64,000 nucleotides of DNA from NCBI GenBank assembly GCA_022496805.1, contig CM040092.1:13596113-13660112 (forward strand), in the 5' to 3' direction. Below the pieces are notes generated by a model. The model saw nothing but the letters and a program-made list of their open reading frames with translations, ran no database searches and was not told where the DNA came from. Positions 1 through 64,000 of the stretch are shown piece after piece (within the stretch, counting starts at the first letter, position 1; every line of letters begins with the position of its first letter). This DNA is from Pohlia nutans (taxonomy: Eukaryota; Streptophyta; Bryopsida; Bryales; Mniaceae). Made by a program: the position numbers and the translations under genes.

Positions 1-262
1 AACAGCCTAGCTCGAAGGTGAATCTATAGCAGCACTGAAACGAGATATCTACCATGTGAACTAAATAAGCGTTGCCTACAGATCGATCTACACATAATCA
101 AAATCCTTGTAGGCGATCGATCACACTGACGTGTATCAATTGATGTATTCACACCCCAGGTATCGATCTCATGATCTCCTTGATTCACTTAGCCCACCGA
201 AGGACGATTGTACACAGATTCCATTGCTGTGTACGTATCTGACGACTCGTTTCCACATTCAC

Positions 263-773
263 TCAGTGGGCAATGCAGACTTCAACTTCACTGCATTCAG
301 CTTCCTCAGCTTCATTAAGTATCACAATCTCCTTCTGCATCAGAAACCACATAGTAATGGGAGCATATTTAGTGAGTGATCGAGAACTCACTGTTGGAGC
401 ACCGTCTTCCACAATGTTAAGGAACATCTACATGTATGCCCACACAGCAGAACAGACATTAGTTGTAAAGAATGGAAAAGTTGTTGAACCCGATAAGGAT
501 GCAGTTGCACCTGGTGACATGCACTGGTCAATAGCATCGGAAAAGGCTTGGATGAGGCGAGAGAAAGGTCTGTCTGGCCCCCTGAATGCCAGCTGTGCAG
601 CCTGGCAAAGTTTTTGGCAAGCCCCGCAGGTGGCATACAGGGAGCCAGGCAGTTCCAGTCCACGCATGCGTTTCCTATTGAAACATCCACCGAGTGACTG
701 TCGTGAACATTCATCTCACTCCCTGATAGCCATTGCAATGCTCTTGTTGAATGGAATTGCGTCCCAGTCAGCT
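263..773 (-). CDS. candidate two-exon 3' end of an unrecognised gene
   Basis: On the minus strand a stretch from 773 to 511 is open after a plausible acceptor (ttgcattctgcag at 786-774), and its frame ends in ACHQ just before a weak GTGCAA donor. A possible terminal exon runs from 334 to 263 after the acceptor ttctgatgcag; it reads KEIVILNEAEEAECSEVEVC then IAH and stop. Both junctions are in phase 0, which is why I join them. The first exon also has a second open frame (79 residues, 667-428) and an overlapping plus-strand frame, so the coding frame is uncertain. I recognise no family or domain. The 5' part of the gene, if real, was not found. It may equally be chance open sequence in a GC-richer patch. 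Confidence 0.22.
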
Positions 774-1499
774 CTGCAGAATGCAACACAACGATTTCGG
801 TGAGCTCAATACTTAGTCAGTAGAGTAAAATGAACTGCCATGGAGAATGAGCGTCGAGAGGGCTGTTGGTGATCTCAAAACTTCTCATGGAAACAATTCA
901 GACGCAGTAATCGGCAGCATTCCATGGTCAACCAAATGAAAAAGAACCACAAAAATGATAGGATTCAAATGCTCCAAAATTATGTTGTGGTTGTGTGATC
1001 ACTGACTCGTATCAAACGCATATAGATCGAGAAAAGAGACATCAATGGAGAGTCTCATATACCTGGATTATGGAGCTTCGGCAGACCGATCACAAAGAGT
1101 ACACAAGTCAGGAGAAGGATGAGAGGTTTAGGGTTTAGGCTAGTCATCCGTTGACAACCGCTAGTAACCCATGGGATGATATACGTTTTCCTGCACCGTT
1201 TTAGCACACAAAAACAAACACCTCGGACGGGGTAACGTTTACTTTCGGAGGTTGCACTCCAAAACTTACAACGATTCAATGGATCATGGAAAGATACACT
1301 ACTACACTCCATGGTGATAGAGGAAGATTCTGACAGGCACAGCAACAGAAGTATGACTTAGTCCTAGCACAGTACAATTCCGAAACTTAGCTATCACATG
1401 TCCCTCGAGTGATGGACGGAGCCTCTTCCTACTTAATTTGGCTTCACACCAACCCCACGAAATAACGTAACAGTAGCATACAGAAATCTGCACACGCTC
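774..1499. other. non-coding stretch, no gene recognised
   Basis: No convincing coding frame is visible on either strand. The only notable signal is the telo-box at 1125-1139. Base composition is closer to even than in the 4-53 kb region. Confidence 0.5.
1125..1139 (-). promoter_or_regulatory. telo-box (AAACCCTAAACC)
   Basis: The minus strand reads taaaccctaaacc. Telo-boxes of this form are known from plant promoters and 5' UTRs, often of translation-related genes. Here it lies upstream (on the minus strand) of the candidate exons at 773-263, but no gene start links the two. A short interstitial telomere-like tract by chance is the alternative. Confidence 0.35.
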
Positions 1500-1822
1500 T
1501 CAAATGCAACCATCAGGAATTGCCACCTGCGACACACGATGCGACAAGTTCAAAACGTGGTCTGGATACTGCAGATGCACCAACAATAATCATATCTAGG
1601 GTTCTATGTATACACCATCATCGCAGCTAATACAACCTGACGGATCAAAATTCCACCAGTGAGTGTACGTCGTGTGTTAAAGATTAGTACACGTAGCTTA
1701 CAAACCAAAACGTCGAATTAATCCTAACAAGATTCCAACAAAAGGCTGTCACTAGTTCATTCCAACCTTACTGAGTTGGCACCGAATTTGGCATCAAGAG
1801 CTCCTCGTTTTCCACGACCAAT
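1500..1822 (-). CDS. candidate exon pair of an unrecognised gene
   Basis: A 51-nt minus-strand segment (1822-1772) sits between an acceptor (cattcgcag) and a strong donor (TCA then GTAAGG) and reads IGRGKRGALDAKFGANS. A possible continuation, after the acceptor gtgtgtcgcag, reads VAIPDGCI and stop (1526-1500). The splice signals are good but the peptide is short and I do not recognise it. Upstream on this strand (1900-2300) is CT-rich sequence that could be a 5' UTR. Evidence is weak; a fragment of a duplicated gene is possible. Confidence 0.15.
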
Positions 1823-1899
1823 CTGCGAATGAATCAATGTCACAACGGGAAGTCAGATGCATGATCGAGCCGGCCGGCCCGATCCTGAAAGCACACAGC

Positions 1900-2340
1900 A
1901 CAAACATGATCATGGGATATTATTCTAGCCAATGAGCGACTGAACCAATGATGGAGCACCAAAGAGGGTAAGCAAGAAAGGCAGCCAGCCGCACAACCAG
2001 GAGCACTCCAAGGGGCGGAGAGAGAGACGAGGAACCTGAAAGAGAGGAAGAACTGGACGAGAGAGAGCAGTGAACATTGGAGTGAGATGCGGATGCAAAG
2101 TATAAGTAGTAGTTCAGCAGCAGCATCGAAGGGCTTCTTCTGTCACAGAGACCGAGGAGGGAGAGGGGGGGCGGGCAGGCAGGCAGAAGAAGACGACGAC
2201 GACGAAACAGGAAGAAGAAAGGGTCGGCTAGACAAGATGTTGTACAACATACTACTACTACTACTACTGCTTGCATCATACAAAGGGCTCCAGTGTACAA
2301 AACACTCGTCTAGATCAGCGTGCCGTCTCTAGCTACTGTA
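1900..2340. other. GC-rich purine-rich low-complexity stretch
   Basis: The plus strand is rich in GA/GGA runs, with short GAC and GGCA tandem runs (about 2160-2215) and a CTA triplet run (2250-2268). On the minus strand this is CT-rich, as in many plant 5' leaders. Long open frames here reflect low complexity and are not believable proteins. Confidence 0.5.
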
Positions 2341-2983
2341 CCAATAACTTAGTATTCCAGGGAGCAAAAGTTCACCAAGCAACCCTCTCAGTTCTGGATC
2401 GGGCTCACTCCTCTGAACTAGGCCACAGACAAGACAGTACTAGTGCTTGCCTTCCTTCCTTCCACTGCTGACTGATGACCCCTAAGGTTTGCAGTGTCCA
2501 GGTGGACCCCCAGGTGGGTTGGGTAGGGTGGGAGTTGAATGATTTCAGCCTTTTGATGCGTTGTGAGCATCGACAGGCTAGTAAGGCTGCCTAGCTCTTC
2601 TTCCCGGCCAGTTGCTAACTTAGCTTTTGCTGAATCTAAGTTAACTCCCATTGAGTACCGGTGATGCGTTGTTGTTTTGTTCAGCTGCTGGTGAGCAATT
2701 AATATTAAGCTTGCTTTCACCTCGTTCGATGTGTCCATGTTACCGTAGAAAGTGAGGTGCCGGTTGCGGACGGAGATGTTGATCCACTTTGGTGACAGAG
2801 TGCAATGGTGCCTGAAGCCGAGAGGGCAGGGTTGCTCTTGAAGAGTTACAGTAACTGTTGTGTGACTAGTGCCAGTATGGAATGGACCAGGAATCGATGC
2901 CAGTCAAAGGCTACAGGAAGATCATGAGCGCCTGATTTTTCGGGTTTTATTTAGAACAATTCCGTTACTCATTTTGTCCCCCT

Positions 2984-2994
2984 CTATAAAAGGC
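2984..2994 (+). promoter_or_regulatory. TATA-like box followed by CT-rich leader
   Basis: The sequence ctctataaaaggcc matches the plant TATA consensus well and is followed by about 70 bp of C/T-rich sequence resembling a transcription start region. No coding sequence follows within the next kilobase, so this may be the promoter of a lost gene or of a repeat, or chance. Confidence 0.3.
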
Positions 2995-3078
2995 CTCTCT
3001 CCCACTGCTCCCTTCGATCTCTTGTCCGCTAGTTTCCCTCTTGCCCTGCCCTGCCCACCCGCGCTCATCCAACTTCGA

Positions 3079-3281
3079 CTGTCGTCCCTCCTTAATATCA
3101 CACCTTCCGTTCCACCCTACCATGTGATATTACCAAGGTGTCACACCCTTAGAATCTATTATTTCATACACACCTTGCTATCGTCCCTCCTTAACATCAC
3201 ACCCTCCGTTCTCACCCTACCGTGTGATATTAACAAGGTGTCACACCCTTAAAATCTATTATTTCATACACACCTTGCTAG
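3079..3281. repeat. 99-bp tandem duplication
   Basis: Two copies with a period of 99 bp begin CTGTCGTCCCTCC and CTATCGTCCCTCC. Each contains the inverted pair TGTGATATTA.CAAGGTGTCACACC and ends in the same CATACACACCTTGCTA. The copies differ at only a few positions, so the duplication is fairly recent. Confidence 0.85.
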
Positions 3282-3289
3282 GACGGTTC

Positions 3290-4285
3290 CATTCCTAGAA
3301 TTGCTGTGTCTACGAGCGAAATTCCATGGGTTTGAGAAGTTGCCCACGGAAGTAGGCAAGAGGAGGGAAAAAATGGAACTTGGATATGTCTTATACCCGG
3401 CCATGAAGTTGTGCACGTTCCAAAGACTCACTTACTTGAGGTGAAACATGAACAAATTTGATTAGTTAGGAAGAAGTTGCCCTAAAGTCTTCAGAACCTT
3501 CCATACTTTATGAGAACTTCTCCACCAACTTTTTTTCTCAAAAGCTCACTTGGAATGTAGAACTTCGTCCCCTAAAGTTCCTAAAAGCTTGTCTTTTATT
3601 GAAATACTTCATCCATGGAATTTGACTTTAACTCCAACATGGGTAAATTTTTTTATTATATAATATAAACCATGTGCACACAGTTCCACCCATGGAACTC
3701 TTGTGCCAAACTTTAGTATCAGCCAACCTAGTTTGATATACACTAAACGAGTCATTACATCCTAGAAAAGTGTAATATAAATGAGGTGAGGTGTAATGTA
3801 TTGAGTGATACGACGTTTAAAAATTTTGTGTGATAATATTGAGGTCTTATTTATAAATAAATAAATAAAAACTAGATCCCCGACTAGATCATAACATATG
3901 ATAATCATTCTTTGAAATGTATTGATATACTTTCATAAATGTTTATTGGTATGTGCATAAACGTCAATTCAAATTATATGATATTATAATTTGCTAAAAA
4001 CAAAATATTTGTGTAGATAACTTGAATAGATAATTGACCAACTAGAGAATTGTGTACATATATAAGACATTGTCCAATCCCTAGATAGGAATCGAGTGTT
4101 GTACTTGTTATTGTCACATTTACACTACGGTTATTAAAAATAGAATGTAATATAATTGAATGTGATAGGAATGTAATATACAAACATTTTAGTCCTTGCA
4201 TGGTCATAATATGGTCATTGCGTGTATTACAAAACAGAATTTCATATTGAACAATTATCCAAACAAAAAAAATTGATGTCATTGT
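3290..4285. other. AT-rich intergenic sequence
   Basis: No coding frame, RNA gene or paired transposon ends recognised. Confidence 0.6.
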
Positions 4286-4736
4286 TTAACCCCAAAACGT
4301 CCTCATTCCTCTCCAAATTCGGCAGTTTTGCAAAGATGCATCATAAAATGCAACCCACAAATATTTGCACTTGATGTATGAATAAAAGTTGTACATTACA
4401 AATTTGAGATTCTATCCATATAGTTAGATCTGCGATTGCAATCACCAATATTTTTGTACAAAATTTGAAACTTGAAATTGAAAATTCTTTTGTAATTTGA
4501 TTACAAATAAGATATTGACAAATCATCTCCTCTCTAATCATGTTGTAGTGATTCCATGAAATTTCACAAATCATCTCCTATCTAATGAGATCACAGTATC
4601 ACACATACATGAAGCTAACTTCCTATAAAATATATAGTAAAAAATCCACGCTCTAAAAAGTCAATGACGGATGAGAAAATTGTGTTTAATTATGTACATC
4701 GTCCACTTTCTAGACGACTGGACGTTTAGGGGTTAA
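4286..4736 (+). mobile_element. TTAA-flanked MITE, family A (internally deleted)
   Basis: The left end is TTAA-CCCCAAAACGTCC and the right end GGACGTTTAG-GGGTTAA, an inverted pair flanked by TTAA on both sides. The left 250 bp matches other family-A copies (cattataaaatgcaac, then aataaaagttgtacatta). Part of the middle is missing, giving 451 bp instead of about 580. A subterminal hairpin (CGTC...GACG) lies just inside the right end. No coding capacity. Confidence 0.85.
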
Positions 4737-5437
4737 AGATTTAACTATTCTTTCTCCGCAAATGGGCTGATCAACAATGTTATTTTTTAATCATTAAATA
4801 TGAAAGAAGAGTACCAAAAAGTTACAGTTTCTTTCATAAACATTTTTCGTTCATTTCTTGAAAATGTATTTCAAACTAAAGGAAAATTTAGTTTGAAATG
4901 ATTGGCTAAAGTTGTGAGATTTGGAATATACTTAAAGATGTAACGTATTTTTCATTTGGAACACCTCGAGATCTAGGTTTAATTTTCATAAAATAACATG
5001 TTGAACTAGTTTTGTCGTCAAAAAAATGAAAAAACTAGTTGCACATGTATTTTGATTGTCAGAGCAGTGTTGGCTCAATTGGAAGGCACTTCCGAGGTTG
5101 TTTTTGTTTGACAGCTTTCAATAAGCGGTTTGCAAGTTGCTTCCAACATCCTTCATCCAACTTCCCCACTTTCCAATTTTTACAGATCCTTTTCTATTCA
5201 GGAATTATAGCATCTTCAAAGACCAAGGAAAAGGCAAACTTTGAATTTGAGTTTTCATTTTGGTTACACTCAATGAGAGCATAGACTTCCATTCCCATGA
5301 ATATTGGGCCTTGAAACTCGTGTTATGTTTTTGGGTAACTCAAATATTTCTTTAAAAATTAATTTAAAACTTTTTATGCAAGGTACTTATGAATGCATGC
5401 TTGATTTTAGAAAAAAAAATGCTGAGGTATTTAAGGG

Positions 5438-5441
5438 TTAA
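5438..5441. mobile_element. solitary TTAA element end
   Basis: GTATTTAAGGGTTAA resembles the right terminus of the TTAA elements, but no matching left end was found nearby. It may be a truncated copy or chance. Confidence 0.25.
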
Positions 5442-6070
5442 CTATACATATTAGTTTCAAGATAATTTAGTATTGTAATGAAAGTGTAATAGTAACAAAT
5501 GTGTTATTATTAAGGATAGACTTTACTTGTATTTACACAAACACTCTCCTATTGGATGTTGTAGTATTCCATCACTTCAAAACGAGGTTACTTCATCCAA
5601 TTTTTGAACTCCTTCATGTACATTCACAATAAAATAAACTCTAACTCTATAGGGTTAAAAAATATTTTGAATACAATCCATGAAATGATAATTGTTACCC
5701 TGTGATTGAGATGGAGGTTGTTCATACAAAAGTAAAAAAATATAACCTACATATGACAAAACTACCCTTCACTCACTCTAAAAGGTTTAAATATTTTCTT
5801 TCAACATTTGTAAACTTGGAAGATTCTACACCAAGCTAGATTTCTTTTGAGTGGAAATATAAGGAAATCCAACCACTTTCTACATATGATTCCATGAGTG
5901 TAAATGACCTTTGAGTAAAACTTGCGATTGTGCTACTCTACATTATGATTAGTTTAATATATAACTAGTTCAAATCCAAGTGATGTTTAAATTCTAAGCA
6001 TGTTGTCAATGGTTAATAATTTTATCAATTTTACATGGCATTTTAAATTCCACTGATGACCGTAGGTAGG
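5442..6070. other. AT-rich intergenic sequence
   Basis: Nothing recognisable beyond AT-rich sequence. Confidence 0.6.
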
Positions 6071-6075
6071 AGTTG

Positions 6076-6652
6076 GTTTAGAAAAAAGGTATTGACAACT
6101 ATAGGTTCCACTTGTGGTTTTCCAATGGTTGTAGGGTTTGTAAGTGAGCCAGCAAGACGGTAGTCAACAACAGTTCTAAACAACAACAGTTCTAGGACAG
6201 GGTTTTCTATGATGTAACCTAGCCTTTCATATCTTTGGATAGTCTTTCCATGACTGTTCCCATTCCGCCCTCAAAGACCATTATGTGAAGTAACCTAGTC
6301 TTTCACATCTTATTCAATTTCATGGGCTTTCACTTTGTCAATGGTGGTGCGGAGAGAAGGAGAGCCCTTTTTTTGTTTAGGAAAATGGTATTGATGACTA
6401 TAGGCTTGTAGGGTTTTCAAGCGAGCCGGCAATCCGTGAGCGAGCAGTCGACAATTCTAGGGTAAGGTTTTCTATGATGTAACATTTCTATGATGTAACC
6501 TAGCTTTTCATATCCTTGGATGGATAGCTTTTCACGATTGAATTCCGTCCTCAAAGACCATTATAGGAAATAACCTTTCCTTTCACGTCTTATTCAATTT
6601 CATGGCCTTTCACTTTGTCACTGGTGGTGCGGAGAAAAGCGGAGCCCTAGTA
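6076..6652. repeat. tandem duplication, about 290 bp per unit
   Basis: Unit 1 (about 6076-6368) and unit 2 (about 6375-6652) both start GTTTAG(A/G)AAAA..GGTATTGA, share ggttttctatgatgtaacct and the ccgtcctcaaagaccatta block, and end in GGTGGTGCGGAGA.AA..GGAGCCCT. Unit 2 carries an extra duplicated 'tctatgatgtaac'. Several substitutions and small indels separate them, so this is an older duplication. No coding potential seen. Confidence 0.85.
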
Positions 6653-7720
6653 ATAATAATTTTGTCACTTAATGTAACATCCTTAAACTTGAAAACATAG
6701 GTCTTTCTTCAACAATGCTATTGCCAAAGAATAATTCTTCAACAGTAGCATCATTAAATTTTAATAAAAGATCAATGCTACTCCCAGTATTTCAATTGAA
6801 CTTCAAGGGAACCATTCTCATTTGTCAATAGTAACACTTTTGCACAAAGACCTATGTCTTCATATTCAAGAATGTTATAGAATTGATTTGAACCCACGCA
6901 TATATAAACTAAGCCCAATGCACAAAATATAATTAATTTTGGTGAAAAGAATATACTCTATCATTTATTTCAACTCTTATGAATACTAGAGCAATGCTTC
7001 TAGTTTAACACCTAAAGGACGAAAGATTAATGGATATAAAATTACAAATTCAATTAATCGTGTTGTGAGAAACAAGAGACGTTAGCAAAAAAAATTACTT
7101 CTACTTGGTGCGTTAATGAGTTTTTTTTTTGCAATGGTGGTATTTTTTTAGCTAGATGGAAGCTCGCTCCTACTCTCACTTGCATGTTGCCCCTTATTTG
7201 GAACCCCGACTGATTTTTATTTTATTTTAAATTTTTCCCCTTTTTTGCACTTGATCAATTGGTTTCCACTCTTTCAAAGAAATTTTTTAACAAGAAATGA
7301 TCGTATTGTGAAAAATGTAATTCAAATTTGTCTCGATAAAAAACAAATAAATTTGAACAAAAGAAAGTTCACATAGGACCTACTCAAAACTACTAAAAAT
7401 AAATAAATATTAGACCCAACTTAAGCTTCTTAATCCTTTAGGAGTTAAATTTTAAAAAATCTATAAAATGACAAATTGTAGGAAACGTGTCAAAATGATG
7501 GGACACGTGTCAAAGGTACTTGCAATTTGTAATGCCCCATGAATGATAGAAGGCACTTTGTTGCATTTTTCTAAAATGAAAAGAGAATGTCGGTTGCTCA
7601 CAGCCTTGGCATCTTTATGATGCTCATTTTCTGGTTTCTCCTCTGAATTGAAATGACACAGATTGTTTTAAAAAAAAGAAGCTAAAAAAAGAGAACGTGC
7701 GGCAACTTACAATACTTGGG
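6653..7720. other. AT-rich intergenic sequence
   Basis: No gene recognised. A short direct repeat (acgtgtcaaa) occurs at about 7483 and 7504. Confidence 0.55.
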
Positions 7721-8160
7721 TGAATTCCAACCAATGGGCGGTTTTATTTAAAGATAAATGGAAGTGACGGAGGAGGCGCGGAACAGCAGCACAGGAACCG
7801 AGACGGAGGGGCAAGAGCCCACCGGCGAGCCAATGGGCGCATTAGAGTGAAGATCGAAACCATACAACATGTTTGAAAACAAATAATAACTGCCGACAGG
7901 CCGGGGCGGAATGGCGGATTCCTACATACTACATGACTAGTACAGGAGTCCAGTCCAGTCCGCACGAATGTATGTCCACGATGATAAAATAAAGAAGCCA
8001 AAAGGAAAAAAGAAAGCCTAGGCAGTCTAGAGGAGCAAGGACTGACACAACACTGGGCTCAATGAGAGAGAGCAGGCAGGCAGGCAGGCTTGCAGGCAGG
8101 CCGGGGCCATGCAGCAATTGATCTTGTCATCTTGGCCTCCATTTAAGTTATAAAGCTGCT
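7721..8160. promoter_or_regulatory. GC-rich island with CCAAT and TATA-like motifs
   Basis: Embedded in AT-rich DNA, this patch has CCAATGGGCG at 7732 followed by a TTTATTTAAA motif, a second CCAATGGGCG near 7832, a GC-rich tract and a (GGCA)n run near 8075-8100. The arrangement resembles a plant promoter or first exon, but no coding frame can be defended. It may be the relic of a gene 5' end. Confidence 0.3.
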
Positions 8161-8248
8161 GCTGCTCTAACTTAACTTAGTTTACTGGTAGCGCATTGAC
8201 GGCGACAGGTGTCCTGGGAGAGTGTGTGTGTGTGTTTGTGTGCCGAGA

Positions 8249-8392
8249 GTGGCTTCTGTCTCTGCAGACGATCAGTTGCAAGGGTTGCCGTAATTTAATT
8301 TAAGTAAGTGTCTAACTTACTTACTTAATTTAATCAACTTAAGCCTAGTGGCTTCTGTCTCTGCAGGCGTGCAGTTGCAAAGTTTGCAGTAA
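8249..8392. repeat. 98-bp direct repeat with internal palindrome
   Basis: GTGGCTTCTGTCTCTGCAG at 8250 recurs at 8348, each followed by a related CAGTTGCAA block. Between them lies the near-palindrome TTAAGTAAGTGTCTAACTTAC. An inverted copy of the latter (GTAAGTTAGACACTTAAATT) follows the MITE at about 8555. Confidence 0.75.
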
Positions 8393-8531
8393 GGGCCTCT
8401 TTACACTAGAAGCAAGAAGAGGTGAGGAGAGAAATTTCAGCCAATGAGTGGCCTAATAACCGAGAAGACCAATTTCTCATTGGCTGAGATTTCTCTCTTC
8501 ATGGCTTCTCGTCTCTAGTGTAAAAAGGCCC
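8393..8531. mobile_element. Tourist-like hairpin MITE (PIF/Harbinger type)
   Basis: A 139-bp near-perfect foldback. The left end GGGCCTCTTTACACTAGA pairs with the right end TCTAGTGTAAAAAGGCCC (one mismatch), and the arms continue inward (CAGCCAATGAG with CTCATTGGCTG). The flanks read TAA on the left and TTAA on the right, fitting the T-A-rich target of PIF/Harbinger MITEs, whose ends typically start GGGCC. It interrupts the repeat unit at 8249-8580. Confidence 0.8.
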
Positions 8532-8599
8532 TTAATAACACAGAATTGTCATTGTAAGTTAGACACTTAAATTGAGCTTACCCGTGGCCTTGGAACTTG

Positions 8600-10045
8600 T
8601 GCCCTAGCTTAATACCAAGTCCAACCATGGAGTGCCCACCTTTATTCTTCAGAAATCATGTGGCTACTCTTGTAAAGAGCCTTTCATTCACTACAATATT
8701 TGCTAATACCGTAGTACCACAGTTGGGTCGCAAAAAAAAAAAAAAAAAAAATCGGAAATTATGAGTACCAAAAAACGAAAATAGAATAAATTATTTTATT
8801 TTTAGCGATATTTTGCTATTTCTAAGCTATTTACGGTCATTTTTGGTCATTTAAATCTTCTTTTTTGCTCGAAATCAGAAATCAAGAAATTCATTTTTTG
8901 AAAAATGAACCTTATTTTTCAAAAAATATTAAATATTTCATAAAATTGGCGAGGGCTTAAATTTTTATTGAGTGGCTGAAACTTTTATTGAGTGCTGAAA
9001 TCTTCACTTCGCATTGATTTTACATTTTAGTGTCACCTTCACTAATTACCCTCCCTCACTGTAAACAAATTAAAGTGTGTGCCCAATTGATCTTGTTCCA
9101 TTTGCAACACCATGTAAAATATTTCAAATGATTCCAAAAGTCAATCATCTCATTTTTGGCTACTTGAACATCTTTGAATTTAGCTCCAACGTTTCTTTTA
9201 TCCCCTAAAGCTTTTCCTAAGGATCCATATTAGAAACATGGGAGATTAGAAAAATTTGGGACAACTTTTAAATGTAAGATCTTGTATGTTTACTTCTTCA
9301 TCAATTTTTAAAATTTATTGTTTTAAAATTTTTAACTGTTGAAGGACATTTCCAAATTTAAAAAAGAAAGGAGTATTTTTTTAGTTTTAATATCAAAATA
9401 TAGAAGTAATTTACAAGTTTAAAATGTAGGTACATGCTATTCTTATCACGGATGGCGTTTGAAAAAAATTATAAAAAAATCCTCCATTGTTAACAATTCA
9501 TGGTCATAGTGGTTTGAAAATTGAGAAAAATAAGTCTGAGGGGCATTGTATATCCTTTGAGAGTTTAAAATTGTGGTGTTTGTTTATTTATTTAATTTTT
9601 AAAAAAATTATCATGTTTGAAGATGAATGTGAAACTTTGAAAATTTTAAAGATGAATGTGTGCATTTTTCAACTTGAGGAATTTGAAATTGTGTTGAAAA
9701 TTTAAGCTGAGAATCTATGGGACAAAAGATTCAAGAGGAAGTAAATTTGACTTTCATTCTTTGAAAAATCGTGGAATGGAAAGAGGTTAAAAAGAAACTA
9801 AATCACTAATAAATGTAACATAGAATCGAAACATGCTATACCTACTCGTGAAAATTGTTGTAGCAATCCATCTACACTTTTGGGACTTCTTTTTCTTTTG
9901 AAAATTGTGAAAATTAAATACAAAAATGAACATTGTATGTTTTTTTTAGAGGATATTGCAAACAAATATCTTCATATTTTGCACCTCACTAATGAGAATA
10001 GAATTCTAAAAAAGCTATTCTTGTAGATATAGATCTATTCCACTA

Positions 10046-10100
<55 letters not shown>

Positions 10101-12184
10101 TTACTACCTATATTGCCCCAGTTGAGACCAAAATCAATAATCACACCATAAGTTTAAAATTCCTTGGTCAAATGTTATGAAAATTAGTATATCTTGAAGC
10201 TACTCCTTCACCGCATATTGTGTGAAAAAATCAAAAAGATAACTTGGGCTTTGCTTGGGACTCCGCACAATCAATGGCAATGTGGCTAAGACCATGTGGA
10301 TGTGGGCAAAGGGAAGGTATTAGTGTCCTAACTATGGTTTATGACTAATTTATTATTATTATTTTATGTATTTTTTTATTAGTGTTGAAAAACCAGTACG
10401 GGTGTTGCAGATCTAAATAGTATACAGATGTGTAGACATGTGTACAAATCAAGACAAAGTTCCTATAAGGAGTATGATCTTTACTAATGGTTTTTTTAAG
10501 TGCTCATATAAAGAATATATAAGTAGGTAATGTAGAGGTAATTAAAGTAGTTAGTGAGGATCTAGTTGAACTCTATTAAAAATGAATAAAAATTGTTGAA
10601 ATTCCAAAAGTATGCCGTGCTCATTTCAAGAATATGTTGCGTAGAGCTGTGCCTCATTTTATAAACATGACGCTTGTCATTTCATTCAACAATAGGAACC
10701 TATAGTCATAAAAAAACGAACTACAAGAAGCATTGAAACCTAAGCCATATTCAAAAATTCCCTCATAAAATTGAAATTGCAATGAAAAAATCTTGTAACA
10801 ATGATAAAAGCAAAAAACAAGAGTAGAAGAGACAGCGAATAGACACAAGATAAAAAAAAATGAAAGTGGAAGAGGGGCACTAGGGTTTAGAAGGAGAGTA
10901 GTCACGATGGTCTTTGGACCAACGTTATGATTATTATAAATTTGTACATGCTAGATGTTCAAAAACCACTGCCTAAAAGCTGCTTTACTTATGAAGTCGA
11001 GGTCGTTTTGATATGTAAGAGGGCTCAAATCCCCACCTCTCATTGGTCCAAATCCCGAAATCAATTCCAACCCATTTACAACAAAACTTGAGCTCAAATT
11101 TTGAAACCAAAATTTGAATTAAAAATGAAAAGGTCTAACACGACCCCAACTCGAAATATTGGGTGTGCCAAAAATGGAAGCCCAATTCATGGCTTTGGGG
11201 TCGTTTCCAAATTTCAATTAAAAAAAACAAATTTTTTGTTAAAAAAATAAAAAAATTCCAACAATCAGCACCCTTAAATTGTGCAATATGGGCTGAAATT
11301 TTCAAGAATTTATACAATAGTCCCCTTTTTTGGGCCCAAACGCCATTAGACATAGGAGAAATGACCTCCATTATAATCTTGTTATATTGAGTGTTTGAGA
11401 CCGGCCTTAAGACTAATACGGATAGAAATTTGGTTGAATTTTCCTTATGAAAAAATGGCCTCTAGTTCTAGTGTGGTGCTAAATATTTATTAAAAGTGGA
11501 GAAAGTTGGTTCCAAATTAAAAATTGTAATTAATAAAATTTGACCTTTTTTCGATTTTAAAATAAAATTCGGCCATAACCAAGTAGTATGTTAAAGATGT
11601 ATGAAAGTGCATTACATTTCATTAACATCATGAGGTAAAGCCTTGTGCTTTACACAAAGTTCAGTGCACTAGTGACAACAATGAATGTGGGATATGTAGT
11701 ACAACTCCTCTCACTTGATTCTTGTTCTCTTAATCACCAGTTAAACTCCTTTACAAAAATGGGCATAGCTCAAGCATAAAAACTTCAAATCTCAAAATCC
11801 TTTTTGGAAGTGAAAGACTACTTGATTGTACAAGTATTCTTAGTTGAACAATATACAAAATAAGTAAGCCTACTATGCACAATTGAGGCTCGAGAGTTTG
11901 ATATCAACACATTCTCTTATCATTCAACTCATGCACATTCTTCACAACCTTTATTAAATTTGTCCATATCTCATGCATAAAAATTTCAAATCACAAAATT
12001 CTTTTTGGAGGTGGAAGATGACTTGGCCTTTTAACTTTCAATAGTTGAAAGTATTCCAAAATAAGATCATTTTCTATGCTCAATTGTGCACCAAAATCTA
12101 CTGAAAAATATGGTGTGGTGAGAATTCACATGGGTTTGTAGGTTCTTCCTATCCCATATCATTTGAGAGTGACTTAGAATGAAT
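8600..12184. other. long AT-rich intergenic stretch
   Basis: No gene recognised over 3.5 kb. It holds an A-run at 8733-8750, a (TA)n microsatellite, and a block near 9660-9800 (AATTTGAAATTGTGTTGAAAA) that resembles sequence near 31470-31560 and 50140-50230, so probably an old dispersed repeat. The short open frames lack any recognisable motif. Confidence 0.6.
10047..10099. repeat. (TA)n microsatellite
   Basis: About 26 uninterrupted TA units. Confidence 0.98.
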
Positions 12185-12994
12185 TTAACCCCTAACTACA
12201 TGAGCGTCCATTTTTTGGATGATGTATAGAATCAATGTACCGTTTTTCATCTGCAGTGATTTTTTTCATCCATTTAATAAATTACAATATTTCTTCAAGT
12301 TGTTACTTTCGTGTAAGTGAAGTCCGATTAAGAAATAAATAAAATTTGAATTTACTAGGTCCTTCCATTCTATGTGAGCTTTCATTATGACAAAAATAGG
12401 AATTTAAGGTTTTGAGCTATAAAATGCACACTAAATCCATTCTTTGAAGGTGACATACAAATGAAAGTTGTAGATGATGACTTTTCAATGACTTCCATAC
12501 ACTTGAATTAAGCAATAGTGTCAAAATATGTTTAAATTTGATTTAAAAAGAGTTTATTGTTTTAATTATATGAAAAATACAAAAATACTCATTATCTTTT
12601 GCATAACGTGCAATATTTCAATCTATAAAATTATCTTTTAATTTCTTACAAAAAGATCTCGAGAAACCTCTATGGAACCATAATAAGTTTCAAATGAACA
12701 ACTTCACTACCGTTGAAGCACAATGATTTCAACCAATCATAATGAAATTCAAGATGAGAGTACTAAAATTGTAATTTTAGTGATTTTTCAAAGTTTTTTT
12801 TGTGTAAATTCATTTGAAAAATATCCAGACATTTTATTTCAAATTCAACTGTACAGATGTTTTTAATAAGGATGTCTTACATATTGGTATGCTCTTTAGA
12901 GTTGAAGCTCAAAAGAGTTAAAGAAGCCTCATTTTATAATACATTTTAGAATACATTTAGGTATTGCCAAACCCCTCTAGGCACTTAGGATTAA
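12185..12994 (-). mobile_element. TTAA-flanked MITE, family E
   Basis: The left end is TTAA-CCCCTAACTACATGAGCG; the right end CCTCTAGGCACTTAG-GATTAA is slightly decayed. It matches, in opposite orientation, the copy at 26186-27548 over its whole length (for example TTTCATT.TGACAAA and CATACAAATGAAAGTTG). About 810 bp. A TCCATTTTTTGGA hairpin lies inside the left end. Its right TTAA is shared with the next element. Confidence 0.8.
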
Positions 12995-13902
12995 CCCTTG
13001 AACGTCCTCACTCCTCTCCAAATTCGGCAATTTTGCACAGATGCATTATAAAATGCAACTAAAAAGGATATTTTGAACTTCATGTATCAATAAAACTTGT
13101 ACATTATGAATTTTAGATTCTATCCATACAGTTAGATTTGCGATTGCTATCACCAATATTTTGTACAAAAGTTGAAACTTGAAATTCAAAATATTTTGTA
13201 ATTCGATTACAAACAAGATATTGACAATAGAGTTAACAAAAAAGAAGTGCATCTAACTTCCCTTTTTGCTCTACTTCTAACTTCTGTATTGAACTATAGT
13301 TGGGTTGAAAACTTGAATAGTGTCATGTCATAGATTGTCCCCTTGTGGGCCATAGACTTGGAGCTTTGGTGGAAGGTGTCGGAGCCATAGCGAGGTATGG
13401 AGAATAATAATAGTGCCTTGTTTTAGATTGTCTCCCAACTTGTTATAAACTAGTTTTGGTCTATTTATATTTCAGTACGAGTTCAAGAGGAATTCAACAC
13501 CAGTTTGCCAAAACTTTCCTCTTTGGGCTGACTTTTTTGTTAACTCTAATCTCTGGATGAAATTTGTTGTGATGGGTTAAAATGTAATACTCTAAATGTA
13601 GTGATTTTTGGAGTTTTTTTGGTTGCTTAATTTTATGAGTTTTATTTATTTGTTTTTATTTTTCAAGAGCACATTTAGGCTAAAATCTTCGAATTTTTTG
13701 GTGAATAACTGCGACATAAAACGAGGCATAAAATTTTCACAAATAATTCCCTTACTAATCGGATCACACATGCATGAACCTATCTTGCCATAGTATTTTA
13801 TAGTATTTGTTTTCATTGCCAAAAAGTACATAACGGATGAGAAAACGTGAATGATATTTGTACATCGTCCAAAAAATGAACGGTTGGGTAGTTAAGAATC
13901 AA
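12991..13902 (+). mobile_element. TTAA-flanked MITE, family A, with a 319-bp insertion
   Basis: The left end TTAA-CCCTTGAACGTCC joins directly to the previous element through a single TTAA. The right end (GGTAGTTA then AGAATCAA) is decayed. The interior matches the family-A copy at 34653-35228 except for the insertion at 13229-13547; without it the length is about 590 bp, the family norm. Confidence 0.78.
13229..13547. mobile_element. small TIR element nested in a family-A MITE
   Basis: The ends are a perfect inverted repeat, AGAGTTAACAAAAAAG and its complement, flanked by AAT on both sides (13226-13228 and 13548-13550). Uninterrupted relatives read attgacaatttgtggatg here, so the insertion and its 3-bp duplication are seen directly. 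319 bp, no coding capacity, superfamily unclear. Confidence 0.8.
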
Positions 13903-14277
13903 TTGCAAGACCAATTCTTTCCTCCATTACAACTCACACTTAATTATCCAATTTTTAAGAAAAATATGAAGATTTGGTAAATGTTCTACATTTTAACAAT
14001 TTCAAAAGTAATTTATTTGGCTTCTTATATTACAAATATTCAGTGCCAAACTTGCCCCTTGACTACATTAATTCTACATCAGTAGGGTACTACACCACCT
14101 ACTGAGTGATTGATTTTTTTATCGATACATTAATTTTTCTTGAAACTAGAGTGCAAGATGACACTTACCATTATATGAGGAATTTTTTGTAAAAGTCAAG
14201 CAAGTAAGACAAACTTAAGATGTGAAAACAAAGAGCATCAACTAGAATCTTGGAAAACTTTAGTAGGGGTACAGAGT

Positions 14278-14865
14278 CTAACCCCTAAACGTAACAGCGT
14301 CCAAAAACTGAACTACTAACAGATTCAAACGCACCCCACGTTCTCATCAATGCTTGGATGAAAGTCATCCATTTTTTTGGAGATACTTCACCAAGTTGTT
14401 GTCCTATCTAATGGTTGGATTTAGTCATACTTGAGTACATATTTTTCTAAAATTACAAATGTAGAAGTATGTCAAGTCGTTGACCAAGCCAAAATTGCAT
14501 TGATTGTAGTTCAAAAGTGGCCTTGCAAAAATGAGGTCATAGATTTAAGGCACACAAAAATTTCAAAGAATCACCACGTTTAAGAGTATCTCATTTCAAA
14601 CTCATTCCAACAAATTTTACTCAAAAGATATTAAAAATTTGTTTGTAATCGAATTTAGAAGGAATTTTTAATTTTAACTTTCAAAATTGATAATTAAATA
14701 TTGGTGATAGTATTAGTGAATCAAACCGTACGAATGGAACCTAAAATTCAAAATCTAGAACTTTCATTTGTATATCAATTCCAAAATATTCTTCTAAATG
14801 GGAGTTTATGATGATTTTTCTCAAATTGCCAATTCCTGGGACACCCTGGTACGTTTAGGGGCTAA
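14278..14865 (-). mobile_element. TTAA-type MITE flanked by CTAA, divergent family A
   Basis: The left terminus is CTAA-CCCCTAAACG and the right CGTTTAGGGG-CTAA. The identical four bases are in direct, not inverted, orientation, which marks them as a target duplication. The interior (attggtgatag, then cctaaaattcaaaat) is a diverged reverse-oriented family-A sequence. 588 bp. Confidence 0.8.
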
Positions 14866-14899
14866 GGCTTAACAATGTTATGTACGGTATGTAATGCGG

Positions 14900-17800
14900 C
14901 CCTAATTGATAAACAATAACACAGTGTAATTCTTAGAATATATTAATCCCAAGACCTAAAATTTATCATAGGGGGTCGGCTGCATACCATTTTTTAATAT
15001 TATACACTGATAAAATGGGTTTTTAAAAAGAGTATGGTTTTTCTATTTTTTCCCATTTTACAGTGCATGGGCAGCGTGGCAGTGCAGTGGCGTTGGCAGT
15101 GGCTCCAAATCTTTGTTCCTGAATCTTGAGCAGAGAGGAAAATCATCCTCATTTGCATGAGCAGTGTATCTGGCAACCAGCTCTAAACAGCAAATCAACT
15201 AAAATCTGGTAGTTGATGAAGTCAAACTCTGACTCTTGTGGAAAACCCTCTCAGAAATGCCAAAGATTTGAAATATCCAAACATTTATGTGGCAAACATT
15301 TCAAGCCATGTTTTTCTTTTTCTTCTTCTTTTTTAAAAGGAATTTGCATGGAGTTTCACCTATGAAATTCAAAGAGCCCATCACGGCTAAAAGATTCCCA
15401 TCCGCAAAAGGAGGAAGCAGAATATTTTGCATGTTGTCAAAAATTAATACTTAAAGAGTCAACAGTACATATTTGGCATAAATGTTTTTGTGTGTATGGT
15501 GGTTTTTTGGGATGATGAGTAAAGTTGGATGCCTATGAATTTTTTTAAGAATCTTTGTTATACAGTAGAGTTATCCATAAAGTCGAGCAAAAGAATTCCA
15601 CAAGAGAAAAGACAAGACAAAATTGGATTTTTAACTTGAAAAGCGGCTAAAACGAGTTTTGGCTCCTTTAATTTCAACCAATAACAACGCTCTACATTGT
15701 CAGAGAGATTCGAACCTTGAACCTCCCCAATGCTAAAGAAGCTCCTCCATACCTCACACGAGTTCCCAAGGGAGAATCTGCACGTGCTCCTACACCAAAT
15801 ACATGCTCACCCACACCAAGTAAGCCGGCGCTTCATGTCAGAGATGGACACTAAAACTTATTTACAGAACAAAAACTCTAGTCAAGAGACATGCTACTTG
15901 GCTTCGACTTTACAGATAACTCTAGTATAAGTGTCCTTTAATTTTTGTTAACTTTTTTTCATATCTTGTAGAATCATTCCAAAAATAAAAACAAAGGAGG
16001 ATGGTACTCAAAAACATGTATTTTGAGCCTTTGTAAATAAGTTTCATAAGGAGCCAAAAGAGAAGAAATGGTTCATTTTGCAAGTTTATTTTTCTATTGC
16101 TCCGACTAAGAGGATTGGTAACTACTAATGTATTCATTGGTATTACAAAGTTGTGAATGAATGAATTAGAACTGGTATTTAGAATAAACCATACCATTGC
16201 AAAAATGATAAATTTTTTCAATAAATGCAACAATATTTTTTTAAAGCATGTATGCAAGAGTCTCCAGAACTTTAATAATTTATAATACTTTGAACATGTA
16301 AGAAGGATGGTTGCATGCTATGTCTATCTAATGTTTTTGTAGCAACATACCTCTTGATACCTTTTAAGAAGTTTTGGAATGGAGTCACCATCAAAAAGTT
16401 TAAAAAACTACTTGAGTTCAAATATAGGGTCTATCTTCTTAATAGGCAAATAAACTTTCTACCTAATTATAAAATTTTAGATGTAATAATGGATGATTTA
16501 AATTCAAGTAAGGAATAACTCAAGAATCTAATTAGAATATACTTAAAATATTACATAACATACCTCAAATATTCCAATTATGTAATAGTCCTCCCTTTGC
16601 ACGCACGTGTATCTCAAATTACACGAGGGGTGATTTCCAAGTGAAGCATAGACAACACCCCCTCATAAAAAGCGTTTTTCATTTGGTTTACAAAAAAGTG
16701 ATATGCATGTACATAAGGAAAATGCTTAATCCTCCAATGTTGAAATTACTTTTTATTTAATCTTTAAGGATGTGATGCATACACATCACTTTTTGGTCAC
16801 AATTTTTTTTTCATTTTTTTCTAAAGAGAGTGAGGCATGCGCCTCATATAGTTGTCTTACTCAATCATTAGACAAAGTGTCTAACACATATAATACCCCA
16901 TGTCTCTCAAACAAGCATATTTTCAGAATATACATGGGAATATTCTATAATATTCTTGGATATTTGCAAATATTTCATCCATGTTGTTTAATATGTTTGA
17001 CACTTGTCTAAATAGATAGTGGAGGTTAAAAAATTAATAAACGTGAAGTTAGAAACAAGTGTCAAATATGACAACCCTAGTGTCTCATCACTTTGAGGAC
17101 AAAGTCAAAATTAATTGTCATAAGGGAGTGAGGCACATGGCTCACCCCTTAAAAACAAAATGAAAGTTGCCAAGAATTTGAACTTGTTATTAAACTTCAA
17201 TATCACATTTTTTTGTTTTTGTAATTCAGTCCAATATTAATCATTTACAACAACTCATTTATTGCTTATGAAAAAATATCTATGTGCACTTTTACAACCC
17301 CAATTACACTTTTAACAGAATCAGTGTTTCCATTAATTTATGAGCTCAAAAAATAGTTTAGGTAGTATGAACCACATAAATATTCCAAAATACTATTTGT
17401 AAAGACTAATTTAGGGTCAAATTACACAAATGTTTATAAAATTTAAGGCATTTGTAGCAATGTATTTTACATCATAATTTAGGCAAAAGAAGGTTGGACC
17501 TGAACTTTGGTCTCCTTTTTTTTTTTGGTGTGTAAAGTCTCATAAAAAGTAAATATATAATTCTTATATTTTAAAAATTATTTAATTAAAAAATCAGGAC
17601 CTATTGTACTACTTTTAAATGATTCTCTCAATAAATAACAACATGTTTTAATTTCAATTTTTTTTTTGAAAAGTTGCCTTCTTATACATTTTTTTAGGTA
17701 TGTCAATATTTTTATTTTTATTTTAATGAAACTTGGATTTAGAGTTATTAATTTGGATTTCTCAATTTTTGGTCAAGGTTTTGCATTATATTGAAACTTG

Positions 17801-18140
17801 TGTTATTCTTGTGCAAACTTATTTTGTTAAAGTTAATTAGGTTCTTTATATATAATTATATAATTATACTTGTAGTTTTTTTAAGGTGCAATTGTTATTA
17901 TATGGTCGTTATACGAAGGTTAGGTGAGTGTAGTGTGCAACTACCTAAAGAATGAATACCCCAACATTCTCCACACATGGCATTTGCACACTTAAAGAAC
18001 ATTCAACATATGACAGTGTTCTATATTCTTTATCTCCACACACTTGAAAGACATGTGGAGTATAATGATATTCTATGTAATAATACAATTCTTCTACCAC
18101 TCATTGGTTCTTTTATAATTTCACTTGCTCATTTAGAAAT
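14900..18140. other. intergenic stretch without recognised genes
   Basis: 15060-15250 is slightly GC-richer; otherwise AT-rich. Short inverted repeats occur (for example GACACTTGTCTAAAT near 16999 against GAAACAAGTGTCAAA near 17052). No coding sequence recognised. Confidence 0.55.
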
Positions 18141-18145
18141 TGATC

Positions 18146-18732
18146 TGAACCCCTAAGTGACTAGGCGTTCATTTCTTGGACGACATACAAATTTCATCCA
18201 TTTTTCTCATCCCTCGTGCACTTTTTGTAGTGTAGACTTTTTACTATAGATTTTATGGGAAGTTAGCTTTATGCATGTGTGAACCAATTAGAAAGGGGAA
18301 TGATTTGTGAAAAATTTAGGCCTCATTTCATATTGCAATGATTCACCAAAAATTTCTTAGATCTTACTTCAAAACTAATCAAAAATGATCTTGAAAAGGT
18401 CAACTCATAAAATTAAGCAACCAAAAAATCTCCAAAAATCACTACACTTAGAGCATTACATTTCAACCCATCATAACAAATTTCATCTACAAATTGTCAA
18501 TATATTGTTCGTAATCAAATTACAAAATAATTTTGAATTTGAAGTTTCAAAATTTATATTAAAATACTGGTGATAGCAATCATAGATCTAACCACATGGA
18601 TAGAATTTAAAATTCATAATGTACAACTTTTATTCATACATCAAGTTCAAAATATCCCTCTCAGTTGCATTTTATAATGCATCATTGCAAAATTGCCCAA
18701 TCTGGAGAAGGCGGTGGGTATTTAGGGGTTAA
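18146..18732 (-). mobile_element. TTAA-type MITE, family A
   Basis: The left end is TGAA-CCCCTAAGTGACTAGGCG (first position mutated) and the right end TATTTAGGGG-TTAA. The body is reverse-oriented family A (CTCCAAAAATCACTACACTT, then ATGTACAACTTTTATTCA). 587 bp. Confidence 0.85.
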
Positions 18733-19189
18733 ACAAACAAATAATCTAAGTATTCAAAATTGAAATTTGGAGGTCGAATATAATGCATGCAGGGATGTGC
18801 TTACTTGCTCTTTGTTTATTAATTCATGTGACATTATTCCCATTAACTCTTATAGACATACTAAGCCCCACGGGCTTACATTTGTTTTGGGAAGATTGTT
18901 GCTCATAACTTCTACTCCGTTGAACCAAATTGGGTTTTAAAAATGCCAAAAAAATAATATTTAAGGCATCTATACTTCTTTAGAATAGAACCAAAGTAAA
19001 TAAAATAAACAGTCATGTTTAAAATGGAGTTAAAAAAGATTTTGGGTGTGAAAATCAGAAAATCCATGTCCTTTAAGGATTAACAAGAATCTCAAGATTC
19101 CAAAGATACTTCAATCCTCTGGTGAATAATGTTATAGCATGTAACAGATTTTTGGTATGTTTAAACTTCTAGTTGTTCAAACGTAACCT

Positions 19190-19737
19190 TTAACCCTTTA
19201 ACGTCCCAGTTCATTGCTGTTTTCAAAGATTCATTATAAAATGTTTGATGAAAACCAAAAATGGAGTTGATGTACAAAGAAAAGTTGCAAATGTCAATGT
19301 GAAGATCACATCTGTACGGTTGGATTTATCATATTTTTTTAAAATATTTTTTTATTAATTTTGCAAGCTTTTCTTTTGAAATTCAATTGAAAATCATGAA
19401 TTGACGGATTTAAAAAAAAAATTATTGGAATGAAATTGGAATAACATGCACTACGAGATGGTATGGTTTCCATTATTTGATTCTACTTATTTTGGAAAAT
19501 CATCTTCAAGGTCTCACTTTTTGAACTAAGAATGAAACTTGACATAAACCACTTCTGTTGTTTTTTCAAAAATCATAATAACCTATTTTGAAGATCCAAA
19601 CCGTACAAATGATAGTGAACTTGCACAAGAACCATGAGAAATTTTGGTGAATGAAAACTGTCCAATTTGAATGGAATTCTAACAGTTTGAATCTGTGCAC
19701 CGTCCACTATGTGGACGCAGGTGCCTGAAAGGGTTAA
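19190..19737 (+). mobile_element. TTAA-flanked MITE, family B
   Basis: The ends are TTAA-CCCTTTAACGTCCC and GGTGCCTGAAAGGG-TTAA. A subterminal hairpin CGTCCAC-TAT-GTGGACG lies just inside the right end. It matches the copies at 24046-25047 (same orientation) and 28182-28729 (opposite). 548 bp, no coding capacity. Confidence 0.88.
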
Positions 19738-20178
19738 AGAACCAAAATCCAGAAATGGAATTTTCATAATTTTGAGCTAATTACTATGATTACAATTATT
19801 GGTGTTATTTTTTGAAATATTTTAGAAAGATATGAAGAATCAACATTTAATGGGTGGTCAAATTTCTTTAGATTTATGAGTTAAAACTTTGTATTTTTTT
19901 TAAACACCTTCTCTTTCTGTAATTAATTACTCCCTCTATCCCACAAAAGACCATGATATCAACTTTAACTTTATCCCAAAATAAAACCATGATTTCTTAT
20001 TGTACTCATTCACCTCCGGCAATTAAGCTTTGCGCACGTTTGACAAGTACTTCAAGCCATTGCAAACAATGTCGGCACTTTAATTCATGGATTTTGATAA
20101 TGCTGATAATGGATTATTATCATGGATTTTGATCATGTATACTCTTTCTGGTAGTCCAAATACTCCTTCTATATTCAT

Positions 20179-20287
20179 TTAACCCTTAAAGGTCTAGAAA
20201 GCATGTTCCGACCAATATTATACAACAATATTCCACTGTATTGGCATAGTTCTACACCTCCTTTGGGTTTAAGATCAAAAGGGTTAA
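20179..20287 (+). mobile_element. short TTAA-flanked element
   Basis: The ends TTAA-CCCTTAAAGG and AAGATCAAAAGGG-TTAA are only 109 bp apart. Only about 8 terminal bases are clearly inverted, so it may be a heavily deleted copy. Confidence 0.5.
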
Positions 20288-20396
20288 AATTCACGTCGAC
20301 ATGGTTTTAATGAGCTATTCGGGTCTCAACTTGGAACTTTCTACTTACAACAAATGCCAAATATATGACAACGTATCTACTATCCCCAAGGGACAT

Positions 20397-20783
20397 TTAA
20401 CCCTTAAACGTCAAGGTAAGCCCCATGGGCTTATTTATGAGAGAATAATGAAGAAAAAAGTGGATTTTCTCAACCAAATCAAGCGAGGATTGGTGCATTG
20501 GAAAACTATTGAAAAAGCGATCTAGATTCCAAATTTGCGCCTCATTTGGGAGATTGTGGAAACATTGGCAAGCAATCAAAGTTATCAAAATGAGTAGGAG
20601 TTGAGGTTGGGGCAGCTGAGGTCGTTTTTTGAAAAGTGCCGCAATGCTACAGTGTTGGCCAGCAGTGGCCAGCAGAGCCGTTTTTCATTTTTTTCGTTTT
20701 TTATTTTTATTTTTTTATCCCTCCGAAAATTTAGATGCCTTCCGGGCTGCCCCGCCCAGGGCCTCTTGACGTTTAAGGGTTAA
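20397..20783 (+). mobile_element. TTAA-flanked MITE with perfect 15-bp TIR
   Basis: The left end TTAA-CCCTTAAACGTCAAG is exactly inverted at the right end (CTTGACGTTTAAGGG-TTAA). A hairpin TAAGCCC-CAT-GGGCTTA sits just inside the left end. The perfect TIR suggests this is one of the younger copies. 387 bp; internal open frames are short and unrelated to any transposase I know. Confidence 0.88.
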
Positions 20784-21059
20784 GAGTTAATTCATGGATT
20801 TGCATCACAGTCAACATACTCCCTCTGTATTCGCAGGATTAAGTTTAATTCATGGATTTCAGTGAAAACAAGGTCTTTTTGTGGCACGGAGGGAATAGTT
20901 TTTAGTGTAGAGCAAATGGTGCAAGGAACTATAAACATTCTTCAGTAGGTGCGTTGACAAGAGAAACTCAAAATTGATAAAATGAAATTTCCCATTACTA
21001 AACTTGAAAGGTTGCAACAACTGAAAGTGACTAAGGAGAATCTGGCTGAACTAAGGTAA

Positions 21060-21400
21060 AAGCATCAGAACCTGTTAGGGACTAATTCCAGTCACCTATG
21101 TAAGCACTTGTTTCAACTTCGTGAGTATCCAATCAAATTATCACAACCATTAGTTGTAGCAGTTTGGTGACCAATTATGTATGCTAAGTTAGCAAACTGA
21201 TTGGAATTGAAATGAAGGACGAATATTGGTTCTTCTACTAACATCAATATTGGTCTATGTAGATTAAGTTTGAAAATTCAGAACAAAATCATAGGTTGTG
21301 ACTAAATCAACTGGAAATTAGACTTGGTTATTAAACCCAAAGTTTTATGTGTTGCAATTTTTTAACATTGAAAACCATCGCTCTAAATAGGTTGAAATCC
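21060..21400. repeat. dispersed repeat R1, copy 1
   Basis: Collinear with 36600-36985: both contain CACCTAT.TAAGCAC.TGTTTCAACTTC, then CTACTAACATCAATA, ATTAAGTTTGAAAATT and TTATTAAACCCAAAGTTTTATG. Copy 2 differs by a local triplication. No coding potential; termini not defined. Confidence 0.85.
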
Positions 21401-21959
21401 TTAACCCTTAAACGTCCACACTACAATTATTTGGTCAAACCTCATCAATTCCTCACATTTTAAAACATATTATATGTTTTTGATATTTTTGTCATATAAT
21501 TTATTGTTAAATAAATTTACCTTGATTTTTCCATAATTATTTGAATAAAAATGAATTTCGTAAGTTTTTCAAAGTCTTTTCTTGTAAAAATCATAGTAAT
21601 TATAAAAATACTTAAAATAGTATGATTTTTTAAGGGAAAATATAAATATTAGTGATGAGCAACAAGGTGTAGGTGGCAAGCTTCTTGAGCTTACATAAAA
21701 AGATATTTGATAGGAAAACGTTTTCTTCAGAGTATATTGGAATTTTAAAGTTTTGAGCTTTAAAGTGCTGTAAAAAAAAAAACGCAATTTTAACAATTTT
21801 AAAGAATGATAAATTGAACTAGAAAGTAAAAAATAGGCCCTACACTTTCTTAGTTGGGACCATGTTCATTTGCAGTTAGGAATTAGGTGAAAATCAACGT
21901 TTGACTAAAAATCGACCAAACATGGTCTCACGAGGCTCCTTGCACGCTTTTGGGTTAAA
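21401..21959 (+). mobile_element. TTAA-flanked MITE
   Basis: The ends are TTAA-CCCTTAAACGTCC and GCACGCTTTTGGG-TTAA. The interior does not match the other families in the window closely. 559 bp. The right end is more diverged than the left. Confidence 0.65.
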
Positions 21960-21999
21960 TTGACAGGTATTGGTGCCTCTGCCTTAGGTATGAATTTGA

Positions 22000-22855
22000 T
22001 GAGATGGGATGGGAGAGGGGTGGGCAGAAATCACATGATGGAGATGACATGGCAGGAGACAAGTGGCACGTTCAGTGTCTGGAGAGGAGCGAAAGGGCCA
22101 CCACAATCCTAAAAGGGAGACAGAAGGAATGAAGGCAGGGTCCATGCTAGGGAGTTCCGGAACACACCAGTCTGACTCTTTCTTCATTACTCGCGCAACG
22201 GAACTTCAAGTCGGTTTGGAGCGGCCTTCGTTGCATCTCTCACTCGTTGCATGCCTTTTATCATTGCCTTCCTTTCTACTACGCCCCACATAGCATAATA
22301 GAGCAATGGGAGCCAACACCCTTTTGCAATGGGACCACAACCTAATTACAATTAGAAACTAAGTTTACGTGGCAATGACATGGTGGTCCCAAAATTCATG
22401 GAATACAAATGGCATTTCATAACATTCAGTAGCAAGGCACTACAGTAGATGGTGTGGAATATTCCACATCCAACAGTACTTCATCAGGAGATAAGTGGAC
22501 AGGTGGAGGCTCCAAGGTGATGAGCAGAGTACATGAAGGAAAGGCAGTGAGCATGAAGGCTACTGAATGTTGTGTCTTTCATTAAATGGATCTAAATGAA
22601 GATTCCCTTTCGATCCAGTTTTGAATAGGGTAACTCTTACCTTCTAGGCAGGCACTCAATCACCTGCAGCTGCACTGGCTGGACTTTCCCACTGTGAGCC
22701 GGCCCTCATTCCAATCATAATACCCCATGCAGCCTACTTTGATGTTGGAGGCCAAAATGACAATGCTTGCAAATTAATGCTTTTACGCATGTGCTGATTG
22801 CTTTCAAGATCAGGCAATCACTAAGACGAAGCAGAATTCAGAAAACCAAGCTGAA
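22000..22855. other. GC-richer intergenic patch with dispersed repeat R2
   Basis: No gene recognised. Bases about 22288-22425 (AGCATAATAGAGCA.TGGGAG and ACAATTAGAAACTAAGTT) recur at 59188-59320 with few differences, so this is a dispersed repeat. Open frames at 21984-22293 show no known motif. Confidence 0.6.
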
Positions 22856-23385
22856 TTAACCCCTAAAGGACTAACCATCCATTTTTTTGGATGGTTTTTT
22901 TATACCCCTGGTCAAAGGCCCAAAAATCAAGTGTTTTAGCTTTGTTGGAGTTGGCAGTTACGATACATTTTTTGACCGTTGGGATTGGAGAATAGACTTC
23001 GTTTGAAGATTTTTACACCATTAAGAGTTTTGAAATTTGAGTGTTCAAAATACAAAGGGCTTTCTTAAGAATGCTCCAATCATGCGTCTATTTAGTTTCT
23101 TCGCTTTCACTTTTTAATTATTTGTAAACACAACTTTTATCTACCTTAAATATAATTTTTGATATTAAATTTGTCAAACATATATTTATTTTGAATTTTT
23201 TACTCTTTACATGAATTTTTTTGTAAATATTTCAAATATCTTCCAAACATGTTGAAATTTTGTCATACCTTCATAATGTTGATGGTTATTTATGGAAAAT
23301 TATAAATTGTACAATGTGATATCTCAAATATGCAAATTGTAAGGCTTTGACTTTTACAAAACATGTGAGGACTTTTAGGGGTTAA
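22856..23385 (-). mobile_element. TTAA-flanked MITE
   Basis: The ends are TTAA-CCCCTAAAGGACTAACC and GAGGACTTTTAGGGG-TTAA. A strong subterminal hairpin CCATCCA-TTTTT-TGGATGG lies inside the left end. 530 bp, no coding capacity. Confidence 0.85.
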
Positions 23386-23426
23386 GGACTACATAACGCT
23401 AGTAGAAATCCTGACAAATCTTGCTT

Positions 23427-23659
23427 TTAACCCTTAAATGGTCTTAGGAGTTCCTCTCTACAATCCGTATTCAGTCTTATAATTGTTCAATTGTGGTTCA
23501 ATATATGAATTGTGATATATTTTCATATACATATTATTATGATTATTAATTGTACTTTGCACTGAAAAGTGTTTGGACATTGTTGTTTTGATCAAATACC
23601 ATCAAATACAGAATATACTATACATGCGCAAAGGGCTTTTTGGGCCTTTTAAGGGTTAA
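23427..23659 (-). mobile_element. short TTAA-flanked MITE
   Basis: The ends are TTAA-CCCTTAAATGG and GGCCTTTTAAGGG-TTAA. 233 bp, the size of family C, and the right end GGGCTTTTTGGGCC is similar to it, but the interior is diverged. Confidence 0.75.
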
Positions 23660-23913
23660 TTACTAAATTTTATCGTAACTTGTCCATAGTGATTGAAATT
23701 ATGATTTTAATTCACTATAGACAAGTCACAATGGAATTTAGTTGTTAAAGACATGTCGCATTTGACAAGATTTCTACCTAGTGTGTGCTTTTTTAATTTA
23801 GAATGTCCAATTTCTTTTTCTGGTTGATCTATAGTCCAATAGAACAACTTTGGTTATCCATGAATGAATAGTGTGACATATGTGCTGGAAAAAGGGTACA
23901 ATAGGTTATGCTT

Positions 23914-24041
23914 CACCAACCTATTACCACCATGTTTTCAATTCTGCCCTCATGTTTTAGTAATGTACATTCCAAACCAAAAATGTCTACGGTTGATACA
24001 TGAAGCGGAATTGGAAACATGGGGGTAATAATAGGTTGGTG
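23914..24041. mobile_element. inverted-repeat MITE (CACCAACCTATTA)
   Basis: The left CACCAACCTATTACCACCAT pairs with the right ATGGGGGTAATAATAGGTTGGTG, and the arms continue (TTTTCAATTC with GAATTGGAAA). A related, more decayed copy is at about 63128-63235. 128 bp; superfamily not clear. Confidence 0.75.
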
Positions 24042-24143
24042 TACCTTAATCCTTTAATGTCACGATTCAACACTAATTTTGAAGATGTGTTAAAAAATGT
24101 TTGAAAAATAACAAAAATGGAGTCAATGTACAAAGCTAAATTG

Positions 24144-24144
<1 letters not shown>

Positions 24145-24214
<70 letters not shown>
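24145..24214. repeat. (TA)n microsatellite
   Basis: About 35 TA units inside a family-B element; the paralogues at 19190 and 28182 lack it. Confidence 0.98.
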
Positions 24215-24217
<3 letters not shown>

Positions 24218-24242
24218 ATTATTTGATTATGGAAAATTATGT

Positions 24243-24819
24243 TTAACCCCTAAATGCCTAGAGCCCTCTTCAGATTTGAAGGATTGCAAAGATGCATTAT
24301 AAAATGCAACTAAGAGGATATTTTGAACTTGATGTATGAATAAAAGTTGTACACTATGAAATTTAGATTCTATCCATATGGTTAGATCTATGATTTCTAT
24401 CACCAATATTTTGTATAAAATTCAAAATTCAAAATTCTTTTGTTATTCGATTTCAAATAAGATATTGACAATATGTGGATGAAATTTGGTGTGATTAGTT
24501 GATATATAATACTCTAAGTGTAGTGATTTTTGGAGATTTTTTGGTTGCATAATTGTATGAGTTGGCCTTTTCAAGAGCACTTTTGATTCGTTTTGAACTA
24601 AGATCTTAGAAATTTTTGGTGAATCATTGCAACATGAAATGTGGCCTAAAAAATTGATAAATATTTGCTTTCTAATCGGTTCACACATGCATGAAGCTAA
24701 CTTCCCATAAAATCTGTAGTAAAAAATCCACACTGCAAAAAGTGCATGACGAATGAGAAAACATGGATGAAATTTGTACATTGTCCAAAAAAATGGATGC
24801 CTAGGCATATAAGGGTTAT
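24243..24819 (+). mobile_element. TTAA-flanked MITE, family A, nested in family B
   Basis: The left end is TTAA-CCCCTAAATGCC and the right GCCTAGGCATATAAGGG-TTAT (last base mutated). Removing it plus one tetranucleotide restores ...TTTAAggtctcac, which corresponds to TCAAggtctcac at 19505-19520 and to an intact TTAA in the reverse copy at 28401-28404. 577 bp. Confidence 0.9.
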
Positions 24820-25189
24820 GGTCTCACTTTTTAAACTAAGAATGAAATTTGACATAAACCAATTATTTTATTTAAAAAAAAATCACAATATCTTATTTTG
24901 AAGGTCTATACTGTATAAATCATAGTCAACTAGCACAAGAACCAAGAGAAATTTGGATGGATAAAAACTGCCCATGTGTGTAGTCAAGACAATAATCTGA
25001 ATTTGTTCATCGTCCACTATGTGGACACAAACGCATCAAAGGGTTAAGAGCATGTTCTTTCATGGTTTCCATATTAAGGTTTGTAAAGGTGTGTTAGCAC
25101 TTGATGTTAGAAATGATGTTAGTAAGTAAAGTGAATCTAGTCATGAAATATGCTTTAATTCATTCCCAAGACCCCCACTAACTCCTCTT

Positions 25190-25734
25190 TTAACCCCTAA
25201 AGATCCTCACCCCTCTTCACATTTGGAGAATTGCAAAGATGCATTATAAAATGCAACTAGGAGGGAAATTTTGAACTTGATGAATGAATAAAAGTTGTAC
25301 ATTACGAATTTGAGATTCTACCCATGTGGTTAGATCTATGATTTTATCACCAATATTTGTGTATAAATTTTGAAACTTAAAATTTGATTATGTATAAGAC
25401 ATTGACAATCTATGGATGAAATTTTGTTGAGATGGGTTGAAATGTAATACTCTAAGGATAGTGATTTTTGGAGAATTTTTGGTTGTTTGATTTTTCCAAA
25501 GAGCACTTTTGAACTATGGACTTAGAAATTTTTGGTGAATCACTCCAATATGTAATATGGCATAAAAAATTCACAAATCATCCCCTTTCTAATTGGTGCA
25601 CATGTTTATAAAGCTATCTTGGCATAAAATTATGTAGTTTTTTTTGGATTGCAAAAAATGCACAACGGATGAGAAAATGGAGTTTGCTTTTGTACATCAT
25701 GCAAAAAATGCATGGTTGGATGTTGAGGGGTTAA
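25190..25734 (+). mobile_element. TTAA-flanked MITE, family A
   Basis: The ends are TTAA-CCCCTAAAGATCC and GGATGTTGAGGGG-TTAA. Subterminal hairpin CATGCA-AAAAA-TGCATG. The body is family A. 545 bp. Confidence 0.87.
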
Positions 25735-25739
25735 AACCA

Positions 25740-26185
25740 AGTGATAACATACTACGGAGTATAAGACATGAATAGCGGGAACTACATTGATTTTTTCTAC
25801 AAGGTAGATTCTGTATTGCCATACTTGGCTGTCAAAAATTATTGTAAAAAGAAAAACACAAATTTTTGGGAATTCTTTCTTAAAAAATTAAAAAATCCTA
25901 TGGTGAAAAAGAAAATCTTAGAGAATACCAATTATATATTAAACATGAACTGCTGACCTTGACGGCCAAATATGGTATTTTACAATGAAAAACTTGGATA
26001 TGAAATAGTGTACACTGCACATGCCGGTATTTTTTACTTTTTCTACACGGTTGTAGGTGCCCGTTTTATTCTCCCTCCCATGTTCTCTTTGCAAGCCTCC
26101 CACGTTTTCTTTCAAAGCCTCTTGAATTTTAGAAAGAAGAAGTCAAACGAAAGCATGAAAACATGGACCCTTGATACAATTTTAA
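25740..26185. other. AT-rich spacer
   Basis: No gene recognised; short open frames of 62 and 74 codons show no motif. Confidence 0.55.
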
Positions 26186-27548
26186 TTAATCTCTAAATGC
26201 CTATAGGTTTTGGACAATACCTAAATGTATTATTATTTTTAAATAATTTTGAACCTTAACTCTAAAAAGCATATGCAAGTCATCCGTAATAGAAGAAATC
26301 AATACGGTTGAATTGGAAATAAAATGCCTAAGTATTTTTCAAATAACTTTATACAATTTGTTTTTAGAAAATTCACTTAAATTACAATTTTAATATTCTC
26401 ATATTGTAATTCATTATGATTGGTTAAAATCGTGATGCTTCAATAGTGGTGAAGTTGTTTATTTGAAATTAATTATAGTTCAATAGAGGTGTCTTGACCC
26501 CTAAATGCTCAATCAACCATTTTTTGGTTGCTGCTAATCTAACAGGCTGTACGGAATTAAAAATATGTTTTTGAAGACGATTTAAAAAAAAAATACTACA
26601 TCAAGCCTATTCTCCAACACATTTGAATTATGTGAATCCGAGTTGAACTCCACCCGGGATAATTTTTCAAAGTGGATCACCTCAACATTGTCTTAGTGTT
26701 ATAAAAATTTCTATTTGGGGAAAGTAATGATGATCCCTCCATCATTTCTTTTCCTTTTTTGAAGTTTACAATGGATGGCCCAACTTTAATCAATCATACT
26801 AAATTTTGAACTCTAAAATTGAAAATTATAATTTATACAAAATTTCAAAGGTTAATGCTTTTAAATTCATTAAAAAAAAGATCTAAAGTTATTTTTGAAA
26901 GTTTGACCCATACGGGTTGCTTGTAAAGATGATGCCCTACATTTGTTTATTGAACCAAACTTCATCAAACATATGGAAGGCACATATTATAACACATCTA
27001 TGCTTTGTTCAATGTCCCTCGGGCTTTTAGGGATTAAGATTTGTTTGTAAGCAATCAAAAGATAATTTTATAGGTTGAAATATTGCTTGTTATGCAAAAC
27101 ATGATTCAATGTTGTACATTACATATTTTTGGCCAATCATTCCAAAATTCATAAGATAATGAATATTTTGTATTTTTCATATAATTAAAATGATTTTCTT
27201 TAAAAAATCAAATTTAAACATGTTTTGACACTATTACTTAATTCAACCATATGGAGAAGTCATCATTTACAACTTTCATTTGTATGTCAACATCAAAGAA
27301 TGAATTTAGTGCGCAAAACCTTAGATTACTTTATTTGTCAAAATGAAAGTTTACATGGAATGGAAAGACCTAGTGAATTCAATTTTGATTTTTTTTTCCT
27401 AATCTAATTTCACTTACGTGAAGGTAAGTACCTGAAAAAATCACGTAAAAAAAAAAAACACACTACAAGAACCCTTTCATCCAGGAGGAAAGTGACAACG
27501 ATACTATACATCATGCAAAGTTTGCATGATTCGGTAGTTAAGGGTTAA
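26186..27548 (+). mobile_element. TTAA-flanked MITE, family E, interrupted by family D
   Basis: The left end is TTAA-TCTCTAAATGCC and the right GGTAGTTAAGGG-TTAA. The hairpin ATCATGCAAA-G-TTTGCATGAT inside the right end is perfect. It matches 12185-12994 in opposite orientation once the family-D insertion (26494-27037) is removed; the net length of about 820 bp agrees. Confidence 0.83.
26494..27037 (+). mobile_element. TTAA-flanked MITE, family D, nested in family E
   Basis: The left end is TTGA-CCCCTAAATGC and the right GGGCTTTTAGGGA-TTAA. Hairpin CAACCA-TTTTT-TGGTTG. It matches 50612-51161 in the same orientation. The uninterrupted family-E relative reads gatCTCGAGAaacctc where this one has CTTAA...TCAAGA, so the insertion used a CTTAAG-like site. 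544 bp. Confidence 0.87.
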
Positions 27549-27626
27549 AGTTTCAATGAAGGTTTACATTTTACACAACAGAACAAGACTCATTCAATGC
27601 AGGACAAGTGTTGTTGCAAGTCCCAC

Positions 27627-27855
27627 TTAACCCCGAAAAGACCAAGAAGCCCAAATTGGGCCTCATGTTTTTTTAAAGCAGTTTTGAATAGGTCCTATGT
27701 AGGCTTCCTTTTAGTCAAATTTATTTGTCTTTCAATTAACACATGCAATGTTCTTCACTGATTTTGATGATATAAAATTTGTACCTATCTGAATTATATT
27801 TTTCAGTTTAAACTTGTCATTTTGAAACCATGAATCCTTGGTCCTTATAGGTTAA
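27627..27855 (+). mobile_element. TTAA-flanked MITE, family C
   Basis: The ends are TTAA-CCCCGAAAAGACCAAG and CTTGGTCCTTATAGG-TTAA. Hairpin GCCCAA-A-TTGGGC inside the left end. 229 bp; the same family is at 37051, 52488 and 52737. Confidence 0.87.
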
Positions 27856-28181
27856 AATTTCATTCATAAACGAAACTCAAAATTCTTATTTGCCTGTGTG
27901 TAAGTGATTGTTGAAAGGAAAACTGTGAAAAAAGAACTCTAGTCGGAGAGCAGTACCGTAGTACACGATCGGATTCTTTCATAGGGTGCCGAATAATTAA
28001 TTTTTTTTAAAAGAAAAGATTTGGCACTTTTATTTTTTGAAAATTTTCTTCTTTAAATTTGAAAAAAAAGTGAAAAAATATTTCCTAAAATTTTGGGTCT
28101 TTTAAAAATAATATAATTAGTGCCAAAGCTGATCATGTACTACAGTGTTAAGTCCTAATTTGCCAAAAGATTAGCAATTTA

Positions 28182-28729
28182 TTAACCCTTTGACACACAT
28201 GCATCCATATAATGAACAATGAACATATTGTAAGCCTTCTCTTGACTACATTCTGTACAGTTTTTAAAATTTCCTTGGTTCTTGTGCTAGTTGACTACTA
28301 TTTGTACGGTATGGATCTTCAAAATAAGATATTGTGATTTTTTTTTAAATGACAAAATTGGTTTATGTCAAGTTTCATTCTTAGTTCAAAAAGTTAGACC
28401 TTAACCATGATTTTTCAAAATAAGTAGAATCAAATAATGGAAATTATACCATCTCATAGTACATGTTATTCCAAATTTGTTATTATCATTTTTAATTAAA
28501 AATTGTTAATTTGGGATTCTAAAATGAATTTCAAAAGAAAACCTTGCAAAATTAATTAAAAAATATTAATAAAAAATATGATAAAATCCAACTTTACATA
28601 TGTGATCTACACATTGAGATTTACAAGTGTTCTTTATATACCAACTCCATTTTTGTCATTCATCAAATGTTTTATAACACATCTTTGAAATTGGTGATGG
28701 ATCTGAAGTTCTGAACGTTGAAGGGTTAA
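28182..28729 (-). mobile_element. TTAA-flanked MITE, family B
   Basis: The ends are TTAA-CCCTTTGACACACATGC and CTGAACGTTGAAGGG-TTAA. It is the reverse-oriented match of 19190-19737, and it preserves an intact TTAA at 28401-28404 where the copy at 24046 carries its insertion. 548 bp. Confidence 0.87.
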
Positions 28730-29079
28730 ATTCTATTTTAAAAATCCCTTTGAAGTAAAGGAAGCATATTCCAATGAGCAAGTTTGGCTTTCAAGTGAAG
28801 CACAAAGCAGAATGGACAATGAAAAAACTCTTTATGCTGCCATTGTCAAAAATATAAATAAACTCACAAAATTCTCTATCCTTTAGCTTCTCCGGGGGAT
28901 CTTTTCATTCATTTTTAAATATTTCAAAATACATATTTTTGATTAGTTTGATCACTTTTTAATGGTTTAAATTTTTGAATTAATTGTTCACTGATATACT
29001 AAAAATGATAATGTGTAAGTACGTTTCATAAAAATAATAATATGGGTTTTGTAGTTTAAAGATTTCTAGTTCGAAACAA

Positions 29080-29408
29080 GTTAATTAATTTAAGTGATAT
29101 GATTCTTTTCAAAGAATCATTAAAACCAAGAACTTTACATTTCAAACCTATTTCAATAAATCGTGCTAAAAATTTGTCAATACTTTGTTTGCAATACAAT
29201 TTTGAAGAAATCTCGAATTCTAAATTTCAAAATTTATACAAAAATATTGGTTTTAGAAATCATAGATCTAACTACATTGATTTGATTTGAAATTCAAAAT
29301 CTACAATTTTTTTCCACACCAACTTTCAATTATCCATCCACATTGTATTTTATAATAGATCTTTACAAATATTCAAATTAGGAGGTGGATAGGGTATTTT
29401 TGGGTTGA
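29080..29408 (-). mobile_element. truncated family-A TTAA MITE
   Basis: Reverse-oriented family-A sequence (TTTGTCAATACTTTG, ATAGATCTAACTACATTGAT) ending in a decayed GTATTTTTGGG-TTGA. The other third of the element was not found. Confidence 0.7.
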
Positions 29409-29614
29409 CTTAGTTTCTTCAAACTAATCGCTTAGTTATTATTTAGTGGCAAAATTGGCTATGTAACTCCCAAGGGATTTATTGCTGCAACATTCCTTGA
29501 TCAAAATGCACAAAATTCATGTGTATTGAATTGGTTCACTAAAAGTCATGCATGTTACTTTGTCTTGGAGCAAATTTACATTTGTTCAACAAGCTTTGAG
29601 GATTCATTCATAAT

Positions 29615-30192
29615 TTAATCTTTAAATGCCTTCAGGTCTTTTTTCCTTATTTTTGAGGACCATAATATTCACAACTTTCCTTTTATTCTTTTGAAAAATT
29701 CCTTTTTGTACATTATAGTGTACACCAAAATGAAAAAAAAAAAAAAAACAATTTATTATCGCAATTGATCAAATTAGCAATTTTTTCATTCATACAAAGT
29801 AGGTAGTCATCAAAAAGTGTTCTTAAGACCATTATTTTGGGTTTTTTTTCTTAGTTTGGACGACGAGATAAATCTAAAATTAGAAATTTGATGGACCAAA
29901 AAAAGAAATATTCATTTGACACACTTTGAAAAAAAATAACATGATGGGACAAAACCTCATGGAATTATGCATGGTCAAAGTTTAGCTGACTTGAAGATAT
30001 GCAAATTTTTTATGTGTGCATTTCAGTTAATATTGACTATTTTAAGAAATAAAAACCTATAAATGGGTTGAATTGTTTTGGAGGAGGTTGTTTTTAATTT
30101 ATTTTTGCTTAAAACATCATTTTGGAGTTCAAAATACCATTTAAAAAAAATCCAAAAAACCTTCCAAAACCTCATCGTCCTTTAAGGGTTAA
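29615..30192 (+). mobile_element. TTAA-flanked MITE
   Basis: The ends are TTAA-TCTTTAAATGCC and TCATCGTCCTTTAAGGG-TTAA. 578 bp, no close relative in this window, no coding capacity. Confidence 0.7.
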
Positions 30193-33104
30193 AGAAAATG
30201 AAGCAATGTGATTGGTCAAATTTTAAAATTTGGCCTTCATGGTTTTACTAAAAGTCATAAGACAAAAAATTTGATAATGGGTAACAAAGAAAGGGAAGGG
30301 TTTTTCTCTGAAAACATTTTTTGCAAAGTAGTTTTGTCTTCAGTGTTGACTACTATGAAAGTGCTCCAAAAAACATCACTTCATAAAATGGTCAAGGTGA
30401 TGAGACTTTTAGTTAGTTTATTCATTTTTTTAATGCCTTGCCATCTTGTCTCTTATGCTCTAAATAACAATGTCTTGGGCTAAAACAATTCTTTGTCATG
30501 TTGACATATTTAGACGAGTATAAATCTACCAATAACTTAGTTTTTTCATAGTAAATGTTGTTAAAATAAAGTGTCTTTAAACTATCCTTTGTGACTTAGT
30601 CATGTTGGAACTAAATGTTGAATTGGCTTTACGGTCATATGGTTGGCGGTTCAATTCTTATTGGTATCCGTAACCCAATATATTTAACCACTTGACTTAA
30701 AGAAGGATACACAAATCCTACCATTGATGAGGAGTTACTTTCGGTGGAAATTGCAAGGCATATTCAAATTCCCTACTTTTAGCTATGGATTCAAGTATAA
30801 AATTTATTGTAAGTTTCCCAAAAAAGAAGAAAAGAAGAAAAGAAGAGAAAGTTTAGTTGTTACTGATTGAAAAAAGAAAAATTATATGCTTGTTGTATTT
30901 TTTCACTTTGCAATGAATGTTAATTTATTCACCCCAAAAAGTTGAACAATTTACTAAACTAACTAATCTACTTCAAGATTTACTACTAGAATACTACATT
31001 GAAAATGTGAATCTTGGATTGAACTTGGATGAACATTGAAGGAAAGTTTGAAAAAAAAGTCACATTTTTTGAAAAAATATGAAAATAGTATAGAATCCAT
31101 ATTATATTTATTTTAACCTAAAATACTACACAATTCTATATTAGTGTGCCTCAGAGATTCACACACTTATGAAATCAACGCAAATTAGAGTGATAATTAG
31201 TGGAGAGAGCTATAATTAAATCAATTCTCACACTAATATCTCATTACACTTATCAAGATGGATCATTTTCATAGTCACTATTTTTAGTTATAAGCCATAC
31301 ACAAGACAAGTTTTATAACTATGTAACTTGGATGTTTAATTTTCCATCAATTTTCAAAATGTTGCTTTAATATTTCCAAGATCATAATTTTCATAATTGT
31401 GCAACAAATGCTATTTAGTCATACCCAAAACAAAACTTTCAACTTTGAAACTTTTACAAAAGATGTTTGCATTTTGCAAGTTGAAGAATTTGATATTACA
31501 TTGGAAAATTGAGTTGAGAATCTATGAAAAGTGAATTCAAGAATAAGAACTAAAATTTGAGTCTTTAAACAATCATTGTAGGAGGTATAAGATGAAAGAA
31601 AACTAAATTTTGAGTATTTAAAAATCATTTTAGAAGGAGGTATGAGATGAAAGAAACTAAGTTTTGAGTTTTTAAAAATCATTGTAGGAAGAGGTATAAG
31701 ATGAAAGAAAACTAAATTTCCAATATGAGATTGAAATATTTCAATTCCTTCTATGGGCCGTATTTTCTTCTTGAATCAAATTGGACCAATAACAACCAAA
31801 ACGAACATCTCTTTAATATTTAGACTAATATGACATGTCATTACCACAACTACGATAACCCAACTTTAATATAAGTTCAATTTCTACAAAACAAAAGATA
31901 CAGACACCGTGTCATTCTCTATGAGAGGGAATTTTTAACCATCCTAAGAAAATCCTCACCTACACCACTAATCCCCGTTATTTTATTTTTTATTTTTTAA
32001 ACAAGCTGTTTATAATCATGTATTCCTTTCTTGTACTATACTTTCAAAATTTCTTCTTTCCAAGAATGTTGATCAAACATGCTAAAAAAGCTTTTAAGAA
32101 AATTTTAAAATTTGATGCACTTGTAAGACAATAGAATTATTATTTAACTCAAAATTTTAATAAAGTTTTGAATTTTAGAGTGTGCATTGCTAATAAAATT
32201 GATGAGGTTCAAAAAATTATGAAAAATTTGGAGTTATAAATATCTCTAATGTTGATTTAATTTTTTTTTTGTGGCACTTTATCTTGAAGTGATGGTTGGT
32301 GAGAAAATAGAGTATAAAAGAGCTTGACTAGTACAAGCAAGAAGTGTAAGTGGTATACTTTATTAACAAAAATTCTTTGAAATCCAATATCTTTGGGCCC
32401 TTGAGTTGGAATGACGTGAAACTTTTAAAGTATGCGCACACTCCCTCCTTGAGGTTTTACAACAATACCAAGAATGCCCTCATTGATCCTATGATCACTA
32501 AAATTTTAAAACCTTTGCTAATATTTATTATAGAATGAAGATTGGTTCATGAGTGTTGTTCTCCACGACTGATGTAATGTTGGAACTGTTCTTCTTCGCC
32601 ACGGTTGAGGGGGGCTATAATACTTTACAAATACAATATTGATCGTTATTTTTTTCATTAAGTCTCGACGAAATTATCACCATCAAAGATTCAATACATT
32701 ATTCAGTTCACAAATCTAACAACATAATCTAAAGTAGACATACCCATTAATATACATTTAACAATTTTACCCTCATATATAAGAAGGAAAACTTGTTCTC
32801 TAGAATGTATTCCATCACTATATGAGGATGGAATTGAGTGTTAGATGGGAATAGTTATGTGTACCTTATGGGGGAAAAAGAAAAAACCAAAGCATTTCAA
32901 AATGCATTAAACCTTTGGGGGGACACTTCAATTTTTTTGCACGTAATATTCTATAGATACAAAGAGTGTCCTTTGAGCATTAAACGGAACAAAATTCAAT
33001 TCTATAAACAAATCACCAATCAAGTGGCCACCTCTACTGAATTACATGATCACTTCAATTGCCAAAGTAGGAACCAAGCGAAAATGTAACCCATTGGTCT
33101 TCGA
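30193..33104. other. AT-rich intergenic stretch
   Basis: No recognisable gene in about 2.9 kb. Open frames of 60-90 codons (30208-30483, 32350-32538, 32838-33089) have no motif I recognise and lack conserved context. The tandem repeat at 31546-31715 is listed separately. Confidence 0.55.
31546..31715. repeat. three tandem units of about 55 bp
   Basis: Units share AACTAAATTTTGAGTNTTTA, then AATCATTNTAG and GAGGTATNAGATGAAAGAAA. They belong to the same dispersed sequence seen once near 9660-9800 and 50140-50270. Confidence 0.8.
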
Positions 33105-33300
33105 CAATGTTTACATAGAATCATAGATCATGGTAAAGAGGAAGAATAACCTTACTCCTAAGACTAGCATGACTAGAGAGTCTATTGAAAGTATGTAGTT
33201 TGACTACAATATCCTAAACAAAGTACATGTACTCTCATGATTTTTTCTACAAAGAAATGACATTTTGTCTTTTCATAATAGCCATTCTTATGATGCACAA
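33105..33300. repeat. segmental-duplication anchor 1a
   Basis: Matches 58198-58370: both have AGAGGAAGAATAA, GAGAGTCTAT, and AAAGAAATGACATTTTGTCT. The first of several anchors occurring in the same order in both regions. Confidence 0.8.
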
Positions 33301-33330
33301 TCAATCAATATAATATAATTACACTGTTGA

Positions 33331-33408
33331 CATACATACATACATACATACATACATACATACATACATACATACATACATACATACATACATACATACA
33401 TACATACA
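33331..33408. repeat. (CATA)n microsatellite
   Basis: About 19 uninterrupted CATA units. Confidence 0.98.
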
Positions 33409-33419
33409 AATCAATCAAT

Positions 33420-34652
33420 CATTCATGCCAAATTCACTTTTCATAACCAAAACTCTACTTGTGATGATTTCTTTCATTTATTTTATTATGGTATAATTGC
33501 AAAAATATTAGAGACTCACAAATTTTTAAAATTTTATACTGCAAACATGTTGGAAACATCAATGAGTACATCTATGTTTTTAGAACTTTCAAAGAAGTTG
33601 CGGAAATCACATAACATGCAATTACATGAATTGATGTAATTGATAGTTCAAAATTTCTAAATTGAATATCTCAAAATTAAAATTATTGGATGATATCAAC
33701 TTTAAGAGTTGCATAGATCAATATGCTCTTTAATCTATTTAGTGCATGATACTCTATTTTGTAGTCTTATGAAACAATATGAACACTATGAATTGTGTAC
33801 CTATCAATGAATACCATTTACTAAGCTTTGGATCTTGTGTTAACTACCTGTTGAATGGTTACTTGTTTCTTTAGTGAAAATTCATTGAAAAGCATCTCGA
33901 CAATATCCAAAGGTATGTGCAATTAAACATAAAGAAATCATATACTCTATGTTAAACTATTTTTATTACTTTAAATCATGGATGACACCAAGTAGTAAAA
34001 AAATTGCACTAGTAAGTTTTATGATAAAAATAACTTAACCCCTAAATGGACTGAAAGCTCTTTTGGGTTGGAAAAGTACAACATTTTGAATGTGGCAATA
34101 AAGAACCCCTTGCACACTTTTATGGTTCCCAAAACAAAGTTGGTATCTCGGGGAAGTCACTGTCAAGAATTTAGATAACTATGAGAGAACAAAAATAGGG
34201 TGTCTTTTATTCATTTGAGATAGAAATTATAAATTTATAGAAGTAATATAGGAATATTTTGGTGCCTCCTATCTCATTTTGCACAACGTTATATATAGAG
34301 ATCTCAAATAGATTATGCAACTTGGGTGTAAGGGTTCAGAGATATGAGCTCTATATGTTGGAAACTTAATTAGAGAAAGTCAAAACTCTCTTCAAGGCTA
34401 CTAAAATGTTACCAACAAAGCTAAATATTGAAGTCTGGGGAGCGTAGGTGATGTACATGATTTCTGAAAAATTTGGGCGTCATCTTGCGTGAAAGTTCAA
34501 GAGTTTGACAGAGCTCTAAGAGTTGGCCAATTAAAAGAGCCATGCCTCCTAAGTACATTCAACCTAGCTCCCGTAGGCAGAGGTAGGGGAAAAAGCCCTG
34601 AAGTACTAAAAACTAAATATGTGAGACCCCTTCTATCCATCGTCTAGAAGCC
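33420..34652. other. AT-rich stretch with a solitary TTAA end and duplication anchor 2a
   Basis: TTAA-CCCCTAAATGG at 34035 looks like an element start but has no partner end. Bases about 34060-34400 (GTGGCAAT.AAG, AACTTGGGTGTAAGGG) match 60890-61085, a segmental-duplication anchor. No gene recognised. Confidence 0.6.
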
Positions 34653-35228
34653 TTAACCCCTAAACGTCCTCACCTCTCTCTAAATTTTGAGAATTTCAAA
34701 AATGTATTATAAAATGTAACTAAGAGGGATATTTTTGAACTTGATATATGAATAAAAGTTGTACATTAAGAATATTTGATTCTATCCATACGATTAGATC
34801 TATAATTGCTAGGACCAATATTTTGTATAAAATTTGAAACTTAAAATTGAATATTCTTTTGTAATTTGATTACGAATAAGATATTGACAATTTGTGGATG
34901 AGATTTGTTGTGATGGGTTGAAATGTAATACTCTAAGTGTAGTGATTCTTGGAGATTTTTGGTTGCTTAATTTTATGAGTTGATTTTTCCAAGAGCACTT
35001 TTGAAGTAAGATCTTAGAAGTTTTTGGTGAATCACTGCAACATGAAATGGATCATAAAGAATTTCACAAACCATCCCCTTTCTAATCGGATCTCACATGC
35101 ATGAAACTAACTTTATATAAAATATATAGTAAAAAATCCACACTGCAAAAAGTCAATGACGGATGAGAAATCTGAGTTTGATTCTATACATCGTTCACTT
35201 TCTGAACGATTGGACAATTAGGGGTTAA
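34653..35228 (+). mobile_element. TTAA-flanked MITE, family A
   Basis: The ends are TTAA-CCCCTAAACGTCC and GGACAATTAGGGG-TTAA. Subterminal hairpin CGTTCA-CTTTC-TGAACG. This is the cleanest full-length family-A copy here (576 bp). It interrupts the duplicated segment whose other copy (60890-61250) lacks it. Confidence 0.9.
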
Positions 35229-35392
35229 GAGGGTTCAAATTTTCTCTAATGAGGGTTAGAGAAGAGGGTTGCTTTTAACTCACAAAGGCGGACCTATCAC
35301 CATACTTATCAAACACCTATCACTATTCTTCGCCAGTGAATAGAAGTCATTCAAGAAAATGAACTGTAAGTCATTCAACATCCACGAGTGAT

Positions 35393-35512
35393 CAATCGTA
35401 GAAAAGGTTTTGCTCCCCGGGGACATGCCCATGCAAAATCACTATGTATGTGTGGAATTGGGCACTACTTGTCTGGGCATCTCCCTTGGCAGTGCCACCT
35501 TTTCTACTAGTG
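35393..35512. mobile_element. small CACTA-type MITE, decayed copy
   Basis: 120 bp matching the element at 60572-60690 (GATGCCCATGCAAA near one end, then TTGGGCA and TGGCATCT..CT.GGCA). The right end CCACCTTTTCTACTAGTG is intact; the left end (CAATCGTAGAAAAGG) has lost the CACTA bases. Confidence 0.75.
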
Positions 35513-35529
35513 TGAAGAAACGTCCTTCA

Positions 35530-36599
35530 GGGGGTGCTTGTGCAATTTGCAGGAAAGGATCACCAACAAGGTGCATTCATAATAATAGGAGCCAACATAA
35601 GTGTAACCAATGCATATTTTTATGAACTATTAAGCAATAAATTTATCATTTGAATTGATATTGCAATATAAATTATTTCCTACATATATTATATGTCCTT
35701 CTAACATGTACCAAATTTTGACGATGTTTGAGTAATTATTTGTACTCCAAAAGGACAAAAATATGGATGTAACCAGTCCTTAATAAGAACTAAAATGTCC
35801 TTGATTCTTTTCAAATATTTACATATATTGAAGATATCATATCCTAAGCACTCATGAAAAGTCCTTAGATTTGGGCACCGTTGGCTCCTATTACTATGAA
35901 TGCACCCAACACTCTGTGCAATACTACATTATTACCAATTTCCTCTCATGTTATATATTGCTACCAGCTCGGGGCTAAATTCCTGTCCGAATGGTGTTTT
36001 TACAGATGGTATGAATTCGATTTTCACGCCATGGTTGAAATCAACTGACTGCTTTTGTGTTGTGCATGCAACAGTAGGAGCCAGGATGGTGCAAAAGGTG
36101 TACATCTCATTGACAAGATGTACTGTACATACTCTATTGTAGAACTCATCAATTTTTTTTTTTTTTGCACGAATTAAATACAGTTTCTGTCCCAAATTAA
36201 TTCAAACACTTGCACTGCTCGATCGCAGTGAGTTTTTGTAGCTTCATTTTCACCAAACGAGGTGCCTATGTGTTGTTTGCCTTTGCCAATTGCCTAAAAT
36301 CTACTCATACAATCTCTGGTCCTTTACTTCCCAAACTTTGGACAGTCAGCATTCTCTTCAGAGCTTGTATGAGCAATTGAGCATCATGTTCTCGTTCATG
36401 CTGAAGCTAGCATGCGTCATATTCATTGAGTCAACTGACGTGCATGTGAACAATCATGGCCTGCACCCATCTTATATTCTAACGTAACTTACAGATTGGT
36501 TTGCACCCTCCGTCAATGCATGCAAAGGTCAATAGTATCGTTATATTCGCTGCATGATATTCACTTTTGAAGAGCGGACAATCTGAAAACAACATTTAA
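35530..36599. other. intergenic stretch
   Basis: No gene recognised. A T-run lies at 36151-36165. An inverted pair of ttgctcataataata-like segments (gtgcattcat...aggagcc at 35572, ggctcc...atgaatgcac at 35882) brackets about 330 bp and may mark an old foldback insertion. Confidence 0.5.
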
Positions 36600-36985
36600 G
36601 GTAGAAGCACCAGAAACTGTTAGGTACCAATTGTGGTCACCTATAAAAGCACGTGTTTCAACTTCAGGAGCTCCCAAGCACGTGTTTCAACTTCAGGAGT
36701 TCCCAAGCACGTGTTTCAACTTCAGGAGTTCCCAATCTAGTTATCACAAGCATTAATTATGAATACCAAGTTAGTAATCTGATTGGACTAGAAATGAAAG
36801 ACAGTCATTGGTACACCTACTAACATCAATAGTGGTCTATGCATATTAAGTTTGAAAATTTATAACAAAATCATATATTGTGAAAAAACTAATTAAAAGT
36901 TGAGATTGGTTATTAAACCCAAAGTTTTATGCACTGCAATTTTTTATCATTGAAAATCAGCTCTCCATGTAGGTTGAAATGCTTA
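36600..36985. repeat. dispersed repeat R1, copy 2
   Basis: Collinear with 21060-21400 and contains a 29-bp triplication (36647-36733) that copy 1 lacks. Confidence 0.85.
36647..36733. repeat. 29-bp unit repeated three times
   Basis: Three head-to-tail units start AAGCACGTGTTTCAACTTC and end GGAG(C/T)TCCC, at 36647, 36676 and 36705. Units 2 and 3 are identical and unit 1 differs at one base, so the amplification is recent. Confidence 0.95.
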
Positions 36986-37050
36986 AACTGATGGCAATTG
37001 TACCCCTTACATTATAGTAATCCTAGTTGATAGAGCTCAATTTGAGTGCA

Positions 37051-37289
37051 TTAACCCCTGAAGGACCAAGGATTCATGGTTTTAAAATGCCAATTTCAAC
37101 TGATCATATTGTGAAAAATATAATTAAGATGAGACCAAATTTTATGTCACCAGAATCAGTGAAGAACATTGTATGTGTTGGTCAAAAAATAAATGAAGTT
37201 GAACATAACAAAGTCTATCTAGAACCTACTCCAAACTGCTAAAACAAACATAAAGTCCAATTTGGGCTTCTTGGTCCTTTAAGGGTTAA
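37051..37289 (-). mobile_element. TTAA-flanked MITE, family C
   Basis: The ends are TTAA-CCCCTGAAGGACCAAG and CTTGGTCCTTTAAGGG-TTAA, so the TIR is about 16 bp. 239 bp; reverse orientation relative to 27627-27855. Confidence 0.9.
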
Positions 37290-37459
37290 TAGTTGATTTC
37301 TTAGCAAAGTGTTACTTTTTTGTGACTTTGAATCACACCAATATAACAAAATGGACATATTTTGTGAAGTAATTGACATAGACATTGAAACACTCAACTC
37401 GCAATCCTTAGTTGATGATATGTAGGAGTACAATATCTAAAGCAACGCAATTTGTCTAG

Positions 37460-37592
37460 CTTGTCTTGCACCAACCTTCACACTCCTTCAGATATCTATT
37501 GGTAACCTCTATCTACAAGACCTCTATTTAAAAGTATACATGTCCGCCTATTGTCTGTGCAATTTATCCCACATAGCATGAATCTATCAATT
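37460..37592. repeat. segmental-duplication anchor 4a
   Basis: Matches 61850-61975 (GTAACCTC..TCTA, GCAATTTAT, CATGAATCTA.CAATTG) immediately before the F-box pseudogene in both regions. Confidence 0.75.
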
Positions 37593-38342
37593 GGGTGTTT
37601 TCACACAGTAGGGTATGCTCATGAACTTGAAATTCAATGACCACATCCGTAACATAGATGTGGTAAAAAGTGAGTTTTCAAAAGTCTTTAATTAGACATG
37701 GATCTCTAATTAGACTTTACTTCTTATATAACTAAAACATTTCAATCCAAGTTCATCTTTGAAACTTTACGATCAATTACAATATCATAGTAAAAAGATT
37801 GTATGCAGTAAAAGTGAGTTTTTTTTACATTTCAATGAAAAAAGGCTAATTTTAGAAATCCAATAACATGTATACATTAAGATACTAGTAGGAAAGGGAT
37901 TTCACGTTTTAAATTTTCCATGTCACATGAATTTACCACTCAAAAATGCCCTTCCCGTAATTAGCCTGCTTTATTTTTTCAAGAATATAAAACAACATTA
38001 TTTATTAAAAACGTGACTTCAAAAACATCATAGCTTAGATACAAGGATATGTGAAAAAAAATTAATCCGAGAAAATAGTGTTGACATCAATCGAAAAACA
38101 CCACATATTTGAAAAACACCACACCGTATTTAACGCAAAATCCTCCAATTCAACCCATTTATTCTAAAATTAGAGGCTGAAAAAAAGGACAAATTCACCC
38201 AACCTAGAAATACATAACTATATTATTTCATGTCCCCATATGTACTACACACCTTTTTCTCTACAAAAACTCAAAGTCCACAAAGTTCAAAACCTGATGC
38301 TTGAGACAACATTTTCCACCACACCTTTTCTTGGAAACGCCC
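37593..38342. mobile_element. 750-bp TIR element with 4-bp AATT duplication
   Basis: The ends are GGGTGTTTTC and GAAACGCCC, flanked by AATT at 37589-37592 and 38343-38346. The paralogous region has the empty site (ctaccAATTgcacaacag near 61960-61975), so the insertion is directly visible. The left end resembles the element at 46771-47520, which is also 750 bp, although their interiors do not match. Confidence 0.75.
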
Positions 38343-38364
38343 AATTGCATGTGCAACAAAGGTA

Positions 38365-39700
38365 TGTTAGACTTTCAAAAAGTCAACAAAGACTCCACAA
38401 ACACCTCGCGCAACATAGTCTAACTTGAGGCGATATGACATAAGCTCACGCCAACTCTTTTTTGCCAAGTCGAATGCTACATGATGCCCCATTGTGTGTG
38501 AAATGACTATCGAGTCCACACATCCAACAACAATCACCATCTCATACATATTGCCTAGTCGGTCCAAACATCCTCTCTGGTATTGGAAGAACTTCACAAT
38601 TTCTGTGCCTTTATCACCTCCTTTGTTGCTAACACAATCTCCCAAATGCCCATATCGATCATGTACTTCATTTCCAATCCCTCTTTAGTGAGCTGCAACC
38701 CTCATCTGGTAAGTGGATCAAATAGTCCCACAAAAGTACTCGACTATCAACAAGCGACTAGAAACTACCATCAATTGGGATTTTTCTTGCAGACGAGATG
38801 GCTAAGGTAAGTCCACGTCAATGTGGCTCCATGCGCCAGTGGCTAGATCACAAGTAAATAGAAGTGGGCACCACGACACTTCAGACAAGTCTATGAAACA
38901 AAGCATAAAAAATGCCATTCAATAAGATGTCGGAGATAGCACGATAGTACAGTTTAGGAATGTCACAAAGTCTCTTCTAGACAGAGGTTGTGAAATCATC
39001 AAGATGGAGTACATCTCTTCCTGGGAGAGCGATTGGTTGCCAAGTCATTCGGACATTGCCATGCAAAGCTATGGTTATGATTCGGGCCACTCTAGTGTTG
39101 TCATGCACATCCATAGTTATGATTTTGTAGGCATTGGTATGTAGCATTGTCCACTAACATGACTACAATGCCACGTTCATATGGGGAACAATTTTTACCA
39201 TTGGGTTCTACAATTTCATGGAAGCTCTTGCACACGGGATTGCACACAATACGTATCAGAGAATCTATCCCATGTCTATCAAAGACTATGTACATGAGCC
39301 GGCTGTCGGCAACCAATGTGTATTTGGTTAGATAATATTCATTATGCAAATGATTCACGTGATGATTCTAATCATAATGATACAAGATGAAAGCATCGAG
39401 CAAGGTGTATGACCGATTCTCCGTCGCATCAATACTTCCTAGTCCGTTTTATGACAGTTATCTGTGATGACTATAGATCGAGGTGAGATGAGAATCGTGG
39501 ATACTAGTGGAAGTGTATTGGCGTGAAAAACATGTAGTGAAGGTTGCAACCCCGCATGTCTCCATGTCTTGCAAACTTATTGAGCCTGGCCAAAGACATA
39601 GATGGGAAGAAACGTAAATACATTTTCCATGACTTCCTCAGGTAAACTCTCCAAACTATTGATAATCTTGACATGATTAAAGACACATTAGTCAACGGCC
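38365..39700 (-). pseudogene. F-box gene relic, copy A
   Basis: Reading the minus strand from 39670, the F-box start is clear: NSLESLPEEVMENVFTFLPI, then YVFGQAQ, a stop at 39579-39577, then VCKTWRHAGLQP and LHVFHANTLPLVS. The pattern LPxEVMExVxxxLP...VCKxWR is the F-box helix set that docks on SKP1 in SCF ubiquitin ligases. Further on, 39358-39101 reads LVADSRLMYIVFDRHG and VCNPVCKSFHEIVEP, like the NPxTxxWxxLPP segment of plant F-box/kelch proteins, in a shifted frame. The C-terminal part (38645-38367) contains HHVAFDLAKKSWRELMSYR. Several stops and at least one frameshift make it a pseudogene. A second copy is at 61975-62670. Confidence 0.75.
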
Positions 39701-40284
39701 TGAAATAAATTAGTTGTTGGACAATCTTGTGAGCCGAATCTCTTTGGGCGATTGCAAGCTACGGTCTACCAAGTGGGGGGTGCAGCTAGTGCAATTAAAA
39801 GCTGTGCAACTCATGCACTAGTGGTGTAGTGTGCACCTCTCAACTTTCAATTAAATAAAAAAATTCATCATTCAAAATAGGGTTTATGCTAGTACTTCCT
39901 CTTCAGCGATTGTTAAGTTTATTTTGAGACTTTGGGCTTTACTCAACAACCTTTTTTGTTTTTTTATCCACAAGGGGTAATTAAAGCCTTTTTTTACATA
40001 ACCTTCATAGCTAGGTTTTATGAAAAATGTATTTCATATCTCACCTCTGAAATTTGGCCATTATTTCATTTCCAAAAAAAATTTCAAAGAAAGATTTAAC
40101 TACACAAATTTTAAAAAAACAAAAACATCATGAAAAAACTAATTAAAAAATAATAAGCGTAATACCCAAAAAAATAAAATATAGTCGCTTTGTATGTACT
40201 TGTGGTATGTTGCTATAAATTTGTAAAGTTCAAATTTGATCCCCTTCTAGCATTTCCCATATTATAGGTGCACTTCACACTCGG
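39701..40284. other. AT-rich spacer
   Basis: No gene recognised. Confidence 0.5.
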
Positions 40285-40500
40285 GGGCTGCATTGTACTA
40301 AACATGTACGAGTATACGTGAGTGTACAAAAGGGGTATTAATTTGAACACTGTCGTATTACGTATACATACAATAAACATATTTAGAACTGAAAATATTC
40401 ACGTATACTTACATTAATATATTTAAAACAAAATATTTTTGTATACAAAGGTATTTAGACATATAACCTCTCGTATACAAGGGGTTTTTTAGAAGGGGTC
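40285..40500. repeat. dispersed repeat R3, copy 1
   Basis: About 215 bp matching 62160-62380: GGGGGCTGCA.TGTACTAAAC, GAACACTGTCGTAT, CATACAATAAACA and ATATAACCTCTCGTA. In the second location the repeat interrupts the F-box pseudogene, so it behaves as an insertion sequence. No clear TIR. Confidence 0.85.
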
Positions 40501-40564
40501 ATGAACGAATGTGATTCTCAAACATAATGTAGAGTGCACCCCAGGGACTTCACATGCACTTTTG

Positions 40565-41695
40565 ATAAAACACGTAGTTTGCTATTTACGCACTTCGCCA
40601 TATAATAATGCACTTAGCCCCCGGGAGCATTAAAAAACTTGTCTAAAAAATTCTCTTAAAAACTACAATTTTTTCCTTTCTACAATCCCTTACATTGTAA
40701 ACAAACAATTCTTTTATTTATTATTTATTCTTATCTTTATCTTTTCTTTTAGCTTGTTTTCTTTCTTGTTATCTTTCTTGTCTTCCTTCTTGTCTTTCTT
40801 TTTGTCTTTTTATTTTTTATTTTGTTTTTTCTTCATTCTTTTCTTTCCATTTTTGGCTCCTTTATGCAGCCACAAATCCCACAATTGTACTAAGGCTTAT
40901 TTTTATTTTTATTTATTTGTTTAAATTTTTTTTCCCTTCTCCTTCTTCTACTTTGTCAAGGTTCAGTTTGCTATTTGTGGCGTTGACCCTAAAAAAATTT
41001 ATAAAAAAATCTGTTTTTTAATTTCTTTTTCTTTATTAGGATTTAGTTTGCCATTTGTGACCCAGAACCCTACCAAATATAGAAAGTAAAGATCAGGGAA
41101 GGTATAGCTGCTGGCTGAACCCTAAACGGCGGTGCAAAGGAAAAATAAAAATAAAAATAAAAATATTATTTTTTTCTTTTTTCGGCCATGGGGTGTGTAG
41201 CCGTGCACCTTATGTCACTCTCCCTCTCCCTCCCTTCTCTTCTATATATATGAAGAGAAAGGGGTTGGAGAGAGAGAGGGACATAGGGTGCGCGGCTGCG
41301 CATCCCACAGCTGAAAAAAGAAAAAAGAAAAGAAAAGAAATATTATATTATAAATTTCTAAAAAAAAAATGGCAAGCTGAACCAAGAAGAAGAAGAAGAA
41401 GAAGAAGAAGAGCCAAAAATGGAAAAAAGAAGAATGAAGAAAAAATAAAAGAAAAAAACAAGACAAGAAGGAAGACATAAAAAAAGACAAGAGCAAGACA
41501 AGATAGAAGACAAGAAAGAAAACAAGATAAAAGAAAAGATAAAGATAAGGATCAAAAAAGAATTGTTTTTTTAGAAAGACAAAAATCATTGTTTTCTAAA
41601 GAAATTTTTAGACAATTGTTTTTAAGCCAAATTTGCTCATGAAATGAGCGCACTTGACCAAGTGCATAAATAGAAAATTGTGTGTTTAAATCGAG
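40565..41695. mobile_element. 1.1-kb foldback element, copy 1
   Basis: The two halves are inverted copies. The outer ends are TTTGCTATTTACGCACTTCG and CAAGTGCATAAATAGAAAAT; the next arms are C/T-rich (TTGTTATCTTTCTTGTC) on the left and the complementary A/G-rich tract on the right; the centre is GTGCACC-TTATGTCACTCTCC against GGACATAGGGTGCGC. A GAA run lies at 41384-41411. Its long open frames are low-complexity K/R/E or F/L strings and not proteins. It could yield a very stable hairpin RNA. Confidence 0.8.
41384..41411. repeat. (AAG)n microsatellite
   Basis: About nine AAG units in the right arm of the foldback element. Confidence 0.95.
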
Positions 41696-41699
41696 TCGC

Positions 41700-42249
41700 A
41701 CGAAACCAATAAGAACCCCTTTCACTAAAAATTCTAAGACTCCACTATTAATCTGAACCTCAGGAGCCCTCAATCGAATAGTTCCAATGCAAGGCGATTT
41801 CTTTGCAAAGTAATATTATCTCATTATACTGCAATCCATGAACTCATGTGTTGTCTGACCTACTTTGGGATTTTAGGTGAGTGTTTATTTAGAGACTCTC
41901 CCACTTACAGACCCTCCAGACATTCTGTTCATTGACACCATGTTTCTAAAAATCATAACTGTATACAGTACTTCAAGGCATGAGCTCTTTCCTATCTTCA
42001 ATGACAAGAAGTAGGTGCAATAAAATAAAATGAGACTGATTTTAGTCATTTTGAGGATTTGGTTTGTACAACATGTGCAAGCTTCTTTTAATGTGCTTTA
42101 TTGGTTACACTTCGTGTGAGATGGTCTTCTAAGAATGACTATGTATGTACAAGATCTTGAGATTACAAATGGATGTCTATATATAATTATTCTTGTATAC
42201 AAAAACATCCAACAAGATTACAATATTAACAATTTGCGAACCTTCACTT

Positions 42250-42280
<31 letters not shown>

Positions 42281-42450
42281 ATATATATATGTATATGTAT
42301 ATGTATATATGTTAATATTCTTCTAAAGAAGAGTCCATTGATGACTCATGTGAGAATTGTGGAAAGGAAAACACTGTGCCTACTAGTGTAAGTCTAGAGT
42401 TGAGGCATATAGTACAGTACAAGGTGGGGGTGGTAGTACACACATGCAGT
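41700..42450. other. AT-rich spacer with TATG/TA repeats
   Basis: No gene recognised. A (TATATG)n/(TA)n microsatellite spans 42254-42310. Confidence 0.6.
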
Positions 42451-42609
42451 GATGCAGTTGCTCTTTTAAAGAATCTTCACCAACAAGGAATCACTATAGA
42501 CTCATACATTTAACGAAGTTTGGAAACAATGCTTGAACGAGAGCGACCTTACAGCAGCCAAGCAGGTTCATGACTGTATCATCAAGAGTGGAATGCACCA
42601 AAATACATA

Positions 42610-42724
42610 CTTCCTCTGTCCCATTAAAAGACCATGAAAACTCAGTACTTTGCTGCATAGTAGTTTTCATGGTAATTTGCAGAGTAGTTTTCATGGTCTT
42701 TTAATGGGATAGAGGGAGAGGGAG
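42610..42724. mobile_element. Stowaway-like MITE inserted in the PPR pseudogene
   Basis: The left CTTCCTCTGTCCCATTAAAA pairs with the right TTTTAATGGGATAGAGGGAG..GGAG; the arms extend through GACCATGAAAACT. Flanked by TA on both sides (42608-42609, 42725-42726). Removing it with one TA restores the PPR reading HQNTYVVNN. 115 bp. Ends and TA target fit the Tc1/mariner-type Stowaway group. Confidence 0.92.
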
Positions 42725-42816
42725 TATGTTGTGAACAACCTACTGAGTGTGTATCAGATGTGGGAGATACGCAGAGTGTTTGATAAACTTGTGCAGAAGA
42801 GTGTTATTAGTTGGAG

Positions 42817-43000
42817 CACTACAAGGAGAAGGCGTCGCTTTTCACTTGGTAGGTGAGTCAAACAGCGTCACTTCGCACTCACTGTCCGGGCACTCAAGAC
42901 TTGATGAGTGCCATTCGTCACATAGGACAAGTGTGTACAGTGAACTCTACGTGAACTCTAACACTGTTTTGAGTGAGAAGCAACGCTTTTGCTAGTAGTG
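42817..43000. mobile_element. CACTA-type MITE (M1) inserted in the PPR pseudogene
   Basis: The left end CACTACAAGGAGAAGGCGTC is inverted relative to the right end CAACGCTTTTGCTAGTAGTG. Flanked by a 3-bp GAG duplication (42814-42816, 43001-43003), as expected for the CACTA (En/Spm) superfamily. 184 bp, one of four copies in this window. Confidence 0.92.
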
Positions 43001-43322
43001 GAGTGCTCATCATGGTTGAAAATTGACACAGGGATGTAATCTCATGGACTGGGATGATTGATATGTATGTCAAAAATGTGGAAGCATCCGGACTCTTTCT
43101 CCGAAGAAAATGGGATGGCTTCAAACCAGATGCTTTCACTTATGTGAGCATCCTGAATGCAGGGGCTTTGGAGTGGGTGGACGTTCATAGGAGGCCTTGA
43201 GTCAGATTTGCTTGTGGGCAGTGTGCTCGTTCACATGTATGCAAAGAGTGGCAGAATTGGCGATGCTCAACCAGCTTTTGACAAAATGAAGGCACATGGA
43301 ACACCATGATTGGTGGTTTTTG

Positions 43323-44676
43323 GAGAAACATACCCTACGATAGGGGTGCAAATGTGCTAAAAGGACCCTTTTGACTCAATTGACGCAAAGTACTGACTCC
43401 TTATGTTATAGTTGCTGCCAAAATGTGGCACAATATTATTGACCTAAACCAGCTTCAGAATTACTTTCACACGTGTATTCAAAATTGGTTTAGAGACTGT
43501 TTTTTGAAAAATAAAAATATGAGCAAACGTTGAGTATGTCTCCAAAAACCACGTGGTGCCCTCTTATACATTGTAGTGACCAGCTTTCATTTGGGGTACA
43601 TACTCTAATATCCAAATTAAAGAGTCCAAAAGCACGTTCAAAGCTTGATACCCTAAATTAAAATCTGTAAACATTTATCATCATGGAATATCAACACATG
43701 GTTCCCTTCTACTTCATAACACAAAGCTCTAGTCCAAGTTTTGTATAAATTTATCAACATTTGAGTTGCCAAAGCTTGTCGAAAACAAAAAGCATTTGTC
43801 AATATTCCATTCCCAAGTCTTTTTGGACCCCCTAAACATGGCAGTTAGAGCGCAAATTTTTGCTATAGGAAGTTTACGATTCACTGAAACACTCGAAGAA
43901 GTTTCAAGCCATTTGAATTAGCAAGTTGAATACAATTATTTTTAATATTGTCTTAGAATGAAAAAACTGCATTGTCAAAGTGTAAAGTGGGTGCCAACTA
44001 TTAACCGGGTATTTAACGGAGTGTAGGAGGGGCGGCAAAACTCTCCCTATACGTAGAATTGTCCTTATGCGTAAAATTGTGTTAGTGGGTAAAATTGTGT
44101 TGCAGTCTAATTTTTAACAGTTGCAGGCTGACAATGCAGACAATGCAAAGTGGATGAATGTAGTTTGGATGAACATGGCAATTAGGGTGATAGTTGGTAA
44201 GTAGCGGATAGGGTTGGTGGCGACTAGGGTTTGGAGAGAGGTTAACCCCTAAGCGTGCCAAATGTTGTTTTTCGTAACATTGGATGATTGAAACTTCGAA
44301 GAGCCGTTTCTCCTTCATTTAGTGTCGGAATTCAATGATAATTGTTGGGTTGGATTCTAAATCAAGTCTATTTTCTATATTATAAATCTTGCTTTAATCC
44401 AAGGTGTTGTGAAGAACATATCAAGAGGCATTTTGAACATATTTGGAGATCATAATTTAGAACGTCATGTAAGTTCTTTTACATATTTCTTGGGCGTTGT
44501 TATTGTGAACATACAACTCATTCATGTATTCTTTTTGTATACAAAACCCTTGTTGATCATAGAGGTAACTGGATGGAGTATGCTCTTTAATCTTGTTTAT
44601 AAATGATTTGGAGAATGACTGATGTATTGCAATGTAATCTGTTTTTCAACCGGTGAACTAAAGGCTAGAGGAGATT
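43323..44676. other. intergenic stretch
   Basis: No gene recognised. TTAA-CCCCTAAGCGTGCC at 44242 looks like the start of a TTAA element but has no recognised partner. Confidence 0.55.
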
Positions 44677-44846
44677 CACTACTAGCAAAGTTGTCGCTTC
44701 TCATTCAGAACAGTGTTAAATTTCAGTGTACACACTTGTCCTACGTGACGGATTGCACTCACCAAGTCTTGAACGCCTGAACAGTGACTGCAAAGTGGTG
44801 CCATTTGACTCACCTACTGAGTGAAAAGCGACGCCTTCTTGTAGTG
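44677..44846. mobile_element. CACTA-type MITE (M1), second copy
   Basis: The left CACTACTAGCAAAG.TGTCGCTTCTCA is inverted relative to the right AAAAGCGACGCCTTCTTGTAGTG. Flanked by ATT on both sides (44674-44676, 44847-44849). 170 bp. Confidence 0.92.
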
Positions 44847-44906
44847 ATTCAACTCGGAGGCTTGTCAAATAACCAATTGTCAGGAAGTTGGTCTGTGAGC
44901 CTTCTA

Positions 44907-45005
44907 TCATGTTGGCATCAACAATGTGGCTCCAGGATTTATCTGAGGAAGTCATGGAGACTATGTTTGTGCTCCTTTCCACCAATGATTTTAGCAGGGT
45001 TGCAT
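44907..45005 (+). pseudogene. possible F-box fragment
   Basis: The frame reads ASTMWLQDLSEEVMETMFVL then LSTNDFSRVASL, similar in wording to the F-box start at 39660 (SLPEEVMENVFTFLP). The expected VCKxW half is missing and no further domain follows, so this is at most a fragment. Confidence 0.4.
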
Positions 45006-45119
45006 CACTAGTAGCAGACCTGTCCTTTTTCATTCCCCACTTCGTAGCAACAGTGAACAGTGGTGGAATATTATGCTTATATTTATGTTTTTTTGTGACC
45101 AAAACCACTCACCAGCATT

Positions 45120-45990
45120 GACACAACCCATGTGCCTGGCGCGGTTTCATTCCCTCGGGGAGGTCACTTCCAAATATTACGTAACAACGTGCGAACAAGT
45201 GATTTTCAACCCCTATATACTTTTTTAAAAAGTTTGATTTGGCTCCAAATTTTTTAGTGTGGTCACATAATCATTGTATCTTTGATTTTAGAAAAATCTT
45301 ACTTCAATTGAATTCAAAACCAATTCTAAAAACACAATTGAAACTAGCTCTAAAATACAAAAAATAGTTGCATAGTGTATTTATTTACTTCAAAAATTTG
45401 TAAGAAATTAATTTGAACAAAGAAAATTCCCAAAATTTCACAATATAAACTTTCAACATAAAGAAACATCCTATAAAATTTTCAAGTTTTTTTATTGATT
45501 TTTTATAATGTAATATAGGGGGTCAAAGATTTGTTCGCACGTGATACACATAAAACACATTGAGTGAATTCCCCGGGTTCATTCCTTTTTCATTTATAGA
45601 AGGTGAAAAACGACACATTTCCTACTAGTGCATGTGTTTGTAAGACATGAAATTTCGGGGTGTCATAACCAAAATTGGCAGTTCTTCACGCCAGTACACT
45701 TCCACAAGTATCCTGGGATTGCATCTTGGGTCGTTGGTTGGGTTTTGTAAGTATCCTTGGATTGCATCTCGGGTCATTGGTTGGATTTTGTGGCTCGACC
45801 AGTATCCTTGGATTACATGTGTTCTCATAGATGTATTAGAACACATGTAATTGTATCATTTTTATAAATTGAAATGTATAAAATCATTGTTTCTCTGCTT
45901 GGTTTGTAGCGGTGTTTTTTATCCCTTTGCAATGGAATAAATCGCACCATTTGTCTAAAAATAAAAATAAAAATAAAAATAAATAATAAA
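45120..45990. other. intergenic stretch with short tandem repeat
   Basis: 45710-45815 holds three related units (GTATCCTTGGATT(A/G)CAT, then GGGTC.TTGGTTGG.TTT). No gene recognised. Confidence 0.55.
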
Positions 45991-45999
45991 TAAATAAAA

Positions 46000-47720
46000 A
46001 GGTACAAAATCATTAATTTTTAGTTTTTTTATTTATTAGGATTTAGTACCTGATTCTTTTTAAATTTTAAATTTTAAATTTCTTTAAATTTTCTTTTATT
46101 TCCTTCTTTGTTAGAGTTTAGCTTGCCATTCGTGGCGCTAAACCCTAGAAAAAATATTTAAAAAATAAAAAAATAAAAGAAATCAAGGTGGGTACAGCCG
46201 CCGGCTATACTCTAAACGACGGCAGAAAAAAAACACTTTTTTATTTTTTATTTTTTATTTATTTTTATCTTTTATCTTTTTTTGGCCGTTGGGTGCGTGG
46301 CCGCGCACCTTATGTCACTCTTCCTCTCTCTCCCCTTTCCTCATATATGAAAGAAGAAACAAAAGAAGAAGAGAAAACAAAGAAGTAGGAAAAGAAAAAC
46401 ATTCAGCGTAGATACAGCCGCCTACCGTACTCTAAACAATAGGGAAAAAAAATAAAATTATATATATATTCATTGTGTTTTAGGTTCCAGCGACTGTATC
46501 CACCTTGATTTTTTATTTTTGGTTTTTGATTTTTAATTTTTTTAAGGTTTAGTGCCACAAATGGCAAGCTAAACCATAACTAAGAAGAAGAAGAAAGAAG
46601 AAAGAGGAAAAAAAATATTAAAATAAAAAAAACTTTGGCACAAGTGTGGGATCTGCGGCTGTACAAGAAGAGCCAAAAATGGAAAGAAAAGAATGAAGAA
46701 ACAATAGAAGAAGAAAAAAAGACAGGAAGAAAGACAAGAAAGAAGAGAAGAGGAAGACAAGAAAGAAGATGGGTGTTTTCATGGTAGGGCGTCCAAAATG
46801 TGTAGTGCATGTGACATTGCATAACAAGCGAAATGTGGCGGTAGAATTTTTCTCTCGGTCATTGAAATTATTTTTTTCGCAGAAAGTTAACCACAATGAA
46901 AAGGTATTCTAAGATTGTATGTATATTAATAATTTAAAAAATAATATAAAATAGTAAATTTGAACCAAAATGTAATACATTGCATTTGGTGACGTAGTAT
47001 AAATACTTTATTGCCTTAATTGATACGTTTCATTGAATATATAGTGATGGCAATAATTTTCTTCAATTCCTATAACATAAAGGTATCGTATTCAAAATTG
47101 ATTCCAAAAGATTATGTGAGCAAAGTGCATATTAGAGGTTTATGGCAACAATTTTTGTTCCTTTACATTAAACGTCCCTTACACTAGCAAATTCCCAAAA
47201 AAATTCTTGCAAGCTTGGTTGGCTAATTAAAACAAAGCTTGTGGTGTGGTTGGAATATGCATTTGAAGTGGTGTGCAAGCGGATTAAATGACATCAACAT
47301 GAATATTCCAAAAGATTTCGAGAAAATTCCCAAAAAATTTCAAAATAATATAAAATATTTTGAAAATATTCCAAAAGAATCCAAAATATTTCATTTTTAC
47401 TATATTAAAATGTTTTTGGTATTTTCCCTATTTATTATATCACGTCATTAATGCAAATGCTTTACAACATTAGAAACTTTTTTTTGTTGAGAACTATGAC
47501 ACCCTAGCATGAAAACACACAGACAAGAAAAAAAACAAGATAAAAGAAAAGATAAAAGAAAATAAAATGATAAAGATAAAAACAAATTAAAAGAATTGTT
47601 TGTTTACAATGCAAGTGATTGTAGAGAGACAAAATTTGTTGTTTTTTAGAAAACTTTTTAGCCAATTTTTTTCAACCAAATTTGTTTATGAAATGAGCTC
47701 ACTTGGCCAAGTGCATAAAT
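46000..47720. mobile_element. foldback element, copy 2 (interrupted)
   Basis: Similar to 40565-41695: the centre GGCCGCGCACCTTATGTCAC, the TTAGCTTGCCATTCGTGGCG block, A/G-rich arm, and right end CTTGGCCAAGTGCATAAATA. The left arm is shortened and the right arm is split by the 750-bp insertion at 46771-47520. Open frames inside are low complexity. Confidence 0.7.
46771..47520. mobile_element. 750-bp TIR element inserted in foldback copy 2
   Basis: The left end is GGGTGTTTTCATGGTAGGGC and the right end GCATGAAAACACAC preceded by GACACCCTA. The flanks AGAT and AGAC suggest a 4-bp duplication with one change. The same length and similar outer 10 bp as the element at 37593-38342, but the interior differs and no transposase was recognised. 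Confidence 0.65.
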
Positions 47721-48098
47721 AGCAAATTGAGTATTATCAATGGAAAATAGACATGCATATATAAGAATTTTACCATGAATTTTTTATTTGTTCACTACCT
47801 TAGAACTCACTTTTATGTTTCAAATTTGAAATCCAAAATGTCTTCAATTTTGAAGTCCTTTTAGATGTAGCCCCTCTTTATAATATTTTAGAGGATCGTG
47901 AAAATTATAAAAAATATTTACATACCACATTTCATGTTGACAATTGATTATTAGAACATCATAAATTAATATAGTCAATTACAAACACTTTCTATTAAGT
48001 ATCTTAATAGAAAGTGTTTGTAAAAAGTATCCTTTTTAATTCCTAAATTAAAATCTCACATTGTGACATAGTCTTGAATGTGGGCTACATGAATCACG

Positions 48099-48706
48099 TT
48101 AACCCCTAACTGCTCAACCATGCATATTTTGCATGATGTACAGAAGCAAACTTCGTTTTCTCATCCGTCATGCACTTTTTGTAGTGTGAAATTTTTGTTG
48201 AATTTTGTATGGAAAGTTAGCTTTATGCACATGTGATCCAATTAGAAAGTTGATGATTAATGAAACTTTTATGCCGCATTTCATGTTGCAGTGTTTCACC
48301 AAAAATTTCAAAGATTTTAGTCTAAAAGTGCTCTTGAAAAAGTCAATGCATAAAATTAAGCAACTAAAAAATCTCCAAAAATCACTACACTTAGAGTATT
48401 GCATTTCAATCCATCACAACAAATTTCATCCACAAATTGTCAATACCTTATTCGTAATCAAATTACAAAATAATTTTGAATTTTAACTTTCAAATTTTAT
48501 AGAAAAATATTGGTGATAGCAATCGCAGATCTAACCGTATGATAGGATCTAAAATTCACAATGTACAACTTTTATTGACAAATCAAATTCAAAATATCCC
48601 TCTTACATTGTAAAACATAAATCTTACACATTGTGTTTGATCTTACAATAATGCATCTTTGTAAAACTGTCCAATTTGGACAGTGGTGAGGACGTTTAGG
48701 GGTTAA
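48099..48706 (-). mobile_element. TTAA-flanked MITE, family A
   Basis: The ends are TTAA-CCCCTAACTGC and GAGGACGTTTAGGGG-TTAA. Hairpin ATGCA-TATTT-TGCAT. The body is reverse-oriented family A with a small local duplication (CTTACA.TTGT near 48600-48640). 608 bp. Confidence 0.88.
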
Positions 48707-48823
48707 CAACTTTAATCAATTAATAGCAATTGTTTAATGTACTTTCATATTGTATTCTACTTGAAGCAAGTGAATCTATATTAAAATCATGCTTTCACAA
48801 TAAGATTTGTAATGTAACCTATG

Positions 48824-49638
48824 TTGATCCCTAAGCATCCCTAGCTTTTTTGGGCTTAAAATCATCATTGCTTTTGATGTGTTATAGGTTTAAATGTAAG
48901 TGAGGTATAGGAATCTCAACTGTACAATCTTGTAATATACATGTTGTAGATCATGTGAATCAAATTTGGAGTCATTTGGCCATATAGATTCCAAGATCAT
49001 AGTGTTTTAGTGTAAAAAAAGGATGCTGAAATTTTCCTAGCAACACAGTTAAAGGTGAAATTCGTTTTCAAAATTACTCAAATGAAAAACTTTGAACTAT
49101 AAAGTAGTTCAAAATCATCATATAAACACATAGGTACCAATTAAAACTCATGAAAAAAATTAATGTGCCCTTAAATGGCCTTGCAATGTCAAAAAGTAGC
49201 CCGAAAAGTGATCGATTTGACCCAAAAAGCAAAAAGTGTCCAAACTAGACCCGTGCACTAAATTGACTCCCAAACATTCAGAACAACATGGATTGACATG
49301 AACATTTTACCATGATAACTAGACTTCAAGGGGAATCCAACCCAACAAGTTTTATTGAAAACGGACTTGGGATGAAGGAGATACAAGCCCCCGAAGTTGC
49401 AGCCATCAAAATGCACAAAAACTGTCCAAAAAAAAGATACCTACTTTCGAACGATCACCAAAAATTCAATAAGTCTTGGATTGATCTGAAATTTTTACCA
49501 CACATTCCATACATCATGCGGTTTGTTTTTCCAAAATTTCATTAAAATCGGACCTGTTTTGCAAAAGTTACAGCTCTTCAAAGGTGAATGTACCCCAAAA
49601 ACGTCCAAAATATGGACGTCGGGACGGTTAGGGGTTAA
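48824..49638 (+). mobile_element. TTAA-type MITE, long variant
   Basis: The left end is TTGA-TCCCTAAGCATCCC and the right GGGACGGTTAGGGG-TTAA. The hairpin CGTCCA-AAATA-TGGACG inside the right end is perfect. 815 bp. The GC-richer segment 49270-49560 includes a 77-codon open frame with no recognisable motif. Confidence 0.75.
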
Positions 49639-49639
49639 A

Positions 49640-50610
49640 GGGAAACAGTTTCACAATTTCATAGTGTGACATTCCTAACGGCTACCCCAAGCATGCTTGT
49701 ACCCACCTTCCTATAATGACCTATTTATAAGTATCTACTGGCAACGTGCTTATGTTAATGAACATCAATGTTGTGTTGGTATCATTTTTTTGGTATATTA
49801 TTAACAATAGTATATTTATATTCTTTAAATATAACAACTAGTTTGAATATGTTGAATTATTTACTCAATTAGTATGCACGCTTGCGTAATATTGTATTAA
49901 TATCATAAACTGGACTTATATATTGTAGTTATTTTTTGATCCACAAAGATTTAGAGGTATTTTTGTTCCAAAACACATCAAAACTGTCATTTCTAATGCA
50001 TTGAGACAAAATGAATGAAAAATGTTTTACATTTGTTTCATATCCAATTGTAGGATCTTGCACCAATCTAGTGTTAAAACATGTGAAAATCATGTTAGGA
50101 GACTTTGAATCTTTTTAATAATTTAATTTTTTTGCATTATGAAAAGTTGAGTTTTTGAGATTATTTTGAAATATTGAAATGAGAATCTAAGAAAAAAATC
50201 AAGAAAAACTTCAATTTTCATTGTTTAAAAATTTATTAAGTAGAAGTATGTACACGATGAAAGGAAAATTTAAATTGGTATCATCCGGCGATGCTATAGA
50301 CCAGAATTCAAGGAAAAGTGGTAGGGAATGTATTGATAGCCGGGGCAAAGTGGAAGCAGGCACCCCGCTATCTTCTCATAAGTTCATTAAAGCTCTGCTC
50401 AACCATCTCCACCTTGTTGTCACAATGCACTTAATCCATTCTTGAGCAAATTCTCAATTTGCTATAACATGCGGAATTAGAGAATCAAGCCTTGCTTCCT
50501 CAACTCCTTTCCAAAGCATCAATCCATTTCATTTTTGATTGAGAAAATCCAATTTTCTCTCCATTATTCTCTCAAAACTGAACTCATAGGGTTTGATTTG
50601 ACGTTCAAGG
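49640..50610. other. AT-rich spacer
   Basis: No gene recognised; 50140-50270 resembles the dispersed sequence near 9660 and 31470. Confidence 0.5.
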
Positions 50611-50611
50611 A

Positions 50612-51161
50612 TTAACCCCTAAGTGACCAATCGACCATTTTTTGATCGCAGCCCAAACAACAGTGACTGCCCATGGTCAAGAAATGACATTTTTCAAGTT
50701 TTGATTTTTTTGTCGAAATTGGAGGTGTTGATCATGTTTTAGTGTTGTTTGATGCATTTCATTTGCAATATTGAGGTTTGCTAAGGAATTTTTTCAAAGA
50801 CAAAGATCTCAATATTGTCCAAGTGTTATAAAACTTTCTATTTCGGGAAAGTGATGATCTCCCCGTTGAAATTTTTTCCTTTTTAAAATTTAGAATATAA
50901 TGTCTAGTTTTAACCAATCATAGTTACCAGATTTTAAATTCTAAAAATATAAATTGTAATTTTGATGAATATTAAAAGGTAAATGCTTCTAAATTCATTA
51001 ATGAGTATCTAAAACTATTTTTGGAAGTTTGACTGTACAGATAATTACTAAACATCATGCTTCTCATTTCCACTTTTGGACCAAATTTCATCAAAGTTGC
51101 AGAAGTAACATTTTATAACACATCTAGGTTTTCCTCTTACCCTCTATCATTTAGGGGTTAA
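50612..51161 (+). mobile_element. TTAA-flanked MITE, family D
   Basis: The ends are TTAA-CCCCTAAGTGACC and CTATCATTTAGGGG-TTAA. It matches 26494-27037 along its length. Hairpin CGACCA-TTTT-TTGATCG, imperfect. 550 bp. Confidence 0.88.
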
Positions 51162-52487
51162 GCTTGTTCTAAACTGATATTTCATTGATTTGTAATTGGG
51201 TAAAACCTAGGGTAAAAACTTCAAATACTCATATTTATCTAGTGTAAAGAAAATTGAAACCAATTCAACATTGGTTTAAACTCTAAACTATGTTATCTTC
51301 AAATACTTTTTTTTAAAATTAAATAAAATGAAAAGATTTAATTTTAATTTTATTTGTAGTATGTATCACAAATTTGATTTTATTCATGTTTTTCTATTTT
51401 TTTAAAAGCAATAAAAATATATCTTTTTATATAGAAAAGAATAGGAAAAAAAACAATAGTTTAAAAAACTTGCTATTTGAATTGACTAATAATATTTTGG
51501 TCATTGAGATTCACATATTTTACTCATGAATCCAATTTATAATTTTAACCAATCACATCAAATTTAAAAATCTAAAATAACTTTCAAAGATAATTTTTAA
51601 TCATCGTGTTATACATCTTCCTTTAGAAAGATTTTTTTTTTTTTTAATCAAAGATGTGAAAATCATAAGTTATAACACATCTAACTTTTACCGAATACAC
51701 ACAATTCTTTAGGTACACAACACCATTATGTATATGTATAAAAATATGCGTACATTTGTTCCTATCTATTATGACATATTTGGGTAGTCTTAATTTCAAG
51801 GTGACAAACATGGATTAATCACATATTAAATGACTTGTCACATGTGTATTGCTTGAACAATATATTTGTCATATTATGAAGTGTCATATTATTAAGGGTA
51901 GACTGTATAAAGGAAAAAAATTAGTACCTAGTGGTGTGATTGAAACACCTTCAAATAAGGTCACCATACTCATTATCATCACTAATCATGCTAAATATAG
52001 TTACTGTAGGTGGAGGGTAGGGTTGGCAACAAGTATTTTTTTAAATGCCAATTATTTTGGGTAATTGTTCTTGCAAAAATAGTTTTCTGTATGGTGGAAA
52101 AGAAAATCTTGAAGAATATTTGTGAACATTTCATTTGCTAAAGCTTATTTTGAATTTTTTTAAATATTCAACACAAATGTGTTGATCCCGCCCTCCACCT
52201 ACATTACTATCATTAATTAACATTTATTTTAATTGAATCACAATATTGACAAATAATAAAGAATTCAAATGTATTTAGTACCAATATGAATTATTTGTAC
52301 AATACATGAATAAGGTATACATTTTCAAAGAGTTAGAACATAAGCACACTATAAATGAACACTAAACTTGATGTTCAAAAGGTGTACATGTTCATAATGA
52401 ATATCTTCATTCTCGACAAGATGTAGTTAGATTTTAGCTAGGACACAATTCTAGAACAATGATGATTATGAGTGCACTGACCTTCCT
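51162..52487. other. AT-rich intergenic stretch
   Basis: No recognisable gene or paired element ends. Confidence 0.55.
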
Positions 52488-52740
52488 TTAACCCCTAAAG
52501 GATCAAGAAGCCCAAATTGGATCTCATGATTTTCTTGATAAATTTGAGTAGGTCTTATGTGAAGTTCCTTCTGTTCAATTTTTATTTTTATTTATTTTTA
52601 TTTTTTTATTTAACATATGAAATATTTTTCACTGATTACGGTGATAGAAAATTTGGTCCCATATGAATTATATTTCTCACAATATGACCTATTGAATTTG
52701 TCATTTTAGAATCATGAATCCTTGGTTCTTTTGGGGATAA
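52488..52740 (+). mobile_element. TTAA-flanked MITE, family C, head-to-head partner 1
   Basis: The left end is TTAA-CCCCTAAAGGATCAAG and the right end CTTGGTTCTTTTGGGG-ATAA. The terminal tetranucleotide is shared with the next, oppositely oriented copy. 253 bp. Confidence 0.88.
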
Positions 52741-52982
52741 CTCCTAAAGAACCAAGGATTCATGGTTTTAAAATGACAAATTAAAAAAATCATATTGTGA
52801 AAAATATAATTTAAATGGGACCAAATTTTATATCAGTGGAATTAGTGAAGAATATACATATACTGAATTTTTCTTAAAAAGAAAAATTGAACAAAAGAAA
52901 ACCTACATAAACTGACCTACTCAAAACTACTAAATTAAAAACATGAAGCCCCCTGTGGGCCTTATGGTCCTTTAGGGGTTAA
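52737..52982 (-). mobile_element. TTAA-flanked MITE, family C, head-to-head partner 2
   Basis: The left end is ATAA-CTCCTAAAGAACCAAG and the right end TATGGTCCTTTAGGGG-TTAA. Together with the previous copy it forms a near-palindrome of about 490 bp centred on ATAA. 246 bp. Confidence 0.88.
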
Positions 52983-52989
52983 ATGCAAA

Positions 52990-54000
52990 CAGAGGCTGGG
53001 CTTGCAAACCGTGCTTGAGCCAAAATTAATGATGAAATATGTACTGGGAGTGCATGACAGTGATCGAAGAAATTGTTGCACCAATCACAAAGAAGAGAGG
53101 GCCATGGGAAAAAGCTCCTATTGGTTCTGGGGCTCTTCAATTTCCTTATCAGAAGAGTGTTGAGGAACTGTGGGAGAGTGTGGAGACAGTGTGCACTAGT
53201 GTGCAGGGACTGTGCAGTATTGGGAAGAGAGTGTGCATCCCTGTGCACCCCAAAAATCCCCTTTTTACACACCTCAACACCCATTCCATTAGTACCTTTT
53301 AAAACCAGATTTCACGCCCACGCCAATTAATACCCACCCTAATTGAAACAACCAGTCAAAACTTACTAATACCATATACATATACATCTCTTATCTGCTA
53401 CCAAAACAAAAGCCCCAACTCAATGAATGCAAACCACAATCCATTCAGCAACTCAAATTTCTCCTAAGACCATTGTGAATTAAGACCATTGTGAATATTT
53501 ATTAAAGAGTCTGTTATACTAATTCTTCAAGTGCTTCCCTTATCCTCCTTCACTAAAACAAACACTGATGTTAGTTCTATTGACAAATCTTAGAACCGTC
53601 GTAAATGATGAGCTTTCAAGGTCCAGAAGTAATGAAATTTTCTGCTAGTGTACGCTATGGTCAGATTCACAAATTATCTTAGGTCTAACCATATTAAATG
53701 ATGAGCTTTCAAGGTCCAGTAGTGAAATTTTCTGATTACCGTATGGTCAGATTCAGCAAGCAATAGACGAACTAAATTAATTTTAGAGCCCTAGAGCTTT
53801 AGATGCCTAGTTTCTCTAAATTTTTGGGTATTCAACATTTTTCCAAATTTTGAGTAGACTGTATAAAAACAGTCAAAATTTAAGGCGAAATTTAGTAATG
53901 TATGTCTTGAGGATTTCCTTACCATTCATCATTTAGCTATTTAGCTTTCAAAATTTCAGAAGACTTTCAACATCTCGTTTTAGAAATCTGACAATAGCGT
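52990..54000. other. upstream region of the LHC gene
   Basis: 53039-53302 is open on both strands (about 87 and 101 codons) but no family is recognised. GAGCTTTCAAGGTCCAG occurs twice (53608 and 53705), within a local duplication. A TATAAAAAC motif lies at 53872, about 390 bp before the LHC start codon and too far to be assigned with confidence. Confidence 0.45.
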
Positions 54001-54263
54001 AGGGTATATTAGTGACTTGAGAATTTGCCCAGGTAAGTGGAAAGCGGAGGTAATTACGCAACGAATGGGAAGGCGAGACTAGTATCCGGTCCACCAGTCG
54101 AGATGCACCGTTCATCAGCAGTCCGATTTGTGGTTCAGCTCAGCCTCGATCAGTCTTCAAAGTGGACTGATCGATCGGTACTAGAATTCATTCTCAGCTT
54201 CGATCGGTTTCTCGTAACTTATTGTATCGATCCAGAATTAGTTTGTCAGTGTCTTCACAGATC

Positions 54264-54464
54264 ATGGCTGCCATGGCGTCTATGACCACCCTTGCTGTTG
54301 CGCCAGCCATCGCCAGCTCCAGGCGCACTACTGTTTCTCTTCGTGCTTCATCGTCTTCATGGATCTGCCGAGCTAGTACGTCCAAAGACGAGGGGACCCC
54401 CGATACAGTGTCCCAAGCCGTGAGCGATGTGGCCACCGCCGTTAAAGAGGTGGGAATTTGCTGT

Positions 54465-54496
<32 letters not shown>

Positions 54497-57023
54497 TGTT
54501 TCAGTGACAGGAGTTTTAGTTTTGATCGAGTATTTGAAAAATAATAGCTGGTCATCGTTCTCTAAACTATTTTGAGTCTAGAATGGAGAACGGTGTCTGC
54601 TCTAGAATGTCATGTGTTTGGAATTCAGGCAGAGTTTTTTTTCATACTCGTGAAAATGCTGTGATGCTTCAAGTGTCCCAAGCCGTGATCGAGCGATGTG
54701 GCCACCGCCGTTAAAGAGGTGGGAATCACTAACTAGTTGCTGTTCTTTTTTTCTCTGTTTCAGTGACCGGAGTTTAGTTTTGATCGAGTGTTGGGAAAAT
54801 AATAGATGCCTGAATTTTAAACCCATGACATTCTAGAGCAGTCACCGTTCTCAGTCTTTAGTATACAAATTATACCTACACCATCCCAGTCTCACTGTAC
54901 ACTGTGCTCAATGCATATCGTCAGCTAGCTAGCAGCTTCTAGATCGAGACAGTGGCCAGCAAAGCACATGATTGAAAGTTGCATAGAGCCTTTTTCCATC
55001 TTTCATGAAGTGACAAAGTGGCGATATAAAATATTATAGTGGTACTCCATACTTCAACATTCATCGACATATTGGATAGAAGATATCATATATCCATAAT
55101 TTTATGTATTGTTTTCATCCACAATCTGGCGATTTCATCCGAGATTTGTTTTTGATTTGAAGTTTTCTTGCAAAAAACTTCATGGTTTCTGGCGATATTT
55201 TTCCAAAAAAGAAAACCCCACTGATCTGATTCATGTGAGCGTTGATATATGATTGTCCAGGCCGCGACAGATGCAGTGGAAGAGGTACAAGCAGCGACCA
55301 CAGCGACCATCGTCGACGAGACTCCAGTAACGACGACGACCAGCAGCAACGTTGTCGACGGGAGTTCCAAAGCTAAAAGCTTGACAGGCGCGGCAGCGTG
55401 GTACCAGGAATACGGGCGTTCCGTGGCGCCGGGTATCGACGCGCGCGAGTTCTACTACGGGGCGAACCGGCCGCTGTGGAAGGGCCCGTTTACGCAGCCC
55501 CAAGACGTGCCGGCGTGGCTCACGGGCGAGTTCCCCGGTGACTATGGCTGCGACATCTTCAAGCTCGTCCGTCTCCCCAAAAACTACGCGCGCCTGCGCT
55601 CCCAGGCAAGCAAGCATGACATTCTCCTACTAGCCTGTTTTCGATCTTCACACAATTGGGAACTTCAAAGTTGCAGTAATTATATAATTCTAGATTCTCA
55701 CGGAGCACAGGCTCACTTTTTGGATTGGCTTGGTCCTTCTACTGCTGTGTAGGCATCTTGCCTTGGTCTTTACAGTACCACTGTACACCTTCAATTCATT
55801 ATTTTTTCTAACTTCTAGAAAAGAGCCCCAATTGAACCTTTTTAAGCAAGTTATACATTCTGGCTCATTCTGACATTGTTTTGATGCACTCATAACTAGG
55901 ATCATACACTCTGTGCTACGTTGAACGTTAGCAAGCAATGTTACAGCCTAGATTTCACAAGGAGCACCTCACTTTTTGGATTGGCTTCGTCCATCTTCTA
56001 CTAACAGTGCTGTTGTGGAGGCATCTTGGCTTGGTACCTCGACAATGAAGAATGATGCTTCTACAGTAACACCTTCAATTCATTATTTTTTCTTTTAGAA
56101 AAGGGCCCAAGTTGATCCAGTTCAAGCATGTTATGCATTTTGGCTCATTTGGACATTGTTTTGATGCACTCACTACTAGGATTGTACACTTTGATCTTCG
56201 TTTGTTGGCAGCGAATGGGGAACCGTAATGTTGTTATTAATAGCTATTCCCTAACAAGTGTAGCAATCAATGTCTGATCTACTCGTTACTTTTGGTTAAT
56301 ACACTCAAACCTCTTTAATCTTATCATCTAGGATCCCAACTTTTTCATTGTAATCTGTGTTGTAGTCTATAGAGTGTCATTATAGAGGTCATGATAAAAA
56401 GGTTTGAGTGCATTTTTGTAATGAAATTAGTCTTAAATTGGTAATAACATTACTAATCCATGCAATTGGGGTGTGTTTGCTCAATAGCGTAGCTGAGCCT
56501 AGTGAACAGAGCTAGAATAGCCATTTATTGTGGAGGTAGCTATTTGGCTAAAGGATTTGGGTTCTTGCAGGAGCTGATGAATGGGCGGTGGGCCATGCTG
56601 GGTATCGTTGGGTGTTTGGCCCCGGAGCTCATCAACCCAAACTCACTTCCCGGGTATGAGCCCGTGTGGTTCAAGACCGGTGCGCAGATCTTCTCCGAGG
56701 CGGGTATCGACTACCTGGGCGTGCCGGGCTTTATTAGCGCGCACAGCTTGTTCGCCGTCGTGGTGTCCCAAGCACTCCTCATGGGGTTGGCAGAATGGGC
56801 CCGCATTAGGTTTGTGCCCGAGGGCGCGGACCCGTTCTACCCCGGCGGGAAGAAGTTCGACCCATTAGGATTTGGTTTCGACCCGGAGATTTTGGCCGAG
56901 TTGAAAGTGAAGGAGATTAAGAACGGAAGGTTGGCCATGATGGCCATGGCGGGTCTGTTTGCGCAGGGCGCACTCACTGGGGTCAGTCCCCTCCAGAACT
57001 TCCACGACTACTTCCAAATCTAG
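54264..57023 (+). CDS. chlorophyll a/b-binding antenna protein, LHCB9-like (3 exons, 327 aa)
   Basis: Exons are 54264-54449, 55261-55605 and 56571-57023, all joined in phase 0. The protein is a thylakoid pigment-binding antenna subunit. Residues 1-40 look like a chloroplast transit peptide (Ala/Ser/Thr/Arg-rich); 41-105 is an unusual acidic, Thr/Val-rich extension; then YYGANR (127-132, where LHCII has WYG..R), WLTGEFPGDYG (148-158), helix B from E178 with N181 and R183, helix C with Q244, E252 and R255, helix A with E292, N295, R297 and Q309. The loop VWFKTGAQIFSE (208-219) and ELKVKEIKNGR are LHCII-like, but Asn181 replaces the usual His, as in red-shifted LHCA3/4 and moss LHCB9. The C-terminus is short and has Tyr324 where LHCII has the ligand His212. 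The start was chosen for the context ATCATGGCTG and the transit peptide; an in-frame ATG lies 42 bp upstream. LHC family is certain; the LHCB9 label is inferred and no symbol is assigned. Confidence 0.9.
54407..54800 (+). repeat. duplicated exon 1/intron 1 junction
   Basis: 54407-54545 (AGTGTCCCAAGCCGTG...GCCGTTAAAGAGGTGGGAAT and the following intron) recurs at 54672-54800. The copy has a 4-bp insertion (GTGATCGAGCG for GTGAGCG) and lacks the (TTTC)n run, so inclusion as an extra exon would shift the frame. Confidence 0.9.
54450..55260 (+). other. intron 1 of the LHC gene
   Basis: 811 bp with donor GAG|GTGGGA and acceptor ATTGTCCAG|GCC. It contains a (TTTC)n run at 54464-54498 and the duplicated exon/intron junction inside an inverted repeat. 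Confidence 0.85.
54586..54852. repeat. inverted repeat flanking the duplicated junction
   Basis: The left arm 54586-54631 (GAGAACGGTG.CTGCTCTAG, AATGTCATG, AATTCAGGCA) is the inverted match of 54807-54852 with a few mismatches. The loop between them is essentially the duplicated exon 1/intron 1 piece. Confidence 0.9.
55688..56196. repeat. tandem duplication within LHC intron 2
   Basis: Unit 1 (55688-55916) and unit 2 (55948-56196) share CTCACTTTTTGGATTGGCTT, CACCTTCAATTCATTATTTT, then GACATTGTTTTGATGCACTC. They are offset by about 260 bp and clearly diverged. Confidence 0.88.
56299..56417. repeat. inverted repeat (MITE-like) in LHC intron 2
   Basis: ACACTCAAACCTCTTTAAT near 56303 pairs with AAAAGGTTTGAGTGCA near 56398, and inner TTATCAT with ATGATAA. 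About 115 bp. No clear target duplication. Confidence 0.6.
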
Positions 57024-57165
57024 ATTGGTTTCCTTGTATGCTAAGCTACTGTAAGTTGTCTATTAATGTTTGATTGTGAGATGATATACATGGATAAACA
57101 GATTACCCAAAAAAAAAAACACTTTATTTACTATGGTCTTCGAGTTAGTGTTATGATTATTATTA

Positions 57166-57341
57166 CACTACAAGCAGAGGCGTCGTTTCTCACTCTGGAG
57201 GATCCTGTTCATTGTCGCTTTTCACTGTACATGCTTGTCCTGTCCTACGTGACGAATCACACTCACCAAGTCCAACCCAAAAATTGGTGAGTGCAAAGTG
57301 ACGCCAGAAGGAGTGAAAAGCGACGCCTTCTCCTTGTAGTG
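57166..57341. mobile_element. CACTA-type MITE (M1), third copy
   Basis: The left CACTACAAGCAGAGGCGTCG is inverted relative to the right AAGCGACGCCTTCTCCTTGTAGTG. The flanks TTA and CTA differ at one base. 176 bp, located about 140 bp after the LHC stop codon. Confidence 0.88.
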
Positions 57342-58197
57342 CTATTGCTTGTGAGATGAGGAAATTAAATCCTCTGTAGAGTGTGGGTGCTTGCATATTG
57401 TACCGTTCTGGGATTAATATACATAGATTTCATTACACTCTAGAGCAGTGTTGGCTGCCCATCTTTTTCACTGCTGTCATTGTTGAATTGAAGAATGATG
57501 ATGTTTGTTATGTTATTGACTGTAAAGTGTGTGTAAAAGGTAGCAGCACCTATTTGCAACCATCTATATACGAAATTTAGAAGAATTCATTGATATACGA
57601 ATTGGAAGTTTTTGACAATGGAAGAAATTTATGATTAAAATTCAAAAGCGAGGAATTCAAATAATAATAACATTGGCCAAAAAGACCATCGTGAATGGAG
57701 AGTTTGTTGAAGGTAGTTCGTCTATATGAGGAAGTGAGAAAGTTCTCCTCCTATAACCAATGCTAGACCTGTTCAAAAAAATGAACAAGCACCTTGAAAT
57801 TTTCAATCACTAGACCCATGCGAAACCCACTGTGACCTATTTGCAACCACTGTAAGAATCACATACAATGTGTGAATGGGAACATGTCATGGATATCGCT
57901 TCTGTTATACGGTTGGTTATGGAACCTGTGCGGGAATGGGTGTTTGCTTGTTGTGTACTGATTGCATAATTCTAGGATTAATGTACATACTTAGGCATAC
58001 ACTAAGACCACTTAATTTATTGATTTTGTCGTATGCTAAGCTAAGTGATGCATTAATTTTTAATTGCAAGATGAGGAAATCCTGTATGTAGAATATGGGT
58101 GCTTGCTTGTTGCTGATTGTATCATTATGAGATTAATATGAGATGAGATGTGTGTCAGAACACCCTGTGATTATATATTGAAAATGGTCTTTGACTG
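57342..58197 (+). repeat. degenerate repeats of the LHC 3' flank
   Basis: GTATGCTAAGCTA, the GGGTGCTTGC(A/T) block and the GATTAATATACATA block just after the LHC gene recur at 57930-58145 and 59990-60090, and TATTTGCAACCA occurs at 57551, 57838 and 60504. The region appears to be several decayed copies of the LHC 3' UTR and flank. No separate gene is visible. Confidence 0.7.
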
Positions 58198-58370
58198 AGT
58201 TTACATGCATGGATGAAGAGGAAGAATAATATTAACTCTAATACTAGTGTGAACAGAGAGTCTATATAGGTATGCAATTTGACTACAGTATTGTAAGCGA
58301 AGTAAATGTACTGTCATTTTTTTCTGTACAAAGAAATGACATTTTGTCTTTTCAGAATAGCTAATACCTA
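58198..58370. repeat. segmental-duplication anchor 1b
   Basis: Partner of 33105-33300. Confidence 0.8.
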
Positions 58371-58789
58371 TTCCCTTGTGTAGTGTCTTGAAAATCTCTC
58401 GTGCCATTACCAACATGATATTGCAATATATCTTGAGTCGCCAATTTAGTTCTTGCCTTCACCCATGTTGTACCACCCATCTAACCAACGTACTTTCCTT
58501 GTACCTTATGCTTAAAATCAGGTGATTTAGGGTTCCATTATTGGTTTGGTATGACATCTTTCTCCTGTGAATCCTTGGACAATGGTTCAATTTAAATACC
58601 CATTTGAGGCCCACTTCTCATAATGACTTTGATTCATTCACTTTAAGTAAGAACTATGTAATAGCAGACCAACACTGGCATGCATCACAACCTAAAAAAA
58701 ATTAAAGTGATAACAATTTGCACCCAACAAACAAAGAACATATATGTTTCTAAAAGGACTACATGGATGCAACCAGACTCCACTCCAGA

Positions 58790-58930
58790 CACTATTAGCA
58801 AAGGTGTTGCTTCTCACTCAGAACAGTGTGAGAGTTCACTGTACACACTTGTCCTACGTGACGAATTGCAATCACTAAGTCTTGAGCGCATGGGCAGTGA
58901 GTGCAAAGTGGCACCCTTCTCCTTGCAGTC
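58790..58930. mobile_element. CACTA-type MITE (M1), fourth, decayed copy
   Basis: The left CACTATTAGCAAAGGTGTTG and internal GTACACACTTGTCCTACGTG match the other copies; the right end CTCCTTGCAGTC has decayed from GTAGTG. Flanked by AGA on both sides (58787-58789, 58931-58933). 141 bp. Confidence 0.85.
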
Positions 58931-59187
58931 AGAAAACGTAAAGACAAAGTTTTGTACTTATGTATCACTGAGTTTGTAGAACCTTGGTTCAAATCTTACA
59001 TCAACTTTCTAGTTTCAAATCATTTTGGTGATACCTTGTGAACTCTGCTGTCTCCCCACTGAGAAGGATCTGCAAAACACTCCTCCCGAAGCTGGTGTTC
59101 AATGATCTGTACTCCACCGGAATCAACTGCGACATACTTCATCCACGTGTCACATTCTCTTCAGAAGGAGAGACCAACCTCAGTCCA

Positions 59188-59320
59188 TCATAGCATAATA
59201 GAGCATTGGGAGCCAACACCTTTTTGCAATAGGACCACATTCTAGTTACAATTAGAAACTAAGTTAATGTGGCAATGACACGGAAGTCCCAAAATTCATG
59301 AAATACAAATGGCATTCCTT
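59188..59320. repeat. dispersed repeat R2, copy 2
   Basis: Partner of 22288-22425. It ends in the same AATACAAATGGCATT. Confidence 0.85.
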
Positions 59321-59339
59321 CATTACTTAAAAAAGTGGT

Positions 59340-59555
59340 GAATAAGGTAGGAACACCCAATTCCGACAGTGTACCCAATGCCGATAATTTCTAAACACGG
59401 TAGTCATTCCAGAACGTAAATCTAGGTAGGCCATAGATAGTTTATCATTTAAGTCAACAAACAATAAGGGCTCTATGACTTGCTTAGATTTGCGTTCTAA
59501 ACTGACTATGGTGTTTAAAAATTATCGACACTGTTGGAATTGAGTGCTCCTACCT
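59340..59555. repeat. imperfect inverted repeat
   Basis: AGGTAGGAACACCCAATTCC near 59347 pairs with GGAATTGAGTGCTCCTACCT near 59535, and the arms continue (ATTTCTAAACAC against GTGTTTAAAAAT, then CATAGATAGTTTA region). About 205 bp; a MITE-like foldback with no clear flanking duplication. Confidence 0.7.
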
Positions 59556-59679
59556 TATGATGAATGCCCGATTTGTCCAATGCCTCTTTGGACATTAGAG
59601 GGCACAGATAAATTAAGAAAGATAGATAGGCCGTGGAGATTTGAAAGTGTGACTGCACACACAAATCCTGCTCACACAA

Positions 59680-60440
59680 ATCTCAACAGTGTATCGAAAA
59701 CCATTTACTGAGGTTTCACTGCCGTTTAACAGGTGAGAATCACTCAGTAGTTTCTGTTCATTCTATCTCTGTGACCAAGGGTTTTAAACTTGAGAGTTTG
59801 AAAACAAACTGCTCAAACAGACTCTTTAATCACAATGGTCGTCAAGTTAGTGTTATGATTATTAGAGAGAAACTCTAGCTTGTAGGGCCACTATGAATGA
59901 AGAGTCTATTGGGAGAAGTGCTACCAACTTGGTCACCAAGCCCAAGAAGGCGCCTGGTACCCTTGATGCCCTCTTTTGAAGGTAGACTCTATGATTATTA
60001 CTATCAGTTGTGAGCTGAGGAAAATAATTAAATCCTTTGTAGAAATAATGTGGGTGCTTGCATACTATATCATTATAGGATTAATATACATAGATTTAAA
60101 AAGGACGCTATTACAATCTAGAGCAATGTTGACCAAAGCTCAGGAAATACCAACAGTTAGTGTAAAATGATCCGGTTGATTTTCTAAAATGGCCATCTTA
60201 AAATCGACTATCCATCTTTTCCACTGCGGGTGGCAGTAAAGTGCTACACTTGCCTAGAATAGTTCAATGAGTATCAACACTTTCGTTGTTGAATTTAAGA
60301 ATTTAAGATATGTTTGATATGTGATGATTATGGCGGGTTTGTTTACTCAGGGTGGTCATCGGAGTCAGTCTGCTCCATAATTTCCACGAGTACTTCTACA
60401 TCCAGATTAATTTCGTTGTATGCTAAGCTGAAAATTGAAT
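59680..60440 (+). pseudogene. decayed paralogue of the LHC gene
   Basis: 59720-59785 resembles the end of LHC exon 1 and start of intron 1 (CACTGCCGTTTAACAGGTGA, then GAATCACT.AGTAGTTTCTGTTC, closest to the duplicated junction at 54708). 60318-60440 resembles the last exon and 3' UTR: ATGGCGGGTTTGTTTACTCA gives MAGLFTQG, then frameshifts; the sequence corresponding to NFHDYFQI is still recognisable as nucleotides (AATTTCCACGAGTACTTCTA), followed by GTTGTATGCTAAGCT. Exon 2 and most of exon 3 are missing. Clearly non-functional. Confidence 0.72.
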
Positions 60441-60571
60441 TAATTTTTTTTATTGAGAGATGAAGAATTCTTTTGTAAAGTGTGTGTAAAAGATAGCAGC
60501 ACCTATTTGCAACCACGTAAGCAGATCAAGGTACTTGTGACCACTTCTTAGTAATAATATTAAATTATGAG

Positions 60572-60690
60572 CACTAGTAGAAAAGGTGCATGTGTCGAGG
60601 CAGATGCCCATGCAAATGGGCAACACTTGCCTAGAATTGGGCAACATTATCTTGGCATCTACCTCGGCACAGACACCTTTTCTTCTAGTG
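60572..60690. mobile_element. 119-bp CACTA-type MITE (M2)
   Basis: CACTAGTAGAAAAGGTG at the left is inverted at the right (CACCTTTTCTTCTAGTG), with GAG on both sides (60569-60571, 60691-60693). The interior contains TTGGGCAAC direct repeats. The second copy is at 35393-35512. Confidence 0.92.
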
Positions 60691-60889
60691 GAGTTAGTAT
60701 TTTCAAGTTTAGTTCATCGATATTGTACGAATTTGATTTTTTTTAATTTTAATTTCAAAGTGAGGAAGTCAGATAATATTAATGTTGGCCTAAAAGACCA
60801 TCCTAAAAAATTTCAATCACTGGACCCATACAAAACTCACTATAAGATTCTTGATACTAGAAAACTTAACTACTACAGGAAAATGCTTG

Positions 60890-61250
60890 AAGGCTCTCTG
60901 GTTGGAAATGAAGTGTGGCAATGAAGGACTCCTTTGCACATTTTCATGGTTTCGCATCAAAGTTGGTATTCTTGTTTAATGGATTCTACAACCATGCAAC
61001 AATTCTTGCCTTTGGTGCCTCCAATTGCAATTTGCACAATATATAGTATGTAACTTGGGAGTAAGGGCTTGGAGATATGAGCCACAAACGTTGGATCCTT
61101 AGGGCTGGCATGGAGAAGTCGGTTGATTTTAACCCATAAAGGACGGACCTATCACCATACTCATCAAATACCAATAGGTTCTCCAATCATTCAAGATAGT
61201 CATTCAACATCAAGGGAAGAATTGACTATTAGTCAAATTTGAATTCTCAT
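60890..61250. repeat. segmental-duplication anchors 2b and 3b
   Basis: Matches 34060-34400 and then 35270-35400 (GACCTATCACCATACT.ATCA, AGTCATTCAACATC). Here the two halves are adjacent, whereas at 34-35 kb they are split by a family-A MITE. Confidence 0.82.
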
Positions 61251-61259
61251 TAGAAGAGA

Positions 61260-61740
61260 ATTGAACCCTCCAAGAGGTTTTTTCGATGTTCGGGCAATAA
61301 TTTAATTCTTTATTGGAATTCATTTTTAAATAAAAATATTATAAAAAAATATAATATCAATAAAAATAAAATAAAAATATTATTAAAAAAATGTTCCAAA
61401 AATGTTCCAAAAATGTTCCAATTTTTTTTAACAATTTTTAATATTACAAATATATGTAAAAACATATTTAATTTTTTTTTAAAAACTTTTAATATTTTAA
61501 TATCCAGTCTGATGTGATCAAACTAATGCCACATCAGATTTAATATTTTTAATATATTTTTATTAATTAAAACTTAATTAATTAATTAATTAATTAATTA
61601 ATAATAAAAACTTGAGGTCTCTTAGAGGGCTCAGACTTCTTGTAATGAGCTACTTTTGAAAAAGGCCAATATTTTATGAGATATGGAGATTTCACAAAAA
61701 CCATCTCGGGGTAAAATATTGAGCTCCTGAGAGACATCCT
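61260..61740. other. very AT-rich spacer
   Basis: AT-rich with a (TTAA)n run at 61573-61601 and a triple AAAATGTTCC repeat at 61388. No gene recognised. Confidence 0.7.
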
Positions 61741-61849
61741 CTATGAGACACTTGTGTACTCTGCAAGGAAGGCCCCCACTACTACATTATTTATTGTCAA
61801 GATTTATTAGTCTTCATTTGCAATGCCAAACAAATGAGCAAGCAAGGAG

Positions 61850-61975
61850 TCTAGCTTGTTTAGCACCGGCCTACATAGTCTCTCTACCCATGAGTAACCT
61901 CCCTCTATATAGGCAACAAGTATATATGGTGATTGCAATTTATTTGACATACCATGAATCTACCAATTGCACAAC
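61850..61975. repeat. segmental-duplication anchor 4b
   Basis: Partner of 37460-37592; contains the empty AATT site of the 750-bp element. Confidence 0.72.
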
Positions 61976-62670
61976 AGAAGATTCGTCAAATTTTCAAAAG
62001 TCAACAAGGCCTCCACAAACGCCTCCCACAGGATAGTCAAACATGGGGCGGTATGGCCGAAGCTCATGCCAACACTTCCTTTGCAAGTCGAATGCCACAC
62101 GGCACCCCATTGAGTACAAAATGACAATCGAGTTAGCACATCCAACAACAATCGCCCAAGGGGGCTGCACTGTACTAAACATGTACGAGTATATGTGAGT
62201 GCACAGAAGGGGTATTGATTTGAACACTGTCGTATAACATATACATACAATAAACACATTTAGAACTCGAAAATATTCACGTACACTTACATTAAACATA
62301 TATTTAAAACGAAATATATTTGTATACAAGGTATTTAAACATATAACCTCTCGTACATAAGGGGGTTTTTAGAAAGGGTCAGGTTTAGTTGCTTAAACCA
62401 CTTTTTCTCGTACATGGAAAAATTTGCCATTTCTGCCACCTTTATCACCTCCTTCATCGCTAACAAAATCTCCCAAGTGTTCACATCAATCAAGTACTTC
62501 CTTTTCAATCCCTCCCTAGTGAATTGGGACTCCTATCTTGTAGGTGGATTACATGGTCCCACAAAAACTCTAGTATACTAAACTATGAACCAATGACCGG
62601 AAACCACCGTCAATTGTGATTTGTCTTGCGGACGAGATGGCCGAGGTAAGCCCACGCCGAAATCAGCCCC
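61975..62670 (-). pseudogene. F-box gene relic, copy B (C-terminal part, interrupted)
   Basis: Nucleotides 61985-62160 and 62395-62670 align with 38365-38820 of copy A. The minus strand still reads CRVAFDLQRKCWHELRPYRP against HHVAFDLAKKSWRELMSYR, then stops and frame changes. Repeat R3 (62160-62380) interrupts it. The F-box end of the gene is not seen here. Confidence 0.7.
62160..62380. repeat. dispersed repeat R3, copy 2, inside the F-box relic
   Basis: Partner of 40285-40500. In copy A of the relic the corresponding position is uninterrupted, so the repeat was inserted here, with about 60 bp of the host sequence altered at the right junction. Confidence 0.82.
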
Positions 62671-62679
62671 TATGCCAAC

Positions 62680-63670
62680 TCTGAATGAGTCCCTCTTTAA
62701 AACAAAATAAAAAATGAATCGATTGTATGTGGTTTTGATTTTCTACACTCATGAAGTACACAAAAAAAATTCACGTAAAAATTGAAGAGCTTTAAAGATT
62801 TTAAAAGAGACTTTTTGTACAAAAATCAAAATTTGTCCCAGTTACTTAAAAAATCCAAAACATTTGTTTAAAATATCCAGTGACGTTATTTTGGTACCAT
62901 TTTTGATATGAAGTACATCTAGATATGTGTTATTTGAAATGATTGATTTGAAGAATTAAAAACATTATTTATTTTATACTACAATGCCTGCAAATGTTGA
63001 TTTTTGGCAATTTTTTCCACGAAGCATAAAAATATGAAAATTAATTTATTCAATTAAAAATTTGGACTTGAATTAAAGTATTTCATGTCATTTAGGTGTA
63101 GATAATTGTTTTTAATTGTATTTATTTCAACCTATTACCACCATGTTTTCAATTCTATTCATATGTGCTCACATTGAACATTTGGTTTGGAATGTACACC
63201 ACCGAAACATGGTGGAAATACGTTGATGTACCTTACCTTGTCTTGAGGGTTAGGTTCTGAACCATGTATAAAATGAATGGAAAATCATAAGATATCCTTA
63301 CAGCATCAATGACGTATGAATAATAAATATCCTCAACGACAAGTACGGTATCCAACTCTCATAAAAGTTGGATCTCAAGTAGCTGAAAAATAATGTTTCT
63401 TGGTCATTGAGCTTCCGAGAGAAAGTTGTCAAGCACAACACATCTTCACATCTTCTCTCATTTTCACATGACATTCTTGAGACAACTCGTTGAAAGGATA
63501 TCACGATATTAGATTGCATTTGCCTTCGAAGCAATGAAATTGATTTGTCAATATGAAGAACATTCCCCTCTTCCCCTCAGGCCGCTTTCGGCTGAGGTTG
63601 GTTGTATTTTATCCCCACTTGCAATGCATTTACTTGTGTATATACATATATATACATACATATACATATA
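62680..63670. other. AT-rich intergenic sequence
   Basis: No gene recognised. 63128-63235 is a decayed copy of the CACCAACCTATTA inverted-repeat MITE (see 23914). Confidence 0.6.
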
Positions 63671-63671
63671 C

Positions 63672-63702
<31 letters not shown>

Positions 63703-63754
63703 TGTATGTATGTATGTATGTATGTATGTATGTATGTATGTATGTATGTGTGTG
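63672..63754. repeat. (TATG)n microsatellite
   Basis: About 20 TATG units preceded by TATACA/TA repeats from 63640. Confidence 0.98.
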
Positions 63755-64000
63755 AAGAACATTCCAAGGAACAAGACGAGCCATAGTTAAGAAGAACCCG
63801 CGAGCACCCCGGTTCGAACTGTTGGTATGGAAAAGATTCGTGTCGTAAATATAGACTAATGGTTAACTGGGAAAAATTTGTGCTTAGTGTGAGTTCTCCA
63901 CTTGCACCAAATCTCGTGTAGATAGCGTAATAGAATGCAAAAAGGGAGCTATTACACTATCTTGGTATGAGGCTCGGTACTACTAAGAACACGTTTGGCT
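63755..64000. other. window end, no gene recognised
   Basis: Nothing recognisable; a GGTTCGAACTG motif near 63811 lacks the rest of a tRNA. Confidence 0.5.

Follow-up and report, generated by a model that had tools for sequence, protein, structure and literature searches.

TTAA-flanked miniature elements of very probable piggyBac affinity, and piggyBac transposase genes, in a genome most likely of a moss

piggyBac is a major gene-delivery tool, and its natural history has been drawn mainly from animals. The elements described here resemble piggyBac (IFP2) of Trichoplusia ni in their TTAA target, their CCC terminus and a DDD transposase with a related core, and also in their asymmetric ends, where a palindrome occupies bp 17-33 with its centre near bp 25. 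They differ from it in the sequence of that palindrome, which varies here between families, in the right ends of the three bounded transposase-bearing elements, which carry RCCGTG twice (indices 26-31 and 57-62) and no evident second copy of the palindrome, and in the length of those elements, 5.0-5.9 kb as against the 2,472 bp given for T. ni (PMC10803768). An internal repeat that forms a palindrome close to the left tip is documented for piggyBac and also for piggyBat of Myotis lucifugus, a member of the same superfamily, in which it is placed at bp 19-30 with no counterpart in the right end (PMC11707139); the palindrome and tip motifs found here are other than those of piggyBat, whose host is a mammal. 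Short copies of a piggyBac-superfamily element are described as mPok1 and mPok2 in the Daphnia Pokey family, though in an animal rather than a land plant. One paper names CCCTT as the start best conserved in piggyBac and reports isolations of piggyBac from plants as well as from insects and fungi (PMC10813416), and a table of fern genome repeats has 1,230 copies annotated as PiggyBac, at 0.00% (PMC6890710). The MITEs of a survey of 207 plant genomes, like those below, are short elements with terminal inverted repeats and high copy number; they are assigned to five superfamilies plus Micron, with piggyBac and TTAA absent from the main text (PMC12550479). Among the titles and abstracts searched, none describes piggyBac MITEs from mosses or from any other land plants.

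Elements of the window and their target site

The stretch of DNA analysed (the window, 64,000 nucleotides) is most likely from a moss: an Lhcb9-like (Lhc) gene at 54.2-57.0 kb has a Physcomitrium patens protein as its nearest relative among named proteins, which bears out the plant host proposed in the initial annotation and narrows it. Ends resembling TTAACCCYTWAACG with at most 2 mismatches occur at 46 sites in the window, whereas 100 dinucleotide shuffles gave 1.68 +/- 1.44 and never more than 6. Independent pairing of ends within 4286-52982 resolved 26 elements that take up 13,019 bp, the same number and about the same 13 kb as first annotated, and all-against-all BLAST of these, with matches of at least 100 bp, sorted them into five families (8, 5, 3, 2 and 2 members) and six singletons, in line with the earlier count of at least five families plus singletons. 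Within families, the longest aligned pieces show 69-88% identity, and sizes run from 230 to 912 bp once the inserts nested in 24046-25047 and 26186-27548 are subtracted. The elements are short and non-coding, with inverted ends and high copy number, as MITEs are; they are listed here by family, with no strand assigned to any.

F1, eight members in the window
4286..4736, MITE, 451 bp
12991..13902, MITE, altered 4-mer TCAA at the right flank, holds a nested insertion of non-TTAA type near 13228-13547
14278..14865, MITE, F1-related, CTAA at both flanks
18146..18732, MITE, left-end palindrome at bp 17-33
24243..24819, MITE, nested in the F3 element 24046-25047, two empty-site copies in the window
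25190..25734, MITE, right-end palindrome CATGCA-N5-TGCATG
34653..35228, MITE, right-end palindrome CGTTCA-N5-TGAACG
48099..48706, MITE, left-end palindrome CATGCA-N5-TGCATG
F2, five members
7005..7448, MITE
27627..27856, MITE
37051..37289, MITE
52488..52740, MITE, back to back with the next
52737..52982, MITE, 4-mer 52737-52740 in common with 52488..52740
F3, three members
19190..19737, MITE, first 26 bp a 92% match to an end of the L041 transposase element
24046..25047, MITE, split by the F1 element 24243-24819
28182..28729, MITE, contains an uninterrupted TTAA empty site
F4, two members
12185..12994, MITE, empty site near 12655
26186..27548, MITE, split by 26494-27037
F5, two members
26494..27037, MITE, nested in F4
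50612..51161, MITE
Singletons among the 26
18843..19083, MITE
20397..20783, MITE, 109 bp resembling the end at 50615
21401..21958, MITE, left flank homologous to 36705-36986 as far as the TTAA
22856..23385, MITE, a copy in transposase locus L044 (557 bp aligned, 79%)
23427..23659, MITE, inside one arm of an inverted repeat, the opposite arm serving as its empty site (TTAA)
29615..30192, MITE

TTAA flanks 18 of the 26 elements on both sides and CTAA flanks one on both sides, while in the other seven one side is altered. CCC follows the 4-mer directly in 40 of the 52 ends, consistent with the CCY start of piggyBac termini, and is absent in 12. An exact search for the inner motif CCCYTWAANG, with no TTAA required, gave 23 sites, preceded by T at -4 (22/23), T at -3 (22/23), A at -2 (21/23) and A at -1 (21/23). 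Empty sites in the window allow four comparisons for three insertions; every time the empty site has a single TTAA-type 4-mer and the filled site a pair, in agreement with the 4-bp TTAA duplication claimed initially. That of 24243-24819 is a single TTAA in the copy at 28182-28729 and TCAA in the copy at 19190-19737; the others are those of 26494-27037 and 23427-23659, and the 4-mers over the four comparisons are TTAA, TCAA, TCGA and TTAA. The element at 21401-21958 was not counted as a further case (of 2,000 random places, 490 score at least as well as its right flank). The insertion at 13228-13547 can be read as TTAAC..GTTAA, a reading that was rejected: by eye, comparison with sister copies shows that the block begins sooner than that reading has it, that its ends are close to GAGTTAACAAAAAAG and that 2 or 3 bp are duplicated, so that the insertion is a different kind of element.

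The exact end motif occurs 43,099 times in the 698-Mb assembly, as against 21 for the reversed motif. A sample of 20 regions of 10 kb, taken at round coordinates on contigs C1-C10, has 107 ends in its 200 kb (about 34 per 64 kb) and 10 of the reversed motif, so that the density of the window is somewhat high, yet ordinary for this genome. A scan of IMG/VR for TTAACCCYTAAACGTC matched 7 stretches.

Transposase genes and the ends beside them

No transposase had been seen in the window, and tblastn with eight transposase domains from the same genome likewise gave no match there below E = 0.18. Elsewhere in the genome, 116 of 1,305 candidates were scored as PF13843 matches, all 116 at E values from 1.6e-81 to 3.1e-74, with no such match in any of 14 control genomes; 78 of the 116 matches listed have no internal stop (recounted by hand). 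All eight sampled domains are free of stops and have the DDD triad, and domains within the genome are 38-75% identical to each other. Two proteins scanned match PF13843 at E 1.3e-82 and 9.1e-82, and a sampled protein matches the solved piggyBac structure 6x67 at 5.5e-35 and, more weakly than T. ni piggyBac, the piggyBat protein of Myotis lucifugus at 2.3e-21. The C-termini of seven of the eight open frames were judged by eye to be rich in cysteine and histidine; a scan of two proteins for the C-terminal cysteine-rich zinc domain (CRD) found no such family above cut-off, with only Zn_ribbon_6 at 16.8 bits (cut-off 25). Among the 120 of 319 homologues listed by a protein search, which are unnamed or "hypothetical protein", none is named as coming from a land plant.

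The initial annotation had proposed a check for a DDD transposase of the piggyBac type between such ends, and had held that another transposase class there would count against its assignment. Such ends, of the TTAACCC type, lie on both sides of the gene in three of the four transposase loci for which upstream DNA was fetched (E36, E37 and E40), giving bounded elements of 5,035, 5,507 and 5,909 bp with PF13843 domains, no stop and the DDD triad, and no other class was met in the loci sampled. In the fourth locus, L041, a search of 8 kb found no left end, and in L039 and L042 no end was found within the surrounding 5.5 kb. Two of the three bounded elements have tips that align with each other, at 89% across 18-19 bp; the left end of E36 was picked by motif (2 mismatches) from several candidates, and its tips have no mutual BLAST match. 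Two transposase copies that share 727 bp at 85% identity cease to match at most 1 base from GGGG-TTAA and are unrelated beyond it. End motifs were found beside six of eight transposase genes in one set and six of ten in another (one of the latter, at L048, being an F1 MITE), and the motif, in a given orientation, is also present in 45 of the 140 control windows, each 1.2 kb long; since end motifs are so common in this genome, such matches are weak singly.

The DNA just past the TTAA of the ends at L041, L049 and L038 matches window DNA at 93, 81 and 73%, respectively, the window counterparts running uninterrupted through TTAA (at 14580, inside the MITE 14278..14865), TTAA (at 21408, at the left tip of 21401..21958) and TTGA. 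The junctions matched are right junctions of transposase-bearing elements; no empty site spanning both junctions was obtained. Ten further downstream pieces of transposase loci have window matches that resemble MITE copies or known repeats. When the MITEs were compared with nine ends from six transposase loci, similarity reached 26 bp at 92% for the window element at 19190 (family F3) and 45 bp at 82% for a 736-bp MITE in L016; for the other four window families, and for the singletons, none of the nine ends gave a match beyond the shared tip. A tie of end sequence to a transposase element was thus seen for one window family, F3.

A palindrome near one end

Many of the MITEs carry, at one end, a palindrome that spans bp 17-33 and is centred on bp 25, comparable to the internal palindrome of the piggyBac left end. 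It is present in 30 of 137 ends, against 3.1 expected with shuffled partners. In an unselected test on 134 dereplicated ends, ranks 1 to 4 among 882 column pairs are all taken by stem pairs, of which there are six; the outermost two, at ranks 70 and 75, do not stand out. At least five of the six pairs are formed, at one end only, in 16 of the 26 window elements and in 13 of 34 elements elsewhere, and the left ends of the autonomous elements have the palindrome in part (four of six pairs in E37, two of six in E36 and in E40). Its sequence varies among families with the pairing maintained, stem variants being CGTCCA..TGGACG, CGACCA..TGGTCG, CAACCA..TGGTTG, CATGCA..TGCATG and TAAGCC..GGCTTA. The half-sites of an element's two ends match in some F1 copies only, as seen by eye. 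There is a weak excess of a second palindrome in the other MITE end at indices 50-66 (4 of 107 as against 0.3), too weak for a counterpart of the one in the piggyBac right end (about bp 45-63) to be claimed.

The best reading of the variation among palindromes is that transposase lineages differ in the specificity of their CRDs. It is about an even chance that the elements represent a long-lived land-plant piggyBac radiation with a huge MITE population, in which the palindrome at bp 17-33 would serve as a lineage-specific recognition code, each transposase lineage having a CRD specificity of its own that the MITE families would follow through matched changes in the two half-sites. Another reading would have the palindrome as no protein site at all, but as a nucleic-acid hairpin that is itself under selection, or as something left behind by template switching, in which imperfect palindromes are repaired as DNA replicates. 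The retention of pairing as the sequence changes is what such a process would leave, with 2,478 paired CGTCCA..TGGACG in the genome and nine of the mispaired CGACCA..TGGACG (two cells of a 2x2 table). A homodimer with drifting specificity would likewise yield matched half-sites, however, and the palindrome has the same register and the same centre as the one for the CRD dimer in T. ni piggyBac; five of six pairs are reached at one end at most, like an asymmetric CRD site. The hairpin or template-switching origin is considered unlikely.

Origin of the elements and what they mean

The elements of the window are very probably piggyBac-superfamily MITEs. This assignment, first made from ends and target, is now supported by the transposase genes, the empty sites, the junctions at TTAA and the register of the palindrome; for each single MITE family, membership would follow from shared ends, target and palindrome. 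Since TTAA is itself palindromic, the empty sites alone cannot separate a TTAA target from a TA one, and elements of the Tc1/mariner type that duplicate TA and have A as their terminal base would leave a T-TA-A that merely resembles the TTAA target. With a TA target the base at -4 should be free, yet it is T in 22 of 23 inner-motif sites, and CTAA stands on both sides of one element; the CAGT with which the moss Tc1-like elements PpTc1/2 are reported to start (PMC4054914) is likewise not that of the window ends. This origin was rejected as very improbable. An origin from another superfamily that duplicates TTAA, as Sola3 does, is also very improbable. Kolobok does so too, but has termini described as RR..YY (PMC9587614) and was rejected on the 40 of 52 ends that start with CCC; against both stands the PF13843 domain, the piggyBac DDE domain, encoded by elements with TTAACCC-type ends.

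For the piggyBac MITEs, movement can be pictured from the Trichoplusia enzyme, from which the cutting chemistry, the binding by the CRD and the mobilisation of MITEs are carried over here. The MITEs would be short non-coding stretches bounded by ends that a piggyBac transposase recognises; transposases from larger autonomous copies elsewhere in the genome would bind these asymmetric ends and cut at the CCY terminus, and integration at TTAA would leave the 4-bp duplication. The 69-88% identity within window families would suit relics of old bursts whose mobilisation has ceased; against this, a 547-bp element elsewhere in the genome has two copies that are 95.4% identical, and 78 of the 116 listed transposase matches are without an internal stop. 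That the MITEs are relics is considered less likely than not.

Beyond the initial annotation, the present analysis adds the likely host, the genome-wide count of ends, the transposase genes, the TTAA junctions of transposase elements and a palindrome in the classical left-end register. Many piggyBac transposase genes lie in the same genome, some of them within larger elements that have the same ends, and piggyBac-type ends occur alongside these genes in tens of thousands; it therefore seems that a land plant houses its own large population of piggyBac. The genome offers a plant setting for the question of how one transposase superfamily generates very many MITEs, and a large collection of diverged end/transposase pairs for studying how ends are recognised; piggyBac systems adapted to plants might also be drawn from it. 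Repeat annotation of bryophytes should include TTAA/CCY elements, and, if the recognition code holds, the co-evolution of a transposase with its DNA site would be readable from a single genome.

Short elements of the window and their target

The initial annotation described 26 short elements with ends close to TTAA-CCC(C/T)TWAACG, and independent pairing of ends again gives 26 elements, occupying 13,019 bp. With up to two mismatches allowed, this end motif is found at 46 sites in the window, against 1.68 expected (largest shuffle, 6). Six of the elements are singletons, and the others form five MITE families with 8, 5, 3, 2 and 2 members; the family labels F1-F5 were set here, and no correspondence to the earlier letters A-E is assumed. 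The F1 element at 12991-13902 carries an insertion of about 320 bp (13228-13547). This insertion is a different small transposon: its ends, GAGTTAACAAAAAAG..CTTTTTTGTTAACTC, are inverted, and its duplication is of 2 or 3 bp.

TTAA is the flanking 4-mer on both sides of 18 of the 26 elements and CTAA on both sides of one, while in the other seven one side differs. The element 24243-24819, inside an F3 element, has two empty sites, a single TTAA in the F3 sister 28182-28729 and TCAA at the same point in the F3 sister 19190-19737; for 26494-27037, inside an F4 element, the F4 sister 12185-12994 has one 4-mer, TCGA; and 23427-23659, inside one arm of an inverted repeat (23397-23790), has TTAA in the other arm, which the joined flanks match over about 120 bp. 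A fifth comparison, for 21401-21958, gave no clear empty site. The target duplication at these sites is consistent with 4 bp; taken alone, they would also be compatible with a TA duplication, since TTAA is palindromic. A TA target is excluded by the T at position -4, present in 22 of the 23 exact sites found when the inner motif CCCYTWAANG was searched alone in the window, and conserved as strongly as the following TAA; at position -5 the base varies, pyrimidines being favoured.

In the genome searched, 697,796,988 bases in 332 contigs with the window at C8:13,596,113-13,660,112, the exact end motif occurs 21,712 + 21,387 times and the reversed motif 7 + 14 times. Twenty 10-kb sample regions, placed by hand at round coordinates, contain 107 ends with at most two mismatches (the reversed motif gives 10) and 34 paired elements, some of which may be mispairings, covering 16,072 of 200,000 bases; extrapolation from this small hand-placed sample puts their share of the genome at an estimated 8% or so.

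One gene of the window was identified by sequence comparison:

54200-57020, Lhcb9-like light-harvesting gene, intron-containing

Among solved structures the encoded protein scores highest with chains 7xqp_9 and 8htu_9 (295 and 294.5 bits; next best 249), which we take to be Lhcb9 of the moss Physcomitrium. Of the named proteins, one from Physcomitrium patens comes first, with 64% identity over 99% of the query; those of flowering plants reach about 50% over about 60%, and matches closer than either come from archive contigs. The host is accordingly most likely a moss, but of a genus other than Physcomitrium. The gene contains a direct repeat (55690-55922 and 55948-56202, 74%). Elsewhere, 40283-40501 and 62160-62381 form a dispersed repeat pair and 22289-22416 and 59189-59316 another pair, each 90.6% identical, and translations of 42800-45100 look, by eye, like a broken pentatricopeptide-repeat gene.

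Transposase genes and the elements that carry them

The profile for the piggyBac transposase domain, PF13843, gave 116 scored matches among 1,305 first-look candidates (E 1.6e-81 to 3.1e-74), all spanning nearly the entire domain and 78 of them, by hand recount, free of internal stops; none of 14 control genomes matched. The window contains none of the 116, and among the matches listed the nearest on its contig starts at 14,673,344. At window 62612-62865, one of the piggyBac transposase domains has two weak, collinear tblastn matches (E 0.18 each), which may be a decayed remnant or chance.

Eight transposase loci, picked from listed places, were sampled at 5.5 kb each. All eight have a stop-free domain with the DDD positions (T.DE, DNF.[TS]S, RGVD), seven encode a C-terminus that is cysteine-rich by eye, and pairwise identity among the domains is 38-75%. 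For one sampled protein, the match to the solved piggyBac transposase has E 5.5e-35 (to piggyBat, E 2.3e-21), with the aspartates of the three motifs opposite those of piggyBac. Over 1,200 bp, the 3' sides of two loci on different contigs, L039 (C17) and L052 (C3), share 99.3% identity, which points to recent movement or duplication; the region contains repeats at about 40-bp spacing. Window 45154-45575 resembles 3909-4333 of locus L042, just downstream of its transposase gene (427 bp, 89.7% identical), and the two form a shared repeat.

The upstream side was examined for four loci, and at three of them TTAACCC-type ends enclose the transposase gene, in elements E36 (5,035 bp, its left end chosen by motif among several candidates), E37 (5,507 bp) and E40 (5,909 bp). 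The two tips of E37, and likewise of E40, align over 18-19 bp at 89%. The fourth locus, L041, has no left end within 8 kb. In the right ends of E36, E37 and E40 alike, RCCGTG stands at indices 26-31 and again at 57-62, counted from the TTAA, and is possibly a second recognition motif. At six of the eight sampled loci, an end oriented as expected is found 1.3-1.9 kb downstream of the transposase, as is one in six of ten further 1.2-kb samples beside transposase loci (one opposite); because 45 of 140 control windows contain the end motif, such single ends mean little. The end at L048 is that of an F1 MITE.

Copy comparisons are stronger evidence. Loci L038 and L049 match across 727 bp at 85% identity, and the match ends within one base of GGGG-TTAA. 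Just past the right TTAA, the flanks of L041, L049 and L038 match window 14580-14799 (93%), 21408-21763 (81%) and 6274-6040 (73%), and these counterparts run unbroken through TTAA, TTAA and TTGA, respectively; the right junctions, the side compared, thus lie at a TTAA-type site in three transposase elements, and two of them are inside MITEs of the window kinds. E37 and E40 are 74% identical over 1.6 kb, transposase domain included; forced global alignments, which carry no significance score, suggest that the two are also similar at both ends, inward of the TTAA. Two MITEs share sequence with ends of transposase elements: window element 19190-19737, over its first 26 bp, with the L041 element end (92%, E 1.2e-4), and a 736-bp MITE in locus L016, over 45 bp, with the left end of E37 (82%, E 8e-7).

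A palindrome near the tip

While ends were being read, inverted repeats were noticed by eye at a fixed distance from the tip. Counting from the first T of TTAA, five or six of the six possible Watson-Crick pairs form at indices 20-36 in 30 of 137 ends; shuffled partners give 3.1, and other registers tried gave 0-5 ends. A second test made no selection on pairing and used the 134 of 194 ends that remained once those more than 70% alike had been removed. In it, ranks 1-4 among 882 column pairs go to four of the six stem pairs (z 3.6-4.3; the fifth-ranked, 3.2) and ranks 70 and 75 to the two outermost. The palindrome sequence varies between MITE families with pairing retained, and genome-wide, following the tip, paired CGTCCA-N5-TGGACG occurs 2,478 times against nine for mispaired CGACCA-N5-TGGACG (two of four combinations). 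At five of six pairs the palindrome is on exactly one end of 16 of the 26 window elements and on one end of 13 of 34 outside it, and on both ends of none in either set. The left ends of the three autonomous elements, 5' of the transposase gene, retain only part of the six pairs: four in E37 and two each in E36 and E40. In F1 copies, the end without the palindrome (for example at 24243 and at 25190) has, some 50 bp inward, the motif GATGCATTATAAAATGCA, which resembles a TATA box and has variants in other families.

Indices 20-36 correspond to element bp 17-33, centred on bp 25. This is the register described for piggyBac of Trichoplusia ni in PMC7351741, where a palindrome within bp 17-33 is bound by a dimer of the C-terminal cysteine-rich domain and minor-groove narrowing is centred at about bp 25; in part of PMC11707139, the piggyBat palindrome is placed at bp 19-30. 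A covarying palindrome could also be a selected hairpin, or a product of palindrome-correcting replication errors, which we consider unlikely; the simplest reading is that a homodimer binds it and that binding specificity has drifted from one transposase lineage to another.

Probable mode of mobilization, and occurrence in plants

The assignment to piggyBac that the initial annotation had inferred is supported jointly by the ends, the target, the palindrome register, the TTAA junctions and the transposase genes that such ends enclose elsewhere in the same genome. Movement would be by ordinary piggyBac cut-and-paste in trans, with autonomous copies supplying the enzyme and MITEs the ends; binding, cutting and present mobility are what we infer from these features.

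In animals, piggyBac MITEs are already known. In the titles and abstracts of the open-licence papers searched, no description of them in a land plant was found. A survey of plant MITEs in 207 genomes, including four bryophytes, recognizes five superfamilies plus Micron, and piggyBac and TTAA are absent from its main text (PMC12550479); piggyBac itself is stated, in the abstract of PMC10813416, to occur in plants too, and the repeat table of a fern paper has a trace of it (PMC6890710). The interest of the present population lies in its host, its scale and its palindromes.
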